DNA of 64,000 bases from contig NZ_CP146243.1 of NCBI RefSeq assembly GCF_037039395.1, forward strand, positions 1-64,000. The letters are read 5' to 3'. The notes beneath the pieces were generated by a model. That model had not been told where the DNA came from. It made no database searches and was given only the letters and a program-made list of their open reading frames with translations. Origin of the DNA: Agrobacterium vitis. GTDB taxonomy: Bacteria; Pseudomonadota; Alphaproteobacteria; Rhizobiales; Rhizobiaceae. A program made the translations under genes and the position numbers. Positions 1-64,000 of this stretch are shown here, piece after piece. How positions within the stretch are numbered: the stretch's first letter is position 1; each line of letters begins with the position of its first letter.

Positions 1-143
1 CGCATAGCTGCACTGCACAAAAATTAAGTGCAACGCGATGAAAATTCGGGCATACAGACTTCGGCTGATGCATATGGCGGCTTCTTCCCAGTTCCGCCGC
101 AGCAGCTGTTCCCCTCTGGAGGTCCATGACCTTCACACTTTAT

Positions 144-178
144 GGGCCGCGGTTTTCCGTCGGCCCTTTTTTCTTTTT
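144..178 (+). terminator. Rho-independent terminator
   Basis: GGGCCG pairs with CGGCCC around an inner CGG-TTTT-CCG, followed directly by TTTTTTCTTTTT. This is a classic intrinsic terminator on the plus strand. It would end a transcript entering from left of the window, since no plus-strand gene is visible in bases 1-143. Confidence 0.7.
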
Positions 179-209
179 CCGAACCGGGCGTTGCGGACGC
201 TGGAGGAAG

Positions 210-227
210 GCGGGGCCGAAGCCCCGC
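210..227 (-). terminator. GC hairpin downstream of the first minus-strand gene
   Basis: On the minus strand this reads as a 7-bp GC stem (GCGGGGC/GCCCCGC) closed by a TTCG tetraloop, 8 bases beyond the stop of the gene ending at 235. There is no T-run after it, so it may only stabilise the 3' end or be a weak terminator. Confidence 0.45.
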
Positions 228-234
228 GATCGTC

Positions 235-819
235 CTATTCGAAGGCTGCCATCTGGGCCGTTGCTGCCTTTTGATCGACGGAGTTGGCGGGCTGCTCGAC
301 CGTGCGCTCGTAAGGCTTCCAGGTTTCGCCGGTGACATCCTCGTAGGCCGAGATGGCGCCTTCGGCTGCCATGCGGAGCACGTGGGCCTGCAGGCCCATG
401 TCGGCTGCGAACTCGCGCTTGCGCTGGGCGCGGCTGTCGAAGCCTACTGGGCCGTCCAGGTCCTCGTCTCTGGTATCATTGGACAGTTTCGTGGTGAGAT
501 CGCGAGCTTCTGTGACCGCGCGGCTGTAGAATTGCCCGGCGCCGTAGGCGGAGCCGACAAACGATCCGACGATGCGCTGCATGTGGATCTGCATGGCCTT
601 TTCGGCGAGGCCATCCTTCAGGGCATCGGCGCTTTTGATCAACTGGCCGCGGTGGAGGTCGCGGATCCCGTCGCTGTCGATGAGGGCAAGGCCGAAGCTC
701 TCGGAGATGCGCAGTGCCTGGGCTGTATCGGGGCAGGCGTGCCTGACCATTTCGAGTGTGGTGGCGCGTTGGGATTTTGCCAGACGGTTTTTCTGGGTGG
801 GGCGGTTGAGCGGTGCCAT
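235..819 (-). CDS. Conserved hypothetical protein of plasmid-type block
   Basis: This encodes 194 residues with no family I can name. The start at 819 was chosen because AAAGGA lies 7 bases upstream; the longer open frame to 930 has no ribosome binding site and an N-terminus with antisense-like composition. The protein is mainly helical by composition, with a basic N-terminus (PTQKNRLAKSQR), no signal peptide and no membrane segment. It lies downstream of, and on the same strand as, the DUF7007-like and ParB-like genes, but 632 bases separate it from the former, so it probably has its own promoter. Function unknown. Confidence 0.65.
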   Translation of the reverse strand: MAPLNRPTQKNRLAKSQRATTLEMVRHACPDTAQALRISESFGLALIDSDGIRDLHRGQLIKSADALKDGLAEKAMQIHMQRIVGSFVGSAYGAGQFYSRAVTEARDLTTKLSNDTRDEDLDGPVGFDSRAQRKREFAADMGLQAHVLRMAAEGAISAYEDVTGETWKPYERTVEQPANSVDQKAATAQMAAFE

Positions 820-1451
820 GATCGGATCCTTTATGAGCGATGTTTCAGCGAAGCCCGGGGTGCCGGTTGTCTTCCGGCTCAGCCCCTCGGGTGCGGGCAA
901 AAGGACATGGGCACCAGCGGCCCGGCCCAAGGTCAGGCCATTGCCAGGAGGAGCGGGGAAGGTTTGCGGATGGTGCTGCCCGCCTCAGGCGGGCTGCAAC
1001 AGACGCGGGCCTGCCCTGCGACGAGGCGATGATCCTGCCGCAACGCGGCGCGAAAGCGGCCTTTGACCGGGGCGCGCCCATGTCAGACCGCAGCAAAACC
1101 GAGGTGCTGTGCCGGCCGACGATCTGGTTCACGACAGCATGATGCAATCGCCATGGCGATCCCACCTTGGCAACGCCGCGTCACCCACAAGGGGCACTGA
1201 CAAATCTCGGCCCCAAGCACACGCCATTGCAAGCCGGTTGCCCCGTGCCATGTCTTCCGCGCTTCGATCAACGCTTTATCGCACCCTCACTGTGGCCGGG
1301 CTTTCCTCTCATTTCCACCGCGCCTTCGTTTGTCGTGTCAGCTCAGCCCGCCGGAAGCGATAATCCCGCTGCCGTGCCCAGATCCTGCGATAGAGCCCGG
1401 TAAAGTCGATCACCTGATTTCGAGGTGTGTCGCTGTCTGTGAATGCGACAG
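820..1451. other. 632-base stretch without a convincing gene
   Basis: Several open frames run through this stretch on both strands, but all have GC-driven amino acid composition (runs of Arg, Pro, Ala, Ser) and no ribosome binding site. It must contain the promoter for the minus-strand gene starting at 819. A TGTCGC/GCGACA inverted repeat near 1430-1450 sits just after the stop of the gene ending at 1452 and could be a weak terminator. Confidence 0.5.
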
Positions 1452-2102
1452 TCATTGCCTCGTCGCCCAGGTCACGAAGCTGGACGGACCATCATAGGAC
1501 TGGTGCTTCACTGGATCGATGACGAAGCCATGCCGGCCGATCGTGTAGTCGGAGCGCGGAACCAGAAACCGCCGTTCGCCGGTCTCGCCCCGGATCCCAC
1601 CCAGCGTCGCGACGCACTCGACAAAGCCAGGCTGGTGATCGCAATTGAGGGCCGCGATGACGACCCAGTCGTTGCGGTGGAGACTCTCGAATTCCTGCCT
1701 GTCCCGCATGCGAGATTGACCGCCGTTCAGTATTGCTCCCGTGACGCGCTCGTAGGCATGAGGGAAATAGTCGCGAAGCGTGCGATCGGCCAAGCGCCGC
1801 TCATAGGCAGTGAACAGTTGCGGGAAGGCATGGGCGACCTTTGCCCATTCACAATCCTCCTCGTAGAATCCGTCGTCATTGCGATAGAGGGGATGGACGA
1901 CGGCGTTGGCATTCTCGGCGAGATGGAAACCACCGTGACTGGCGGTCGAATGCAGAACGATATCGTCGGCATATTGCCGCGAGACCTGTGCCATGCCCCA
2001 AGGTGTCGATGCTCCTGCTTGTATTGTTGGCCGTTCCAATGCCCTTATTTCGGCTTCATGCACCGCTTTTTCCGCGGCCATGTCATCATGGATCTCTGCC
2101 AT
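1452..2102 (-). CDS. DUF7007-like hypothetical protein
   Basis: This encodes 216 residues. AAGGAG lies 8 bases before the ATG at 2102. The central region is rich in acidic and aromatic residues (EEDCEWAKVAHAFP), consistent with a compact globular cytosolic protein; no signal peptide or membrane helix is seen. I associate the sequence with the DUF7007-type proteins found beside ParB-like genes on rhizobial replicons, but this is recognition from memory and not from a motif. It lies 82 bases downstream of the ParB-like gene on the same strand and is probably co-transcribed. Function unknown. Confidence 0.6.
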   Translation of the reverse strand: MAEIHDDMAAEKAVHEAEIRALERPTIQAGASTPWGMAQVSRQYADDIVLHSTASHGGFHLAENANAVVHPLYRNDDGFYEEDCEWAKVAHAFPQLFTAYERRLADRTLRDYFPHAYERVTGAILNGGQSRMRDRQEFESLHRNDWVVIAALNCDHQPGFVECVATLGGIRGETGERRFLVPRSDYTIGRHGFVIDPVKHQSYDGPSSFVTWATRQ

Positions 2103-2184
2103 GACAAACTCCTTCTGATTGCTGGAAACAAAAACGCCGCCGGCATCAGCCAGCGGCGTCGGGTTCAGACTCGTTCGACCGATG

Positions 2185-3900
2185 CTATTCGGCGGCCTCG
2201 CGGAAACCCTCGTCGGCCTCTTCCTCGGCGACGGAATGGTCTACGAGGTCACCACCGGAAGGCTGCTCTGCGAGTGTATCGGGGTCGTCGTGGGCATCCT
2301 CCAGTCCGCTGTCAGCCCTGATGTAGCGTCCAACCCATGACCGCAGGTCCACAGTGGAAGGCGCGAGCAGCGCTGCTGGATGCACCAGCCGTCCGTCGGC
2401 AAAATGCTCGACCAATGCCCCACGGGTATCCTTCACCTTGATCCGACCGGGCACCCCCGCCGTTTCCGCGACGGCCTCAAGTGCTGCGCGTGACAGGCAT
2501 GAGAGGAAGTCTTCGGTCGCCATGTTGGGCAGGAATTGATCGGCGCCGATCGCATCCCCGGCAATACGGGCCATCAGGCCGCTGTCGGAGCGATTGCGCC
2601 GCAGAGACAGGACTTCGATCAGCACTGAGCGCGCAGCTTGCAACAGTGTCTCGCGATCGAAGGACAGCTTGCCGTTCTCGCCGATCAACCGGGCAGCATG
2701 CGGCCCGCATTTCGCATGACCATAGGGATTGTCCGATGCACCGCTGGCGATGCTGACATTCGTACCGGTGAAGGCTAGAATGAGCAGAGCCATCAGCGTG
2801 TCGTCTTCGATCGGCGCACGGGCGAGTGCCTCGTGCAGAGCATCGGTTCGCAGATCACCGATCATGTCGAGACCCTTCTGGGTCACATCGGGCCGCTCTT
2901 TCGGTGCCTCGACCTCCTCTACGAGGGTTTCGACACCCTCGGCATCCTTGACCAGCCGGGCCTTCTTCACTTCGGGTATTCGGTAGGCAACCGACTGCAC
3001 CGAGCCGTCGCGCGCGTTGATGTACCAGCCGGTCAGATCGCCCTTGCCCGGCTTGCCATAGACCTGTTGCGCCTTGGCCGGGAGCTTGGCCTGGCCGTAT
3101 TCATTGGCCTCGATGACCGAACCACGCTTGGGCAGATTGTTGGCCAGCCATTCCTGCTGCGCTCCGAGAAACGCCTCGACGTCGGTGGTATAGCGGCTAT
3201 CCTCGTCAGCGGGGGCAAACAGGTCCTCGACCCAGGTGATGCCGTAAGCCTGCGCTAGATCCTCGCCGAAGCTCGCATGTTTGGCCAGCATCCGGGTCGT
3301 GGTCAGCGCGCGGGCGACCTCCCACCAAGAGACTTGCGGATCCTGTTTCTTTGGCTTGTACTTTTTCCAGACCTCGGCCTGCTCGTCCTGACCGGCAGCC
3401 GCAATTGTGCGCAGCTGCTGCTCGTTCGGCATATCGCCACGCGCCATCTGGTCGAGCATCGAGGGCAGGATATTGGCCAGAAGCCTGAGTTTGCGGATCT
3501 GCCGACTGGGGAGCGCCAGCGCCATGGCGATCGACTCTTCGGTCCATCCCAGGGCCACCAGCCGCTCAATGGCTCGCCACTGGTCGACCGGGTTCAACGG
3601 TTCACGGGCGATGTTTTCCGCAAAGGACTGCATGGCGCCGAGATCGTCGGAGGGATCGGTTAGCAGCAGCGGGATTTCCATGAGATCCGCGGCAATCGCT
3701 TGGGCGGCGCGGCGGTGTCCGAAGACGATGATGTAGCTGTTGCCGCCTTCCGGATCGAGTTTGACAATCGGCGGCTGGACGACACCGATGGCCCTGATCG
3801 ATGCGCACAACAGCGCGTCGGACTGGGGCGAAGATTTCGACTGACGGGACCGGTCGGGATTGTCTTTCAGGCTGCGGGGATCGGCTGTAATCAACTGCAT
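2185..3900 (-). CDS. ParB/RepB-like nuclease-domain protein
   Basis: This encodes 571 residues. The N-terminal ParB fold is clear: FGHRRAAQA around residues 60-68 and ENIAREPLNPVDQ near 94-106, followed by a helix-turn-helix (GWTEESIAMALALPSRQIRKL, about 119-139). The remaining 400 residues are unlike ordinary ParB and probably form a separate domain. An AAGAGG stretch precedes the ATG. ParB proteins bind centromere-like sites and use CTP; whether this long version does partition or regulation is unknown. No parA-like ATPase is adjacent, which argues against it being the main replicon partition gene. It is divergent from the ligase gene at 4221. Confidence 0.85.
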   Translation of the reverse strand: MQLITADPRSLKDNPDRSRQSKSSPQSDALLCASIRAIGVVQPPIVKLDPEGGNSYIIVFGHRRAAQAIAADLMEIPLLLTDPSDDLGAMQSFAENIAREPLNPVDQWRAIERLVALGWTEESIAMALALPSRQIRKLRLLANILPSMLDQMARGDMPNEQQLRTIAAAGQDEQAEVWKKYKPKKQDPQVSWWEVARALTTTRMLAKHASFGEDLAQAYGITWVEDLFAPADEDSRYTTDVEAFLGAQQEWLANNLPKRGSVIEANEYGQAKLPAKAQQVYGKPGKGDLTGWYINARDGSVQSVAYRIPEVKKARLVKDAEGVETLVEEVEAPKERPDVTQKGLDMIGDLRTDALHEALARAPIEDDTLMALLILAFTGTNVSIASGASDNPYGHAKCGPHAARLIGENGKLSFDRETLLQAARSVLIEVLSLRRNRSDSGLMARIAGDAIGADQFLPNMATEDFLSCLSRAALEAVAETAGVPGRIKVKDTRGALVEHFADGRLVHPAALLAPSTVDLRSWVGRYIRADSGLEDAHDDPDTLAEQPSGGDLVDHSVAEEEADEGFREAAE

Positions 3901-4220
3901 GTGAATGACCTCTTAAGCTTCGGGCGGACGGACTGTCCTTGCCTCCTCATCTTCATTTCGAAGACATCTCCCGAGCCGCAGGACGGGCCGGCGGCTGCAA
4001 TTGCGCCGGAGCAGACCTGGCTTGCGGGAAAGCGAGGCACACTTGCCTTGCGAGACAAGCTGGCCCGGTCTCGGCGACCGGCGCGATTGAGGGAAGCGGC
4101 AGCCGTTGGACCGTCCTTGCGAACCGGTTTCCGTCTCCTTTTCCTCCCCCATCTTTTCCTCCCCTCCTCCATCCCTGGTGATGTCACACGATTTTAAGCA
4201 ATTGCTGCTGAACTCTGGCG
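3901..4220. promoter_or_regulatory. Divergent intergenic region between ParB-like and ligase genes
   Basis: These 320 bases separate two divergent genes and must carry both promoters. I see no convincing sigma-70 boxes and no long palindrome. A pyrimidine-rich block (CTCCTTTTCCTCCCCC) near 4135-4165 stands out on the plus strand. Confidence 0.4.
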
Positions 4221-5267
4221 ATGACAAAGCCGCCGCGCCAAAAATCCCAGCCGCTTTTGCGGGAGACGGACGCTCCGATCCGCTCGCGGCCGCGCAAACC
4301 ACGCGATCCGGCGCAGCCGCAGCTCCCTTTCGACCCGATGCCTGATCGCATCGAACCGTGCCTGGCGCTGCTGAAAGCAAAGCCGCCGTCCGGACCGGAC
4401 TGGATCTACGAGATCAAATGGGACGGCTATCGTATTGCGGTTCACATCGAGCCGAATTCGGTGCGGATCATCACACGTGGCGGTCATGACTGGACCGACA
4501 GGTTTCCAGCAATCGCTGCCGCTGCGAGCAAGCTCGGCGTCGGGACCGCCATTCTCGATGGGGAAGCCGTCGTCCTTGATGCCGAGGGCCGCTCCGATTT
4601 TGGGGCGCTGCAGCGTTCACTCGGCGGACGCGGGGGGAAGCAGGCGTCAGACGATGCCATCCTCTACGCATTCGACCTGTTGTATTTCGATGGCCATGAC
4701 CTGACGATGATGGAGTTGTCCGGACGTCGTCACCTGCTGGAAGACCTGATCGGCGAGAACGAGGGAACGATCCGCGTTTCGCAGGAGATCGAAGCGGATG
4801 GCGCGACACTTCTGGCGGCCGCGCGCGAGCACGGCCTGGAAGGCATCATCGCCAAGCACCGCGACAGTGCCTACCGCTCGGGCCGGCTCGGCGACTGGCT
4901 GAAGATCAAATGCATCCAGAGCGAAAGCTTTGTGATTGTCGGATACGAGCCGTCCACCGCGGCGCGCGGCGGGATCGGCAGCCTGTTGCTCGCAGCGTAT
5001 CAGGGCGACGCGTTCGTCTATGTCGGTTCGGTCGGGACGGGCTTCAAGGAGAAAGATGCCATCAAACTGCTCCGGATGCTGGACACGTTGAAGACCAAGC
5101 GTGCTCCGGTTGCCGTCGATAAAAAGGAGGCCGTCTTCGTTCAACCGACTTTGATTGCCGAGATCGAATATCGTGCCTGGACCGACGACGGCAAGCTGCG
5201 GCATGCCTCGTATAAGGGCCTGCGGGAGCTGCAGGACAACGCGGCGATCTACAAACTCGGCGAGTAG
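4221..5267 (+). CDS. Stand-alone LigD-type ATP-dependent DNA ligase
   Basis: This encodes 348 residues. Adenylation-domain motifs are complete: EIKWDGYR with the nucleotide-accepting Lys66, DGEAVV near 113-118, the EGIIAKH motif near 207-213, and the WLKIK motif near 226-230. An OB-fold C-terminus follows. The polymerase and nuclease domains of full LigD are absent, so this is a ligase-only member of the bacterial non-homologous end-joining group. Such plasmid-borne ligases usually accompany a Ku gene; none is in this window. The first 38 residues are Pro/Arg-rich and likely disordered. No good ribosome binding site is visible before 4221, so a slightly different start is possible. Confidence 0.9.
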   Translation: MTKPPRQKSQPLLRETDAPIRSRPRKPRDPAQPQLPFDPMPDRIEPCLALLKAKPPSGPDWIYEIKWDGYRIAVHIEPNSVRIITRGGHDWTDRFPAIAAAASKLGVGTAILDGEAVVLDAEGRSDFGALQRSLGGRGGKQASDDAILYAFDLLYFDGHDLTMMELSGRRHLLEDLIGENEGTIRVSQEIEADGATLLAAAREHGLEGIIAKHRDSAYRSGRLGDWLKIKCIQSESFVIVGYEPSTAARGGIGSLLLAAYQGDAFVYVGSVGTGFKEKDAIKLLRMLDTLKTKRAPVAVDKKEAVFVQPTLIAEIEYRAWTDDGKLRHASYKGLRELQDNAAIYKLGE

Positions 5268-5288
5268 CGTCCGAAGGTCTCAAAACGA

Positions 5289-5320
5289 AAGGGCGCTCGA
5301 CCCTTTCGGGGAGCGCCCTT
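5289..5320. terminator. Bidirectional hairpin between convergent genes
   Basis: AAGGGCGCTC (5289-5298) pairs perfectly with GAGCGCCCTT (5311-5320), a 10-bp stem with a 12-base loop, 22 bases after the ligase stop. There is no T-run, but its position between converging transcripts fits a terminator. Confidence 0.6.
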
Positions 5321-5373
5321 CCAACCCGGACAGCTACGCACGCGCGGCAATCGCCACTGTGAGGCAAACCATC

Positions 5374-5418
5374 GAAACGGGTGATGGCCTATAGATGTGT
5401 ATAGGCCGAGCCCGTTTC
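5374..5418. terminator. Nested inverted repeat
   Basis: GAAACGGG (5374-5381) pairs with CCCGTTTC (5411-5418), and inside it GGCCTATA (5386-5393) pairs with TATAGGCC (5400-5407) around a 6-base loop. It starts 25 bases past the stop of the giant minus-strand gene, so it probably serves as its terminator, although no T-run follows. Confidence 0.5.
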
Positions 5419-5442
5419 AAGTGACGGTGAATATGCCGCTGT

Positions 5443-8400
5443 TTACGCGGCTTCCTGGCGATCCTCCTCTGCCTCATCGGCGGTTGCTGCCAGATCCCTT
5501 TCGATCTCGTCCAGTTGGCTCAATTTGAGTTCGAGCTCGGCTTCGAATGAGAAGCTCTCTCCCAAACGCGGTGTGTAGGAGGCGAGGCGACGTTTCGCAT
5601 CGGCGAGCCGATTGCGATAGTTCTCGCGCTCATGTTCAAACCCACCAAGCGCATGTTCGAGCCGGGAGATCGCGCCGATCGGGGTCGTGGTCACGGCCAA
5701 GTCGATCTCGTAGTCGCCACCAGTTCGTTGAAGCAGCGTGTCGTAGCGATAGCTATCCTTGCCGAACCGTTCGCCCCGATAGGCGAGATCGAAGCCGCCG
5801 ATCGTGGCAATGATCACCTCGTTCTCCTGCTGAAGCTGAACCAGCGTCAGGATTTCCTTCATCAGCGCGCGGCCAGCGAGTTTGCGCTCGTCGAATGTAT
5901 CTTCGCCAACTTGCATGACAAAGGCGTCGCCAGATGTCGGGACCAGCCGCTCGATATCCTTTTCCACATCCTCGATCCGGCGAGTGGAAAATTCGATATC
6001 CCGTTCGGCGTCGCGGATCTGCCGCCGGATCGCGTGCTGATCATCGATATGGGCGGCACGCAGTCGATCGAGACGGGCGATCTCGGCCTCCAGCCCGGCC
6101 TTCTGCATCAGACGCTCGTCGCCTGACGCGATGGCCTTGGCCATGGCGAACTGATTTGCCTGCCCCTCGCCCATGTCCTCCAACCGGCGCACGCTTGTGT
6201 CGCCCGACAGGGCCGCCGCAATGAACCGGGCCTTGCGCTCGTTGTTCTGCCACATGGTGGCGTCAAGTGAACCAAGCGTCGCATAGGCAAAGACATCGAC
6301 CTCGTCATGCTGGTTGCCCTGGCGAATGATCCGGCCCTCGCGCTGCTCGATCTGCGATGGCAACCACGGCACATCGAGGTGGTGGAGCGCCTTCAGCCTT
6401 GCCTGGACGTTGACGCCGGTGCCCATGGTTTCCGAGGACCCGATCAGTACGCGGATCTTGCCGGCATTGAAGTCGTTGAACAGCCGCTGCTTGGCATCCG
6501 ACTTCTTGTAGTCCTGCATGAAGGCGATTTCGGAGGCCGGCACGCCAAGGCGGACGAGCTCATCGCGGATCCATCGGTAGGCAGAAAAGCCGCGGGATGC
6601 CTCGACATTGATCGTGCCGAGATCGGAGAAGATCAACTGGCCGGCGCCCGGCCGGTCGAACGGCTTGCCGTCCTTACGGCGGTATTCCGCCTCCCCCGTT
6701 TCCTGCCAGATCCGGTGGGCATTGATGACAAGCGCATTCAGCTTGTTGGCGGTCTCGTTGCCCATGGCCTGATCGACAAGCCTCAGATCGATGGCGGCGT
6801 GGCGGCCATCGGTGATGACCGAGAGCAGGATGTCGTCACCGGGCTTGGCCAGCCCGTCGCGCATCTCGATCGCCTTGATGCGGACATCTAGCTGTTTCTG
6901 ATAGGTTTTGAATGCCGGCGTCGGTTCGGCGGTGACGATCTGGCGCTTGCCGCCAGATATCTCCGGCACCTTCACATAGGTCCTGAGATCCGCCGGCAGC
7001 ACGACGTCGGCAAACGACCGAAACATGGCGATCAGTTCCGGCACGTTGACGAACTGGCTGAAGCGCGTGACCGGCTTGTATTTGCCCGATGGCTGCAATT
7101 CGAGTTCGGTCGAGGTATCGCCGAAGGTCGATGCCCATGCGTCGAACTCGTGCAGAACACGTTCCGACAATGCTGCCGGATCCATCATCCGCTGCACGGA
7201 AAACATCTCGCCGAGCGTGTTGGTGATTGGAGTGCCCGACGCCAGCACCAACGCCCTGCCCGGGTTTTTGGTTTCGATAAAGCGGGATTTGACAAACAGG
7301 TCCCAGGCGCGCTGCGAGCCGTTCGGATCGACACCGCGCAGCGTCGACATGTTGGTGGCAAACGACAGCTTGCGGAACTCCTGCGCCTCGTCGACGATGA
7401 TCTGGTCGATCCCAAGCTCGGAGATGGTCAGCAGATCGTCTTTACGGGTGGCGAGCGCCTCCAGCCGTTCCTTGTGGCCCTCCTTCATGCGCTCGATGCG
7501 CTTGCGCGACAGCCGATCCTGGCTATCGACCTTGACCAGCAGGTCCTCGTAGAGCTCCAGTTCGTCCTGGATCATCTGCGCCTCGAACGATGAGGGAACG
7601 GATATGAACCGAAACGCCGAATGGGTGATAATGATCGCATCCCAGTTGGCGGTCGCCGCCCGTGACAGGAAGCGATGGCGCTTCTCCCTGACGAAGTTCG
7701 TTTCGTCGGCGACCAGGATGCGGGCATTGGGATAGAGCGCCAAAAACTCACGCGCCGCCTGCGCCAGGCAATGGCCGGGCACGACCAGCATCGCCTTGTT
7801 GATCAGCCCGAGGCGTCGTTGCTCCATGATGGCGGCAGCCATGGTCAACGTCTTACCGGCGCCGACGGCGTGGGCAAGATATGTGGCGCCGGCGGAGATA
7901 ATTCTCCAGATGCCGCGTTTCTGATGACCGTACAAAGAAAAAGCGCCAGAGGCGCCGGGGAGTTGCAAGTGATCGCCGTCGAAGGATCGCGGCGCGATGT
8001 TGTTGAAGGTGTCATTATAGACGCGCGCCAGCCGGTCGGTGCGATCCGGATCGGACCAAATCCACGACTGGAAGGCCATCTTGATCTTGGCGAGCTTCTC
8101 CTTGGCGGCTTCCGTCTCCACCGTGTTCAGCACCCGACGTTCGGTCTCGCCGTCGCGGACCGTATCGAAGATCTGCGGCACGGACGAGTTCAGGGCGTCG
8201 GACAGAAGCTGTCCGGCATGGCGGCGATGGGTCCCCCATTCCGTGGTGCCAGCGGCCGACCATTCCAGCTGCCGCGCATTGACCGTCCAGGTCGCCAGTT
8301 CCGGTAGGTGGTGGATGGAGATGTCAGCCTCCATGGTCTCCTTGACGAAGGCGACGACATCGTCGGCGGGAATCCACGGTGCGCCGAGACGTGCGGTGAT

Positions 8401-10524
8401 ATCCGAGGGCCGGAGATCGACCGGCTGGACGCGCTCCAAAGCGGCTACGTTTCGCGCGAAGACTGGATCAAGCTCGGCCGCAGCGCGGGCAGCAGTGAGC
8501 TTCGAGCGGACTGCGCCGGACAGATAGGCATCGGCCATCTGCCAGGAACCATCGGACGGGTCTTGAAAGATCGCGTCCCCCAACTCATCGATCACATCGC
8601 CCACGTCACGATGCAGCAAATCGGCGATATGATCGGGATCGACACGCCCGCGGTCGTTGAGAACAACCGCGAGCGCATCGAGCGCAGAGGTAATTATAGG
8701 TGCCGGAGGCGGAGCGATGACGCGTTCGGTAAAGATCGGACCGGGTTTGGCGGTGTTGGTCTCCAGATCATAGTCCTCGATCGAGGCGACCAGCCAGCAA
8801 TCGGGATCGTCGAGGAAGGGCGCAAGGTTCGGCCGGCGATGGACTTCCCTGACCTCACCGGTTTCCGGATCCTCCGATGTCGAAACGGATGTGAAGTTGA
8901 TCGGGCCGAATTCGCGCATGAAGCTCGACCAGGCGATGCGAAGTGCGACCTGTGCCTGCGTCCAGGGCTGGTCGCGCTCCTGAAGCTTGAGGATGAGCCG
9001 GACCGCGTCGCGGATCGGGATCAATTTGCGGATAATAAGGGCGTGTTTGGCGAAGATGCCGTCGGTGCTGCGACCTTTCCTGACCTCGACAGGAACAGCA
9101 ACACCGTCCACCACCTGCATCAAGGCCGTCGCCTTGCCGATGAAATAGCTGCCTTCGCGAACTTTGGGATCATCCGGGCGCTCTGCCATGGCTTCCGCGA
9201 CTTCGTCCTCAAGAGCGAAGTCGATTGCCGAAGGCTCGCCGTCGTAGACCCCGGCCGGGAGCTGACTGATTGCGGCGTTCAGGTTCGTTTCAAGATCATC
9301 ACCGATCGGGAGGCATGTGTAGGTTTCGCCGAAGGGACCTGACGTAATCGCATGCCGTCCCAGCACCATGTCGGAATGATCGGCGAACCACCTGTTGATA
9401 CGGGCGCTGTCTCCCTCGCCTGCCGCCTTTGCATCCGCGAGATCGAGCCAACTGCTGTCTCCAGCCGGCTCGTCGGCGCGGCGCTTCCGGAAGAAGAGGA
9501 TATCGACGACCACATCCGTGCCGGCGTCCGCGCGGAAACTGCCTTCGGGAAGGCGGATCGCGCCAACGAGATCGGCCATGCCGGCGATATGTTCACGGGC
9601 GCGGGCGTCAGCCTTGTCCATCGTGCCGGATGAGGTCACGAAAGCAGCAAGCGCGCCGGGCTTTAGCCGGTGGATGGACTTGGCGATGAAATAGTCATGC
9701 AGCCGCAAGCCAAGAGAGCGGAAGGCTGGGTCACTCTTCACCGTCCTGTCAGAAAACGGCGGGTTGCCGATCGCCAGATCGAAATGGTCGGGCAGGTCGG
9801 TGCGGGCAAAATCGCCGGTGACGATTTTGGCACTGGGCTGCAGCAGCCGGACGATGCGGGCGGTGACGGGATCAAGCTCAATACCGGTGACATGGATCAC
9901 CTTGGAGAGAGCATCCGGCATCAGCGCCGGAAACATCCCCGTGCCAATCCCCGGCTCGAGGATTCGTCCACCCTTGAACCCCATGCGGATCAGGCCCGAC
10001 CAGATGGCACGAACGATAAACTCCGGCGTGAAATGGGCATATTGGGTGCAGCGCGCCAGCGACGCGTAATCATCTGGCGCAACAGCACTTTCGAGATTGC
10101 TGCCGAGCTCCTCCCAGCCTTTGCGAAACGCCTCGTCGCCCGGACGCCGGAATATGCCGTTGGCCAGATCAGAGGCGCCGAAGCCGGTGAACTTGATCAA
10201 CCTGGCCTGCTGGTCAGGTCGGGCAGGCAGGCCGTGACGTTCGATCTCGTTCGCCAGCAGGATGGCGGCGATATTGTCACGCGCACGGTCGCGCCAAGAT
10301 TTTGCGAGACCGCGAGAACCCTCCAGCCGAAAATCGACCTTCTCCCGTATCTGCGGCGTGGGCTTCGGTTCTTTGCGGACCGGAGCGGCTGGTGCCGGCG
10401 TCAAGGGCCGGGGGTCGATATCGGTCGCGAAGTCTGCTGCGAAACCCGTCAAGCCGAGATCGAAACCGGATGCGAGAGCTGTATTGCCGAATAGGTCGAC
10501 AGCGAAAGGATCGTCATGCGCCAT
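5443..10524 (-). CDS. Giant DNA methylase / SNF2-type helicase fusion
   Basis: This encodes 1693 residues. The start at 10524 has AGGAG 7 bases upstream; the extra frame to 10944 is antisense-like. The N-terminal part carries an adenine methyltransferase fold: SAM motif LEPGIGTGMF (about 189-198) and catalytic NPPF (254-257). The C-terminal half is a superfamily 2 helicase: Walker A AVGAGKT near 886, DEAQEF near 1044, and motif VI QREGRIIRQGN near 1395. A coiled-coil, charged tail ends the protein. Proteins of this build occur on large rhizobial plasmids. They are thought to modify or protect incoming plasmid DNA, but the activity is not established, so methylation plus DNA translocation is inference. 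The next gene upstream on the strand (DUF1419) lies 98 bases away. Confidence 0.9.
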   Translation of the reverse strand: MAHDDPFAVDLFGNTALASGFDLGLTGFAADFATDIDPRPLTPAPAAPVRKEPKPTPQIREKVDFRLEGSRGLAKSWRDRARDNIAAILLANEIERHGLPARPDQQARLIKFTGFGASDLANGIFRRPGDEAFRKGWEELGSNLESAVAPDDYASLARCTQYAHFTPEFIVRAIWSGLIRMGFKGGRILEPGIGTGMFPALMPDALSKVIHVTGIELDPVTARIVRLLQPSAKIVTGDFARTDLPDHFDLAIGNPPFSDRTVKSDPAFRSLGLRLHDYFIAKSIHRLKPGALAAFVTSSGTMDKADARAREHIAGMADLVGAIRLPEGSFRADAGTDVVVDILFFRKRRADEPAGDSSWLDLADAKAAGEGDSARINRWFADHSDMVLGRHAITSGPFGETYTCLPIGDDLETNLNAAISQLPAGVYDGEPSAIDFALEDEVAEAMAERPDDPKVREGSYFIGKATALMQVVDGVAVPVEVRKGRSTDGIFAKHALIIRKLIPIRDAVRLILKLQERDQPWTQAQVALRIAWSSFMREFGPINFTSVSTSEDPETGEVREVHRRPNLAPFLDDPDCWLVASIEDYDLETNTAKPGPIFTERVIAPPPAPIITSALDALAVVLNDRGRVDPDHIADLLHRDVGDVIDELGDAIFQDPSDGSWQMADAYLSGAVRSKLTAARAAAELDPVFARNVAALERVQPVDLRPSDITARLGAPWIPADDVVAFVKETMEADISIHHLPELATWTVNARQLEWSAAGTTEWGTHRRHAGQLLSDALNSSVPQIFDTVRDGETERRVLNTVETEAAKEKLAKIKMAFQSWIWSDPDRTDRLARVYNDTFNNIAPRSFDGDHLQLPGASGAFSLYGHQKRGIWRIISAGATYLAHAVGAGKTLTMAAAIMEQRRLGLINKAMLVVPGHCLAQAAREFLALYPNARILVADETNFVREKRHRFLSRAATANWDAIIITHSAFRFISVPSSFEAQMIQDELELYEDLLVKVDSQDRLSRKRIERMKEGHKERLEALATRKDDLLTISELGIDQIIVDEAQEFRKLSFATNMSTLRGVDPNGSQRAWDLFVKSRFIETKNPGRALVLASGTPITNTLGEMFSVQRMMDPAALSERVLHEFDAWASTFGDTSTELELQPSGKYKPVTRFSQFVNVPELIAMFRSFADVVLPADLRTYVKVPEISGGKRQIVTAEPTPAFKTYQKQLDVRIKAIEMRDGLAKPGDDILLSVITDGRHAAIDLRLVDQAMGNETANKLNALVINAHRIWQETGEAEYRRKDGKPFDRPGAGQLIFSDLGTINVEASRGFSAYRWIRDELVRLGVPASEIAFMQDYKKSDAKQRLFNDFNAGKIRVLIGSSETMGTGVNVQARLKALHHLDVPWLPSQIEQREGRIIRQGNQHDEVDVFAYATLGSLDATMWQNNERKARFIAAALSGDTSVRRLEDMGEGQANQFAMAKAIASGDERLMQKAGLEAEIARLDRLRAAHIDDQHAIRRQIRDAERDIEFSTRRIEDVEKDIERLVPTSGDAFVMQVGEDTFDERKLAGRALMKEILTLVQLQQENEVIIATIGGFDLAYRGERFGKDSYRYDTLLQRTGGDYEIDLAVTTTPIGAISRLEHALGGFEHERENYRNRLADAKRRLASYTPRLGESFSFEAELELKLSQLDEIERDLAATADEAEEDRQEAA

Positions 10525-10622
10525 TGGTAAACTCCTGTGAGTGGGCGCGCCGAGGCACACTCGCGGGAAGAAGCGGTGTTGCCAGGCTGCGGATGGTGGA
10601 GGTTTGGACGTGAAGACTGCCG

Positions 10623-11228
10623 TCAGGCAGCTATGGTTTCCGGCAGAAGACGGAATTGCACCGGCAGTTTGGCGGCGATCTCCTCGTCGGTCAGATCGGC
10701 AAGAAGCTTCCAGATTTTGCCCTGGGCAGAGGGATAAACGAGCACGATCTGGCGATTGCGCAGATCGGCTGGAAAGCGAGCGTCGGCATAACCACGGAAA
10801 TCCGGACCGGTCGCGCTCCAGATATGATCGAGCTTTTCCTGTCGGTTCATGGCACGCACCGGACGGGATTCGCGGGTGATGATCTCGGCACACATGCGGT
10901 CGGGTGACTGGCGATCGCCCAGGTCGCAATAGCCGTGAAACCATCGGGATCGATCATCGATCGTCAGTGCAAAAAACACGCTGGTGACGCTGGCGGCCAG
11001 AAACTCCCGCATGGCGAACATGTCACTGCGGTAAAACAGCGGAGGGAGGATCTCGAACATGCGGTCGTGGTCGGCTTCGGATATCTCGAACCACTCACCG
11101 ACATAACGCGTGCCGGAAATACGGTCATCGTTGAATGGTGACTGGCTGTGGCGGTTGAACAGGGCGTACATCTCATGGCGGCTGGCCACGCCTTCGAACA
11201 CCTTACGGATGGTGGGAGGATTGAACAT
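10623..11228 (-). CDS. DUF1419 family protein
   Basis: This encodes 201 residues. AAGGAG lies 6 bases before the ATG. The sequence (MFNPPTIRKVFEGVASRHEM at the start, then an aromatic-rich core) matches the DUF1419 family of rhizobial plasmids as I know it. It appears cytosolic, with no signal peptide or membrane segment. It precedes the methylase-helicase gene on the same strand and probably shares its transcript. No biochemical role is known for the family. Confidence 0.75.
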   Translation of the reverse strand: MFNPPTIRKVFEGVASRHEMYALFNRHSQSPFNDDRISGTRYVGEWFEISEADHDRMFEILPPLFYRSDMFAMREFLAASVTSVFFALTIDDRSRWFHGYCDLGDRQSPDRMCAEIITRESRPVRAMNRQEKLDHIWSATGPDFRGYADARFPADLRNRQIVLVYPSAQGKIWKLLADLTDEEIAAKLPVQFRLLPETIAA

Positions 11229-11358
11229 CTGCGGCTCCTTCGGGGTTGCGACTGAAGCGAAGCCTGATCGACCTCTCTGTTCAGTCCTTTGATCACCCCT
11301 CCTCAGCCGGCGCCTCGCGAGCAGCGGGTCAAGGGCCGCCGTAAGGCGGGCGGCAGCT

Positions 11359-12293
11359 TCACCCTTGATGCGCTGTCCGCGTATGCGGCAGCTCTCCTCT
11401 CTCCCTTCTCTCCTTCAATTCCTCATTCCAATCCTCCGATTCCGGCCTCAGCCGCGAGAAGTCACACCCGGCGCATTCCGCCATCTGGCGCAGACGATCG
11501 GCAAAGACCTCACCCTGAACATTGTTTTCGGTCGCCGCCACCAGCCATGCGCCTTCCCCGGAAGCCAGGTTTTCCAACGCGAGCGCGGTTAGCGGCGACC
11601 ACCCGCCGCCGGTGCTGACATAGAGCGTGTCGGATCGTGTCTGCTCGATCGCGGCCAGGCTGAGCGCATCGATCGCCGCCTCCGTCACACAGATCCGACG
11701 GGCATCCACCTTTCCAAACCGGAAGAGCGCCTTGGCGCCGCCGGTGGAAAACCCGCGCCAGTCCGGACCGCGCTCCTCCCAGCCGATGACGGCGCCAGCC
11801 TCATCGACATGTTTCGCCCACATCGAGCCATATGGGCCTTCTCGAAGAACGTCCGCCTCGATCGCCGCGGAGATGACTTGCCATGGCAGCGCCGGCATCG
11901 CTGGAGGTAAGTCCACGTCGCCGATCCGCGCCACGGCCGTTTTCGGTGGTTCCAGCGGTCAGCGACCGCAGCCCCTGTTTGGGTTTGACGGAGAGGCTTG
12001 TCCCAGGTCGGTGCGGTGGGCTGAAACGCGACGAGATCGCTGACCACCGCCAAGGCCTCGGCAAAGCCGATCCCATGGAGATAGCTTGCGAGCGCGAAAA
12101 CGTCGCCCTTGGCGTCTGAACGTGCATCGAACCAGCCCCTGTCATCATGGATGACGATGACGATGTCATCGTCGCGCCGGAATTTTACCGCCCGGCGCGT
12201 GCTCTCTTTCGTGTCTATCGCGAAGTCTTCATGCTCGAGGACGGCTGCGCAGCCCACCAGGGCGCGCAGCTGCTCGATCTCATTTTTTTCCAT
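11359..12293 (-). pseudogene. DUF3991/TOPRIM-domain protein, frameshifted
   Basis: The upstream half (start at 12293, AAGGAAG 4 bases before the ATG) reads MEKNEIEQLRALVG and continues to RGSATWTYLQR near 11905. There the frame changes: the continuation PALPWQVISAAIEADVLREG lies in another frame and runs through a TOPRIM-like region (RICVTEAAIDALSLAAIEQ, then WLVAATENNVQGE) to 11359. Intact relatives read through as one protein of about 310 residues. The break lies between roughly 11883 and 11911. TOPRIM domains occur in primases and topoisomerases, and the plasmid family probably has a primase-like or mobilisation role. Either a real inactivating indel or a sequencing error could explain it. 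Confidence 0.75.
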
Positions 12294-12468
12294 TTCACTT
12301 CCTTTAGCCTTCCTGACTTTTCGGACTGGCAGCGCCCAGGCCGCGAAGATGGAAGCGCGCAAGGGCGCGGTTCGCAATGTGCAGATCTGCTGGGAAAGCT
12401 CGCGGCGAAGCCTCCCTTGCGCGCGCATCAGCGCAAGCGGCACGCCTTCCCCCGAAGGGGTGATCGGC

Positions 12469-12648
12469 TCAATGAGCCGATCCGTAAGCAAATGGATCGT
12501 ATTCGTTGATGATGGCGTCTTCGTCGCCGTCATACTCGGCGGAAATCATGACGCCGATCTCGCCATCCACCTCGAAGAGGATGACCGGGACCATCAGGGT
12601 CCGGGCAAGATCGAATGCGTGGTTTTGTGCGAGGCTGAGATCCGACAT
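12469..12648 (-). CDS. Small acidic hypothetical protein
   Basis: This encodes 59 residues and starts MSDLSLAQNHAFDLARTLMV. GGAG lies 6 bases before the ATG at 12648. The longer open frame to 12906 is Arg/Pro-rich and unlikely to be translated. The protein has a hydrophobic core stretch (TLMVPVILFEV) followed by an acidic tail (EYDGDEDAIINEYDPFAYG). It lies 175 bases upstream of the TOPRIM gene on the same strand. I cannot assign a family. Confidence 0.6.
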   Translation of the reverse strand: MSDLSLAQNHAFDLARTLMVPVILFEVDGEIGVMISAEYDGDEDAIINEYDPFAYGSAH

Positions 12649-12796
12649 GTGAGGCTCCATCCGTTGGCGGGGCCGATCCCCGCTCGATGGCGCCCGTTCG
12701 ATCCGGGCCCGGCCGCGGTCACCGCGCAGGCGTAGCCGGAGAGGTCGCAGTAGCTGCGAACCCCGTGCGGGTTTACCGTCCAAGGACGGGACTGGA

Positions 12797-13012
12797 TTAG
12801 GGATGCCAGACAAGAGAGCTGGGTTTGGCAACGCCATTGGCTGGAGTGGATTGGTATTCGATCTCGCCGCACTGACCTTCGTCCGGATCATCCGGACTGC
12901 CATCAACCGGAATGAAGTGAAAATAGGGAACGGCTTTGTCTTCCAATGTGAGACTTAGGCGCATAGCGTTCGATTTGTCGGACAGGTGTTCATCGATCGC
13001 ATCATGTGCCAT
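12797..13012 (-). CDS. Possible small acidic protein
   Basis: This is an open frame of 71 residues. The C-terminal two thirds has balanced, protein-like composition (KAVPYFHFIPVDGSPDDPDE) unlike shadow frames around it. No good ribosome binding site precedes the ATG at 13012 or the internal ATG at 12964. It could be a real plasmid small gene or chance; nothing indicates function. Confidence 0.25.
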   Translation of the reverse strand: MAHDAIDEHLSDKSNAMRLSLTLEDKAVPYFHFIPVDGSPDDPDEGQCGEIEYQSTPANGVAKPSSLVWHP

Positions 13013-13105
13013 GGCACACAGGGTGAGACTTTGGCATTGCGTTTAAGACGCAACGAACGAAGCGCTGCCAACTGGCCCGGTACGCAGCTTCGAGATTTCC
13101 TATTC

Positions 13106-13150
13106 TTGTCAATTCTGGATTGACAAAAGATAAATGTTTTAAAGTAAACT
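13106..13150 (+). promoter_or_regulatory. Promoter and operator of the AbiE toxin-antitoxin pair
   Basis: TTGTCAAT (13106-13113) and ATTGACAA (13119-13126) form a perfect 8-bp inverted repeat with a 5-base spacer. Its right arm contains TTGACA (13120-13125), a consensus -35. TAAACT (13145-13150) is a possible -10 at 19 bases, a long spacing. AbiEi antitoxins are known to bind inverted repeats in their own promoter, so this is a natural autoregulatory operator. Confidence 0.55.
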
Positions 13151-13174
13151 TGATATTCACTTTGAACTCGTGCC

Positions 13175-14032
13175 ATGATGTCCATTATGGATGAACAGAA
13201 AACGCCGAAGCTAAAGTACCTGATTCAATCAGTCCCACCGGGCTTCCTTGTCGATGCGGCCTGGACGGCACGTCATGCGATCTCACGGCAATCCGTATCG
13301 GCGTATATCAAACAGGGCTGGCTCGAGCGGATCGCGACAGGCGTCTACCGACGCCCATTTTCGGCAAGAGAAACGTCGGAAGCCGTCACGGGCTGGAAAA
13401 TTCCCTTGTTATCCGCGCAATGGATCATGGGACATGCATTTCATGTTGGAGGTCTGACCGCGCTTGGATTGCGCGGCCATTCCCACTACCTGCAGTTCGG
13501 CGGCAATACGCGCGTCTATCTCTATGGCTCCGATATACCTGACTGGCTTATGACATTGACAACCGATGCCAGGTTCTTCCGACGAGGTCATGGACTGTTC
13601 CCCGACGAGAACAACGGCGTGGAGAACAGCGAATTCAGCCTCTCCGATAATCCAGATGAGGAACAGGCCATGAGCCCCTGGCGCTGGCCTATCAAAATGT
13701 CGTCTGCAGAGCGGGCGATACTGGAGGTTCTCGATGAACTTCCGAAGAACGAGAGCTTTCACAACATCGACATGGTGTTCCAGGGAATGGTCAATCTGCG
13801 CCCGAAAATGTTGACGACGCTGTTGACCCAGTGTCGCAGCGTGAAGGTGAAACGCCTTTTCTTCGTCTATGCCGACAAGCACGCGCATGCTTGGCTCAAG
13901 CATATCGACAGATCGCAGATCGATATGGGACGGGGCGATCGAGCACTCGTTCCAGGCGGAAGGCTCCACCCGATTTATCGCGTAACGGTCCCTGCCGACC
14001 TGCTGCCAAAGGAGAATGTCGATGGCGCGTGA
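13175..14032 (+). CDS. abiEi: AbiEi-type antitoxin (type IV toxin-antitoxin)
   Basis: This encodes 285 residues. The N-terminus carries a winged-helix segment (TARHAISRQSVSAYIKQGWLERIATGVYRR, about 31-60) typical of AbiEi antitoxins. The C-terminal domain with SSAERAILEVLDELP (about 176-190) matches the antitoxin domain of this family. The start is uncertain (ATG at 13175, 13178 or 13190). It overlaps the toxin gene by 11 bases, so the two are translationally coupled. In the family, AbiEi represses its own promoter and antagonises AbiEii without direct binding. Confidence 0.85.
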   Translation: MMSIMDEQKTPKLKYLIQSVPPGFLVDAAWTARHAISRQSVSAYIKQGWLERIATGVYRRPFSARETSEAVTGWKIPLLSAQWIMGHAFHVGGLTALGLRGHSHYLQFGGNTRVYLYGSDIPDWLMTLTTDARFFRRGHGLFPDENNGVENSEFSLSDNPDEEQAMSPWRWPIKMSSAERAILEVLDELPKNESFHNIDMVFQGMVNLRPKMLTTLLTQCRSVKVKRLFFVYADKHAHAWLKHIDRSQIDMGRGDRALVPGGRLHPIYRVTVPADLLPKENVDGA

Positions 14033-14939
14033 TCGCTATATGCGGCAGGTCGAACTGCTCGTCCGGACGTTGCCCTATATCGCGCGGCAGGATGTCTTCG
14101 CTCTCAAGGGGGGAACGGCTATCAACCTATTCTACAGGGATATGCCTCGATTGTCGGTCGATATCGACCTCACCTACCTTCCCATCGAGGATCGGGAAAC
14201 AACGCTCAGCGGTATCGACGCGGCGCTTGACCGAATTCGCGACGACCTGCTGAAAAACCTGCGCGGCGTCGATGTCCAGCGGATCGCCGGTGGCGGCAAC
14301 AATGACACGCGGGTGCTCGTCCGGCAGGGCACCACTGACATCAAGATCGAGACCTCGCCGGTCGCGCGTGGAACGGTGCATCCTCCGGAACTGCGGACGG
14401 TCACGGATGGGGTGGCCAATGCCTTTGGCTTTGCAGAAATGCAGGTCGTGTCATTCGAGGATCTATTTGGTGGCAAGCTTCATGCCGCCGTGGACCGCCA
14501 GCATCCGCGCGATCTCTTCGACGTGAAGCTGCTCTACGATCATGAAGGGCTAACCGATGCGTTGTTTCGGACCTTTCTCATCTACGTTGCAAGCTCCGGC
14601 CGCCCCCCGCATGAGTTGATCAGGCCGTCATTGTCCGAAATCGATGACGCCTTCGTGAAAGAATTCGAAGGCATGACCATCGAGCCTGTCAGCCTGATCG
14701 AACTGAAAGACGCGCGAGTCCGGCTGACAGATGACCTTCGAGCCCGCCTCGACGATAAAGCGATGCGATTCCTGCTTACTCTCCATGATACGGAACCGGA
14801 TTTCGACGCCATCGGGTTGCCACAGGCAGCGGCACTACCGGCAGTACGGTGGAAATTGCTCAATTTAGCAAAGCTGAAGCAGCAGAACCCCGAAAAACAC
14901 GCTATGCAGCGTGGGGAGATTGAGAATATGTTTGCTTGA
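14022..14939 (+). CDS. abiEii: AbiEii-type nucleotidyltransferase toxin
   Basis: This encodes 305 residues. Nucleotidyltransferase signature ALKGGTAIN (28-35) and the metal-binding DID (47-49, in SVDIDLTYLP) are present, as is a later conserved FEDLFGGKLHAAVDRQHPRDLFDVKLL block typical of AbiEii/AbiGii proteins. ATG 14022 was preferred over 14016 because AAAGGAG at 14008-14014 is 7 bases from the former and too close to the latter. In the known family the toxin transfers nucleotides to target RNAs and causes reversible growth arrest on phage infection. The catalytic residues look intact. Confidence 0.87.
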   Translation: MARDRYMRQVELLVRTLPYIARQDVFALKGGTAINLFYRDMPRLSVDIDLTYLPIEDRETTLSGIDAALDRIRDDLLKNLRGVDVQRIAGGGNNDTRVLVRQGTTDIKIETSPVARGTVHPPELRTVTDGVANAFGFAEMQVVSFEDLFGGKLHAAVDRQHPRDLFDVKLLYDHEGLTDALFRTFLIYVASSGRPPHELIRPSLSEIDDAFVKEFEGMTIEPVSLIELKDARVRLTDDLRARLDDKAMRFLLTLHDTEPDFDAIGLPQAAALPAVRWKLLNLAKLKQQNPEKHAMQRGEIENMFA

Positions 14940-15291
14940 GCCCACTGCATTCTCAAGCTCGGCGGGCCGCAGGCTTCTTACTCAGGGGTCGAACCAACGC
15001 AGCGGACACTACCGGCATGCGACCTCGCGCCACCTGCAGGCGGGCATAGCCCGGAGCAAAACATAGAAGAGCATCGGAGCTTTCAGCATCGCGCCGGCCG
15101 AACAGGGCGGGAAAGCGGGAATTCTCGACATGGATCGCCCGGAAAAGGGGAGCCGCAGGAGCCTTAGCATAGGTGGGCTAATCGGCTTCGTGCCCCATCC
15201 CATCCGTACGGAGAAAGGCGCTGCACCACACTGCCGATGATACAGTCACTTGTCGGAAACAGGCATAACCATCATGCAGAGGAGCGCAGCC
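14940..15291. other. Non-coding stretch upstream of the IS110-type transposase
   Basis: These 352 bases hold no convincing gene. IS110-family elements have a long 5' non-coding end that encodes the bridge RNA, so part of this stretch probably belongs to the element. I cannot fix the left boundary because the family has no terminal inverted repeats. Confidence 0.4.
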
Positions 15292-16337
15292 ATGAAACAC
15301 TATGTCGGCCTCGATGTCTCGGTCAAAGAAACGAGCGTCTGTATCGTCGATGAAAGCGGGAACCTATGCAAGGAACGGAAGGTGGCATCTCATCCGGAGG
15401 ACCTTGTAGCGATCCTGAGCGATCCGGCATTTAGCCTTGAGAGAGTGGGTATCGAGGCTGGACCGTTGTCTCAATGGCTGTTTGAAGGGCTGGCAAAAGC
15501 GGGCTTCCCGTTTTTTGCGTCGAGACGCGACACACCAAGGCATTCCTTGACGCTCTGCAACAGAACAAAAGCGACCGGAACGATGCGCGCGGCATTGCCC
15601 ATATGATGCGGGTCGGCCTGTTCAAGGACGTGCATGTGAAGACGCTCACCAGCCAGAAGCGCCGCGCCTTGCTAACGGCCCGATCGTTGTTGCAGGAGAA
15701 GGCAATTGACCTGGAGAACGAGATGCGCGGGCTTCTGCGCAACTTCGGGCTGAAGGTCGGCCATGCCTCTGGCGGCACGTTCGAGAGAAGGATACTCGAA
15801 CTCGTCGAAGACGACACTGAACTGGCGGAAATCATGGAGCCACTGCTCGCCGGACGACGCAAGTTGCGAGAAGGCTTGGCCAAGCTGGAGAAGCGGGTTT
15901 TATCGGAGGCCAAGCAGGATGAGGTTTGCAGGCGGCTGATGACAGTACCTGGCGCTGGACCCATCGTCTCGCTCGCCTATGTCTCGACGATCGATATTCC
16001 CAGCAGGTTTCGTCATTCCCGATCGGTCGGAGCGATATTGGGCCTCACTCCAGTGCTGAAACAGTCCGGCGAAATGAGCCGGGTTGGCCATGTCTCTCTA
16101 CGCGGGGACGCCATGATGCGGCGACTACTCTATGAGGCCGCCCAGTCGATGATGACACGCGTGGTGGAATGGTGCTGGTTGAAGGCATGGGCCATGAACA
16201 TCGCCAAGCGCCACGGCAGCAAGAAAGCCAAGGTCGCACTGGCCCGCCGCCTCGCCGTTGTCATGCATCGCATTTGGATGAATGGCACCGAGTTTCGGTG
16301 GACGAGGGATGACAATGTCTCAACTGTTGCGGCATAA
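15292..16337 (+). pseudogene. IS110-family transposase, frameshifted
   Basis: The start MKHYVGLDVSVKETSVCIVD (AGAGGAG upstream) is the RuvC-like DEDD end of IS110 transposases. The frame breaks at the T6 run 15511-15516: family logic expects the protein to go on as CVETRHTKAFLDALQQNKSD, which is readable one frame over, and the downstream frame continues through RNDARGIAHMMRVGLF. The C-terminal domain has MTVPGAGPIVSLAY and LGLTPVLKQSGEMSRVGHVS, with the conserved serine. A single-base change in a homopolymer could be real decay, a sequencing slip or programmed slippage; family members are normally read in one frame. Confidence 0.85.
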
Positions 16338-16720
16338 CGGTCAGCTACCAAGGCGAGAAGTTCGAGTTTAAGGTTCCGCGTAGCGGCGGAAGACGTCCTT
16401 CGCGGACGATGGTGATGTGAGTTCGTGGCGGCGTTTATTCCGATGATCCGTCATCAGGATGCAGCATAGATTGGGCCACATCATCTACTGGACCCCATCA
16501 TGGGAGGGCCGAGTGCCGATCCTGGAGAGCAGCGCGGGCCGCGAAAAGACGTTGAACGCTGCATCAGCCGGACGCAGATAACACCTGCTCCTGTAGAGCA
16601 ACGCTTTCGGCTGAAAAGCGCCAATAGCAGTCATAGCTACCGCAAGACAAAATTTGCGGTAGCTCCCAGTAAGGGCTGAAAACTGCCGGCACAATTCAAG
16701 AGAGCCAGCATGACCTCCCG
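16338..16720. other. 383-base stretch without a gene
   Basis: This lies between the IS110 transposase stop and the stop of the minus-strand reductase gene. It probably includes the right end of the IS110 element near its start. No protein-like open frame with a ribosome binding site is visible. Confidence 0.45.
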
Positions 16721-17662
16721 CTAGTCCCGCGCGGTCCACAGGGCAAACGTCTCTCGTTGGTCTCCCGCTCTGACTGCCTCCAGGTAGCGCGGCTTCCAAA
16801 CATCACCTATGAAGACCTCCATGGTCGTGGGCAATTTCGGACGATCCGCGTGCTCCCCATGGAACCTGACGATGCCATTATTGAGAGCGTCAGCACTCAG
16901 TGTGTCGTCCTGCCATTTCTCCGGCGTCCCAAACCGCGCCAGAAATTCAGCTTCCACGTCTTTGCGGGTCGTCTCGATGTGTCGGTACTCCACCGGCCTG
17001 CCGATCTCCTTGCCAATCATCGCGACCAATTCGTTCATCGAGATATCTTCCGAGCCGACGTCGCGATAGACACGGTGTATGCCCGTCGGATTGGTCAGTT
17101 CCTTCGCCGCCAGCCATGCGATGTCATCGGTCGCCACCCAGGGCATCTTCAAATCAGGTTTGCAGAACCAGGCAATTCGACCGTATTGGGCAACCGGCCC
17201 CGTCCACGCCAAAACATTCTCCATGAACCAGGCGGCGCGCAGGTGGACCAGATTGACAGTGTCGAGTTGGTTGAGCTTTTCGTCCAGCTGGTGGAAGCTT
17301 TCGAAATGGCCGGTTTTCCCTTTGACCTCCGAACCCATGGCCGTCAGGCTAACGGCCAGTTTGACGGAGGATTTTTCGAGCGCATCGACAAAGCGCTCGG
17401 CAACAGCGGGGTAGTGTCCCTCGATGTTGTTCCAATCGGTCTTCACCATCAGGAACGCGGCATCTGCACCCTGGAAAAATTGGTCAAGGTCTCCCGCGCC
17501 TGTGTCGAAGCTTCCGATAAACGGCTCGGCTCCGAGCGCGACCAGTGCGTCCAAGGCTGGGCCACCTCTCGACAGCGCTCTGACCTGATGCCCGGCGCTC
17601 AACAGGGTCCGGGTCAGCTTGGCGCCAATTCGTCCCGTGGCGCCGACGACAGAAATTCGCAT
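16721..17662 (-). CDS. NmrA-like NAD(P)-binding protein
   Basis: This encodes 313 residues. The dinucleotide-binding GATGRIG (7-13) opens a Rossmann fold; the rest matches NmrA/NAD(P)H-binding reductases of the atypical short-chain dehydrogenase group, which often act as redox sensors or quinone reductases. The ATG at 17662 has GGAG 6 bases upstream; the longer frame to 17764 would run into the divergent gene. It is divergently paired with an AraC-type regulator 74 bases away, a common arrangement in which the regulator controls the reductase. The substrate cannot be deduced. Confidence 0.8.
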   Translation of the reverse strand: MRISVVGATGRIGAKLTRTLLSAGHQVRALSRGGPALDALVALGAEPFIGSFDTGAGDLDQFFQGADAAFLMVKTDWNNIEGHYPAVAERFVDALEKSSVKLAVSLTAMGSEVKGKTGHFESFHQLDEKLNQLDTVNLVHLRAAWFMENVLAWTGPVAQYGRIAWFCKPDLKMPWVATDDIAWLAAKELTNPTGIHRVYRDVGSEDISMNELVAMIGKEIGRPVEYRHIETTRKDVEAEFLARFGTPEKWQDDTLSADALNNGIVRFHGEHADRPKLPTTMEVFIGDVWKPRYLEAVRAGDQRETFALWTARD

Positions 17663-17736
17663 GACAGTCTCCATTCGGTTGTTAATCACCCAGGAATAGA
17701 CTATTGCCGTGCGTACGAATTTGGAGATAATGCCAG
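17663..17736. promoter_or_regulatory. Divergent promoter region, reductase/AraC
   Basis: This is a 74-base gap between divergent starts. It is AT-richer than the flanking genes and must hold both promoters and the regulator site, but no clear palindrome is visible. Confidence 0.4.
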
Positions 17737-18537
17737 ATGATCTCAAAATCGGGCCAATCCGCAAAACGGCGTCCCTGCTCCGACGACATTGAACCCGACC
17801 GGTCGAATCGTCCGGCCTTCGCTGTCCGTCTCGACTTCAGTGACTATGAGGCTGAAGTGCCCCAGCACCAGCACAAGGAAGGGCAGCTCATTTTGGCGCT
17901 GCACGGGGCCGTCACATGCCGAACGGAGAATGGCATCTGGATTGTCCCGCCAGACTGCGGCGTCTGGATACCCGGCGGCGTGCCGCACAGCAACCAGGTT
18001 ACGTCCAACGCACGCCTGTCCTATCTGTTCGTTCATCCAGACGCGGCGACCCTGCCGCAGGAGTGCTGCACTCTGTCTGTGTCGCCCATGCTCCGCGAGA
18101 TGATCCTTCGACTGGCAGATGTATCTGCCAACTATGCTCCGAACGATCATGTCGGCCGTATGGTGCGGGTCTTGCTGGACGAACTCGCACAAATGCCGAT
18201 ACAGGGGCTGGAATTACCAGCTTCCAGCCATCCCAAAATCGCCGCGATCACCGCTGCCCTTATGGCGGAGCCGAGCGACCGTCGCACGCTCGTGGAGTGG
18301 GCGGCGTACGTTGCCATGAGCGAGCGATCCTTGAAGCGGTTGATGGTCCTGGAAACGGGACTGACCTTCGGCCGGTGGCGGCGGCAACTGCATCTGGTCA
18401 TCGCGTTGCGTGAACTTGCCAGCGGAGCGACGGTCCAGAGGGTGTCGAGCGAATTGGGATATGAATCCGCTACCGCTTTCATTGTCATGTTCAAGAAGGC
18501 ATTGGGCACAACGCCAACGCGATACTTCGCGAACTGA
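17737..18537 (+). CDS. AraC-family transcriptional regulator
   Basis: This encodes 266 residues. The N-terminal cupin has the HQHKEGQLILALHG segment and the VPPDCGVWIPGGVPHS motif typical of effector-sensing AraC proteins. The C-terminal DNA-binding domain has two helix-turn-helix units (LVEWAAYVAMSERSLKRL and VQRVSSELGYESATAFIVMFKKALG) ending TPTRYF. It is divergent from the NmrA-like gene, which is its likely target. The ligand is unknown. Confidence 0.88.
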   Translation: MISKSGQSAKRRPCSDDIEPDRSNRPAFAVRLDFSDYEAEVPQHQHKEGQLILALHGAVTCRTENGIWIVPPDCGVWIPGGVPHSNQVTSNARLSYLFVHPDAATLPQECCTLSVSPMLREMILRLADVSANYAPNDHVGRMVRVLLDELAQMPIQGLELPASSHPKIAAITAALMAEPSDRRTLVEWAAYVAMSERSLKRLMVLETGLTFGRWRRQLHLVIALRELASGATVQRVSSELGYESATAFIVMFKKALGTTPTRYFAN

Positions 18538-18681
18538 TTTGCCAAATAGCCGAATTCGGCAACGCTGCTCGGCCTTCGCAGTATGTGCGATGAGCGCAAT
18601 GGGCCAAGTAATGACGAGACATGCTATGATCCGGCTGCCTGACGGAGGCGACGCGGTGGGAGGAGTGGCGGAGGGCTTGGC

Positions 18682-19302
18682 ATGGACGCCGTCGTACTGC
18701 GTAATCGATATCCATGGAATAAAGGAATCCTGGTAGGCCAGAAGCGCCCACTGCAGCCAAAGAACGTGTGGTCGATCCGCGTTCGACTAGAGATGAGCGG
18801 CGCGATCCGGGAACTGGCGCTCTTCAACCTCGCCATCGACAGCAAGCTTCGCGCTTGTGACCTCGTCAAGCTGAGGGTTGAGGACTTATGGTCCGGTAGT
18901 TCGATCCGAGATCGAGCCACCATCATCCAAAAGAAGACGAAGCGGCCTGTCCAGTTCGAAGTCACCGAGCAGACAAAGATCGCGCTCGCGGCGTGGCTTC
19001 CCTTTGTTCGAAGGAACGGCAGCAGCTATCTGTTTCCCAGCAGCCGAAAAACGTCGCAGCATCTGTCGACAAGGCAGTATGCGCGAATTGTCCACCGATG
19101 GGTCAGGTCAATCGGGCTCGACACCAGCTCCTATGGCACTCACTCCCTGAGGAGAACCAAGGCAGCCCAGATTTACAAGAAAACGGGCAACCTTCGAGCC
19201 GTCCAGATTCTGCTCGGCCATACCAAGCTGGAAAGCACCGTGCGTTACCTTGGCGTAGAAGTCGACGACGCCCTTAGAATTGCGGAGCAGATTGAGCTGT
19301 AG
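18682..19302 (+). CDS. Short tyrosine recombinase / integrase
   Basis: This encodes 206 residues. The catalytic set is complete: Arg in LRACDLVKLRVEDL (near 57), HSLRR (about 154-158), LLGHTKLE (His near 175) and the Tyr in STVRYLG (near 184). The N-terminal SAM-like core-binding domain of most integrases (which are about 300-400 residues) is missing, but the compact stand-alone form is known on plasmids of Gram-negatives. It might have mobilised the accessory region. No tRNA gene or matching direct repeats are visible next to it, so no attachment site can be proposed. Confidence 0.82.
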   Translation: MDAVVLRNRYPWNKGILVGQKRPLQPKNVWSIRVRLEMSGAIRELALFNLAIDSKLRACDLVKLRVEDLWSGSSIRDRATIIQKKTKRPVQFEVTEQTKIALAAWLPFVRRNGSSYLFPSSRKTSQHLSTRQYARIVHRWVRSIGLDTSSYGTHSLRRTKAAQIYKKTGNLRAVQILLGHTKLESTVRYLGVEVDDALRIAEQIEL

Positions 19303-19489
19303 CTATAGCTATCGGCTCGCGGCCATCGGCTCTAGCCGGTGGTCTCTCTCGCGCCAACAGCAGTCATTGTCAGCATTGCAAAACCGTCTATATTCCGACG
19401 TGCCAGCGGTCAGGAAAACAAGTGGCGTTTCAAGCGGATTCTTGCGACTCCAGTCGTGAGTTTTTTGCCTAATTAGCAGGTCGTGGAAC

Positions 19490-20845
19490 ATGCGCCGCAT
19501 TCGACAATTCTCCATTGTTGTTATCACGATTATCGTTCTTGGGGTTTTCGGGATTGGCGGATGGCTGACCTTCAGCCCACCCGATTTGCTGCTAGTCGCC
19601 ACAGGCTATGCGGCCAAAATGGTTTGCTCGAACGTGTTCATTGCCAAACGTGACCCGGATGCGGCTATTGCAACCGATGTTAAGCTAGCGCTTAAAAATA
19701 CAACCAAGCGAATAAAAATCAAGGTTAACACCGAAAACCAACGTGTTGACGCTGCATACCTTGGCCTCTTCGGCAAACGCCGCGCCCAATACACTGAGGG
19801 GCGCGGCTGTACTCTGGACTCAACGGATGAAGTCACTTATCGCGAAGTCGTAACTCTTCTGCCGCCAACGACGTCTGATGCGCTCTGGCCGGTCGGCGAC
19901 AAGGTGCAATTGTCAGACAACAAACAATTACAGGCCGTGCTGAACGATGCGGCTCTTCAGGGGCCAGGGATGCGCGCGATCGTCGTTGTTCGTGATGGAC
20001 AGATTGTCGGTGAAACCTATGGCGCAGGCTTCGGGCCTTCAACACCATTGCTAGGTTGGTCCATGACGAAGACCGTGAACGCTGCGCTGGTCGGCATGGC
20101 GATCAAAGACCGAAAGCTATCGCTGGATCAGAGAAGTCTGTTCCCGCAATGGGCCAATGACGCACGTAAGAACATTTCCGTGGCCGATTTGATGTCCATG
20201 ACAAGCGGCCTAGAATGGAGTGAAGAAGGCACTTTTCCGGATACGTATATACTGGAGTATCTCGCTAAAGATGCGGCGGCATTCGCGAGAGACCGGCCTC
20301 TTGTCACTCCGCCGGGAACAAAATTCAATTATTCAGGTGGCTCGTCGGTCCTTCTGGCGCGGCTTTGGCAGAATGCGGTGGGAGCAGACTCACAAACTTT
20401 TCCAAAGGAACGATTGTTCAAGCCTTTGGGCATGAAAAGTGCCGTACTTGAATCAGACGTCTCAGGCACATTTCTCGGTGAAGGCTATCTCTACGCTAGT
20501 GCACGCGATTGGGCACGTTTCGGCGAATTCCTGCGCCTGAACGGGGAGTGGAACGGTGAGCAGCTTTTGCCGAACGGCTTTGTCAACTACATGCGCTCAC
20601 CTGTGCCGGTCTCCGATGAGGGACATGGTCCCGCTTACGGCCGTGGACAGCTTTGGCTAGGACCCGGCCAAGGATTTACCTTGCCGACCGACACATTCAT
20701 GATGCAAGGGCACCAACGTCAGGTGATTGCAATCATTCCTTCGCGTAAACTCGTAGTTCTGCGAATGGGATTAACCCGCGAGGATATCGGTTATAGCAAC
20801 GCGAAGCTGCTGTATGCGATTGTCTCGACGTTGAGAAACTCCTGA
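19490..20845 (+). CDS. Membrane-anchored serine hydrolase, beta-lactamase class C fold
   Basis: This encodes 451 residues. An N-terminal hydrophobic helix (about 8-27) suggests a membrane anchor or signal peptide facing the periplasm. Catalytic S191-M-T-K194 (SxxK) and Y281-S-G (YxN-like) identify the penicillin-binding/serine hydrolase fold. The first 150 residues precede the catalytic domain and are unusual. The substrate could be an ester, amide or peptidoglycan stem; nothing points to true beta-lactam resistance. It is flanked by gaps, so likely monocistronic, and is AT-richer than the plasmid block. Confidence 0.83.
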   Translation: MRRIRQFSIVVITIIVLGVFGIGGWLTFSPPDLLLVATGYAAKMVCSNVFIAKRDPDAAIATDVKLALKNTTKRIKIKVNTENQRVDAAYLGLFGKRRAQYTEGRGCTLDSTDEVTYREVVTLLPPTTSDALWPVGDKVQLSDNKQLQAVLNDAALQGPGMRAIVVVRDGQIVGETYGAGFGPSTPLLGWSMTKTVNAALVGMAIKDRKLSLDQRSLFPQWANDARKNISVADLMSMTSGLEWSEEGTFPDTYILEYLAKDAAAFARDRPLVTPPGTKFNYSGGSSVLLARLWQNAVGADSQTFPKERLFKPLGMKSAVLESDVSGTFLGEGYLYASARDWARFGEFLRLNGEWNGEQLLPNGFVNYMRSPVPVSDEGHGPAYGRGQLWLGPGQGFTLPTDTFMMQGHQRQVIAIIPSRKLVVLRMGLTREDIGYSNAKLLYAIVSTLRNS

Positions 20846-21166
20846 CTTTTTCTATGCCCCGCTCTTCCCTAAAAGCGCTTGAGGCTTCTGCTGCAAGCCA
20901 TGTCGCAAAAGTTGGAACTTTTCGGCGGGTTTTGCGATGACTAATGACCGAAATGGGCAGACTGCGGACGAACCCTTGCTTTCTTGGCTAACGGATAGAC
21001 GGGATAGAGCTTGACCTCAGCCCGCCAATTAGAGAAGCGCCGCAAAGCGGAAGGCGGGACCGACTGCCCCCGGAAGAAACGTTCCATTTCAGTCTGTCGC
21101 GAAGGCGGAGCCAACGTCCGAGTTTCACGACACAGTCCGTGACAACGATCTACTCTTCCCTATCGA
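20846..21166. other. 321-base stretch without a gene
   Basis: This is the interval between the converging serine hydrolase and phosphatase genes. Small repeats are visible (two copies of a GCGAAGGCGGA/GCGGAAGGCGGG-like stretch) but no gene or strong terminator. Confidence 0.4.
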
Positions 21167-21928
21167 TTAGTCGGGCCGCCACTCGCCGACCTCGATGGAA
21201 CCGTTCTCGGTCAGTTCGGTACATACGAAGTGTAAAAGCTCATCGTGCGTGATGACGGCGGCGCTCAGCCGGCCAGTCCGGTACGCTCCGGTATCCAGTG
21301 CTATGCGATTTGAGTAAACTTCGGGCCGCAGCGACTTTGTGATCGTGTGACCGTGTAAAACGACGTGGTCAAGAACGTCCATGTGGTCGAGAAAACCGGC
21401 CCTGATCCAGCGCAAGTCGTATTCGTCCTGTTTTGCGAGCAGAATGCCGGGACGTATTCCAGCGTGAACAAAACAGAAGCGGCCCATTTCCATGAACGTA
21501 TACGCGTTTTCGAGCAAGTCCACATGATGTGGGAAGACGCGGCGGATATCGGCGGCGATGTTCTCAAAATCTGGCACCGGACGACTGGAATATGCACTCA
21601 CTGTCGCGACGCCTCCCCAGTCCATCCAATTGACAGCGTCCTCATAGGTGAGAGCACCGCGAAGGAACTCACGCAGGTAAAAATCATGATTGCCGAGAAT
21701 GAGCCGGGAGCCCGGATAGAGATCGAGTGTCGAGCAGACCTGATCGAGTACCTTCGGACTGTGAGGGCCGCGATCGATCAGATCGCCCAGAAAGATCACA
21801 ACAGGCTTAGACTGATGATTATTCGCATAGGCGGCGATGTATCCAAGCATGGCTTCGAGAAGATCGGCGCGTCCATGGACGTCGGCAATGGCATAGACGG
21901 TGGATGGTAAGCTCTCGGTCGGTATCAC
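21167..21928 (-). CDS. PPP-family metallophosphatase (bis-nucleosyl-tetraphosphatase / PrpE-like)
   Basis: This encodes 253 residues from a GTG at 21928 with AGGAAA 6 bases upstream; the ATG-started longer frame to 22051 has no support. Metal-site motifs are in order: DVHGR (16-20), GDLIDRG (48-54), GNHD (79-82), FVHAGIRP and LHGHT. Enzymes of this group remove phosphate from proteins or cleave diadenosine tetraphosphate; the sequence cannot tell which. There is no membrane or secretion signal. Confidence 0.85.
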   Translation of the reverse strand: MIPTESLPSTVYAIADVHGRADLLEAMLGYIAAYANNHQSKPVVIFLGDLIDRGPHSPKVLDQVCSTLDLYPGSRLILGNHDFYLREFLRGALTYEDAVNWMDWGGVATVSAYSSRPVPDFENIAADIRRVFPHHVDLLENAYTFMEMGRFCFVHAGIRPGILLAKQDEYDLRWIRAGFLDHMDVLDHVVLHGHTITKSLRPEVYSNRIALDTGAYRTGRLSAAVITHDELLHFVCTELTENGSIEVGEWRPD

Positions 21929-22175
21929 TACTTTTTCCTGCAGGCGAAGCCAACGCGTGGTGATCGCCCTTGTGCTTGCAACATGTCGGAGCTTGGAGCG
22001 GCGGGGACGGGACCAGGGCCAAACCTCGGCGGTGGCATTCCTATAGGCCATGCCGGCGGTGGCACGCTACCAAAAGTGAGTGTGGCGCGAGATTTTCCGC
22101 CCCGCCTATCGCCCGTTCCTGCCATGAACGGAATAGTGCGACCCATGGGGCATCACAACGTCTCCTCAAAAGAGA

Positions 22176-22697
22176 TCAAAGCAAATGTGGCCGGCACCAG
22201 CCACGTCTACCGTTATTGCAAACCAGTTTCGACCATCGTTTGCACCATGTCGGCATCACGACGCGGATGTAGACGGAAGGCAAGGACAGAACTCGGCGAA
22301 CGAATGGGAAGAAACGCCCGTCCGCTTTCGCTGCTTCGGCATCAATCAAATGGAGAAGGACGCCGCCCATGGCTCCTTCCCCGCCACAAATGGGCCAACC
22401 GTCGATGCTCGGCGACAGATCGCGCTCAAGAAGTGGAACATTTAAGTGCAGGGGATGAATCTTCCACGAACTGACGTTTGCATCGTCCAAGGTTGCTTTA
22501 TTTTGTAGGTAAACCTGATCGTAACCGACGGCCGCGATAAAGTCATACCCCTGGTTGTCTATCTCGGGCTCAGTAAGATGCAACTGGATCCCATGCTGTG
22601 CGGTTGTCTGCTTTAGATCCAGCGCTGCCTTCATATGGAGAATATTTCCCCGGGCAACGAAGTTATTTGGGTCTTTGAAAAAGTCATACAGGCTCAT
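22176..22697 (-). CDS. Hypothetical protein with nuclease-like core
   Basis: This encodes 173 residues and I do not recognise it. A segment around residues 43-70 (acidic residue, then NQGYDFIAAV, then a hydrophobic strand ending YLQNK) resembles the E...D...QxK arrangement of PD-(D/E)XK-type nucleases. This is a motif reading, not a family match. The last 25 residues are basic and Cys/Trp-rich, unlike the rest, and may mark a damaged or shifted C-terminus. It is 11 bases downstream of the next minus-strand gene, so the two form an operon. The pair diverges from the Dpd modification operon. Confidence 0.6.
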   Translation of the reverse strand: MSLYDFFKDPNNFVARGNILHMKAALDLKQTTAQHGIQLHLTEPEIDNQGYDFIAAVGYDQVYLQNKATLDDANVSSWKIHPLHLNVPLLERDLSPSIDGWPICGGEGAMGGVLLHLIDAEAAKADGRFFPFVRRVLSLPSVYIRVVMPTWCKRWSKLVCNNGRRGWCRPHLL

Positions 22698-22708
22698 ATG
22701 TGGCGGCC

Positions 22709-23359
22709 TTAGATATAGTTGAAGTTCAGTCGCACAGTCAGCCCGTGGGGCCCCGATGGATTAGAACGTACCGCCCCTTTCCTGCTGGTGTTCATGATCT
22801 TCAGGCCTTTTCCTTCGCCCCAGTCTGTTTCGCCGGCAACCTCTTTCAGCCACTGAAACATGCGGGGAAAGTGACGGTTTTCACCAACGTTGATACGTCC
22901 ACTCAGCCCCTTAACACCCCAAAGATGATCTAACGCTCGGCGGAGAAACTGGTCCAACGGAATATCTTCCCCGTCATTTCCACTTTCACGCGCTTGGTCA
23001 GCGACGGAATAGACCGCGGCTTTAAACTCGTTCGGAGTTATATCGTCCACGTCCCGAATTCCCGATGGGATGGGCGCTAGAAGGCTTGTGAATAATTGGT
23101 CCGGGTTTGTCGGGTTAGCTAGATCGTAGCCGCGAGCCCTTAGTTCATTGACGATCTTTTCAAGCCCGCGTTTCTCAACGAGTTTCCGTTTGATCTCGTC
23201 TAAAAGACGCTTGAAGCCGGCTTTGCCTTGCACTGAAATTTCAATGTGCTCGCCGTAAATCTCCAACCATACGTCCCTCAATGCGTTGACTGCATTCCAG
23301 TAAATTTGGCCGCCAAGCTTGGCGCCCCAAGGGGTGTACCCGAATTCGTCATCCCTCAT
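22709..23359 (-). CDS. Hypothetical protein, divergent partner of the Dpd operon
   Basis: This encodes 216 residues from ATG 23359, with AGGAG 8 bases upstream. The frame extends two codons to a TTG that is not needed. It contains no motif I can name; composition is soluble and mixed alpha/beta, with a basic helix (RLLDEIKRKLVEKRGLEKIV). It lies upstream of, and is co-transcribed with, the nuclease-like gene, and is 148 bases from the divergent YaaA-like gene. This position suggests an accessory role in, or immediately beside, the DNA-modification island. Confidence 0.65.
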   Translation of the reverse strand: MRDDEFGYTPWGAKLGGQIYWNAVNALRDVWLEIYGEHIEISVQGKAGFKRLLDEIKRKLVEKRGLEKIVNELRARGYDLANPTNPDQLFTSLLAPIPSGIRDVDDITPNEFKAAVYSVADQARESGNDGEDIPLDQFLRRALDHLWGVKGLSGRINVGENRHFPRMFQWLKEVAGETDWGEGKGLKIMNTSRKGAVRSNPSGPHGLTVRLNFNYI

Positions 23360-23435
23360 AACCAAGCTCCTATCCTATCAAATGAACAACCGGGCGCAGT
23401 TTTCCTGACATGTATTGCGCGCCCGCAGTTTTTGG

Positions 23436-23464
23436 TTGATGATTCTAGTGATCACAGTTATTAA
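23436..23464 (+). promoter_or_regulatory. Candidate promoter of the Dpd modification operon
   Basis: TTGATG (23436-23441) and TATTAA (23459-23464) are separated by 17 bases, giving a leader of about 40 bases to the ATG at 23508. Each box matches sigma-70 consensus in four positions. The whole interval 23360-23507 is AT-rich and serves two divergent operons. Confidence 0.4.
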
Positions 23465-23507
23465 GTATTGCAGGAAGCCCTCGCAGTTATCATGGCTCGA
23501 TTTTAGC

Positions 23508-24434
23508 ATGACCGTAATTCTCACCGCATGCACGATGCGCAAGCGTTTTTCCCCAGATGTATTGCTCAATGCCAGGGCAATCACGGCGGGAACGACGCGT
23601 TCGGTGGGAGAAGATTGGCGTGATCGGATACGGCGCGCGGAACCTCAAGTTTCGGCATCCGACCTGTACGCCGGAAGGAGTATGGCAGAGGCCAAAACGG
23701 CCGCCCAAGCAATTGGGGCTAAATTGACCATAGCGTCGGCCGGTCTTGGGTTGGTACCGGCGGAAAAGAAGATTCCGAGCTACAACCTTACTGTCTCGCC
23801 AGGTTCAGTAGACTCGATCTTAAGGAAGCTTCCACCCGAAGCTGATGCCCACGACTGGTGGCTGGAGGTATTCTCCAGTCGGCAGGCCGAGGCGGTGTCC
23901 GAGGTGCTGCAGGGCAGTTCTCACGCCTTACTACTTGTGTCGCTCCCACATTCCTACCTTCTGATGCTGACGCCGCTTCTTATCTCCCTTTCGACGGCGA
24001 ATGCAGGGCGATTGCGGATCATGACGACCTCCACCAAAGTGGATCTCGCCCCTGCCTTGAGACCTTTCCTACTTCCATATGACAAGCGCCTGGATGGCCC
24101 CGACAGCCCCATCCCAGTAACCATGGGCGACTATGCTTCGCGCGCGCTAAGGCACTTCGTAACCAACGTTCTGCTCGATAATCCTGACGGTAACATAGCT
24201 GATCACGCTGATGCGGTGCGCTCCAGGCTACTCGATTGGCGGTTCCCGGAGCGAAAAGCGGGCAAGCGTGTAGGTGACCAAGAAGTCCTAAAACTGCTGC
24301 GCGACAATTGGGCCGTGGCTAACGGCAGTTCTACAAAACTATTGCGGATGTTCCGGGACGACATGAACATCGCCTGCGAACAAGGCCGCTTCTCGCGACT
24401 TGCCGCAATTGTGCGAAACGAGGTCAAAGCCTAA
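23508..24434 (+). CDS. YaaA/DUF6884-like protein in the DpdC position
   Basis: This encodes 308 residues. The N-terminus MTVILTACTMRKR followed by SDLYAGRSMAEAKTAAQAI, LTIASAGLGLVPAEKKI and PSYNLTV follows the layout of the YaaA/DUF6884 superfamily (TAC/S-K at the start, an LYxG segment, a SAxxGL strand). In the described Salmonella Dpd system a protein called DpdC turns preQ0 in DNA into the amide form; this gene sits where such a function is expected. The functional match is inferred from fold pattern and neighbourhood only. It overlaps the next gene by one base (TAATG). The start is uncertain: no strong ribosome binding site is visible. Confidence 0.65.
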   Translation: MTVILTACTMRKRFSPDVLLNARAITAGTTRSVGEDWRDRIRRAEPQVSASDLYAGRSMAEAKTAAQAIGAKLTIASAGLGLVPAEKKIPSYNLTVSPGSVDSILRKLPPEADAHDWWLEVFSSRQAEAVSEVLQGSSHALLLVSLPHSYLLMLTPLLISLSTANAGRLRIMTTSTKVDLAPALRPFLLPYDKRLDGPDSPIPVTMGDYASRALRHFVTNVLLDNPDGNIADHADAVRSRLLDWRFPERKAGKRVGDQEVLKLLRDNWAVANGSSTKLLRMFRDDMNIACEQGRFSRLAAIVRNEVKA

Positions 24435-25555
24435 TGAGTGCACAAGATCATATCGCGGTACGGGCGGTCAAAACGCAGCAGGGCGTCGAAACGGATGTGT
24501 ACGCGTTTTTCCTTCCGGGATCCGAGGTCATGAAGATCGCCGAAATCAGTCGGATTCAGCGCGACGACAATGAATTGAAAGGTTTCCAGCGGCAAGAAAT
24601 CCGCAGTCACGTCAATTCCATCGTCGAATTCCTGGATAGTGGTCCCGTTCTTTTCCCCAATGCGATCATTCTTGCCCTCTCAAAGGATGTAACTTTCACA
24701 GCCGCGAGAGGCTCGAAGCCTTCCGAAGCGGTGGAAATCGTGACGTCGGGCACTTTACGTATCCCAGTTCCCGCATCCGGCAGCAAAGCCGCTTGGATCG
24801 TGGATGGTCAGCAGCGCTCGCTCGCGCTTTCGCGAACGCAGAACAAGGACATACCGGTTCCTGTCATTGCGTTCGTCTCCCACGATATTGAAGTTCAGCG
24901 TCAGCAGTTCATTTTGGTCAATAAGGTGAAAGCGCTGGACACGCGTTTGATTGACGAACTACTTCCTGAAGTCAGCACACTTTTGCCAAAGGATTTGGCT
25001 GAGAACAAACTGCCAAGCGAACTTTGCAATTTGCTCAACACGCACAAAGACTCGCCGTTCTACCGACTGATCAAAAGAAAGTCTGATAAGAAATCATCCA
25101 ACGCGGTTATCGTGGACTCTGCTCTCATCGCGGCGGTCAAAGCGAATTTGAAGCTCCATACCAGTGCTCTGAGCCAATATGTCAACACAGACGGCACCTC
25201 TGATGCCGATGAGATGTTCAACATGCTGGTGAAATACTGGACAGCAGTCAAAGACACCTTCCCTGAAGCGTGGGGGAAGGCGCCCGAAAAGAGCAGGCTA
25301 ATGCACATGGCCGGGATCCGTGCGATGGGAGCCCTCATGGATCCCGTCATGTTGCGTGCTGAAAGCAGCATGGACGTCGAGCAAGACATTCGCCAATCTC
25401 TCGGTCGTTTGAAGCCATATTGCTGCTGGACGGCAGGCAAGTGGGATGATCTCGGATGGAAGTGGAACGACCTTCAGGGCACCTCGCAACATATCGACAG
25501 GCTTTCGCAGTATCTCATTCAACTTGATCGCAAGCTTTCAAAGGCCTCACGATGA
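24434..25555 (+). CDS. dpdB: DGQHR-domain protein 1 (DpdB/DndB-like)
   Basis: This encodes 373 residues. The DGQHR signature appears as VDGQQR (123-128), preceded by a GFQRQEIRSHV motif (50-60) and an LFPNAIILAL strand. DGQHR proteins include DndB of phosphorothioation systems and the ParB-like DpdB that works with DpdA in 7-deazaguanine insertion. It overlaps dpdA by four bases (ATGA), the tightest coupling, which suggests it is the functional partner of DpdA. A paralogue of the same length lies on the other side of dpdA. Confidence 0.82.
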   Translation: MSAQDHIAVRAVKTQQGVETDVYAFFLPGSEVMKIAEISRIQRDDNELKGFQRQEIRSHVNSIVEFLDSGPVLFPNAIILALSKDVTFTAARGSKPSEAVEIVTSGTLRIPVPASGSKAAWIVDGQQRSLALSRTQNKDIPVPVIAFVSHDIEVQRQQFILVNKVKALDTRLIDELLPEVSTLLPKDLAENKLPSELCNLLNTHKDSPFYRLIKRKSDKKSSNAVIVDSALIAAVKANLKLHTSALSQYVNTDGTSDADEMFNMLVKYWTAVKDTFPEAWGKAPEKSRLMHMAGIRAMGALMDPVMLRAESSMDVEQDIRQSLGRLKPYCCWTAGKWDDLGWKWNDLQGTSQHIDRLSQYLIQLDRKLSKASR

Positions 25556-26919
25556 AGTTCATTTTTGCCGACAGCCTCGACCACGTCGATCCCGGATACG
25601 ATTTCCTTCGCGACCGATACTCTGCAGATCGCAAGCCATATTGGGATGACGTCTATCCCCATGAGATTATGGGTTATGCGCCTTACGATGGCATGCTTGT
25701 TTCGCGCGGGATTGTCGGCGGGACGGCAGTCGGCGGAAAATATACTGAAGCCCAGGCCATGCGCTTCCGTCGCGACGGCGCTCGAAGCTTTCTTCGGCTC
25801 GATAAGCCACCGTTCAGCACACTTCCTATCTTTGGGGACTGCGGTGCGTTCACGTATCATAAGGAAGAGCGACCACCGTACACGTCGGAGGATACCGCCG
25901 AGTTCTACGATGACGGCCGTTTCACCCATGGCTGCTCCGTCGACCATATCATTTTCGACTTCGACGAAGACCTGACGGGTTTTAACGGTGGGACGGAAGA
26001 CGCCCGCCGCCGGTTCGACATAACTCTCCAAAACGCGGCCGAGTTTAAAGTCTCCACCCGCCACATGTCTAGCCGCTTCACCCCACTTGGGGTCATTCAG
26101 GGATGGTCGCCCGGAAGCATGGCAGAGGCCGCCCGTCAACTCGTCGCTATGGGCTACGACTACCTTGCTCTCGGGGGTACCGTTCCTCTGAAAGCCTCGC
26201 AGATCAAGGCCTGCCTCCGAGAAATCAGGGAGGCAGTTCCGCAAAGCACGAGAATACATGTCCTTGGATTTGCCAAGGCAGACGAAATCGAAACTTTCGA
26301 ACCCTTCAACATCACGAGTTTCGACACGACCTCGCCGCTTATCCGTGCTTTCAAAGATGCGAAGGCGAACTACTACCTGCCGAATTCTGCGGGAAGACTA
26401 GACTATTACACGGCAATACGCGTGCCGCAGGCGCTGGAGAACCCGAAACTTCAGCGGCTTGCGAAGCGCGGCGCTTTGAATCAGGAAGAATTGGTCAAGA
26501 TGGAACGCAGCGCCTTAGATGCGCTCCGAGCTTACGACCGATACGAAGCGTCGATCGACGACACACTTGAGGCTGTCTTGACCTACGCTACGCCAGCGTT
26601 GATGGGCGCGCCTCTTGCCGATCTTCCTGGAACGCGAGCAGTCGACGATCTCAGGGCGCGTTACAGGCGAACGTTGGAAGATCGGCCGTGGAAGGCATGC
26701 GCCTGTCCGATCTGCCAAGCACTCTCGATCGAGGTTCTTATTTTCAGGGCGAGTAACCGTAACAAGCGCCGCGGAATCCATAACCTGGGCGTCTACAAAT
26801 CGCTCGTAAACAAACTCCCATCTAGAAGTGAATTAAATGACGAAGCTGACATTCCAGGCGATACAAGCAAAGCAAAGCCAGACCCACACGGTCCTATCGT
26901 TTGCAGCCCTTGCATCTGA
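25552..26919 (+). CDS. dpdA: DpdA, DNA-directed transglycosylase (TGT homologue)
   Basis: This encodes 455 residues. It has a TGT-type barrel with GDCGAF (95-100, Asp96 equivalent to the base-binding Asp of TGT), LALGGTVPLK (206-214), and SFDTTSP (256-262, Asp258 equivalent to the nucleophile). A zinc site follows: C383-A-C385-x2-C388 with His410 in the GIHNL segment. In the Dpd system DpdA exchanges guanine for preQ0 in DNA. The divergence from tRNA TGTs, the que genes and the DGQHR neighbours support DNA as substrate. The last 30 or so residues after NKL look non-homologous and overlap the next gene by 83 bases, so the stop may have been displaced. Confidence 0.9.
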   Translation: MKFIFADSLDHVDPGYDFLRDRYSADRKPYWDDVYPHEIMGYAPYDGMLVSRGIVGGTAVGGKYTEAQAMRFRRDGARSFLRLDKPPFSTLPIFGDCGAFTYHKEERPPYTSEDTAEFYDDGRFTHGCSVDHIIFDFDEDLTGFNGGTEDARRRFDITLQNAAEFKVSTRHMSSRFTPLGVIQGWSPGSMAEAARQLVAMGYDYLALGGTVPLKASQIKACLREIREAVPQSTRIHVLGFAKADEIETFEPFNITSFDTTSPLIRAFKDAKANYYLPNSAGRLDYYTAIRVPQALENPKLQRLAKRGALNQEELVKMERSALDALRAYDRYEASIDDTLEAVLTYATPALMGAPLADLPGTRAVDDLRARYRRTLEDRPWKACACPICQALSIEVLIFRASNRNKRRGIHNLGVYKSLVNKLPSRSELNDEADIPGDTSKAKPDPHGPIVCSPCI

Positions 26920-27958
26920 ACTTCAGCAGTTCGCCACCATCGAGCGTGTTGCCCGTAACGAAGCGGGTGCGCTGAGTGGTTTTCAGCGCCCTCAGATCGC
27001 TGGTCACATCAGGGAAATCCGGGACTATCTGGAGAAGCCGGAAGCCATCCTTCCGAATCCTATCGTGGTTGCGTTTATCGACCGCGTCGAGGTTGGGCCT
27101 GTCGATGTTGATGGACGGTGTACTGTCGAGATTAACCTCGCCCGCGGCGCGCCAGGTCTCGTCGTCGATGGACAACAACGCCTGACAGCCCTTTCCCAAG
27201 TTCATGAGAAGGATTTTCAGGTATTCGTTTCGGCCGTGATCTGTGCGGATGAAGCCGAATTGCGCCGACAATTCGTCCTCATCAACAACACGCGGCCTTT
27301 GCCCAAATCTTTGATCTACGAACTGTTGCCCACTGTTCGGGGTTTGCCGCGCAGGCTTAGCGATCGATCACTTGCTGCGGAATTGGCTGCAAAGCTAAAT
27401 TTCGACCCACATTCATCGCTGAAGGGATATATCTATCAGCACACGAACCCGACGGGTATTATCCGCGACACCGCCATTCAACGCGTGATCATCAACTCGG
27501 TCAGCGATGGCATCATGCGCGAGATGGTCAAAGAGCCAAACGGCACAGAATTGTGTTTTGATCTGGTGAATGAATTCTATCGGGCCGTTCAATACGTGTT
27601 TCGAGACGAGTGGCGCGACCACACTCCGAAAACGTCTCGCTTGGTCCATGGCGCGGGCATTATGGCACTGGGATACGTCATGGAAATCCTGGCGCTCCTC
27701 GATGGGGCCAGGTCATGGCAAGATTTCGCCAAGGGCTTGGCGTGCCTTGTCGGCCGTACCGCGTGGACATCTGGGCAGTGGGACTTTGGCAACGGCGATC
27801 AACGGCATTGGAAATCGGTGCAAAACGTCAATCGTGACATTGTCACTCTGGGGCAATACCTGAATACAATTGTGAGGAAGGACGTCAAAGCGCGTCGGGC
27901 GGCGGCGACCGAAGTGCAAGACCTGAAAATTTCGGTACCAAGCGAGAGGGCTCAATGA
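26837..27958 (+). CDS. DGQHR-domain protein 2 (DpdB/DndB-like paralogue)
   Basis: This encodes 373 residues. VDGQQR is at 110-115, preceded by SGFQRPQIAGHIREI (47-61) and LPNPIVVAF (72-80), the same layout as the DGQHR gene before dpdA. Downstream RRQFVLINNTRPLPKSLIYELLP matches RQQFILVNKVKALDTRLIDELLP in the paralogue, so they arose by duplication or recruitment of close families. It starts inside the end of dpdA (83-base overlap) and overlaps queE by four bases. It may share or regulate the insertion function; which DGQHR gene is the true DpdB is not decidable by eye. Confidence 0.8.
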   Translation: MTKLTFQAIQAKQSQTHTVLSFAALASELQQFATIERVARNEAGALSGFQRPQIAGHIREIRDYLEKPEAILPNPIVVAFIDRVEVGPVDVDGRCTVEINLARGAPGLVVDGQQRLTALSQVHEKDFQVFVSAVICADEAELRRQFVLINNTRPLPKSLIYELLPTVRGLPRRLSDRSLAAELAAKLNFDPHSSLKGYIYQHTNPTGIIRDTAIQRVIINSVSDGIMREMVKEPNGTELCFDLVNEFYRAVQYVFRDEWRDHTPKTSRLVHGAGIMALGYVMEILALLDGARSWQDFAKGLACLVGRTAWTSGQWDFGNGDQRHWKSVQNVNRDIVTLGQYLNTIVRKDVKARRAAATEVQDLKISVPSERAQ

Positions 27959-28587
27959 CCTATGCGGTAAAAGAGCTTTTCAAAACCTTGCAGGGAGAAG
28001 GCGCGCAGGCCGGCCGCGCAGCAGTTTTCTGCCGTTTCGCCGGCTGTAACCTGTGGTCCGGCCGCGAGCAGGACCGCCAAAATGCGGTGTGCCAGTTCTG
28101 CGATACAGACTTCATCGGGACAGATGGCGAAGGCGGCGGCAAGTTTCGTGACGCCGGCGAGCTTGCGTCGGAGATCGCTCGGACATGGGGGGACGTGCAG
28201 AGCAGGCGCTATGTTGTCTTCACCGGCGGCGAACCGCTGCTGCAGATTGATGATGCGCTGATTGCGGCGGTCCACGAACACGGTTTCGAGATCGCAATCG
28301 AAACCAACGGGACGATCGAACCGCCGGAGGGCATCGATTGGATCTGCGTCAGTCCGAAGGCCGGCGCGCCATTCAATCTCAAATCCGGCAGCGAACTGAA
28401 GCTGGTTTATCCGCAGGCGCAGTTGCTTCCTGACGATCTCCCCGAGGTTTCCTTCGAGCACTATTTCCTGCAGCCAATGGACGGGCCGGAACAGTTTCAA
28501 AATATCGCGGCCGTGACGGCATTTTGTCTCGAAAACCCCCGCTGGCGGCTCAGCCTGCAGACACACAAAATGATCGGGATCCCATGA
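27955..28587 (+). CDS. queE: 7-carboxy-7-deazaguanine synthase
   Basis: This encodes 210 residues. It is a radical SAM enzyme that contracts 6-carboxytetrahydropterin to 7-carboxy-7-deazaguanine. The iron-sulfur cluster motif is C31-x14-C46-x2-C49, the lengthened form seen in many QueE proteins, and FTGGEPLLQ follows near 90. FKTLQGEG (9-16) is the usual QueE N-terminus. It overlaps queD by four bases (ATGA). Confidence 0.95.
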   Translation: MTYAVKELFKTLQGEGAQAGRAAVFCRFAGCNLWSGREQDRQNAVCQFCDTDFIGTDGEGGGKFRDAGELASEIARTWGDVQSRRYVVFTGGEPLLQIDDALIAAVHEHGFEIAIETNGTIEPPEGIDWICVSPKAGAPFNLKSGSELKLVYPQAQLLPDDLPEVSFEHYFLQPMDGPEQFQNIAAVTAFCLENPRWRLSLQTHKMIGIP

Positions 28588-28940
28588 AAATCACACAAGC
28601 ATTTACATTTGAGGCGGCCCACAGACTTCCAAATGTGCCCACAACGCACAAATGCCACCGCATGCACGGGCATTCCTACCGGGTCGAACTGCAACTCAAA
28701 GGCTCCGTTGATCCACGGACTGGTTTTGTGATCGACTTTTTTGATGTGGAGAAAGTTTTCGGGCCGGTTCTCGAGAGCCTCGATCATCATACACTCAACG
28801 ACATAGACGGCCTCGAAAACCCGACAGCGGAGAATATCGCTGTCTGGATTTGGCAAAAGGTCAAGCCGCTGCTCGACGAGTTGAATTCCGTGAAGGTATT
28901 CGAAACGCCATCCTGCTGGGCGGAGTTTGAAGGCAATTAA
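28584..28940 (+). CDS. queD: 6-carboxytetrahydropterin synthase
   Basis: This encodes 118 residues. It converts dihydroneopterin triphosphate to 6-carboxytetrahydropterin. Zinc ligands His13, His28 and His30 (in AAHRLP and MHGHSY), catalytic Cys24 and the LDHHTLND segment are all present. It is normal length for the family. It is translationally coupled to queE; queC starts 13 bases downstream. No folE is nearby, so the substrate must come from the chromosomal GTP cyclohydrolase. Confidence 0.95.
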
Positions 28941-28953
28941 AAGGAATCGGGCG

Positions 28954-29655
28954 ATGTCGACGACTGCACTGGTGCTATTTTCTGGCGGCCAAGATTCAAC
29001 GACCTGCTTGGCCTGGGCGCTCGACCGCTTCGAGCGCGTGGAGACCGTCGGTTTCGATTATGGTCAGCGCCATCGGATCGAGCTCGAATGCCGGGACACG
29101 TTGCGCGCTAAAATGACCGCGCTCAATCCTGTATGGGCGGATCGCCTTGGAGATGATCACACGATATCGCTCGCCGCACTCGGTGAGATCTCGGATACCG
29201 CGTTGACCAGTGGCATGCAGATCGAAATGTCCGCATCCGGACTTCCAAATACGTTCGTGCCTGGTCGAAACTTGATATTTCTGACCTTTGCAGCCGCCCT
29301 GGCGTATCGTCGCGGCCTAAAGCATATCGTAGGGGGAATGTGCGAGACGGATTATTCTGGCTATCCCGACTGCCGTGACGATACGATCAAAGCCTTGCAG
29401 GTGGCGCTCAACATTGGAATGGAAAAGCGGTTCGTCCTCGACACACCGTTGATGTGGATCGACAAAGCCCAAACTTGGCAACTGGCCAGGGATTTGGGCG
29501 GCCGGGCGCTCGTGGATATCATCGTGAAGGATAGCCACACCTGCTATCTCGGCGAGCGAGGCGTGTTTCATGATTGGGGTTATGGCTGTGGCACGTGCCC
29601 GGCCTGTGACCTGCGGGCAAAAGGATACGAAAAGTTCGTCGCGGAAGGAGTGTGA
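28954..29655 (+). CDS. queC: 7-cyano-7-deazaguanine (preQ0) synthase
   Basis: This encodes 233 residues. It is an ATP-dependent enzyme that converts 7-carboxy-7-deazaguanine to preQ0. The PP-loop SGGQDS is at 10-15 and the C-terminal zinc site CxGxCxxC ([11 protein letters not shown]) with an upstream Cys is intact. AAGGA lies before the ATG. It completes the QueD-QueE-QueC route needed to supply DpdA. Confidence 0.95.
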
Positions 29656-29668
29656 CAAGGAGAGCGGG

Positions 29669-30232
29669 ATGAATACGCGAAACAGACAATGGATCGAGGG
29701 CGGGATTTTTCTTGCTGGCTTCACCGCCTGCATCCCGCTCGCCAATTATATGATTGGCCATGTCGGCACGATCTGCGTGCCTAACGGTCCCTGCATGATC
29801 CCCGTCGGCTTTGGTCTGACGGCGCCAAGCGGTGTCCTGCTCGTCGGGCTTGCCCTCGTTCTGCGCGACCTGGTGCAGCGTCGCCTCGGCCTTTTGTGGT
29901 CGCTCGGAGCGATCATAGTTGGCGCTTTCCTGTCGACGACCTTCACGGCGCCGTCTTTGGCGCTGGCCTCTGCAAGCGCCTTCCTGATCTCCGAGTTCGC
30001 TGACCTGCTGGTGTTCACGCCTCTGCAGAAAAAGGGCCTGGTCAAAGCGGCCTTTGCAAGCAGTATTGTCGGCCTCATCGTCGATAGCGTGATGTTTCTT
30101 TGGCTGGCATTCGGTTCGCTTGATTTTATGGCTGGACAGGTTGTAGGGAAATTGATCATGGTTGTAGCGGCGCTTCCAGTACTGTTCTGGATCCGCAACC
30201 GCGACCGACGATTGGGGCTGATGGCAGCATGA
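29669..30232 (+). CDS. VUT-family queuosine-precursor transporter
   Basis: This encodes 187 residues. It is an integral membrane protein with about six predicted hydrophobic helices, of the YhhQ/VUT family that imports preQ0/preQ1. Conserved blocks SEFADLLVFTPLQKKG and SIVGLIVDSVMF are characteristic. The ATG at 29669 has AAGGAGA upstream. It overlaps the next gene by four bases. A decayed second copy of the same family is present at 31966-33515. In this setting it would add salvaged precursor to the preQ0 pool. Confidence 0.88.
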   Translation: MNTRNRQWIEGGIFLAGFTACIPLANYMIGHVGTICVPNGPCMIPVGFGLTAPSGVLLVGLALVLRDLVQRRLGLLWSLGAIIVGAFLSTTFTAPSLALASASAFLISEFADLLVFTPLQKKGLVKAAFASSIVGLIVDSVMFLWLAFGSLDFMAGQVVGKLIMVVAALPVLFWIRNRDRRLGLMAA

Positions 30233-31143
30233 CGACAGAGGCCGAGGATAAACTGGGATGTATCCAGGCCGTTTTTGAGGCCATTAGGGGTAAGTCTATC
30301 TCCTTCTTTCCTCGAGTCGACGACAATCGCGCCCCGGGCAAGCTGCGCACGCTTACCGACAAGGAAGCGATCGAAGTAATTGGTGCCGAGGTCAAGCAGT
30401 TGGCGCCTGACAAAGACTCCCTTGAGGCCGCGTTGAAGGTCGCTCGCGAGTCTCTCGACGAAGTCACTGCTCAGACCGACTATCAGGACGGAAAAGCGAC
30501 GCGGTTACTCACCATCTTGACCTTTATGTCCGCCTTCTCCGGACTTGCCTTCAACCGGCTTGCGGATGGCTATCCGCTCTCGATTATATCCTGGGCCGAT
30601 AAATGGTCAGCAATCAACAGCGGCCTGGTTGTCGTCAGTTATCTGCTCTTCGCAGCGTTTGCCTTGCTAGCCACCTCCGGGGCTCTGGTGACGTTTCATG
30701 CGATCAGGGTTCGCTTCCGCTATCCAAGAGCAGTTGCGAAGGACAAGCCTCCGGTCTCGATGCTTTTTTGGATGGGGATCTCGCGTACTCAGCCAAACCG
30801 GTGGGCAAAAGCCTTCGTTGACCCCGCCGATGCGACAAAAGTCGCACCGGAACTGCGGACGGAATACCTTAGGAACTATATTGTCGAAACATATCTGATC
30901 GCCGCTAAGGTCGCCGATAAAGTGAGGTTTCTAGAGCCGGCGCAGCGCATCCAGTCCTGGGCTATCACGGCCTTGTTCTCTTGGATTATCACAACGGCTG
31001 GCGTATTTGCCTTTGTGCATCCGGTTAAAAAAGAGTCTAATCCGGTGATTCGAATAGAAACGCCGATTTCCTCGGTGTGCATTACTGGTGAAAACAATGT
31101 CTCCACGGCAGCAAACGGCCAGCCTTGCAGCACCTCGCCCTGA
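30229..31143 (+). CDS. Membrane protein of unknown function in the Dpd operon
   Basis: This encodes 304 residues. A soluble N-terminal region of about 80 residues is followed by DYQDGKATRLLTILTFMS at the start of a hydrophobic segment, a second helix near 130-155, a cytosolic segment, and a third helix near 245-263 before a short periplasmic tail. The D-x-KA-x-LLTI motif entering two membrane helices resembles the layout of small membrane effectors in nucleotide-signalled defence systems. I do not claim that family. It overlaps the transporter gene by four bases, so it is operonic. It is not one of the named dpd genes. Confidence 0.7.
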   Translation: MTTEAEDKLGCIQAVFEAIRGKSISFFPRVDDNRAPGKLRTLTDKEAIEVIGAEVKQLAPDKDSLEAALKVARESLDEVTAQTDYQDGKATRLLTILTFMSAFSGLAFNRLADGYPLSIISWADKWSAINSGLVVVSYLLFAAFALLATSGALVTFHAIRVRFRYPRAVAKDKPPVSMLFWMGISRTQPNRWAKAFVDPADATKVAPELRTEYLRNYIVETYLIAAKVADKVRFLEPAQRIQSWAITALFSWIITTAGVFAFVHPVKKESNPVIRIETPISSVCITGENNVSTAANGQPCSTSP

Positions 31144-31918
31144 CACGGGTCGCGCGGGACCGCTGGTCCTGATTGATGCGGATAACACCCTCTGGGACAC
31201 GGATGGCGTTTTTGCCAAAGCGCAGTTGGGTCTTCTAGACGCGGTCGAGCATGCCGCCGAGTTGACTGGTCCTGAGGTCAATCGCCTAGAGTTCGTCCGG
31301 AAATTCGATCAGGAATTGGCTCAGAGGCATCATCTTGGTCTTCGCTATCCTACGCGCCTGCTCATCGATGCGTTGACACTCGGGCTACGGGGCGTGGATT
31401 TTCGAGAGGCTGTGCGGCGTGCCTGGAGCAATGGTGCGGATTCAGGTCTCGGCCGTGCTGTGGTGGCCAACATCGAGAGCCAGTTCTTCGCAAACATCGC
31501 AAAACAGCCAAAGCTCCTTGTTGGCGTCGTTAAGGGTTTGCGCGACCTTGCCTCCATCGGCGCGACGTCGGTCGTTTTCACGGAAGGGAGCCGTAAGCGT
31601 GTGATGCGCACGATCGAATCGCACCAACTCAGCGGGTTCGTAGATCGTGTCTTTGAGGCGCCAAAAACGGTCCGCATGTTTGAGCGGGTGAAGAAACTGG
31701 CGACGGTCAACCAGTCAGTCTATGTGATTGGCGATCAGCTTACCCGCGACATCCGACCGGCAAACGAGGCTGGTGTCAAGACGATCTATATACCTGGCGG
31801 CTTTCAGCCGAAGTGGGAGTTCGAAGCCGGCACCCTGCCGACATTCCAAGCTCCCTCGTTCGATGCGGCGGTGACGTTCCTGCTTCACTCCGAAGATGAT
31901 ACCCGCCCGGCCGACTAG
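31097..31918 (+). CDS. HAD-superfamily hydrolase
   Basis: This encodes 273 residues. Motif I is LIDADNTLWDTD (nucleophile Asp27, general acid Asp29), motif II Thr in VVFTEGS, and motif IV GDQLTRD. The layout fits phosphatases or nucleotidases, and in this operon a nucleotide or deazaguanine-nucleotide substrate is possible but unproved. It overlaps the membrane protein gene by 47 bases. An upstream in-frame GTG at 31088 is an alternative start. Confidence 0.75.
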   Translation: MSPRQQTASLAAPRPDTGRAGPLVLIDADNTLWDTDGVFAKAQLGLLDAVEHAAELTGPEVNRLEFVRKFDQELAQRHHLGLRYPTRLLIDALTLGLRGVDFREAVRRAWSNGADSGLGRAVVANIESQFFANIAKQPKLLVGVVKGLRDLASIGATSVVFTEGSRKRVMRTIESHQLSGFVDRVFEAPKTVRMFERVKKLATVNQSVYVIGDQLTRDIRPANEAGVKTIYIPGGFQPKWEFEAGTLPTFQAPSFDAAVTFLLHSEDDTRPAD

Positions 31919-32122
31919 GCGGGTGAAAACCCGAACTATTTGCGGGTCCAGAACAGGACGTAATCCTCGCCGACCTCCTCGTATTCACGCCGCTCCAGAA
32001 GAAGGGGCTCGTGAACCTGCTTTTGTCAGCAGTGTTGCCGGCCTCATCGTCGACAGCAGAACGTTTCTTTGACTCGCCTTCGGCTCGCTGGATTTCCTGG
32101 CTGGCCAAGTTGTCAGTAAACT

Positions 32123-33432
32123 GGACACCTCTAAAAACCTCCCCATTTTCCGCGTTTCATGATTCAATCCGGCCAGTGTGATTTTCTGGGAGCGGATGAT
32201 GCGTGGGCAACCGGGCTTTTGGGATTTGGATGATCGTTACGAACGGCTGAGTGCCGTCGGCGATCCGCTGGAGAAGCTCAACAGCATCATTCCATGGGCG
32301 ATATTTGAAAAACCTTTAGCGAAGGCGCTGAAGCGGTCCGACGGATCGAAGGGTGGACGTCCACCATTTCCGTCGGTTCTGATGTTTAAAATCCTGGTGC
32401 TGCAAGCGCTTTATAATCTCTCCGACGACCAAGCGGAGTTTGTTATCCAGGACCGGCTGTCGTTTATGCGTTTCCTTGGCCTTTCCCTTTCGCAGAAGGT
32501 GCCGGATGCCAAGACGATCTGGCTGTTCCGAGAGAGTTTGGTGCGTGCAGGTGCCATTGATAATCTGTTTGCCCGTTTCGACAAGCATCTCTCACGTTCC
32601 GGATATCTGGCCAAAGGCGGGCAGATCGTTGACGCCACGATCATCCAGGCTCCCAAGCAACATAACAGCCAGGACGAGAAAGACGCGATCAAGGCCGGCG
32701 AAATCCCTGAGGACTGGAAGGATAAACCCGCCAGGCTGGCCCAGAAGGACCGCGACGCGCGATGGACAGTGAAGTATTCCAAGGCGAAACGGCCAACGGA
32801 GACGCCGACGTCGACGACGACTGGCCAGCACGATATTGCCATTCCAATGTTTGGTTACAAAAACCATGCAGGCATCGACCGAGCCCATGGCTTTATCCGG
32901 GGATGGACGGTGACGAGTGCGAGCGCCCATGACGGAGCCCAGCTTCGAAACGTAGTGACCAAAGACAATACCGCGTCGACGGTCTGGGCCGATACGGCCT
33001 ATCGCTCCAAGACCAACGAGGAATGGTTGCAGGACAATGGCCTAAAGTCCGACATCCATCAGAAGAAGCCAAAGGGCAAACCCATGCCGGAGGCGATGTC
33101 GCGCGCCAACGGCCGTCGTTCGAAGGTCCGCTCCGCCATCGAACATGTCTTTGCGCGGCAGAAGGACAAGATGAAGCTCTTCGTGCGCACCATCGGAATC
33201 AGCCGAGCGAGGGTGAAGATCGGCATGGCCAATATCACCTACAACATGCTTCGCTATGTCTGGCTGACTGGAAAACCACGGACCGCATAACGCGCAGCTG
33301 GCCGGAAGGCCGAAATGCATGCCGCAGATGCGGCAATCATCACAAAAAATGGGCGATCATCCGCGCGAGTTCATCGCGGAAATACATCCACGGCACCATC
33401 TTGCCAACTGCGACCGGTAAATCGAGGTGTCC
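32123..33432 (+). mobile_element. IS5-family insertion sequence 1
   Basis: The element is bounded by inverted repeats GGACACCTC (32123-32131) and GAGGTGTCC (33424-33432). The 4-base AACT (32119-32122 and 33433-33436) is directly repeated at both ends, the expected target duplication. It is 1310 bp long with one transposase gene. The target is the decayed VUT transporter gene. Confidence 0.85.
32196..33290 (+). CDS. IS5-family transposase
   Basis: This encodes about 364 residues. It has a typical DUF772 N-terminus (FDLDDRYERLSA-like start, PSVLMFKILVLQALYNLSDD) and DDE catalytic domain (VDATIIQAPK with Asp, VWADTAYRS with Asp, and the IEHVFARQKDKMKL segment with Glu). The start at 32196 has GGGAG just upstream; an earlier GTG at 32178 is in frame. 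It appears intact and could be active. Confidence 0.9.
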   Translation: MMRGQPGFWDLDDRYERLSAVGDPLEKLNSIIPWAIFEKPLAKALKRSDGSKGGRPPFPSVLMFKILVLQALYNLSDDQAEFVIQDRLSFMRFLGLSLSQKVPDAKTIWLFRESLVRAGAIDNLFARFDKHLSRSGYLAKGGQIVDATIIQAPKQHNSQDEKDAIKAGEIPEDWKDKPARLAQKDRDARWTVKYSKAKRPTETPTSTTTGQHDIAIPMFGYKNHAGIDRAHGFIRGWTVTSASAHDGAQLRNVVTKDNTASTVWADTAYRSKTNEEWLQDNGLKSDIHQKKPKGKPMPEAMSRANGRRSKVRSAIEHVFARQKDKMKLFVRTIGISRARVKIGMANITYNMLRYVWLTGKPRTA

Positions 33433-34660
33433 AACTTATCACGGTGATCGCGACACCACCGTTTCCGATCTGGAGCCGGAGCCGCGATCGGCGTCCGGGG
33501 CTATCGCCAGCATGAATCAGATCGACCTCACCACCAGTCTAGCGCCGTGAGCCGTCTCTGACCAAGAATCACTCCTGGTCGCTCGTCTTGTAAAGGCTGA
33601 GGTAGCTTTTGATTTGGGGCCAGTCGGTTATCTTCTCGTGCAACTTGATCTTCAGCGTGCGGATATCGCGTTCTATCAGTTCGCGACCGGATGACGTGTC
33701 CAAGCTCTTGAGCGACCATGGATCACGCCAAAAGTCAGTGGGGATTCCCTTGATCAGATCTTTGGCCTTTTTGCCTGCCGTCAAGCCGTTGTCGCCCATC
33801 ACAGGCGCGTCCGAAAAAACGGGGTCATAGTCGGATTTCAACTTTTCGACGATCATTTCAGTAAGGGTTTGAATACTCGCCTTCAACACAAGGTTGGGAA
33901 ACTGAGCGGCGTTTTTGTAGTCGATTCCGTATTCACCGAAAACAGCCGCCCAGATAGCGTACAGGACAGACAGCGCGTCGCTCTCATCCTCTTTGGCCTC
34001 CGGAAATGCGCGCACAATCGCCCGTATAGACTGCTCAACAGCACTGGGAGGAAGGCTTGCCGCTGGACCTTCTGTGTGCCTGTTGTTCACCCAATCGATC
34101 ATTCGATAGAACGGGCTGTCAGCATTTTCAGAAACAACGTCAATGGCGGTCGCGAACTTTGGCACCGTGACCGACGCTTGTGTGAGTCGCGTGCGAAGCG
34201 TCGACTCGATTTGATCAAAGTTAGCAATCAACGCTCGCAAGTTGTCTGTTGGGACCTTGTGAGCCTTGTTGTTAATTGTAACGAACTGGAATGCGCGCTC
34301 TAACTTCGGCATCTGAACAAAAAGAGACACTGGGATTGCAGCATCAAAGTCAAGCAGAGCCATCCCTCGGAGCCTGTGCTGACCATCGATAATGAACGAC
34401 GATTCTTTCACTGCATCGGAAAACGTTATCTGGACCTTGCCGTCGATTGGCGCCGTCATGTGGAAGCATGCGGCGTCCGCTTTTATATCCTCTAGCGTGT
34501 CCACCTTGGCAACAGTTTCATCAAACGCAATAGTCACCCCAGCCGGGATCACATTGTTGGGGGACGCCTTGAAGAATTTGGTGATTTGCTTCAGCCTGGA
34601 ATCAACCAAAGCCCGTTGGACATTCCCGCTGTCGATCTTAGAGTCGGACTCGAAAAGCCT

Positions 34661-35506
34661 TCAATGATATCGATACCTTGCAAGGCGCCGAGTGATCAGG
34701 CGAATGTGGGCGATCATGATCCATGCCTGTGAGGAGGCGATGGACTTTTCTACGTCTTTTGCCAGTCTTCGGCATCTGCCAAGCCAGGCGAAGGTCCGCT
34801 CGACGACCCAGCGTCGTGGCAGCACGTCAAAGCCTTTCGCTTTGTCCGAGCGCTTGATGATCTCGACCGTCCAGCGCCCGATCTTCTTCAGTCGCCGCTT
34901 CAGCTTGTCGCCTGCATAACCACCATCGGCGAAGACATGCAGCAACCATGGCCACCTGTGGCGAATGGATTTCAGGAGATCGGGAGCACCGTCGCGATCC
35001 TGGATGTCGGCGCTGTGCACCATGAGGCCGACCATCAGGCCGAGCGTATCGACGATGATATGGCGCTTGCGCCCTTTGACCTTCTTGCCCGCATCGTAGC
35101 CTCGTATGCCGCCACTTTCCGTGGTTTTCACGCTCTGGCTATCGATCACGCCAGCCGTCGGGCTTGCCTCTCGGCCCTCCAACTCGCGAGCCTCCATCAC
35201 CAGATGATGGTTGATACGTGTCCAAAGTCCCAGTGCACGCCATTCATAGAAATAACGCTGGACGGTTGAACAGGGCGGAAAGTCCTTTGGCAGCATGCGC
35301 CACTGGCAACCGGTCGTGGCGATGTAAAGCAGAGCGTTGACGACCTCGCGCAAATCAGTGGTGCGGGGACGGCCCAAGCGGCGGGGTATCGGCAGAAAAG
35401 GCTCAACCAAAACCCATTCCCGATCCGTCATGTCACTTGCGTAGCGTGCCGTGCGCCGGGCATAGTGCCGACGGGTGATTTCAGTCCAGGCCATCGTGTA
35501 CTCCAT
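34661..35506 (-). CDS. IS5-family (IS427-like) transposase
   Basis: This encodes 281 residues. The short DDE transposase has the N-terminal domain DREWVLVEPFLP and catalytic residues in GVIDSQSVKTT, FADGGYAG and VVERTFAWLGRCRRL. It is read in one frame and appears intact. Its stop lies three bases from the junction with the host gene. Confidence 0.9.
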   Translation of the reverse strand: MEYTMAWTEITRRHYARRTARYASDMTDREWVLVEPFLPIPRRLGRPRTTDLREVVNALLYIATTGCQWRMLPKDFPPCSTVQRYFYEWRALGLWTRINHHLVMEARELEGREASPTAGVIDSQSVKTTESGGIRGYDAGKKVKGRKRHIIVDTLGLMVGLMVHSADIQDRDGAPDLLKSIRHRWPWLLHVFADGGYAGDKLKRRLKKIGRWTVEIIKRSDKAKGFDVLPRRWVVERTFAWLGRCRRLAKDVEKSIASSQAWIMIAHIRLITRRLARYRYH

Positions 35507-35569
35507 CGAATCTTCGCAAATCCGAAGGAATCATAACCTGTTGAAATCACCCACCTCTTTTTGAGGCAG
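34661..35569 (-). mobile_element. IS5-family insertion sequence 2
   Basis: This element of about 909 bp lies between the two halves of the DGQHR gene. CCT occurs on both sides (34658-34660 and 35570-35572), consistent with a 3-base target duplication. The right end begins TGCCTCAAAAAGAG on the minus strand; the left end shows only a short partial match (GCCTTCAA), so its terminal repeats are imperfect or one end is altered. Confidence 0.75.
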
Positions 35570-35681
35570 CCTCTTAATATCGTCAGCATGCGCCCAACGG
35601 ATGATGTCCTTCGGGTTCGCCACAAAAACCAGAAAGGGGACTTGTCCGCCGGGCTGCTGGTCGACAAAAAATGCTTCATAG

Positions 35682-36581
35682 CTATTCACGAATGAGTACT
35701 CCATCCAGGCTGTGTTCTTCGACGCATCTGACGCAAACGATCTGCGTATTGAGAAAATGATAAGTGTCACGCCTGTTTTTCTTGAGAAGGTACAGTTGTT
35801 CATCCTCCTGCGCATAAAAATGTACTCCGCAGACCGAGCAGGAACCCCTTTGCTTCCATAAAAGAGCGAACTTCATGTCAGAAGATGCAACATCCGCTTT
35901 GACGTTGTGCGGCTTTTCCGATTTTGTTATCGCCTTTTCAATAGGGAAGTCAGCATAACTGATACTGTGCCCCTTGATTTTGTTGCAGGCATTACAGCAC
36001 GCAGCGAGATTATCGGTTCCTCGTCCCCCTCCCTTTGACTGGGGGAAGATGTGATCGACCTCGAAGGCCCGTGTGTCTCGACCGACGCCATTTCCGTTAC
36101 TGTTGTCGACCGTCTCTTCATAGGTCAGTCGCTGACCGCAAATGTAGCATCGATGCCCTTTTCGGCCGGCGAAGGCCTTGATCCGTTGGTTTTGATTTTT
36201 GGTGAGTGACGCGCCGGCATTTGTATCGAGTCGTTCGCAAATCAATCGGACATAGGAAACGACCTGATCCCGGGCTGGCACCGACAGATTGAGCAGATCA
36301 TCGACGACTTCTTCAAGCTTCGACTGAAGAGTATCATCATCCAAGTCCTTATAATTCCGGAAGGTAACAATGCCCTGTACAATTAATCTCGAGAGCAGAT
36401 AATTAGTAAGACGAATATTGATGAATTCAAACTCATCGAGATTTCTTAGGCTTCTCGGAAGATCAATAGTCGCTTCGCGTCTTAAGAGGTTCCAGAGAAT
36501 TTCTCCCCAATGAGCAGTTTTGCTTTCGAGGTCTTCGGACAAGACGTATGATCGGCCTAAAGTAATACCGGTTGGTTCCAT
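35682..36581 (-). CDS. HNH endonuclease-domain protein
   Basis: This encodes 299 residues. The C-terminal half has an HNH fold: CYICG (zinc pair), FEVDHIFPQSKGGG with the catalytic His, and DNLAACCNACNKIKG. A second zinc-like CSVCG and CVRC pair follows near the end. The N-terminal 120 residues are helical and unrecognised. It overlaps the downstream DGQHR gene, so nuclease and DGQHR protein were one transcription unit. Modification-dependent or restriction-type nucleases of this kind are common in defence islands. It is AT-richer than the dpd restriction genes. Confidence 0.82.
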   Translation of the reverse strand: MEPTGITLGRSYVLSEDLESKTAHWGEILWNLLRREATIDLPRSLRNLDEFEFINIRLTNYLLSRLIVQGIVTFRNYKDLDDDTLQSKLEEVVDDLLNLSVPARDQVVSYVRLICERLDTNAGASLTKNQNQRIKAFAGRKGHRCYICGQRLTYEETVDNSNGNGVGRDTRAFEVDHIFPQSKGGGRGTDNLAACCNACNKIKGHSISYADFPIEKAITKSEKPHNVKADVASSDMKFALLWKQRGSCSVCGVHFYAQEDEQLYLLKKNRRDTYHFLNTQIVCVRCVEEHSLDGVLIRE

Positions 36582-36719
36582 TAAAAGATCTCTGCAATTT
36601 TCAAGCGCCTAATGTCCCTACGAACATGTTCTGTTAATTTCGTATCGCCTCGTCAAGATTTTATTCGGGCCTACCGCTATCTGGGGTAGCAGAAAGCATC
36701 AAATTTGGAGAGGAGAAAA
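36582..36719. promoter_or_regulatory. Divergent promoter region between HNH and Mrr-like genes
   Basis: These 138 AT-rich bases lie between two divergent nuclease genes. No clear palindrome or consensus promoter can be fixed. Confidence 0.4.
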
Positions 36720-37643
36720 ATGCGCGGTCCCGAGATTGATAAAGCCGAGCTTATCGAAGGTTTATGGCACGTAGACGGGCAATGCGAAACTGATCTTTAT
36801 TCAGAAGAGATGAAAGAAGAGTTTGAATCAAGAGGGATGGGCTATCCCCTTGATCAATGGATTCAAAACGAGTTCCGGACGCGTTCGTGCTGCCCGCACT
36901 GCTCGACGCCTCTTGCGAAGGTACGACACGAATTGCCAGGGCCGACGTCGGACGATGACGGGCTTTCCGAGCTTTGGCTATGCCCACGCTGCGGTTTTTG
37001 GCAGTGGCACGCTCTGCAGGATCACGGTGACATCTGGTCCGGGGCGGCCACATCCATTACTCGATCATTTGACCCAAAGCTGCCTGCGCCATGTACCTCC
37101 GAACTCGCACAATATCTCATTCGTGATCCAGATCGATGGCACGATCTTCACCCAACATCTTTGGAAAAGCTAGTTGCCGACATTTTCAGGGCGAACTACG
37201 CCCATGCCGACGTGATCCATGTGGGGGGGCCAGGAGATTTGGGGGTCGATGTCGTCTTCATTGAGGCGGCAGGTCGGGAATGGCTTATTCAGGTCAAACG
37301 CAGAAGAAAAGGCGCATCGGAAGGTTTTGAAACATTGCAGAAACTTCTAGGAACTCTTTTACTGAAGGGCGGCCGACATGGGATAATTGCCACAACCGCC
37401 GATCACTTCACCCACGCTGTCCATAAGCAAATAGGCCGTGCCGCAGAGGTGGGCGTCACGATCGATCTCGTCGATAAAGGAAAATTGGCTCGGATGATCG
37501 ATCCGCTTGTCGAAGAGAACCCGTGGCGGAAACAGTTCACGCGACTGTTCCCAATTTCGAGGCTCAAACCGGACCAGCAGCGAGATCTTGAGAGAGTCTT
37601 GATCGAGAAATTGCCACCACCTCAGCAACTCAGGTTGTTCTAG
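36720..37643 (+). CDS. Mrr-like restriction endonuclease with zinc-ribbon
   Basis: This encodes 307 residues. The ATG at 36720 follows GGAGAGGAG; a TTG at 36705 is in frame but unnecessary. A zinc ribbon (CCPHC near 59-63 and LCPRC near 86-90) precedes the Mrr-type catalytic domain: LEKLVADIFRANY, GDLGVDVVF with the metal-binding Asp, IQVKRRRKG with the QxK, and the YG-like GRHGIIATTADHF. Mrr nucleases cut modified DNA or foreign DNA. It converges on dpdD and diverges from the HNH gene. Confidence 0.85.
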   Translation: MRGPEIDKAELIEGLWHVDGQCETDLYSEEMKEEFESRGMGYPLDQWIQNEFRTRSCCPHCSTPLAKVRHELPGPTSDDDGLSELWLCPRCGFWQWHALQDHGDIWSGAATSITRSFDPKLPAPCTSELAQYLIRDPDRWHDLHPTSLEKLVADIFRANYAHADVIHVGGPGDLGVDVVFIEAAGREWLIQVKRRRKGASEGFETLQKLLGTLLLKGGRHGIIATTADHFTHAVHKQIGRAAEVGVTIDLVDKGKLARMIDPLVEENPWRKQFTRLFPISRLKPDQQRDLERVLIEKLPPPQQLRLF

Positions 37644-37738
37644 CGACTATTCTGCCGATTGCCCCAACATATAAGCAGTCTGTCACTCGTCCGATCACGA
37701 GGTTCGGTGTGAAAACCTTCGAGGAAGCAACACTATTT

Positions 37739-40018
37739 TCAGCTCCAGTTGAGCCGATCGAGGACTGCCCGTAGTATGCTAGCCGTTCCTTTACCCGGCG
37801 CCCAGATCGGCTCTTTACCGACCAACGCATCCTTCACGCAGTAGAAGGCTTGATGGCTACTGCTCTTCCAGGCGAAGACGAACAGGTCTGCAGTCTTGGC
37901 GAGATTCGTCAGTTGAGTCGTCGCGACCAGGTCCGAATTCACGACCACTTTGCAGCCGGGAAACAGCTTTTCAAGCGCGGTTTTCGCCCGACTGCCCGCC
38001 GCTTCGGCCAGCGTGTAGATGCCGATTGTCTTGCCCTCAAGGTTGGGCAGAGCAGCGACGGCAACGTCGTCTACGTCCTGCTCGCGCTTGAGGGCGTTGA
38101 CAGCCTCGGGCCCGACGCCATAGTCTTTCGCCAGCGTGTCGACCGAAACTAGATCTGCCGGCGCCAGTCGATGGGCAAAACCGGCGGCTTGGCCAAGCAC
38201 GTGCAGAAAAAGCCTCAGCCGGGCGTCGCGGGCCTGATCCGACGGGCTGGGAAGGATCGCGAGCGACTCAGCGACGTCGAGGCTCCACGGCAGATATGCG
38301 TAGGAGCCAATCCTCTTCTGCACATCTTCGAGATCATCCATCAGCGACACGTACTCGGATGACGACAATCCCTGCTCGATTAGCAGTGTCGTCAACTGTG
38401 CGAGTAGGTCGAGGTCCGATCGTGATAGCGTATCGCTCACCGCGATCAGCAGGAACAGCAACGACGCGATCGGCTTTGCTGCCGGAGACGCCTTCACGTC
38501 GTCGGGGAAGAAACTTGCGAAGATCTGGGGAACGGCAGCGCGAGCGACCGCGCTGGCCTCGCCGTCGAGGCCGCCGATGATATCGGCGAACTGCTGGGCG
38601 AGTGGACTGCTTTCTCTTATCTCTGACGCATTCCAGTTGGTCGGAGCGGATTGCACGTCGCGTTCGGCGACGACGAGATTTCGCCCCGCCTGCAACTGCT
38701 CCGCCCACCGCAACCAGGGGCTGATCGCGACTGCGGGCGTCAGGTCGGCTCCCGCGGCCGCTGCATCGTCAATCTGCGACTGCCTCAGGCTCTCGATTTT
38801 CGCGGCGATGGCGGGCGCCAAAGAATCGAGGAGCGCCGGATCGTAGCCTTCAAGTAGCGCAAGGAGACGATCCTGAGCCTCGCCGGTCCCAATCGTTCCC
38901 ACGCAGGACACCAACCTGCTGATGGTCTTCCTGCTCGGCGGCAGCCGCAGGTAAAATTCGAAAGCGCGATCGACCTGCCCGTCGTCAAAAGCTTCGTCCG
39001 CCTCGTCCAACGTCGTGGCAGATGGGGACTTGGGCTCTGCTACAGGAGACGGTTCGAACACAGCGGTGTCCGTTCGTGCAGGCAACAGCGCGAGGAGCGA
39101 AGCGACGATCGCCGGGTCCGGGGTCGGTTGCATCTGCTCGAACAGCGCGAACGCCTTGACCACGCGTGGTGCACGAATGCCCCGACGCGACGCAAACAGT
39201 TTGGGATACGGTGTTGCGACGTGAACGGTGAAGGCTTCGCGCAGCGCGGCCGGATCGCCTCTCGCCTCCGCCTCGTCGACATAGGTGCGGTAGAGCGCCT
39301 CAATCAGGTCTGCGAGAATCTGCGGCGGAAGGGCAAGATCCGCGAGCGTCTTGATGAGCCAGTGATCGCGCGCGATCTGCGGCCAGAGCCCGAGGCCAGC
39401 GCTCAGCCGCACGTCGAGATATTTGAGGTTCTCCTCGCTGAGACGTCCGGTCTGCTTTAACTCGGCGATCATTGCCTCAGCCTGCGTCTCGTCGCCGGCC
39501 AGAAGCGCGCGCTCGAAGTCGCCACGGATCGCTCCGACCGGGCGGATCTGCGCGCGCGTCACTCGCGGCTTTCGCCCGAGTAGCGCGGCAAAATCACCTA
39601 ACCGACCGGCGATCGTCCGCATTGCTGCGGCATCGGGTCCGGTGAGGCGATACACAGTCCCACCAAAGCGGCTGCGAAGCGCGGCCGCCATCGGATCGGG
39701 GGCATCGCTTGGCACTCGGTCGAGGCGGCTCAGCCATGTCGGCCCAAGCCACGCTTTGAGCTCGTCCCCGAGCTCAAATCCGCCGGCGGCTCCTTGCGTA
39801 GTGGCATACCAGCCCGTCACCTCTCCACCGCGCACGAACGGAAGAACCAGCGGCGCGTTGGCCCTCTCGGCGCCGAGAAGGGCGAGCCATCGCCGAACTT
39901 GATCCGCTTGTTCCGCAGGCGCGGCGCCGCTGAGAAGCGATCTCCAACTCAACTCGTTCGGAGATACGAAGAAACCCTCCAGCCATTCATGCTCACTCGC
40001 GGGCAGATGTTCGATCAT
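37739..40018 (-). CDS. dpdD: DpdD-like protein of the Dpd restriction operon
   Basis: This encodes 759 residues, the last gene of the minus-strand operon, overlapping dpdK by four bases. It is an alpha-rich, acidic protein with no membrane helix. The C-terminal part (KTIGIYTLAEAAGSRAKTALEKLFPG, VVVNSDLVATTQLTNLAKTADLFVFAWKSSSHQAFY) looks like a small Rossmann-like domain. I assign DpdD by operon position and size; no motif is diagnostic. Its role in restriction of unmodified DNA is not known. Confidence 0.75.
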   Translation of the reverse strand: MIEHLPASEHEWLEGFFVSPNELSWRSLLSGAAPAEQADQVRRWLALLGAERANAPLVLPFVRGGEVTGWYATTQGAAGGFELGDELKAWLGPTWLSRLDRVPSDAPDPMAAALRSRFGGTVYRLTGPDAAAMRTIAGRLGDFAALLGRKPRVTRAQIRPVGAIRGDFERALLAGDETQAEAMIAELKQTGRLSEENLKYLDVRLSAGLGLWPQIARDHWLIKTLADLALPPQILADLIEALYRTYVDEAEARGDPAALREAFTVHVATPYPKLFASRRGIRAPRVVKAFALFEQMQPTPDPAIVASLLALLPARTDTAVFEPSPVAEPKSPSATTLDEADEAFDDGQVDRAFEFYLRLPPSRKTISRLVSCVGTIGTGEAQDRLLALLEGYDPALLDSLAPAIAAKIESLRQSQIDDAAAAGADLTPAVAISPWLRWAEQLQAGRNLVVAERDVQSAPTNWNASEIRESSPLAQQFADIIGGLDGEASAVARAAVPQIFASFFPDDVKASPAAKPIASLLFLLIAVSDTLSRSDLDLLAQLTTLLIEQGLSSSEYVSLMDDLEDVQKRIGSYAYLPWSLDVAESLAILPSPSDQARDARLRLFLHVLGQAAGFAHRLAPADLVSVDTLAKDYGVGPEAVNALKREQDVDDVAVAALPNLEGKTIGIYTLAEAAGSRAKTALEKLFPGCKVVVNSDLVATTQLTNLAKTADLFVFAWKSSSHQAFYCVKDALVGKEPIWAPGKGTASILRAVLDRLNWS

Positions 40019-40554
40019 GCGGCCTTGCCCACGTATGATTCAAAATTGATCCGTGCTTCGGCGAGCGTCTTCGGCATGGTGTCGTAGACAACCATCTCGT
40101 CGTTCAATTCGAGGCCGTTGTAGGTGAGGTTCATCGACCCGGTGAGCAGGCCTCGTTTGAGCAGCACGCCCTTAATGTGAAGATGCTGTCGCCGGACGAC
40201 GCACAACTTTTCGGTGAGGCCGGCCTCGTCGGCTGCGGTCGCGAGCGCATCGATGAGCGGATCGTTGTGATCGTCTAAGCTCGTTGCAATGCCGAGCGCC
40301 GTGCCGCGCGCCATGACGTCGGTCAGAACCTCGACCAATCTGATCTCGCGGCTACCCCACTCTGGATTTATCGAGCCGAAACCGCCTGCGCGGTTGTCGA
40401 ATAACACCACGTTGCTGATCCAGGGGCTGACCAGCCATGCGCGCTCTCCGCCCGGCGCAAGGAGCTCGCCGAGGAACATCATTTGCAGGAGTTCACGAAT
40501 GAGATTCTGGCTGGTCACCGCGCTCTTGAAGATCCGTCGTGTCTGAAAACTCAT
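40015..40554 (-). CDS. dpdK: DpdK, phospholipase D-like nuclease
   Basis: This encodes 179 residues. A single HKD motif is present: H126-x-K128 followed by GS-x-N (139-142, in LLTGSMNLT). Enzymes with one HKD copy act as dimers, as in the BfiI/Nuc nucleases. It is the only obvious nuclease in this operon, so it is a good candidate for the DNA-cleaving subunit. It overlaps dpdJ and dpdD by four bases on each side. Confidence 0.85.
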   Translation of the reverse strand: MSFQTRRIFKSAVTSQNLIRELLQMMFLGELLAPGGERAWLVSPWISNVVLFDNRAGGFGSINPEWGSREIRLVEVLTDVMARGTALGIATSLDDHNDPLIDALATAADEAGLTEKLCVVRRQHLHIKGVLLKRGLLTGSMNLTYNGLELNDEMVVYDTMPKTLAEARINFESYVGKAA

Positions 40555-43500
40555 TGCAGCGCCTCCGCGACATCGAGATCGACATGGAAGTCACCCTCCA
40601 TCCGCCGCACCGCCTGGACGCGGGCAAAGACCGACAGATAGGCGGACTGCACCGGATTGGTCGCCAGAAAGCTCAGAGCGTCCGCCAGCAGCCGTGAAGC
40701 CGTCATTGGGCAGACCAACGTCGCGGCGCCGACATCGGCGAGACGATCAAGGCAAAGATCCTGCCAGCCGTCAGCCTCGAGATTGATGAGCGCAGCATCC
40801 TCTGCCAGATAGGTCCGCAACAGCAGCGGATCAGGCAGCGGCAGATCGGCAAATGGCGAATAGGGCCGGAGGCCCGATTGCCGAATTTGCACGCCGCGCG
40901 GCCAGAGCAATCCGTAGATCACGCCGAATCGCCACTGATCCGGGTTGACCGTCGGCGGATCGATGCCGGCCAGGGCAAGTGCCGCATCAATGTCGTCGGA
41001 GCGCGCTAGCCGGTAGGCGAGCACGCGGGCATCCAGTTCGATGCCGAGCCGCGCCTCCTCGGCGTCCCACAACCGTACTGCGTCGAGGAAGAAGGCATCG
41101 CTGTCGCCACTGGAGCCGGGCCGGAGGATGCGGTTGGCGAGCGCGACAACGAACGCGTGAAAGGTGACGAATCCTTCCTCCGCGAGCGCGTGACGCAATG
41201 CGGTGAAACTCGCATGGCTTTCCTCCGCGCCCGAGGCATGCCGGAACGCACGCGTCGCGGTCAGCAACGGATCGTCGCTGTCGCCCTCCACAACCGATGC
41301 GAGGAAGCGAACGAGTTGATAATCGCTGAGGGAGAAGTCATTGTCGCGTAGCGCCGCCGTCATCAGGCTGAAAAACCGCCGCGGGTCCTCGACGTATTGA
41401 CGCTGCGCCTCTTCGATCTGCCCATTACCGCCCGGCGTCATCTCGCTAATCCAGATCTCGCCATGGGGCGTGCCGGCGAGCACGTCATCCTCTTCCCGAA
41501 CCCCGGCCGTCACATCGAGGACCAGACTGTCGCCGTCGATTTGCGGACCTAGGCTGGTAATGGCGCTGAGCGCAGCCGCCCCAACGGTCGAAGCGTATCG
41601 CTCGCGCAGCCATGGCTCCCAGCCCGCGTTGATCGGCGTCCATAGGATCTCAGCCAATTCAAACAGGCTGGCCACCACTTGCCGGTCGGCGAGGTAGCCG
41701 GCCAGATCCTGGCGCAGCTTGTCCTGCTGGTTATCTTGCGCATTGGCATCATCAACGATCGCAGACTGAAACAGGAGTTTGAGCGTCTGGTCGAGGCCGA
41801 GTTCGGCGTTCCCGACCGCCAACCGTGCAGCCGCTTCCCTCAACGAGATCCCACGCGCAATCGCTTCATTGCTGAGGGCTGCGAGCATAAGATGCGCCAA
41901 CCACTCACGCGCGAACGGGTTTTCTACCCGCTCGCCAAGCGGCCCGTGCAATGCCTGATGGTGGAAGCGCGCCGTGCGCATCGCCCGATATCGCGGGTCC
42001 GACTCCGTTCCGAGGTTCAGCCACAAGGCCTCGGGGAACCGCAGGCGCATGCACATGGCATCGACAGCAAGACTGAACCCTAGGGCGACCGCCTCACCAT
42101 CAAATTCGAAGTGGAAGTCCTTGGGGAGTGATACGCCGTCGCGAAAGCGAATGCCCGCGTGGCTTCCAAGTGCCATCCGGCGGACCTCGATCGGGCTCAG
42201 TCCTTCGTGTGAGTAGAACCGCACGTCTTCGATCAGCGGTGTCCAGGGACTACCGCGCGGCGGATCGAGCACTAAACCCTGATCACGCGCGACAAGCTGA
42301 CTGCGCCAGCGAAGTCGGGCGTTGGACGTATCGACGACATTACCGGGCGGTGGCTGGACTTCGAGAACGCGCGGCCGATAGACGGGGACCAGCCGAACCG
42401 AACCGGCGACATTGATGCGCCAATCGCCGAGGCGGTCGAGACGGGCGAGCGGCTCGAGCGGCACGGCCTGCTCGCGGTTCTGGTCGAGGGCCGGGCATAA
42501 CCAATGACGCTCGAATGCATGGCTGATGCCGTATCGCCTCGACACGCGGCCGGGGGCGAACTCGCGCAGGGCCTGCGTGATCGGCATCGCAACCCGCTCG
42601 GGCGTTGCGCTGCCGGGTTGCGGCAGGACGATATCGACTTCGGGAAGGTTGAGGTCGCTGAACAGGTTGGCCGGCGCGAATTCGGGTAGAGGCGAGTTGA
42701 AGACCTGATGATCCTCGCCCGCCTGGCCCCAGGCGCGCCAGTTGCTTTCGAGCCTGCGAAGGGCTGTCGGCAGGACCTGCGTCATCAGCGGCCGGGGGTG
42801 ATCCCAGAGCAATGGCGTGACCGCGCTTTCATCGACCTTCAGCGCCGAGGCGAGATAGGACGCATAGCGGTCGAGTTCGGCGGGAACGGTGAGGATGCGG
42901 CGAATCAGGCCGGCGAGCGCTGTCTGTCGAGCCCGCTGGTAATTGTTGTGGGAACTGCTCGACAGGTCCAGCCACACGCTTCCCTGCCGGGAGGAACCCA
43001 CTATCTGGCTTAAATAGTCGAGCGTCGCATAGACCGCCTGAATACGCATCACATAGCGATTAGCGATCGGCAGCGTGCGCAGCCGCAACTCGGGATCGAA
43101 CAGGAGGTCATAGCCTTGGTAGGCTAGACGGTCCCGGCCATAGTCGGACAGCACCGCGACGGTCCAAGGGCGCATTTGGCGCGATCGGCCAGCGCGCCCT
43201 TTGCGCTGGAGAAATTGCGCAACGTCGCGCGGTGCCTTGTGCTGGATGACCGCACCGACGCGCGGATCGTTGAATCCAACTTCGAGCGAAGCGGTCGCGA
43301 CAATGATGTCGAGATTGTTACCGACGCCCGGATCCATCGACATCACGCGCCCGATCGCCTTGCGATCCTGCGGTTGGAGAGTGTGGCCGATCTCAACGAC
43401 CGCCTCCCAATCCTGCCCATGCAGCTTGCGGTGCTGGGCCGGCAACGGACGGCGCAACGAAGCCAGGCCGCCGTCCGGCTTGTTCACCAGGTCGGGTGTG

Positions 43501-45104
43501 CCGTTGCTGCGGCGGCCCTCGGCGTCGAGCATAGCGAAATACATGCGGTTGGTAACATCGATGTCATCTGTGAACAGGAACACACGTTCGCCGATGATGC
43601 CCCGGCTCTTGCGTTCATCCGGCGCGTCGAGAAGCCGGGAGAGGAGCATCCCCGTCTGGATGGTCGTCGACAGCAGTGCGGTGCGCGACACGGGATCGCC
43701 CCGCAGAGCGAGCAGATACTCGGCGCCTTCCGCGATCATGTCACTGTTGGAAGGGGCGATCTCGGCCGATGCCTGTTCGTGCAGGCCGGTCAATTGCGCG
43801 AAGAAGCGCGCACCATCCTTGAGCGTCGCGGACAAGCCCACAAAGCTGACGTGGCGCCGGAGGAGTCGCCGCCAGCGACGCAAGAGGAAGGCGACTTGAG
43901 CACCAGAACTGCCGGCATAGGTATGGACCTCGTCCAGCAGCATCATCTCCACCGGTCGCTGCGCACGCTCTCCGATTCCGAACAGATGCCGGAAACGGTC
44001 GTCCCCAATGCGCTGGTTGAGCATCTCCGTGGTGGTGAACAGGATGTCGGGCGCCTCCCTCCGCAACCGGTCACGGGTGAGAATGATCTCGTCGCTCTCG
44101 ATGGCGGCGGAACATTCGAGGCATTCGAGCCGCTCGCGCCCCGTGCGCCGGTCCGCGTCACGCCACGCCATGTCACCGTCACAGCCCGAAGAGGGACAAC
44201 GGAGATACTCGCAGACGAGACCGGCTGAGGTTTGCCGCCAGCCGCTGCGCGCCTCGTGGGCTTTTTCCGCCGACCCAGGCGTTGGACCGAAGAACGTGCC
44301 GATCAGTATCTTCCTGCGCCCGCGCGCCGCGAGCAAGGCATCGAGACGGCGCGCCTGGCCATAGACCTCGGCGAACTGATCCTTCAGAAGTTCGTTGCGC
44401 GGATAAAGGGCGAGGACCTTCACCCACCGCTCGCCGACGGCATCACGCTGAATATGCGAGGCGATGCGCGACAGCGCGGGCAGATAGAAGGCCAAGGTCT
44501 TGCCGCTACCGGTCCCGGCGCTGACCAGCGTGGCTGTCGATTGCGAGCCCTCAAAGCTCCCAAGGATCCGCGCTGCTGCCGCGACCTGAAAGCCTGCAAG
44601 CGCAAATCTTGGGCCATGGCTATCGACGAGCGCCGACAGGGCAGCGCGCGCGGCATGATCGGGCGTTACTGGCGCAATCCGAGCGAGCGCATTCGCCGCG
44701 TCGATTTCGCGCCGCGGATACCGGCGCCGTCGCCAAATGAAGCGGAAGTCGGCAACGAGGGTCGGCGCGGTCTGCCAGCCGGTGGGTCCGCGATGTTGCG
44801 GGAAAAGTTGGCGCAGCCGGAACAGGAGACGCACGCCTTCCGCCATTCGCGACCGATATCGCGAGCCCGATACCTCACCGATGTCGAACAGGAGGCCACG
44901 ATCAATCAGCGCGACGATGACGTGACCTGCATCCGCGAACGAAACCCCGGCGCCCAGTCTCGGATCGTCGAGCAGTGCATCGAAAATGCCGTGCAATTCG
45001 CCAGCCGAGAGGTGACCATCGACCAGACCCCATGTCAGGAGCCGGGCTTCACGTTGCTCGATGTCATCGAGCGCGGCAAGCAGTAGGGCTTCATCGGCTT
45101 CCAT
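40551..45104 (-). CDS. dpdJ: DpdJ, large DEAD/DEAH-type helicase
   Basis: This encodes 1517 residues from ATG 45104 (GGAG 5 bases upstream). Superfamily 2 motifs are clear: Walker A AGTGSGKT near 215-220, LDEVHTYAG near 390-400, motif VI QRKGRAGRSRQM near 645-655. A zinc-ribbon insertion (RCPSSGC ... LECLEC) lies between the first and second motifs. The C-terminal half is long and unassigned. It overlaps dpdI by 14 bases and dpdK by four. Its role is presumably DNA tracking during restriction. Confidence 0.88.
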   Translation of the reverse strand: MEADEALLLAALDDIEQREARLLTWGLVDGHLSAGELHGIFDALLDDPRLGAGVSFADAGHVIVALIDRGLLFDIGEVSGSRYRSRMAEGVRLLFRLRQLFPQHRGPTGWQTAPTLVADFRFIWRRRRYPRREIDAANALARIAPVTPDHAARAALSALVDSHGPRFALAGFQVAAAARILGSFEGSQSTATLVSAGTGSGKTLAFYLPALSRIASHIQRDAVGERWVKVLALYPRNELLKDQFAEVYGQARRLDALLAARGRRKILIGTFFGPTPGSAEKAHEARSGWRQTSAGLVCEYLRCPSSGCDGDMAWRDADRRTGRERLECLECSAAIESDEIILTRDRLRREAPDILFTTTEMLNQRIGDDRFRHLFGIGERAQRPVEMMLLDEVHTYAGSSGAQVAFLLRRWRRLLRRHVSFVGLSATLKDGARFFAQLTGLHEQASAEIAPSNSDMIAEGAEYLLALRGDPVSRTALLSTTIQTGMLLSRLLDAPDERKSRGIIGERVFLFTDDIDVTNRMYFAMLDAEGRRSNGTPDLVNKPDGGLASLRRPLPAQHRKLHGQDWEAVVEIGHTLQPQDRKAIGRVMSMDPGVGNNLDIIVATASLEVGFNDPRVGAVIQHKAPRDVAQFLQRKGRAGRSRQMRPWTVAVLSDYGRDRLAYQGYDLLFDPELRLRTLPIANRYVMRIQAVYATLDYLSQIVGSSRQGSVWLDLSSSSHNNYQRARQTALAGLIRRILTVPAELDRYASYLASALKVDESAVTPLLWDHPRPLMTQVLPTALRRLESNWRAWGQAGEDHQVFNSPLPEFAPANLFSDLNLPEVDIVLPQPGSATPERVAMPITQALREFAPGRVSRRYGISHAFERHWLCPALDQNREQAVPLEPLARLDRLGDWRINVAGSVRLVPVYRPRVLEVQPPPGNVVDTSNARLRWRSQLVARDQGLVLDPPRGSPWTPLIEDVRFYSHEGLSPIEVRRMALGSHAGIRFRDGVSLPKDFHFEFDGEAVALGFSLAVDAMCMRLRFPEALWLNLGTESDPRYRAMRTARFHHQALHGPLGERVENPFAREWLAHLMLAALSNEAIARGISLREAAARLAVGNAELGLDQTLKLLFQSAIVDDANAQDNQQDKLRQDLAGYLADRQVVASLFELAEILWTPINAGWEPWLRERYASTVGAAALSAITSLGPQIDGDSLVLDVTAGVREEDDVLAGTPHGEIWISEMTPGGNGQIEEAQRQYVEDPRRFFSLMTAALRDNDFSLSDYQLVRFLASVVEGDSDDPLLTATRAFRHASGAEESHASFTALRHALAEEGFVTFHAFVVALANRILRPGSSGDSDAFFLDAVRLWDAEEARLGIELDARVLAYRLARSDDIDAALALAGIDPPTVNPDQWRFGVIYGLLWPRGVQIRQSGLRPYSPFADLPLPDPLLLRTYLAEDAALINLEADGWQDLCLDRLADVGAATLVCPMTASRLLADALSFLATNPVQSAYLSVFARVQAVRRMEGDFHVDLDVAEALQ

Positions 45105-45825
45105 CTGCACTCCGCGGCACGATATGGTAATTGTCGAAGGCATCATTCTCGTTGAGCCATTTGAGGACTGCTTCGGTCAGCAGGTCGAGCTTCGCTCCCC
45201 CGCTCTGGATGGCCTCGAGGAAGCGCTTCACGTCGGCCGGAACGTCGAAGTCGAATTCCTTTGCCGTCTCGGTCAGCCGTGCCGCCAGTGCCTTCACGCG
45301 TTCGATCGCTGACTGGTCCGCCGGGAGCTTGTCGAATTCGGCCCGGAACGTCTGGTGGAGCTGTTCATAGGTCTTGAACGCGGCATTGTTCGCCGGCGTG
45401 AAGGCAATGCGGCCTTTCACCAATGCTGGCGTCTCGCCGGTAAACACGGTTTGCCGATATCCCTTCCAGGCACCCACGACGGATGCGGAGACGTCCGTGG
45501 AGGCCGTCTTCATCTCCTTGAGAAGATTGGCCCAACCATTGCCCTTCTTGAGGGCGGATGCCTTTTGCTCTGCAGTAAAGCGATTGAGAAGTGTCGCGGC
45601 CCGTTTGCGTGCCGTCTCGAGCGAGGGCGGTTCGAGCGTTTCGATTCCCGAACCGAGCAGCAGCGCACGCTGGTCGAGGGCGCGGCTGAGTTCGGCCGCA
45701 GGCGACGCGAGGTCTGAGCGCAGGTCCTCGAGCAGTCCTGTTTCTGCGACATTCGCACCAAGCAGGTCGAGCGCAACCAGCCGTTCGCGAAGCGCCTTGG
45801 AGCGAGCAGGAAGCGAGGTGCTCAT
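45091..45825 (-). CDS. dpdI: DpdI-like helical protein
   Basis: This encodes 244 residues. It is all-helical by composition, with heptad-like stretches in the first 130 residues, no enzymatic motif, no signal or membrane segment. It overlaps dpdH by four bases (ATGA) and dpdJ by 14. The size and position match DpdI of the described dpd cluster. It is probably a structural or adaptor subunit between the ATPase DpdH and the helicase DpdJ; this role is inference. Confidence 0.75.
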   Translation of the reverse strand: MSTSLPARSKALRERLVALDLLGANVAETGLLEDLRSDLASPAAELSRALDQRALLLGSGIETLEPPSLETARKRAATLLNRFTAEQKASALKKGNGWANLLKEMKTASTDVSASVVGAWKGYRQTVFTGETPALVKGRIAFTPANNAAFKTYEQLHQTFRAEFDKLPADQSAIERVKALAARLTETAKEFDFDVPADVKRFLEAIQSGGAKLDLLTEAVLKWLNENDAFDNYHIVPRSADGSR

Positions 45826-48800
45826 TCGGCGGCCTCCGCTGCCACGTGCGACGTTCCAGTCGCGCCTTCGAGCAGGCTAGTGATCTCCGCCGCAACCGAG
45901 TTGGGATCCGATTGGCCCCGAACCGCCTCCTGCTGAGTGACGCGCGGCTCAGCTTGCGACACGATCTGGTTGGCGAGGGCCAGGAACGACATGGTCCGCT
46001 GGATCAATCCGAGATCGAGCGACCCTAGCGCGTTGAGCAACTTGGGGATTTGCTCACGGTCCGCTTCCTCGACGATCATCGCCGTCTTTTCCACCAAGTC
46101 GACGAAGCGGCTGGTCTGGAACTCCGTTAGGCGAATTTCGAACTCGCTGCGATTGATCGTGACATTGTCGGGCCAGCAGTTGGTCTTCTGCAGCAGCGGG
46201 ATGATCTGGCGCAAATCGGCAACGAATGCGCCTTTGTCGAAGTTTTCGTCGACATAATCAGCGATCTCGGTGCGAAAGGCACGAAGCTTGGCTATGACCG
46301 ACTGCAGCTTTCCCCAGATGCGCGCATCGGTCATGGTCGGGATAAAGGTCCGCGCCTCGTCCGGCAATCCGTCCGGAAGCGGCCCGGTCAGCGAATCCCC
46401 GGCAAGCACGTCGAGGAGCCGGGGGCTGTCGACCGCGAAGGGCTTACTTCCGGTGCCCTGGAAGCTGGCGCTGCGATCGAGCAGTAGCTGCTGCAGGATC
46501 GTGCGCGTGCTCCGGCCGTTGACCGACCCCGTTGCCTGGGCGCGAAGCTGATCCCAGCCTTCTTCAAACGCTTGCGTCTCCACCGGCGGCGTCGGCGAGA
46601 AGAGCCCGCGCAGAAGCGGTTCGGCGCCTGCCGGCCGAACCGGCGGGGATAGGCCGACGATGCGCGATTGATTGAGCAGAGCTCGGCCGATGACCGCGGT
46701 CTGCGCATTTGCTTCCGCAACGAGCATCGGGACCAACTGCGCGACCAGACGATCGATGATCGCAGCGCTCGCGACATAGTCAATGTCTGCCTCGGGATAA
46801 TCCCAGCGATGACCTTTGAAGCCGAACCGCAGTACACCAAGAAAGCCTTCGCGCAGCGTCCCATCCTGGTCGTCATGGGTATCGCAAACCACAAGGATGC
46901 GACCGCCGACCGGATTGTTGCGCGCCCCGGCGATAGAGAGCCACGTGGCCTTGATCTCCTGATCCGGAATGCGAAGTGCCGGCCAATTGACCGCGCCCTT
47001 CAGCATCGCCACCAAAGCGCTTCGAAGCTCACGCGCGTCAGCCTGAACCAGCTCGATACCAGACGCCCAAGCATCCAGCTTTTTCGACCAGGCCGTGACA
47101 CGCGGATCCTGCTCGGCTCGCGCTGGCGGTGAAGGAGGAGGCGTGGATGGCGGAGTCTCTCCGGGGACCGGGCCTGTCGGCGAGGTTGGCGAAGTGGATA
47201 TCGGCACGAACACCACGTTGGCGAGATCAGCCGGCGTCGGTAGCGAGAAGGTGGAGAAGATCGCCGGCGGCACATGGGCAAGCTCGGCCTGATCCGCCGC
47301 ATTGCCAGCCCATACCGCCAGCGCCGAACCCAAGCGCCGCTTGACTTGCTCGGGTTGGCTTACCTGCCGGACCAGCCCGGCGAGATAGGCGTTCGGGCGC
47401 AGCCCGTGGAATTCAGGCGGCGGGAAACTCCCGCTGACGAACGTGCCTCGCATCAGCAGCGGTCGGCGAAGTATCTCGTTGATCACCCGGCGCGGATTGA
47501 AGACGAGCCGATTTGCCTCCGTTAGATGCTGGAGGACGAGTTGCTCGATCGCTAGACGGTTGAACGGAAACAACGCATGTCCGCGCGCAGAGAAGCCGAA
47601 GGCGGTCAGCGCCTCGGTTTCCTCGTCGCTCTGCTCCTCGTCCTGCCAGGCCGGCAACCAGCCGGTGAGCCCCTCGTCGGCACTGCGACGGTCAAAGCGT
47701 TTGCGCAGACCGTCTTCACCCCAGCGGGCCGCATTCAGATAGGAGCCGACCATCTCGATCACGGCGCGCTTGATCTCGTCGTCGCCCTGCTCGCGGTGGC
47801 CGATCACCCAGACGCGTTGCGCGCGTGTCAGGATCGTGTCGCGCGAGGCGAGATAACCGTCGGTCAGCGCGAGCGCCGTGCGCATGGTGGCGCGGACCTT
47901 CTTGCCGTCATGGGTGCCTTCCTGGACGCAGACTTTGAGCAGCACATCCTGAATGCCCGATAGCGCAGCGAAATCCTCGACAAGCAGGACAAGGTCCATG
48001 TCGTCCTTGAGCAGGATCTCACGGATTCCCAGGATGATGTCTTGCAAGGTGATGCCTCCGGTGCTCTGCTCAAGCTGGAAGACATTCCCGATTGCGGTGT
48101 CGACGATCGTGTTGAGAAGGTCCGCCGCGGCCTGGCGGCGGCGCACGTCCTGGACGGCGAGCTGTGTCTGATAATAGGTCTTTACCGTCAGTGCCGCCTC
48201 GTTGAGATCGATCGCATCGGGAAGAAGCAGGTCTTCGGCGAAGAATTGCGATTGGGTTTCGTCTCCCTCCGCACCGTCCTCCCGGCCCCGCAGAGCACGC
48301 GCGACGACTCGGGCAAGGACGGCCTCGTCGAAATGGTCCTTGAGCGCGGCGTCCCCAAACAGCTTCGGCAGCATTTGGGCATGACCAATCAGCGGTCTCA
48401 ACTCCACCGCCCGGTCCCTATGTTCACGCGCCTCGAGCAGCAGCGCCTCCGCCCGGCTTGCCAGCGCATTCTCGATCTGCGCACGGAAAAGTACCACGGC
48501 CTTGCGCTTGTCGATCTCCGCAAACGCACGCGCGAGTTCCGATCGCGATCTCTCGAAGCGAGGGTCGCCATCCAACGGCTCGAGGATGAGTTCGACAACG
48601 CGTCGGAGACTTGCACTCTTGGGAATACGGATGATGTGGAGGCGATCGCGTTTGGGCGAGCGCCGGAGTTGCGCGTCGAGCCAGCGGATGATGTGCGACT
48701 TGCCGACGCCGGAAGGCCCGGTGATCGGAAACAGCAGATATCCGCCCGGCACGTCGTCGGAAAGAAAAGCATCGAGCAGGTCCTGCTCGATTGCCGTAGC

Positions 48801-48941
48801 CTCGATATTCGTACCCGCGTTGCGCGTCGTGAGCGGAGTCGGCTGATGAACCGCCAGCAGGACTGATACGTCCGCGGTCTCAGCTTCGTTCTTGATGCAG
48901 ACGTTGACCTCTTCGGCCCCCGGCCAATATCTCTCGAGCAT
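45822..48941 (-). CDS. dpdH: DpdH, large P-loop ATPase
   Basis: This encodes 1039 residues. ATG 48941 overlaps the dpdG stop by one base (TGATG) with AGGAAAGG upstream; the longer frame to 48992 is not needed. Walker A GPSGVGKS is at 75-82 and a Walker B-like VLLVEDFAALSG lies near 310-320. The length and STAND/AAA-like architecture suggest a switch ATPase. A Pro-rich linker (TPPSTPPPSPPAR) near 615 divides the protein in two. It probably senses or coordinates restriction; this is inference. Confidence 0.83.
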   Translation of the reverse strand: MLERYWPGAEEVNVCIKNEAETADVSVLLAVHQPTPLTTRNAGTNIEATAIEQDLLDAFLSDDVPGGYLLFPITGPSGVGKSHIIRWLDAQLRRSPKRDRLHIIRIPKSASLRRVVELILEPLDGDPRFERSRSELARAFAEIDKRKAVVLFRAQIENALASRAEALLLEAREHRDRAVELRPLIGHAQMLPKLFGDAALKDHFDEAVLARVVARALRGREDGAEGDETQSQFFAEDLLLPDAIDLNEAALTVKTYYQTQLAVQDVRRRQAAADLLNTIVDTAIGNVFQLEQSTGGITLQDIILGIREILLKDDMDLVLLVEDFAALSGIQDVLLKVCVQEGTHDGKKVRATMRTALALTDGYLASRDTILTRAQRVWVIGHREQGDDEIKRAVIEMVGSYLNAARWGEDGLRKRFDRRSADEGLTGWLPAWQDEEQSDEETEALTAFGFSARGHALFPFNRLAIEQLVLQHLTEANRLVFNPRRVINEILRRPLLMRGTFVSGSFPPPEFHGLRPNAYLAGLVRQVSQPEQVKRRLGSALAVWAGNAADQAELAHVPPAIFSTFSLPTPADLANVVFVPISTSPTSPTGPVPGETPPSTPPPSPPARAEQDPRVTAWSKKLDAWASGIELVQADARELRSALVAMLKGAVNWPALRIPDQEIKATWLSIAGARNNPVGGRILVVCDTHDDQDGTLREGFLGVLRFGFKGHRWDYPEADIDYVASAAIIDRLVAQLVPMLVAEANAQTAVIGRALLNQSRIVGLSPPVRPAGAEPLLRGLFSPTPPVETQAFEEGWDQLRAQATGSVNGRSTRTILQQLLLDRSASFQGTGSKPFAVDSPRLLDVLAGDSLTGPLPDGLPDEARTFIPTMTDARIWGKLQSVIAKLRAFRTEIADYVDENFDKGAFVADLRQIIPLLQKTNCWPDNVTINRSEFEIRLTEFQTSRFVDLVEKTAMIVEEADREQIPKLLNALGSLDLGLIQRTMSFLALANQIVSQAEPRVTQQEAVRGQSDPNSVAAEITSLLEGATGTSHVAAEAAE

Positions 48942-49843
48942 CAAAGCGCCTTTCCTGATTGCGCCAGGGCTACATGCGAAACGTCCCGCCAAGTGCGCGC
49001 ATTACTGCCGGTGAGAGATACGACGCCCTCGGTATCACTTCGGCTTGAGAGCGTAATGAACCCCTCATGACCGAGTCGCTGGATCGCCCGCGACATGGAC
49101 GAGGAGACGAGGCCGGCACGGAGCCTGGGCCAGGCGCTCTCCTTCAGCGCGCCCTCGACCTGGACCCGATAGGCGCCCCCGTCGAGAACCGGCAGCACCG
49201 CGGCAGCCCGCTCGACAAAAGCAGGAGCGGACAATTCTCGGTTCGAACCGAAGATCTCGGGAAGCGCCTCGCGCAGCGCCTGCGTTGGATCGACGACCCA
49301 CTGCATGCCGTCCTGGGCGAACCCCAGATAGAGCATCCAGGTTTTGAGGCCGTTCCAGCGCGTATTGTTCTGGACGATCTTCTGCGCGCCGCTGTCGAAC
49401 AGCTGCCGCCCCTCTAGTTCAGCCAAACGGTCCGAATTGACGTCAAGCGTATAAACGTCCTGGGCGAGCATCCAAGCCACGCCGCGCGACAGGTCCGCGC
49501 TCTTGGCTCCCTCGCTCTCCCAAAAACGCGCGTTGTTTGCCGACTGCAACGCCACTGTGCGCGCCACTTTCGGAAGGCAGCCTTCCGCTCCGTCAGCGTT
49601 CTTGCCGAGCACAGAACGGTATGGCTCGGCGATGATAACGGACCCGTTTTCCTCGCCGAACAGGCCAAGTTCCGTCCAGCGGTTTAATGTTCGCGTCAAC
49701 TGGCTGGAATCGCACGCGTCGGCGGCGCCGCCACATGCAAGGATTAGCTCTTCGCGGTTCTTTGGCCCAAAGCGAACGAGCGCGCGAACCAGCACGATCA
49801 GCACATTGAAAAGCCCGTCGCTTGCTTGATTGAGGAGACTCAC
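48941..49843 (-). CDS. dpdG: DpdG-like protein
   Basis: This encodes 300 residues from GTG 49843 in a GTGA overlap with the dpdF stop. The longer frame starting at 49921 lies inside dpdF and is not translated. It is a soluble helical protein with a winged-helix-like N-terminus (SSQLTRTLNRWTELGLFGEENGSVI). No catalytic motif is seen. The position between the RecQ-like helicase and the ATPase matches DpdG. Function in the family is unknown. Confidence 0.77.
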   Translation of the reverse strand: MSLLNQASDGLFNVLIVLVRALVRFGPKNREELILACGGAADACDSSQLTRTLNRWTELGLFGEENGSVIIAEPYRSVLGKNADGAEGCLPKVARTVALQSANNARFWESEGAKSADLSRGVAWMLAQDVYTLDVNSDRLAELEGRQLFDSGAQKIVQNNTRWNGLKTWMLYLGFAQDGMQWVVDPTQALREALPEIFGSNRELSAPAFVERAAAVLPVLDGGAYRVQVEGALKESAWPRLRAGLVSSSMSRAIQRLGHEGFITLSSRSDTEGVVSLTGSNARTWRDVSHVALAQSGKAL

Positions 49844-52422
49844 AGACGCGCTCCGAGGTTGAATTGATCGACCGCTAGCACATTGGTACCGGTGTCGCCA
49901 ATGCGGCGCGCGAAGTTCCATGGGTCCGGCGTCGAGGCCGATGCTATGATGACATGCAGCGGTCGCTTCATGATGAATAGATCTTTCGGCAACGTCGTGC
50001 CAATTGTGTCCGTCCAGAGCGTTACACGGGGAAGCTCGTAGGACGAGGGACGGAGCATTTCTTCTTCGAGCGTCTGCAGCAATAGCACATGATCCTCGCT
50101 CTGCTTGTGCAGGACTGACAGCGCCGGATTGCGCTGGCGAAATGACGCGAAGGTCGCGATCTCGCGCACGCCGAACATCGCGACGAAATCGCGCAGCAGG
50201 CCGACGAGCGCAGCATCGTCGAGCGGGTCCTCGACGGGCAGGATGATCGGCTCGTTCAAGTCGAGATGCGGGAAACGACTTGAAAAGAGGCTGAGGTCGA
50301 ACTGGCCAACCTGCTCGATGCCATAGGCGGGTGGCGCTGGATAGTTGGTGTTAGCCTTCCCCTCGCGGCGATGAGTCGGGCATCCCCCGCATGCACGTGA
50401 TACAATGACTGAGCGCCCCGGGGCGTTACTGCGATAAAGACGATCCAGCAGCAGCGATACCTCGGTCGAACCGCTCAGCAGCTTCTCGAGGAGGGCGCGA
50501 TTCTCGGTTGCTGCATAGAACGAGCGCTGCCGCTCTTGACCGATCAGCGCTTCGAAGCGTTCGCGGCTGAGGTGGCCGAACTCCGACATGCCCACGACGG
50601 TGCGCAGAAAATATTCGGACCAATGCTCATCGCTGCGGAGCTCAAAGGCGGATTCGCTCTCATCCTCCTGCTGCGCGATGCGAGAAGGCGGCTGCGATTC
50701 CAGTTCCAGCATGCCGGCGCGAGCCATCATGATCAACGTGCGCATGTTCCACGAATGGTTATAGTCTGACTGCCTCCGCAGGCGCGGGGGAACGGCCGCC
50801 AGGTCCACCTCGAGCAATTGCCCGATTGTATCGAGTTGCGCGCTTTGACTATACATGGTCGACCACCGCTCGAACGCGAGATCGCCGCTGATCAAGGAAG
50901 GCGAGGCGATCCGGTTGGCCGTCTCCTGGTCCTCGCGCGAGTAGATCAGGAACGACGCCGAGGGACAGCCATCGCGTCCGCCGCGTCCCACTTCCTGGTA
51001 GAAGCGATCGAGCGTCTCGGGCACGGCGGCATGAATGACCGTGCGCACGTCGCGCTTGTCTATGCCGACCCCAAAGGCCGAAGTGGCGACGATCCCATCG
51101 AGCCGGCTCTCAGACCACCGGTCGATGATGCGCTGACGGTCGGCATGCGGCGTCTCGCCGTGAAAGCAATCGATACGCGCGTAACCTTCGCTCCGCAGCA
51201 GCCGGATCCATCGTTTGGCATCACTGCGCTTCGTCACATAGAGGATGAATGGGCGCGGGGCGTGCCGCAGAAGTTCGAGAACCTTACGGTCCTTGTCTTC
51301 GGGATCGTCCTCGCGGTGCACCCAATATTGTGGCTCTGGCCGAAGATGGACCGAGGCGACCATCTGGACCGTGCGCGCGGGCCCGAACAGCGCGTCGATT
51401 GTTTCCACCGTGTCAGGCGTCAGAGTCGCGGACATGAGAAGCGTCCTGAACCGCCGGCCCTCGGGGCATGCGTCCAGCAGGCCCCGGCGCACGCCCGCCA
51501 GCATTTGAAAGGCGGGGCGAAAGCCATCACCCCATTGGCTCACCAGATGGGCCTCGTCGACGATAAGATACGAGATCAGTCCGGCGCTCGCCGCATCGTA
51601 AAGCGAGGGCAGCAGCGCGCCCGTCACCGCCTCGGGCGAACAATAGAGAATGCCTTGGCGACCCACGCGGATGGCGGACTTGATCGCGGCGCGCTCCTCC
51701 GTGCGGAGGCCGGCATGCCATGCAAGCGCGGGCACTTCGCGGCGTGGGTAGCGGTGTTTGAGCATCTGCCGCATCTGCCGCGCCTGATCGAACACCAGTG
51801 CGGTCGTCGGCACAACACAGAGCGATAGGCCGCCTTCGAGGCCCCGCGAGAGGACGGGGGCCTGGGCAACGAAGCTCTTGCCCGACCCGGTCGGCAGCGC
51901 CACCACCAAGGTCTCTCCCGCCGGCAGCAGAAAGGCGCTGCGCACCGCTTCGCGCTGTCCCGGGGACACATAGGTGTCGAAACCGCTTGCCTCGCCAAGA
52001 AACGGATCGATCGGCCGCTGCCAGTCGAGCCGGACATTTCGCTCGGCGAAGACATCCTCGAAGACCGGGTTGTCGCTGTCTTCGATCCAGGCCGCACGCC
52101 ATGGCCGGGCCTCGATCAGGAAATGTCCGCTCGATTCACTATGGGCACGGATGCCAAAGTTCGCCCAATCAGTTCGACTTGGCCAACCCGCTCCAGAAGG
52201 AATGCGCAACTGGGCCTGCTGACCCGCACGCAACGCCTGCCGGCGCAGAACATGCCGAAAGAGCGCCATCGCGTCCTGCGGACTGTTCAGTCGCCCCGTT
52301 GCCTGCGATGCTAGGAGGACCTGGGTTAGCCTTTCGAAAATACCATCGGTGACCGACTGGGTGCCGACCTTGGCGAGGTCTAGCAGGGCGTCTTGCAAGC
52401 TTCCGAAATCATGCACGGCCAT
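49840..52422 (-). CDS. dpdF: DpdF, RecQ-like helicase
   Basis: This encodes 860 residues. RecQ-type motifs: ALPTGSGKSF near 178-186, IVDEAHLVSQWGDGFRP near 288-304 (the aromatic-rich RecQ loop), FGVGIDKRDVRTVIHA and YQEVGRGGRDG near 450-482. A Cys pair (RACGGCPTHR) near 680 may bind zinc. ATG overlaps the dpdE stop by one base (TGATG). It is consistent with a 3'-5' DNA unwinding role in the restriction complex. Confidence 0.9.
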   Translation of the reverse strand: MAVHDFGSLQDALLDLAKVGTQSVTDGIFERLTQVLLASQATGRLNSPQDAMALFRHVLRRQALRAGQQAQLRIPSGAGWPSRTDWANFGIRAHSESSGHFLIEARPWRAAWIEDSDNPVFEDVFAERNVRLDWQRPIDPFLGEASGFDTYVSPGQREAVRSAFLLPAGETLVVALPTGSGKSFVAQAPVLSRGLEGGLSLCVVPTTALVFDQARQMRQMLKHRYPRREVPALAWHAGLRTEERAAIKSAIRVGRQGILYCSPEAVTGALLPSLYDAASAGLISYLIVDEAHLVSQWGDGFRPAFQMLAGVRRGLLDACPEGRRFRTLLMSATLTPDTVETIDALFGPARTVQMVASVHLRPEPQYWVHREDDPEDKDRKVLELLRHAPRPFILYVTKRSDAKRWIRLLRSEGYARIDCFHGETPHADRQRIIDRWSESRLDGIVATSAFGVGIDKRDVRTVIHAAVPETLDRFYQEVGRGGRDGCPSASFLIYSREDQETANRIASPSLISGDLAFERWSTMYSQSAQLDTIGQLLEVDLAAVPPRLRRQSDYNHSWNMRTLIMMARAGMLELESQPPSRIAQQEDESESAFELRSDEHWSEYFLRTVVGMSEFGHLSRERFEALIGQERQRSFYAATENRALLEKLLSGSTEVSLLLDRLYRSNAPGRSVIVSRACGGCPTHRREGKANTNYPAPPAYGIEQVGQFDLSLFSSRFPHLDLNEPIILPVEDPLDDAALVGLLRDFVAMFGVREIATFASFRQRNPALSVLHKQSEDHVLLLQTLEEEMLRPSSYELPRVTLWTDTIGTTLPKDLFIMKRPLHVIIASASTPDPWNFARRIGDTGTNVLAVDQFNLGARL

Positions 52423-55400
52423 CAGATACCGCCCGAAATCTGATCGGTCGCCGATCGGCTCGCCGAGATGAATACTGCGCCAATCGTATCGAGCCGCACA
52501 CGAGGGACATTGATGCCGACTCGCAGTTCTGCGGCGAGTTGCTCCTCGAACATCAGCTCGGCACTTTCTCCTTCGGCGGTCGCCGTACGTACCCGTACCC
52601 GCAATTGCCCGAGGCGCCCTTGATCGACGCGGGCTGCCCGCTGCTCTGCTTGACCAAGGCTTGCGATCAATTCGGGATCAGCACGAAGCGCGTCCTCTGC
52701 CACCGATCTAGCCTTTCCGCAAAGCTCTCTCCAATAGGCGAGTTCCGGGAGTTGCAACTGCAGCAGACGCTGCCATCTTCTTGAGTTCAGGTTGAGATCG
52801 AGGGCCCCGCTACGGTCAGGCTTGACGCTATACGGGCGCCCTAAGCGCGCCAACAGCGCCCCATCGTCCACGAGATTCAACTCACGATCGAGCCAAATCG
52901 AGCGGTAAAATGGGGCGAGCGCCATGTCGCCTCGTCGGCGAACGGCCGCGCGGGCGGCGCTCGTGTCACGATGATATGTAGCCAGCACGCTCATCGCCGG
53001 GGCGATTTCCGCCTCTAAGAGGAAATCGAAGCGAAAATAGAACTCGGCAACCGGGTCGCCGATATGATCGGGCACAAAGCGCCACATAGTGAAGGATCGA
53101 CCGCGATCGTCGGCTTCCGTGAGCACGGTCAGTCCGCTGATCAGGGGATCACCGTAGCGCAAAAGACCAACGCCATTGGCGCGCGCGGCATGACTGAGCG
53201 CAGTTCGTCTGCGGAATGTGTACGGAATCGTTCTGACCGTCCGCCCACCCCTCGACCCGAGCACCAGATCGAGTGCGTCCGCGCACTGCGTCATGAACGC
53301 CGGAAGGGAGATCAGGGTTTGCGGATTGGAGGTCGAATAGACGTAACGAAATGGTGCTGCCGCACCGGTGCCGGCGAGCAGGCGCGCCTCGTCGGCGCGG
53401 CCGAATTGGAGAGTCTGGTCGAGCCAGGCTGCCGTATCGCTTGCGATCGACTGCCAATCCTCGTCGACTTCCGAAATCTCATCTATCATATCGGTCGGAG
53501 GCGCTCCCAGCGCATCAAGCGCATCCTGTTGATCCATCGATTTGATCTCGCGTTCAATTGAACCCTGGTCGCCTGCGCCGCTCGCTGTCAGATCGGTAAT
53601 TGCCTCGGCGCCATCCGTGAAAAGTGCGCGCGCGATCTCGCGCAAGGTCTGCTCGATCAAATATTGAAGGCTCGCAACCGAGCGGTCGAATACCCTTAGG
53701 GCGGTGTCGAGATAGCCTATCCAAGCCACTTCCAAGGGATCGTCCTCGCAAGCCAGCACGAGCGAACGCACTGCCTCGCCGGATCCATAGCGATCCACCC
53801 GTCCGAGCCGCTGCTCGATCCGGTTCGGGTTGAGCGGCAGGTCATAATGGACAACCACCTTCTTTCCGCCCTGGAGGTTGAGGCCCTCCTCGGCTCGTCG
53901 GTCGCAGACGAGCACAGGATGATCGGCCGCCCCTGCAAATGCTACCCACGAATCGTCCTCTGGATCGTGCCGATCGACCGTGATCTCCAGCGCGCCTCGG
54001 ATGAGGCGCGCAAGGGCGTCGGCGGTTTTCGGATCTGAACAGAAAACGACGCACTGGGCGCGACTACGCACCAGCGGAGCGAGCACCTCAAGCAGTGCCT
54101 GTGACCGGTCTTCAAACAAGCCGGCGCGCTCGAGAGAACGGTTGATCGCCGTAAAGCGTTCGTGATCGCCGATCATCGCGGTTTGACCGGCGAGGAATCC
54201 GTTTTTCCCTTGGCCAGCAATCGGATATTGCGAAGCGCGATCAAGCATCTGCCAGAAGGTACTTACACGGTCGCTCCAGAGGCTTTCGGAGCCTGCTGCG
54301 TCGAGTCTGACGGCCTCATCGAACCGCCAGTCATCCAAAGCGGCTGTCAATGCTGCGCGATCGACGCTCGGGTATCGGATGATCTCGGCGCCAGAACGGT
54401 CAGGGGTTAGTCCCCCGATGCTTCGCCGGCGGTGGCGCAGGATACGCCGATGCAACCTGTAAACTTCGCTGAGATGGGCACGTAGCCGTCCGATCGCCAC
54501 GATGAGTGCAGGATCCTCGGGATCGGGCATCGTCTCGAGGACGCTACATAAGTCGTCCGCATGCTCTTGCAGCAATTCGTCATGAGGAAATAGGGTGGCC
54601 AACTGCTCGATGGTATAGTCCAGGTATAGCGCGTTTTCGGGTGTCAGACCGGCAACGATCTCCGCCAGCGCTTGCCGGTTTTCGACCTTTCGCCGAAACG
54701 ACTCCTCGCCGTCGAGTTGGTAAATAGCGGGGTCGAGCAGGTGTAGCATCTCAAGAAAGCCGCGCTCATTGTGAAGCGCTGGCGTGGCAGACAACAACAG
54801 GACACGGTCGATTGATGGCGACGCTGCAGCAACATCGGCGTAAATTCGGTCACCGATGCCCGTCTTTTGCCCAGTCAGATGATGCGCTTCGTCGATCACT
54901 AGCATCGTAGCGCTAGGCAGAAGCGCGCGTATGCTGTCGTAATCGTCCAGTGCAACAATATGAAGGCTGCGGTCTAGGCAGGGCCCGAGGAAGAATTTGT
55001 TCGCTAGCTCCCTTCGCCATTGATCGACTAGCGCTGCAGGCACAATCACAAGAACGCTGCATTTCTGCTGTGTATCGATAATGCATTGCCGGATAAGTAC
55101 GCCGGCCTCGATCGTTTTGCCCAGCCCGACCTCGTCCGCGAGCAAATAACGCTGAACGGGGTCCTGGAGGATGCGCCGCACTACCTCGACTTGATGCGCT
55201 TCGAGTTCGATCGCGGACGGAAGCAAAGCCGACATTCCCATCGATGCTGCGCGTTGTCGCGTCTGCGAACGCACGAACGCACTGCGACCATCGGAAAATC
55301 GCGGGCTTTCATTGATCCGGTTAGCGAGGAACGGGGTCGGGTCGTCAATCGGGTGTGCCCAGCGTACGAAAATCGTATCGATCTTTAGGTGCTTTGTTTT

Positions 55401-55667
55401 GCTGTTCGGGAACTGGACAAGTTGACTGTCGCCGTGGTCGTCGAGGAGCCGGCCTATCTCCCATGCGACCGCCGCATCGTTGTAATGATAAATTCGGGTC
55501 TGCTCAGCGAGTGTTACCCGCTCGATTTGCTGAGCTTCAATGTGGTGGATAACCGGTTCGGCCGTAGGCGATTCGAAATATTCGACAGAGCAGAGTGACC
55601 CTTTTCGGGCGATCAACTTGCCGATACCCAGCGATGCGCACTGCCCCCCGTTCGCCTGGACGAACAC
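52422..55667 (-). CDS. dpdE: DpdE, SNF2/RapA-type ATPase
   Basis: This encodes about 1081 residues. GTG 55667 with GAGGG 6 bases upstream is preferred; an in-frame TTG at 55673 is an alternative. SNF2 motifs: ADEVGLGKTIEAG near 177-189, VIDEAHHLTG near 255-265, LLLSATPALHNE, and the C-terminal helicase half with EQRLGRVDRYGSG near 620. It is first in the operon, so its promoter must lie in 55668-55787. SNF2 translocases move on double-stranded DNA and occur in several restriction systems. Confidence 0.9.
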   Translation of the reverse strand: MFVQANGGQCASLGIGKLIARKGSLCSVEYFESPTAEPVIHHIEAQQIERVTLAEQTRIYHYNDAAVAWEIGRLLDDHGDSQLVQFPNSKTKHLKIDTIFVRWAHPIDDPTPFLANRINESPRFSDGRSAFVRSQTRQRAASMGMSALLPSAIELEAHQVEVVRRILQDPVQRYLLADEVGLGKTIEAGVLIRQCIIDTQQKCSVLVIVPAALVDQWRRELANKFFLGPCLDRSLHIVALDDYDSIRALLPSATMLVIDEAHHLTGQKTGIGDRIYADVAAASPSIDRVLLLSATPALHNERGFLEMLHLLDPAIYQLDGEESFRRKVENRQALAEIVAGLTPENALYLDYTIEQLATLFPHDELLQEHADDLCSVLETMPDPEDPALIVAIGRLRAHLSEVYRLHRRILRHRRRSIGGLTPDRSGAEIIRYPSVDRAALTAALDDWRFDEAVRLDAAGSESLWSDRVSTFWQMLDRASQYPIAGQGKNGFLAGQTAMIGDHERFTAINRSLERAGLFEDRSQALLEVLAPLVRSRAQCVVFCSDPKTADALARLIRGALEITVDRHDPEDDSWVAFAGAADHPVLVCDRRAEEGLNLQGGKKVVVHYDLPLNPNRIEQRLGRVDRYGSGEAVRSLVLACEDDPLEVAWIGYLDTALRVFDRSVASLQYLIEQTLREIARALFTDGAEAITDLTASGAGDQGSIEREIKSMDQQDALDALGAPPTDMIDEISEVDEDWQSIASDTAAWLDQTLQFGRADEARLLAGTGAAAPFRYVYSTSNPQTLISLPAFMTQCADALDLVLGSRGGRTVRTIPYTFRRRTALSHAARANGVGLLRYGDPLISGLTVLTEADDRGRSFTMWRFVPDHIGDPVAEFYFRFDFLLEAEIAPAMSVLATYHRDTSAARAAVRRRGDMALAPFYRSIWLDRELNLVDDGALLARLGRPYSVKPDRSGALDLNLNSRRWQRLLQLQLPELAYWRELCGKARSVAEDALRADPELIASLGQAEQRAARVDQGRLGQLRVRVRTATAEGESAELMFEEQLAAELRVGINVPRVRLDTIGAVFISASRSATDQISGGI

Positions 55668-55787
55668 TTTCAACCCTCACGTTTATTACACCATCACATT
55701 CATATGCCATAAAGGTTCATGATGTACTGCCAATGAAGTAAGCTTGAGGCATCGAAGCGCGACGACGTCCTTACAAAGTCGACAGAC

Positions 55788-55941
55788 CGCCATAAAAGAG
55801 GTATCCTCGGGAAAGTACCACAGCGCCCTCAACAAGCGATTGGCGACCCATGTCGCGGCGGGCCTGGACGATTATGGCGCGGAACCCGACGCCCAGGATT
55901 TTGCAAAACAGCTTCCCGCGAAGGAACGTGCGGAGCGGCGC
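55788..55941 (+). repeat. 154-bp inverted copy of part of the large gene at 58148-61936
   Basis: This segment is the reverse complement of 60818-60971 with a single visible mismatch (CAACAAG versus CGACAAG). It encodes KEVSSGKYHSAL in an orphan frame. Directly after it, GCGCAACGACCTGTCTCATC matches the reverse complement of another part of the same gene near 61450-61470. The whole 55668-55994 interval has no intact gene and includes the promoter of the dpdE operon. Confidence 0.85.
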
Positions 55942-55994
55942 GCGCAACGACCTGTCTCATCTCTCGCCTATGGGCTGCCTAGCATAAATCAGTG

Positions 55995-56330
55995 CTACAG
56001 TTCGCATTTTCCTTCATAAGGGTGCGCCTGCCCCTTGATCTTTTCGCCGTTGCCGACACGGTCATTTTCATATTTCAGAACGTTAACCGACCCTTTTGCG
56101 ATGGTGGTCACAGGATCATCAAAGGCATATTCCTTGTCGTCTTCGCCAATCAGTCGCCAGGTACCAGAACATTTATAGCCCTGATTTGCTTTCTCCGTGT
56201 TTGTGCACATAACCCGGGCCGAATAAAATCCGCCGGTGGCCGGAACCAGCTTTCCATCACAACCTACTTCCGCCGCAGCAGGTGAGGCACAGAACGCGAT
56301 CATAGCCGCGGAAATCAAAATTGAGCGCAT
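55995..56330 (-). CDS. Small secreted protein
   Basis: This encodes 111 residues. GGAGG lies before ATG 56330. The N-terminus MRSILISAAMIAFCASPAAAE is a clear signal peptide with an AxA-type cleavage site. The mature part has four cysteines (GCDG, VMCTN, YKCSG, GKCEL), suggesting disulfide bonds in the periplasm. I do not recognise the family. It is on the same strand as the three large genes to its right, 68 bases past the end of the nearest. Confidence 0.75.
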   Translation of the reverse strand: MRSILISAAMIAFCASPAAAEVGCDGKLVPATGGFYSARVMCTNTEKANQGYKCSGTWRLIGEDDKEYAFDDPVTTIAKGSVNVLKYENDRVGNGEKIKGQAHPYEGKCEL

Positions 56331-56397
56331 ATTTTCCTCCACATTTGCCGGTACAATTCAAATAGCCGTTGATCTACTCGTAGACTGCTCGGTCTGG

Positions 56398-58227
56398 TCA
56401 GATCTCCAGCCTAACCGCGAAACGCGGCCCCGATTCCTGCCAAAGGGCAGGATCTGTTATTCCTTTGTCGCCATCCGGGGTTTCCAACTTCGCTTCGCCA
56501 TCAAACGTAGCCCTCGGCAGGACATAGACTTCCTCCAACAGCACAGCAAATGAAACTCCTTCCTTCGGCGGCGGCAGGTTGAACTTGGCTATCCAACTGC
56601 CGGATGCCAGCGGCTCGGCGCCCACGGTATGGACATAGGGCGGTCCGAGTTGGTCCCCCGGTCTTGGTTCTCGCGCAACGCGTTCAGCCACTACGCCGGA
56701 CTCGGTCTTTGTGCGCTCGATAAGCGTTGCTCGCAGGATCGTGCGAGGCGCCTCCTTTTCGAAAGTGGGAAGACGCGGCACTTCCGCGCGCAAAGTTGCG
56801 GTCCACGTCTCTTCGTCAACCTCGAGCGAGACATTGCGCTTGAAACCCGTGACCTGGACCCATTCCGCGATCGGATGCGAAACCTGTAGCCTTCGGTTGG
56901 CATGTGGCTGGAACCGAACCAGGCCCAAGCGCAGGAACGGATCTGGCGCGATTCCGGGGTCGATCTCCACATCCACATACCATTGTTCCATGTCGACATC
57001 GAAACGCGGTGCATAAGTCACGATCGACACAAGCATGAAGCTGGTGTCGCGCCGCCCGGCGTCTTCCGTTGGATCCGGTTTGTCACCCCGGTCCGGAATT
57101 GCCTCTCTCTCCGGGATGGGCATCAGCACGTTCTCGACAAGGCGCGGCTTGTAACGGTCCGCGTCGGGCCATAGAATTCCGCTGTCGTCCGCTTCGGTTG
57201 CGATACTGTCGAGGGCGGTCGACTTCCAGTCCTCGACATCCTTGAATGCCCCGGCATGAAGGAACCAGCTGACACTGCCTTCCTCGTGGATGGGATCGGC
57301 GCCCCAGCGGGTGATGTAGTTGCCACCCGGTCCAAGGTCTTCATCGGTAAAGTAGGGTGGCCGCCAGGTCTTCAGCGACTTCTGCGGATCGCCGTCTTGA
57401 TTCTGACCGATCAGATCAATGAGATCGGTATTGACGCTGGACAAAGGTTCGGAGCGGGCCACGCGGCCCTGCGAAAGCGCCAGGTCGCTCCATTTCGTGC
57501 CTTCCTCGCTCTTGGCCTGATCCACAGTCGTATCTCCTGTCTTGAGCGTCGGCGTCGCGTCGAGGATATTGGGCGGCCAAACCACCAGTCCAAGACGCTC
57601 GTCCTCGCCGGACGTGAACCATGGACGGTCGATCCGGATGCGGATGCGCGTGCGCCTCGCCATCTCTCGCACTCGGCCATTATTGTCGGATGTGGGCTTC
57701 CAGAAAAATGCCGGCAACAGACTTTTGGGCGGTACAGCGAGAGGTCTGACGGTCGACCTCAGCACGGTTGAGACCGTTTCGATCACTGCTGCATCACCGG
57801 ACCGAGATTTCACCGCGAAGCGGCGGCGTTCGTCGAGTGCCAGCTGTTCGGTGCTGGGATAGACCTTTCGCTCGGGTATCAACCTTGCAGTTCGCGACGT
57901 ACCTGCCAGATATCCGACGATGCGGCGTGCTGTTCCATCGGTGAAGAAACGGTCGGAGGTTTCCCCGCGCTTGTTCTTTTTCTTCTGTTGCTCGGCGGCC
58001 GATAGGGCGAGCAGGTCGATCGATGTCGCATCCGAAGCATCGATGCGCCAACGGGAATGGACAATCTGTTCCGGCTTCAAGGTCACATATCCCTGCGGAT
58101 CGACGCGAAATCCATAGAGTCGTTCCGTCGGGTTCGCCACCGACCCGTCAGGTTGGACGCCCCAATCGCCCCTCATGCGACTTTCGGCTGTCCTGCCGAG
58201 TCTCGATATCATCGATGGGGCGCGCAC
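56398..58227 (-). CDS. Large unrecognised protein 1
   Basis: This encodes up to 609 residues. The start is uncertain: a GTG at 58227 or ATGs at 58212 and 58176 are possible and none has a good ribosome binding site, as expected if it is coupled to the upstream gene, which it overlaps by up to 80 bases. The protein is rich in Trp, Pro, Arg and Asp, beta-rich in look, with no membrane helix and no signal peptide. I recognise no motif. It shares an operon with the two larger proteins upstream. Confidence 0.7.
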   Translation of the reverse strand: MRAPSMISRLGRTAESRMRGDWGVQPDGSVANPTERLYGFRVDPQGYVTLKPEQIVHSRWRIDASDATSIDLLALSAAEQQKKKNKRGETSDRFFTDGTARRIVGYLAGTSRTARLIPERKVYPSTEQLALDERRRFAVKSRSGDAAVIETVSTVLRSTVRPLAVPPKSLLPAFFWKPTSDNNGRVREMARRTRIRIRIDRPWFTSGEDERLGLVVWPPNILDATPTLKTGDTTVDQAKSEEGTKWSDLALSQGRVARSEPLSSVNTDLIDLIGQNQDGDPQKSLKTWRPPYFTDEDLGPGGNYITRWGADPIHEEGSVSWFLHAGAFKDVEDWKSTALDSIATEADDSGILWPDADRYKPRLVENVLMPIPEREAIPDRGDKPDPTEDAGRRDTSFMLVSIVTYAPRFDVDMEQWYVDVEIDPGIAPDPFLRLGLVRFQPHANRRLQVSHPIAEWVQVTGFKRNVSLEVDEETWTATLRAEVPRLPTFEKEAPRTILRATLIERTKTESGVVAERVAREPRPGDQLGPPYVHTVGAEPLASGSWIAKFNLPPPKEGVSFAVLLEEVYVLPRATFDGEAKLETPDGDKGITDPALWQESGPRFAVRLEI

Positions 58228-61200
58228 GCGGACTAACGGTCGATAATCTGAGTTCGAGCCTTTCCACCGCCCATTGGTTGAGCAGGGCGGCTCCGCCGAT
58301 CATAATCTCTGTCGCTCCTTCAGCATCGTCCGTTCGCTTCCATCCCTGCCAGTTGGCGGCTTTGAATAAGCTGTCGCGCTCGTCCTCACGAATCCGCCGC
58401 AGACGTAAAGGCCACGCCTCCTGGCTGGGTGCGATAGCGGGTGCTTCGATTGGCTTTTCGACGGCGTGGACGGCGCGCAGACGGCGCACCGCCGCGATGC
58501 CCGGAACGGGGGCGCGCAACATGGCGGCTTGCAGCAGACGTGCAGCCTCTTTTACGCCTTCGGCGTCGACCACCGATGCGGAACGTCGGATGACAAAATC
58601 TGAAGTGGTTATCGTTGCTTTGTCGTCGGTTCCGCCAAGCGCCTCGCGGACCCGCGCGACCGTTTTCGTTGCAGAAGCAAGCGGATATTCCGGCTTGGGC
58701 GTTAAAGTCGCCATCCGCCCGGCACTCATTAGCGCGATTGACTCCGGGGCATCGAACCACGCCGCGAGATGCGCCCGTTCCGGCACGCACCAGGCCTCCA
58801 GTTCGAGATCCTCGCCAGGCGCCAGCGCCAGTTCGATTTCAATCGCCTTTGCGCTGCCTGAACTTTGGCGGGTGAAGTCGAAGTTGACGCGCCTCGACCA
58901 ACTTAACTGGCCGGTGCGCTTGAGCAGCGTTTGGTAGGTGAGCGGCTCTGATTTCAACTCGCCATGCCAGGTCTTGACCGTTACGACTACCGGCGCCGCG
59001 TTGGGGTAGCCGGGCGTCACCGGACCGCTTTGCACGGCATGATCGGGGTAGAGACTGACAACAATAGGATCTCCCGGCAGATAGGGTCCATTGCGCCCAC
59101 CCTTCCGGATCGCAACGACCAGGTAGCGCGCCGCCGGATCCGGATAGTAGCCGTTCGCGCTCAGACCTTTGCCAGCGGGCTGGTAGACCGCAAGACCGCT
59201 GGGCAAAGGATCGCCGGCCTCGTCCTTGATGCGGTGCGTTATATACGTCTCAGCGACCGGTGAGCCCGGCACGAAGGACGGAAACCCTCCCAGTTCGATG
59301 TCGTATGCTACACCCTTCACGCCAGTCGGCGGCGCGACGCCCTTCGGTAGGTTGAGATGGTCGAACACACCATGGACATGCCCGAATGTCAGATCGACCG
59401 CAGGCGCAAAAAGGACCCTCCTTGCCAGAGTGGGGCCGAATCGGCGCTTATCTTCTTCTTCGCTCGACAGCTTCGGGCCCGATGGGATGCTGCGCACCAC
59501 GATAGTCGAGCCGTCAAGCCCCTCCCTTTTCGAGAATTCTTCGGAGATGTCGGGCCAGGGCACCGTCAACATGGGTGCATCAATCCATTCGAAGCGAAGC
59601 AGCCGCCGGACTTCAAAAACGCTTGCGGGTAGCGCCATTCCCCTGCCCGCCGGCGAACTGCCGAAACCGTTTTCGTAATAGGCCTTTGCATTTTCGAGCG
59701 TTTGCGATACGCCTGCCATCATGGCGCATCTTGCGCCCAACCAATAGGAAGCGCCCAAACGCATACGGTGGGGACGCCGCTTGCCAGTCTTGTCGAGATC
59801 GAATGTCAGGTCCAGCGGTAGGTCGGATGGGCCGGCTTCGGACTCCTCCTCGCGACATTCCAGGGATAGTGGATCGCCGTCCCATGTCGACAGGACCGGC
59901 TCTGCAAAGGCAGTCTGGCTGTCGGCATTTTGCAGAAGCCTGGTCGGCATTGTCAGCGTCACGCCATCAAGGGACCGGCGCAACGCTTGCGTCTCGTCGC
60001 TCGTCTTTCCCCCCACGAATACATTGATAAGCTTTTCCAGGGTGACGCCGGCAGGCAGGGTCAAGAGCCCAGATGGCAAACCGTAGGTTACGCGACGGTC
60101 GGTAAGGCTGGTCCACAGTCGATTGTTCGTGACCGGATTGCGGGCGGCGACATCGAGCTTGAAACCGGTGGTAAGATCGTCCGCGTCAAGTACCAGTCCG
60201 TCCAGGGAATTGGCGACGTGGTCGTGCGCCCGAATGAACTCCTTGACCGCCACGCTGCCCCGCCATTGGTCCACGATGCGCAATCCCGCGGTGCGCAGCT
60301 TGCGGTCGGCTCGGGCGCTTTCCAAGGCCTCATTGGCAGCCTCTTTTTCCTCGCCTTTTACGAACAGGGCCGCGTTGTCGATCGCGCGCGACCGGTTGAA
60401 TTCGGATTCGGCTGCGCTTATGACATCAAGGCAATCGACGTCGAAGCGGGCGACGCGGTCTTTTCCTGTTCCGGTCCAAGCTTCCAAATCAACGATGCCG
60501 TCGAACTGGTCGATCGTCGCCCGCCCGCGAAGATCGTCCCGCGCGGACGGCGCATCAACCTTGATTTCGAGCAATTCCTCCATGGTGCATGGCCAGCATT
60601 TTCCGGCGACCTGCTTATCCGCGGGCAGAAAAATCCGCGTGAGGGTAAACAGGGTCGGGCCAGCACCGAACTGTACACCGATCTGAACAAAGCTCGAAGG
60701 GTCGAGGCCGGACTGGTTTGCAGAGATTGCAAAGTCACTTTCCGGCCAAGTGAGTTCGACGTCGATGGCCAAGTGTAGAAGCCTCTGCAGCGAGGGCAAG
60801 CCTTGCAGCGCAAACCAGCGCCGCTCCGCACGTTCCTTCGCGGGAAGCTGTTTTGCAAAATCCTGGGCGTCGGGTTCCGCGCCATAATCGTCCAGGCCCG
60901 CCGCGACATGGGTCGCCAATCGCTTGTCGAGGGCGCTGTGGTACTTTCCCGAGGATACCTCTTTTATGGCGCCCTGAAGACCCAACCGGTTTGCGCCGCG
61001 CAGTTTCTTGAGCTCTTCCAGCCCTGTCTTTGCATTGCTTTCGGAGAGTTGCCGCGCTGCTTGCGCCAGTCTGTCGACGACCTCCCGCTCTGGCTTCAAG
61101 TTGGTTTTGAGCTGCTGGTCCAGGTCGCTACGCTCGGCGACAAGCGCATCACGCAATTCTGCCTGTCCTCCGGATCCGGAATCGCCGGGTGTATAGCGAT

Positions 61201-61936
61201 AAGGATCATAGGTGAACGACGGTTTTTCGACCGCGGCAAAGATGATGGGGGTCCCGTCCGGGGTTGATCCGGCCGCGACGCCGCCCCATTGCGGCGTTGA
61301 TGGGCTTGCCATCGCGAGTCGCTCCAGCCGTGTAGGCGATCGCGACCACGGACGACTGAACCATGTGCCCTCGCCGGTCTGGAACTGGACTGTCTTGGTC
61401 GCTCCTTTCACGCTTTGGACGATCGAGTTTGCACGCTCCGCCGTGATGAGATGAGACAGGTCGTTGCGCGCCACCGAAAGGATATCGGGAACTTTGGCAT
61501 CCGCGATATTCGACGACGCGGAATCTTTCATGTCCTTCGGTTGAGGATCGCGCGAGATGTCAGCGAAATTGTCCGTTTCGCTCGTCGCCAAGGCGCCCCT
61601 GAGACCCGTGAAGTCGCCGCCGGCATCTTGCAGCAGCACCTTCCAGATATCGGTTATCGTATCTATCGCCTTCATGCCGAGACCGGTCTTGGCATAATGC
61701 CCCTTGAAAAGGCTCACCGCGACTCCCGGCTTGGGCGTCTGGCCATCCGCGGTTCGAAGCGTGGCCGAGACCTTCCCTGTGCTAAAAAGAGTCTCGACCC
61801 ACTTGGGAAACGTTTCAAGCCCGTCGCCTGCTTTGCCGACGATCGGACGAAGTGCCAGGGTGGCACTGACGACGACGGATTCCCCGTCGCGTCGCAAGGC
61901 GGTCGGCATGACATAGGCTGCAATTTTGTCGACCAT
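58148..61936 (-). CDS. Large unrecognised protein 2
   Basis: This encodes 1262 residues. GGAGG precedes ATG 61936 by 6 bases. There is no signal peptide, transmembrane helix or nucleotide-binding motif. The region 315-440 is helical and charged (DQQLKTNLKPEREVVDRLAQ); the rest appears beta-rich with many W/P/G residues (for example YLPGDPIVVSLYPDHAVQSG). It could be a multi-domain structural or binding protein. Part of it (60818-60971) is duplicated in inverted form near 55788, indicating a recombination event involving this gene. Confidence 0.75.
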   Translation of the reverse strand: MVDKIAAYVMPTALRRDGESVVVSATLALRPIVGKAGDGLETFPKWVETLFSTGKVSATLRTADGQTPKPGVAVSLFKGHYAKTGLGMKAIDTITDIWKVLLQDAGGDFTGLRGALATSETDNFADISRDPQPKDMKDSASSNIADAKVPDILSVARNDLSHLITAERANSIVQSVKGATKTVQFQTGEGTWFSRPWSRSPTRLERLAMASPSTPQWGGVAAGSTPDGTPIIFAAVEKPSFTYDPYRYTPGDSGSGGQAELRDALVAERSDLDQQLKTNLKPEREVVDRLAQAARQLSESNAKTGLEELKKLRGANRLGLQGAIKEVSSGKYHSALDKRLATHVAAGLDDYGAEPDAQDFAKQLPAKERAERRWFALQGLPSLQRLLHLAIDVELTWPESDFAISANQSGLDPSSFVQIGVQFGAGPTLFTLTRIFLPADKQVAGKCWPCTMEELLEIKVDAPSARDDLRGRATIDQFDGIVDLEAWTGTGKDRVARFDVDCLDVISAAESEFNRSRAIDNAALFVKGEEKEAANEALESARADRKLRTAGLRIVDQWRGSVAVKEFIRAHDHVANSLDGLVLDADDLTTGFKLDVAARNPVTNNRLWTSLTDRRVTYGLPSGLLTLPAGVTLEKLINVFVGGKTSDETQALRRSLDGVTLTMPTRLLQNADSQTAFAEPVLSTWDGDPLSLECREEESEAGPSDLPLDLTFDLDKTGKRRPHRMRLGASYWLGARCAMMAGVSQTLENAKAYYENGFGSSPAGRGMALPASVFEVRRLLRFEWIDAPMLTVPWPDISEEFSKREGLDGSTIVVRSIPSGPKLSSEEEDKRRFGPTLARRVLFAPAVDLTFGHVHGVFDHLNLPKGVAPPTGVKGVAYDIELGGFPSFVPGSPVAETYITHRIKDEAGDPLPSGLAVYQPAGKGLSANGYYPDPAARYLVVAIRKGGRNGPYLPGDPIVVSLYPDHAVQSGPVTPGYPNAAPVVVTVKTWHGELKSEPLTYQTLLKRTGQLSWSRRVNFDFTRQSSGSAKAIEIELALAPGEDLELEAWCVPERAHLAAWFDAPESIALMSAGRMATLTPKPEYPLASATKTVARVREALGGTDDKATITTSDFVIRRSASVVDAEGVKEAARLLQAAMLRAPVPGIAAVRRLRAVHAVEKPIEAPAIAPSQEAWPLRLRRIREDERDSLFKAANWQGWKRTDDAEGATEIMIGGAALLNQWAVERLELRLSTVSPRARPIDDIETRQDSRKSHEGRLGRPT
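60818..60971 (-). repeat. Inverted partner of the 154-bp repeat
   Basis: This is the intact, in-frame copy of the repeat described at 55788-55941, and it lies inside the large gene. Confidence 0.85.
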
Positions 61937-61977
61937 GGATTACCTCCAGCGCTGGGCGCCAGCCCTCTTGATGCACA

Positions 61978-64000
61978 TCACCAGACCTTCGGCCGCCATG
62001 GATCGAGATCCGCGAAATAGGATTGGTACGTCGCGTAGCTTTTGCCTTTGCACACGGCCGCCGACACGAGCTTCGGCGGGGTCGGCTCCGCCGGCGGGCC
62101 TTTCTTCGCCGCCGCCGCGACCAATTGTGCGATCTCGGCATCCGTACCTTTTGAGGCCAGGCGGACCGGGCCGGGCGAGGTAGGCAAATCCAGCATCGCG
62201 CTACTGCCGACGCCGCCGCCGCCGCTGGAAAACCCTTTGCCCCATTGTTTCCTGGTAACGATCCTGAACTTAATGTCGCGGATACCGGCCGAAAACGAGA
62301 ACGTGAAGATCGCAGTGCCAACCAGCGCGCCTCCCGGCTGCTGACCGACGCGAATTTGCAGGAGTGCCGCGAAGCGGAACATCGCGATGCTCGCCTGCCC
62401 GCCAGCCGACACGAAACCCTCGATAGTGCTGAGCGTCCTGCCGTCCTTCTTGAAGCTGCGTAGGAATATGCCGCTTGTGACGCGGCCGTTGCCCTTGAGC
62501 GGCCCGATTTCGAATGCGACGACGGCGCCGAATTCGAAGGAGGCTTCAAACCCGACGATCCCGCCGGGCGTGGCGTAGAGCGCCAGATGTCCGCCTCCGC
62601 CGTAAACGCCGATATTGATGAGGAAGGGCGTTTCGGGCGTGGAGAGGCCGACTTTAAACATCGCCTCGGTGCCATCGAAGGGAAGGATGCATGAGGTAGT
62701 CAGCGAAAGGTTGCTGATGCCAAGGACGCCGAGACTGAGGCCCATGGGCGGCATTTCATAACCGGCCTCGATGCCCGGCGGATCAAACAGCAGGCGGATA
62801 TAAAAGCCGTTGCTGCTGAACGATAGGTACGAACTCACTTGCTGTAGGAATTCGACCATCTTGCCGAGTTCGACGTCGACGATGTTGGTCTTGAACTTGC
62901 CGCCGGTCTCGCTGCCGAATTTCGCACCATCGAATGACAGTGTCACGATGTCGAACGCGTCGCCAAAAAGGTTAAGTGAGAACGGGCCTAGATCTCCGCT
63001 CGAATTCACCTCGGGTGTCCCACCCTTCACCAGATCGATAACCGTACGTGCCTTTAAGGTGAGCCGTGTTCCGTTCTCAGGAATGAAGATCGGAGGGAGC
63101 GAGCCAACTTCCGTGTCGAGGTCGTAGGCAAGTGTGATCCGGGACGGGATCAGTTCCCTCAGCCGGCGTTCGATTTCCTGCTTGATCGCTCCGAAGTCGA
63201 TGATCGACGCCACATCGCCGCGCAGCACCTCTTTCAGGAGTTCTTCCAACGTTCGCGTCATTGCGCGCAGGATGAACAGCGGTGCGTTCGGTCCATTGCC
63301 CTGTTCATCATAGGACTGTGTTGGCTGGCTCGCTTCCTGGTCCCACGACCGCAGCAACCCGAGGAGTTTCTTGGCCGCCGACACTTTTACCGTGACTTCG
63401 CCGTGCCCGGCGAGATCGTTGGCGATCGTCCGCAGGAGGATGGCCTGTTTCACCATGCCATCCGTTGGGGGTTTGGGCAGCGGATCCGGCACTGTCGGGA
63501 CATAAGCGTAGAGCGAGCCCTTCAGTCGTTTTACGACGCCCGCGGCCACGGCAGGCGGAAGCATTTTTGATAGATCGTCGATTGACGTATCAAGCTGACC
63601 CCTGGCGTCCCTCGCCTTTTCAAACACCGAAGCGAGATCGCCAGTTACCACAGCCAATGGCGAACTGGCAGTGGTGACCGCCTTTTTGACGATCGCGTCA
63701 TAGACCTGGTCGATGCGGGCGGCGCCCTGCGCGAGGAATGCCAGCACGCGGCGCTCGAACGCTTCCTTGTCGGCCTCAAAGTCCTTCAACACATCGGCTG
63801 CCTTCTGCTCCCCGAAACCGATCAGCCTGTTGAGGATGCTGCTGCCAATTTCATGTAGCCCCTTCGTCTTCAGGGCCTCCCGAACGTCCTTGATCGACGA
63901 CTCCACTTCGGAAAGGGGGGTGTCGGAACTCTTGATGACATTGCGGATCGCCGTGACCGCGACGTTGATCTTGACCACGACCACGTCGAGGTCGGTGGCG
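61978..64000 (-). CDS. Large unrecognised protein 3, cut by the window edge
   Basis: At least 674 residues lie in the window and the frame is open through the right edge (ATDLDVVVVKINVAV), so the start is outside. A GTG at 63984 is in frame but is not a credible start without a ribosome binding site. The N-terminal part is helical; the middle and C-terminal parts are glycine-rich with alternating hydrophobic strands (GLSLGVLGISNLSLTTSCIL, GGGGHLALYATPGGIVGF), reminiscent of repeated beta structure. No motif is recognised. It lies 41 bases upstream of large protein 2, so they form an operon. Confidence 0.7.
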   Translation of the reverse strand, partial: ATDLDVVVVKINVAVTAIRNVIKSSDTPLSEVESSIKDVREALKTKGLHEIGSSILNRLIGFGEQKAADVLKDFEADKEAFERRVLAFLAQGAARIDQVYDAIVKKAVTTASSPLAVVTGDLASVFEKARDARGQLDTSIDDLSKMLPPAVAAGVVKRLKGSLYAYVPTVPDPLPKPPTDGMVKQAILLRTIANDLAGHGEVTVKVSAAKKLLGLLRSWDQEASQPTQSYDEQGNGPNAPLFILRAMTRTLEELLKEVLRGDVASIIDFGAIKQEIERRLRELIPSRITLAYDLDTEVGSLPPIFIPENGTRLTLKARTVIDLVKGGTPEVNSSGDLGPFSLNLFGDAFDIVTLSFDGAKFGSETGGKFKTNIVDVELGKMVEFLQQVSSYLSFSSNGFYIRLLFDPPGIEAGYEMPPMGLSLGVLGISNLSLTTSCILPFDGTEAMFKVGLSTPETPFLINIGVYGGGGHLALYATPGGIVGFEASFEFGAVVAFEIGPLKGNGRVTSGIFLRSFKKDGRTLSTIEGFVSAGGQASIAMFRFAALLQIRVGQQPGGALVGTAIFTFSFSAGIRDIKFRIVTRKQWGKGFSSGGGGVGSSAMLDLPTSPGPVRLASKGTDAEIAQLVAAAAKKGPPAEPTPPKLVSAAVCKGKSYATYQSYFADLDPWRPKVW

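Follow-up and report, generated by a model that had tools for sequence, protein, structure and literature searches.

A complete Dpd island in Agrobacterium vitis, with signs of writer and reader exchange and an associated membrane protein and phosphatase pair

Gene content of the island

The window, i.e., the entire 64,000-nucleotide stretch analysed here, holds between positions 23,508 and 55,673 a Dpd system whose completeness is confirmed by sequence profiles, with none of dpdA-K missing (Table 1). Dpd systems exchange a DNA base rather than methylate it, and the genes of this one lie in two halves. By Dpd and Que profiles, the plus strand carries dpdC, dpdB, dpdA, a further dpdB, queE/D/C, and a preQ0-type transporter; the minus strand has the gene order dpdE-F-G-H-I-J-K-D, with all eight matched by PADLOC. 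The initial annotation had described dpdA with two DGQHR partners, queE/queD/queC, and a precursor transporter on the plus strand, together with the same minus-strand frames and order, and all of this is borne out. Its description of the island as near-complete proved an understatement, the complete set including dpdC, which it had left unnamed.

Table 1. Features of the Dpd island, with window coordinates and supporting matches
Feature	Coordinates	Strand	Evidence
dpdC	23508..24434	+	PADLOC DpdC E 8e-106
dpdB1 (DGQHR protein, upstream of dpdA)	24434..25555	+	PADLOC DpdB E 4e-136; NF041060 456 bits, cut-off 300
dpdA, TGT-like base exchange enzyme	25552..26919	+	PADLOC E 7e-168; NF041059 563 bits, cut-off 200
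dpdB2 (DGQHR protein, downstream of dpdA)	26837..27958	+	PADLOC DpdB E 2e-121; NF041060 387 bits, cut-off 300
queE	27955..28587	+	TIGR04508 354 bits, cut-off 240
queD	28584..28940	+	TIGR03367 104 bits, cut-off 89
queC	28954..29655	+	Pfam QueC E 4e-70; TIGR00364 205 bits; start inferred
YhhQ/Vut_1-type queuosine-precursor transporter	29669..30232	+	Pfam Vut_1 40.5 bits; start inferred
orf304, PycTM-like membrane protein	30229..31143	+	PADLOC PycTM E 1e-6
HAD phosphatase	31097..31918	+	Pfam HAD_2 and Hydrolase over cut-offs; start inferred
3'-end remnant of a second yhhQ	31966..32122	+	DNA identity; direct repeat D1
dpdD	37739..40018	-	PADLOC E 1e-69; NF041061 630 bits
dpdK, PLD-type protein	40015..40554	-	PADLOC E 2e-49; Pfam PLDc_2
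dpdJ, DEAD-type helicase	40551..45146	-	PADLOC E 0; NF041067 1860 bits
dpdI	45091..45825	-	PADLOC E 1e-7; NF041066 117 bits, below cut-off 150
dpdH, P-loop ATPase	45822..48941	-	PADLOC E 3e-137; NF041065 835 bits; start inferred
dpdG	48941..49921	-	PADLOC E 8e-58, from residue 28
dpdF, RecQ-like helicase	49840..52422	-	PADLOC E 7e-215; NF041063 935 bits
dpdE, SNF2-type ATPase	52422..55673	-	PADLOC E 5e-270; NF041062 977 bits

Wherever a Dpd family is claimed for an island protein, its best match in the profile searches is a Dpd model; the comparison with Dpd models that the initial annotation had proposed as a check thus places each protein in its family and prefers no other system. The NCBIfam test took in DpdA, both DpdB proteins, DpdC-DpdF, and DpdH-DpdJ, and of these DpdA, the two DpdB proteins, and DpdD, DpdE, DpdF, DpdH, and DpdJ score above the curated cut-offs. 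DpdI scores below its cut-off and has a weak PADLOC match, and DpdC, which has no NCBIfam match, is assigned by PADLOC only. QueE, QueD, and QueC pass the cut-offs of their TIGR models, and the transporter is under that of TIGR00697 (33.5 bits against 50.95) and over that of Pfam Vut_1 (27.2 bits).

Some gene starts were placed by profile matches. Position 23,508, at which the initial annotation also begins, is the better start for dpdC, as the profile matches the longer frame from 23,415 only from its residue 31 onward; for queD, where the frame opens at 28,524 and the profile match at its residue 22, the start is inferred; and the true start of dpdG probably lies inside the annotated frame. 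In 2-kb windows, the G+C content is 0.54-0.58 in the writer half and 0.57-0.64 in the reader half.

Relation to described Dpd systems

In Salmonella enterica serovar Montevideo, dpdA-K are split into synthesis and restriction operons, and the island as described there resembles that of the window in having all dpdA-K families and the two-operon split (PMC11888242). By the same description, the window differs in having two apparently ancient DpdB paralogues around dpdA, as well as its own queE/D/C, transporter, and a pair of genes, orf304 and a HAD phosphatase gene. The GATOR-GC survey, with 2,335 unique dpd windows, has already recorded additional dpdB copies (n=801), preQ0 genes and YhhQ adjoining dpd genes, and some islands without restriction genes (PMC11888242). 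Its section on dpd names no HAD/PycTM pair, no separate writer and reader histories, and no genome with two islands (PMC11888242). The literature that was searched, key Dpd papers and supplements aside, likewise yielded nothing on the pair, on separate histories, or on two islands per genome. The Dpd system is of an already known kind, and it is the second island, the reassortment of writer and reader, and the orf304-HAD pair that go beyond it.

Replicon setting and a second island

The window is the start of a contig of 206,864 bases (C3) in a genome of five contigs and 6.04 Mb. Its positions 1 to ~12.9 kb are a common rhizobial plasmid backbone that matches an Agrobacterium radiobacter plasmid at 94% identity, in agreement with the rhizobial-type replicon proposed at the outset. 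The same genome has a second dpdA on a 1.23 Mb contig (C4), where positions 60,000-139,999 contain a full second Dpd set without the orf304-HAD pair. Between the two islands, identity is 45% for DpdC, 61% for DpdB1, 77% for DpdA, and 76% for DpdB2; among the supply genes it is 92% for queE, 96% for queD, 95% for queC, and 83% for yhhQ; and among the reader genes, it is 54% for D, 77% for K, 66% for J, 47% for I, 55% for H, 51% for G, 60% for F, and 52% for E. Regarding preQ0 synthesis, the window's island has queE, queD, and queC, and a further QueC, the third of the genome, is on contig C2.

The two islands are likely in the same cell because C3 and C4 share an insertion sequence (IS) with an identical protein; the contamination of the assembly is given as 2.35%. 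With two complete islands in a single cell, their coexistence calls for an explanation. Among 394 genomes of the family, a DpdA-profile match occurs in 22, is full-length in eight, and two of these eight have two. In the remaining 14 genomes, the match is short and weak and probably represents tRNA TGT.

DpdA and its two DpdB partners

The locus set was collected with the window DpdA as query, and nearly all of its loci are proteobacterial. The motif D.GAF.Y is present in 70 and D..SP in 67 of 71 DpdA sequences, which agrees with the intact TGT-like Asp residues noted at first and makes D96 and D258 the candidate catalytic residues; their roles are presumably those carried over from TGT enzymes. 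A CxCxxC...H motif occurs in all 71.

DpdB was counted over the 71 loci with a DpdA that is long enough, one of 72 having been dropped for coverage. A DpdB lies directly upstream of dpdA (B1) in 67 of these loci and directly downstream (B2) in 69, and DGQQR is found in 67/67 B1 and 68/69 B2. On a FastTree tree of 136 DpdB sequences, where some long branches meet, the upstream or downstream label switches once, suggesting that the two types are ancient paralogues.

Proposed activity of the system

From membership in the Dpd families, we infer that the DNA of this strain is modified and that unmarked DNA is restricted. QueD, QueE, and QueC would make preQ0, with the YhhQ-like transporter as importer, and DpdA, together with its two distinct DpdB partners, would replace guanine in DNA by preQ0. 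DpdC would then hydrolyse preQ0 in DNA to the amide (dADG), and DpdD-K would act on DNA that lacks the mark. To our knowledge, how the Dpd restriction proteins recognise unmarked DNA is an open question.

Separate histories of writer and reader

In the following, the writer is C-B1-A-B2 and the reader is D-K. Close readers are found in the window and in five other loci, L003, L005, L009, L014, and L078, with pairwise identities of 90-97% for dpdK and 81-94% for dpdD; in L003, L005, L009, and L014, fetched with 10 kb flanks, the comparison comprises dpdD, dpdK, and part of dpdJ, with dpdE-I outside. For Shinella L078, the comparison extends to the full set of eight reader genes, at 87-94% identity to those of the window. 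Beside these close readers stand three groups of writers, namely the window with L003, L005 with L009 (and C4), and L014 with L078. Between groups, dpdC is 42-52% and DpdB1 60-76% identical, and DpdA and DpdB2 are 76-78% identical between the window's group and the rest. Divergence of dpdC is also seen where DpdA and DpdB2 hardly differ, as in L005 and C4 (63% against 98-99%).

The pattern indicates that writer and reader modules have been exchanged separately between relatives. It could be objected that no modules moved and that writer genes just evolve faster than reader genes, dpdC and dpdB1 showing the lowest conservation of the writer genes compared. We regard this explanation as highly improbable, because rates alone cannot make C4 the neighbour of L005 in the writer (DpdA 98%, DpdB2 99%) and the window its neighbour in the reader module (dpdD 91%); the dpdD of C4 is 55-56% identical to those of all six close-reader loci. 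Both alternative groupings are also rejected on trees: forcing the six close-reader loci to form one group on the writer tree carries a penalty of 1014 log units (p 7.5e-4), and grouping L005 with C4 is rejected (p 1e-40) on the reader tree, built on dpdK and dpdD and having long outgroup branches. Moreover, DNA identity to L005, L011, L012, L044, and C4 steps up at the single junction of dpdB2 and queE, being 67-69% at 27.6-27.9 kb and 90% at 28.2-28.5 kb. Farther along, 29.7-31.8 kb is 94-98% identical to L011, and 33.4-36.6 kb is 93% identical to L005, IS aside. Taken jointly, the Dpd core and its modularity make up a reading in which we have high confidence.

Separate exchange of the modules would imply that what the reader recognises is the mark itself, as a chemical feature present or absent, and not one co-evolved writer, and that the reader type of the window tolerates marks made by diverged writers. 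Since this reader type has writers of the C4 group as neighbours in L005 and L009, the two islands of the cell would not need to attack each other. The natural combinations of writer and reader offer material to test whether the reader senses mark chemistry or a particular writer.

The orf304-HAD pair

The genes for orf304 and the HAD phosphatase directly follow yhhQ in the window, with overlapping frames. The match of orf304 to PADLOC PycTM (27 bits) is weak alone and spans profile positions 9-152 of 160, and 79 of 80 orf304 relatives match the same model. Pfam PF18967 is precomputed on many of the relatives; a search with it matches 6 of the 80 (best E 0.01), with the window's orf304 below the cut-off. 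The structural model of orf304 (mean pLDDT 82.5) has three long helices, at residues 62-114, 125-160, and 209-262, and hydropathic 19-residue windows start at 90, 126-143, and 243-248; a fold search of the model against the PDB gave no telling match. Compared with PycTM, the Pycsar effector, orf304 is alike by the PADLOC match and differs in missing the Pfam cut-off, in being paired with a HAD phosphatase, and in the absence of an adjacent cyclase, no cyclase family being found among the Pfam-scanned frames of 13.2-61.9 kb, short frames aside. In the HAD protein, the catalytic-motif residues D30, D32, K193, G215, D216, Q217, R220, and D221 do not vary among 17 sequences, and the relatives with solved structures that were retrieved are HAD hydrolases and phosphatases.

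Regarding distribution, orf304 and HAD occur together in the same 23 of 68 fetched loci (L003-L070), and also in L079. A whole-genome search of 67 dpdA genomes found orf304 in 24 of them, at 26 loci all inside Dpd islands, one of which (L069) has a degenerate copy: 23 are within the fetched Dpd loci; two, in G413 and in a second island of G405, lie in Dpd islands by their surroundings, each with an adjoining HAD; and the last, L027, is cut by a contig end ~3 kb from dpdA (taking C1 as that contig), so that the HAD is out of sight there. With no more than five candidates scored per genome, so that diverged relatives could escape, all four orf304 matches in the 394 family genomes lie <5 kb from DpdA, and under the same limit the only match in 385 genomes of the class is the genome studied here. 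All three plasmid records with orf304 also have dpdA. HAD is less strictly tied to Dpd: of four plasmid records with it, one (Sinorhizobium fredii, partial) falls outside the 30 with dpdA, and one of five HAD loci in the 394 genomes (G165) is on a dpdA contig yet not adjacent to dpdA. The tie of this membrane protein and phosphatase to Dpd islands suggests a layer beyond the dpdA-K names.

Our first-ranked, still tentative, reading is that the pair is an auxiliary effector arm of Dpd, in which a nucleotide-responsive membrane effector would be accompanied by a phosphatase limiting its signal. A role in preQ0 supply, with HAD dephosphorylating deazaguanine or other nucleotides and orf304 helping the transporter, would fit the usual position of the pair in the modification operon, immediately behind yhhQ in loci that have one. 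It would also fit the single frame of 472 aa formed by yhhQ and orf304 in L015, the 472-aa orf304 relative P0068 with PF02592 (standing for 16 sequences), and weak HAD matches to pyrimidine-nucleotidase models. We nevertheless consider this role unlikely: ten loci (L024, L025, L029, L034, L035, L042, L047, L060, L062, and L070) have the pair with no yhhQ detected, the C4 island has queE/D/C and yhhQ and lacks the pair, and nearly all orf304 relatives resemble a defence effector.

Alternatively, the pair might be a self-standing addiction or defence cassette that Dpd islands simply carry along. On the DpdA tree (66 rows), its presence switches 13 times or more, HAD can occur with no dpdA nearby, and the yhhQ remnant behind HAD, 92% identical in DNA to the yhhQ end of L005 and 78% to the window's own yhhQ, marks an insertion by recombination; by this remnant, the pair would have come with its own yhhQ into an L005-like island. 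Such a cassette would be expected elsewhere too, and the family and class genomes, searched as above, do not have orf304 in other places, which leaves this origin doubtful in our view.

For the auxiliary effector arm, a more specific and improbable version is that Dpd islands carry a built-in abortive-infection arm. A phage degrading the host DNA would release deazaguanine-marked nucleotides; these, or a signal made from them, would open the PycTM-like membrane effector, and the HAD phosphatase would clear background levels. If this were true, the DNA mark would serve both to label self for restriction and to raise the alarm at host genome destruction.

Replacement of the restriction operon by the pair was also considered and rejected, having no support once relatedness is taken into account (independent pairs, median p 0.625, most pairings having too few informative pairs to reach 0.05). 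The underlying table has 67 rows, i.e., 67 loci minus the ambiguous L007, L015, L034, L019, L041, and L021, plus rows labelled by island for the window, L009, L074, L007, L078, and L079. With kinship ignored, DpdE is present in 8 rows with the pair and 28 without it, and absent in 17 with and 14 without (Fisher p 0.011); the genome-level tables give p 0.043 and p 0.022.

Genes between the writer and reader halves of the Dpd island

The stretch that separates the two halves of the island carries a gene for an Mrr_cat restriction-endonuclease protein, and a relative of this protein, 86% identical, occupies the equivalent position in another dpdA-bearing locus (L014). The same stretch holds the third DGQHR gene of the window and its HNH neighbour, the former being disrupted in its 5' part by an IS5-type element. 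In the related locus L005, the DGQHR and HNH genes directly adjoin each other, without an IS5-type element between them, and an HNH-DGQHR pair similar to that of the window is found close to the second Dpd island of a relative genome with two such islands (G405).

Features located in and around the Dpd island
Feature	Coordinates	Strand	Location	Support
ar15 alphaproteobacterial small RNA	63-172			RF02345, 111 bits
AbiEi/AbiEii toxin-antitoxin genes	13175-14939		upstream of island	
Phage-integrase-family frame, 206 aa	18682-19302		upstream of island	
IS transposase	32178-33290		downstream of orf304-HAD pair (insertion)	
Third DGQHR protein	33569-34609	minus	between halves	NF041060, 51 bits (below cut-off)
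IS5-type element	34661-35506		5' part of third DGQHR gene	
HNH protein	35682-36581		beside third DGQHR gene	
Mrr_cat protein	36705-37643		between halves	Pfam, E 2e-14

The accessory pair in relatives

In a Mesorhizobium genome (locus L015, 14127-15545), a single open reading frame, 472 aa long, spans both yhhQ and orf304; the relative P0068, which carries PF02592 and likewise has 472 aa, represents 16 sequences. On plasmid B of Sinorhizobium americanum CCGM7 (L079), the writer half is accompanied by the orf304-HAD pair, and annotated restriction genes are absent from the 48 kb fetched.

Mobile elements and repeats

The IS transposase behind the accessory pair has a copy on the 1.23 Mb contig of the same genome (C4, 115,890-116,999), with 100% protein identity. 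An IS110-type transposase and an AraC-type regulator also lie upstream of the island, within 13175-19302. Finally, inverted repeats, 164 nt (97%) and 24 nt (100%) in length, connect the region upstream of dpdE (55778-55963) with 60818-61471, where the copies fall in a 1262-aa frame (58148-61936).
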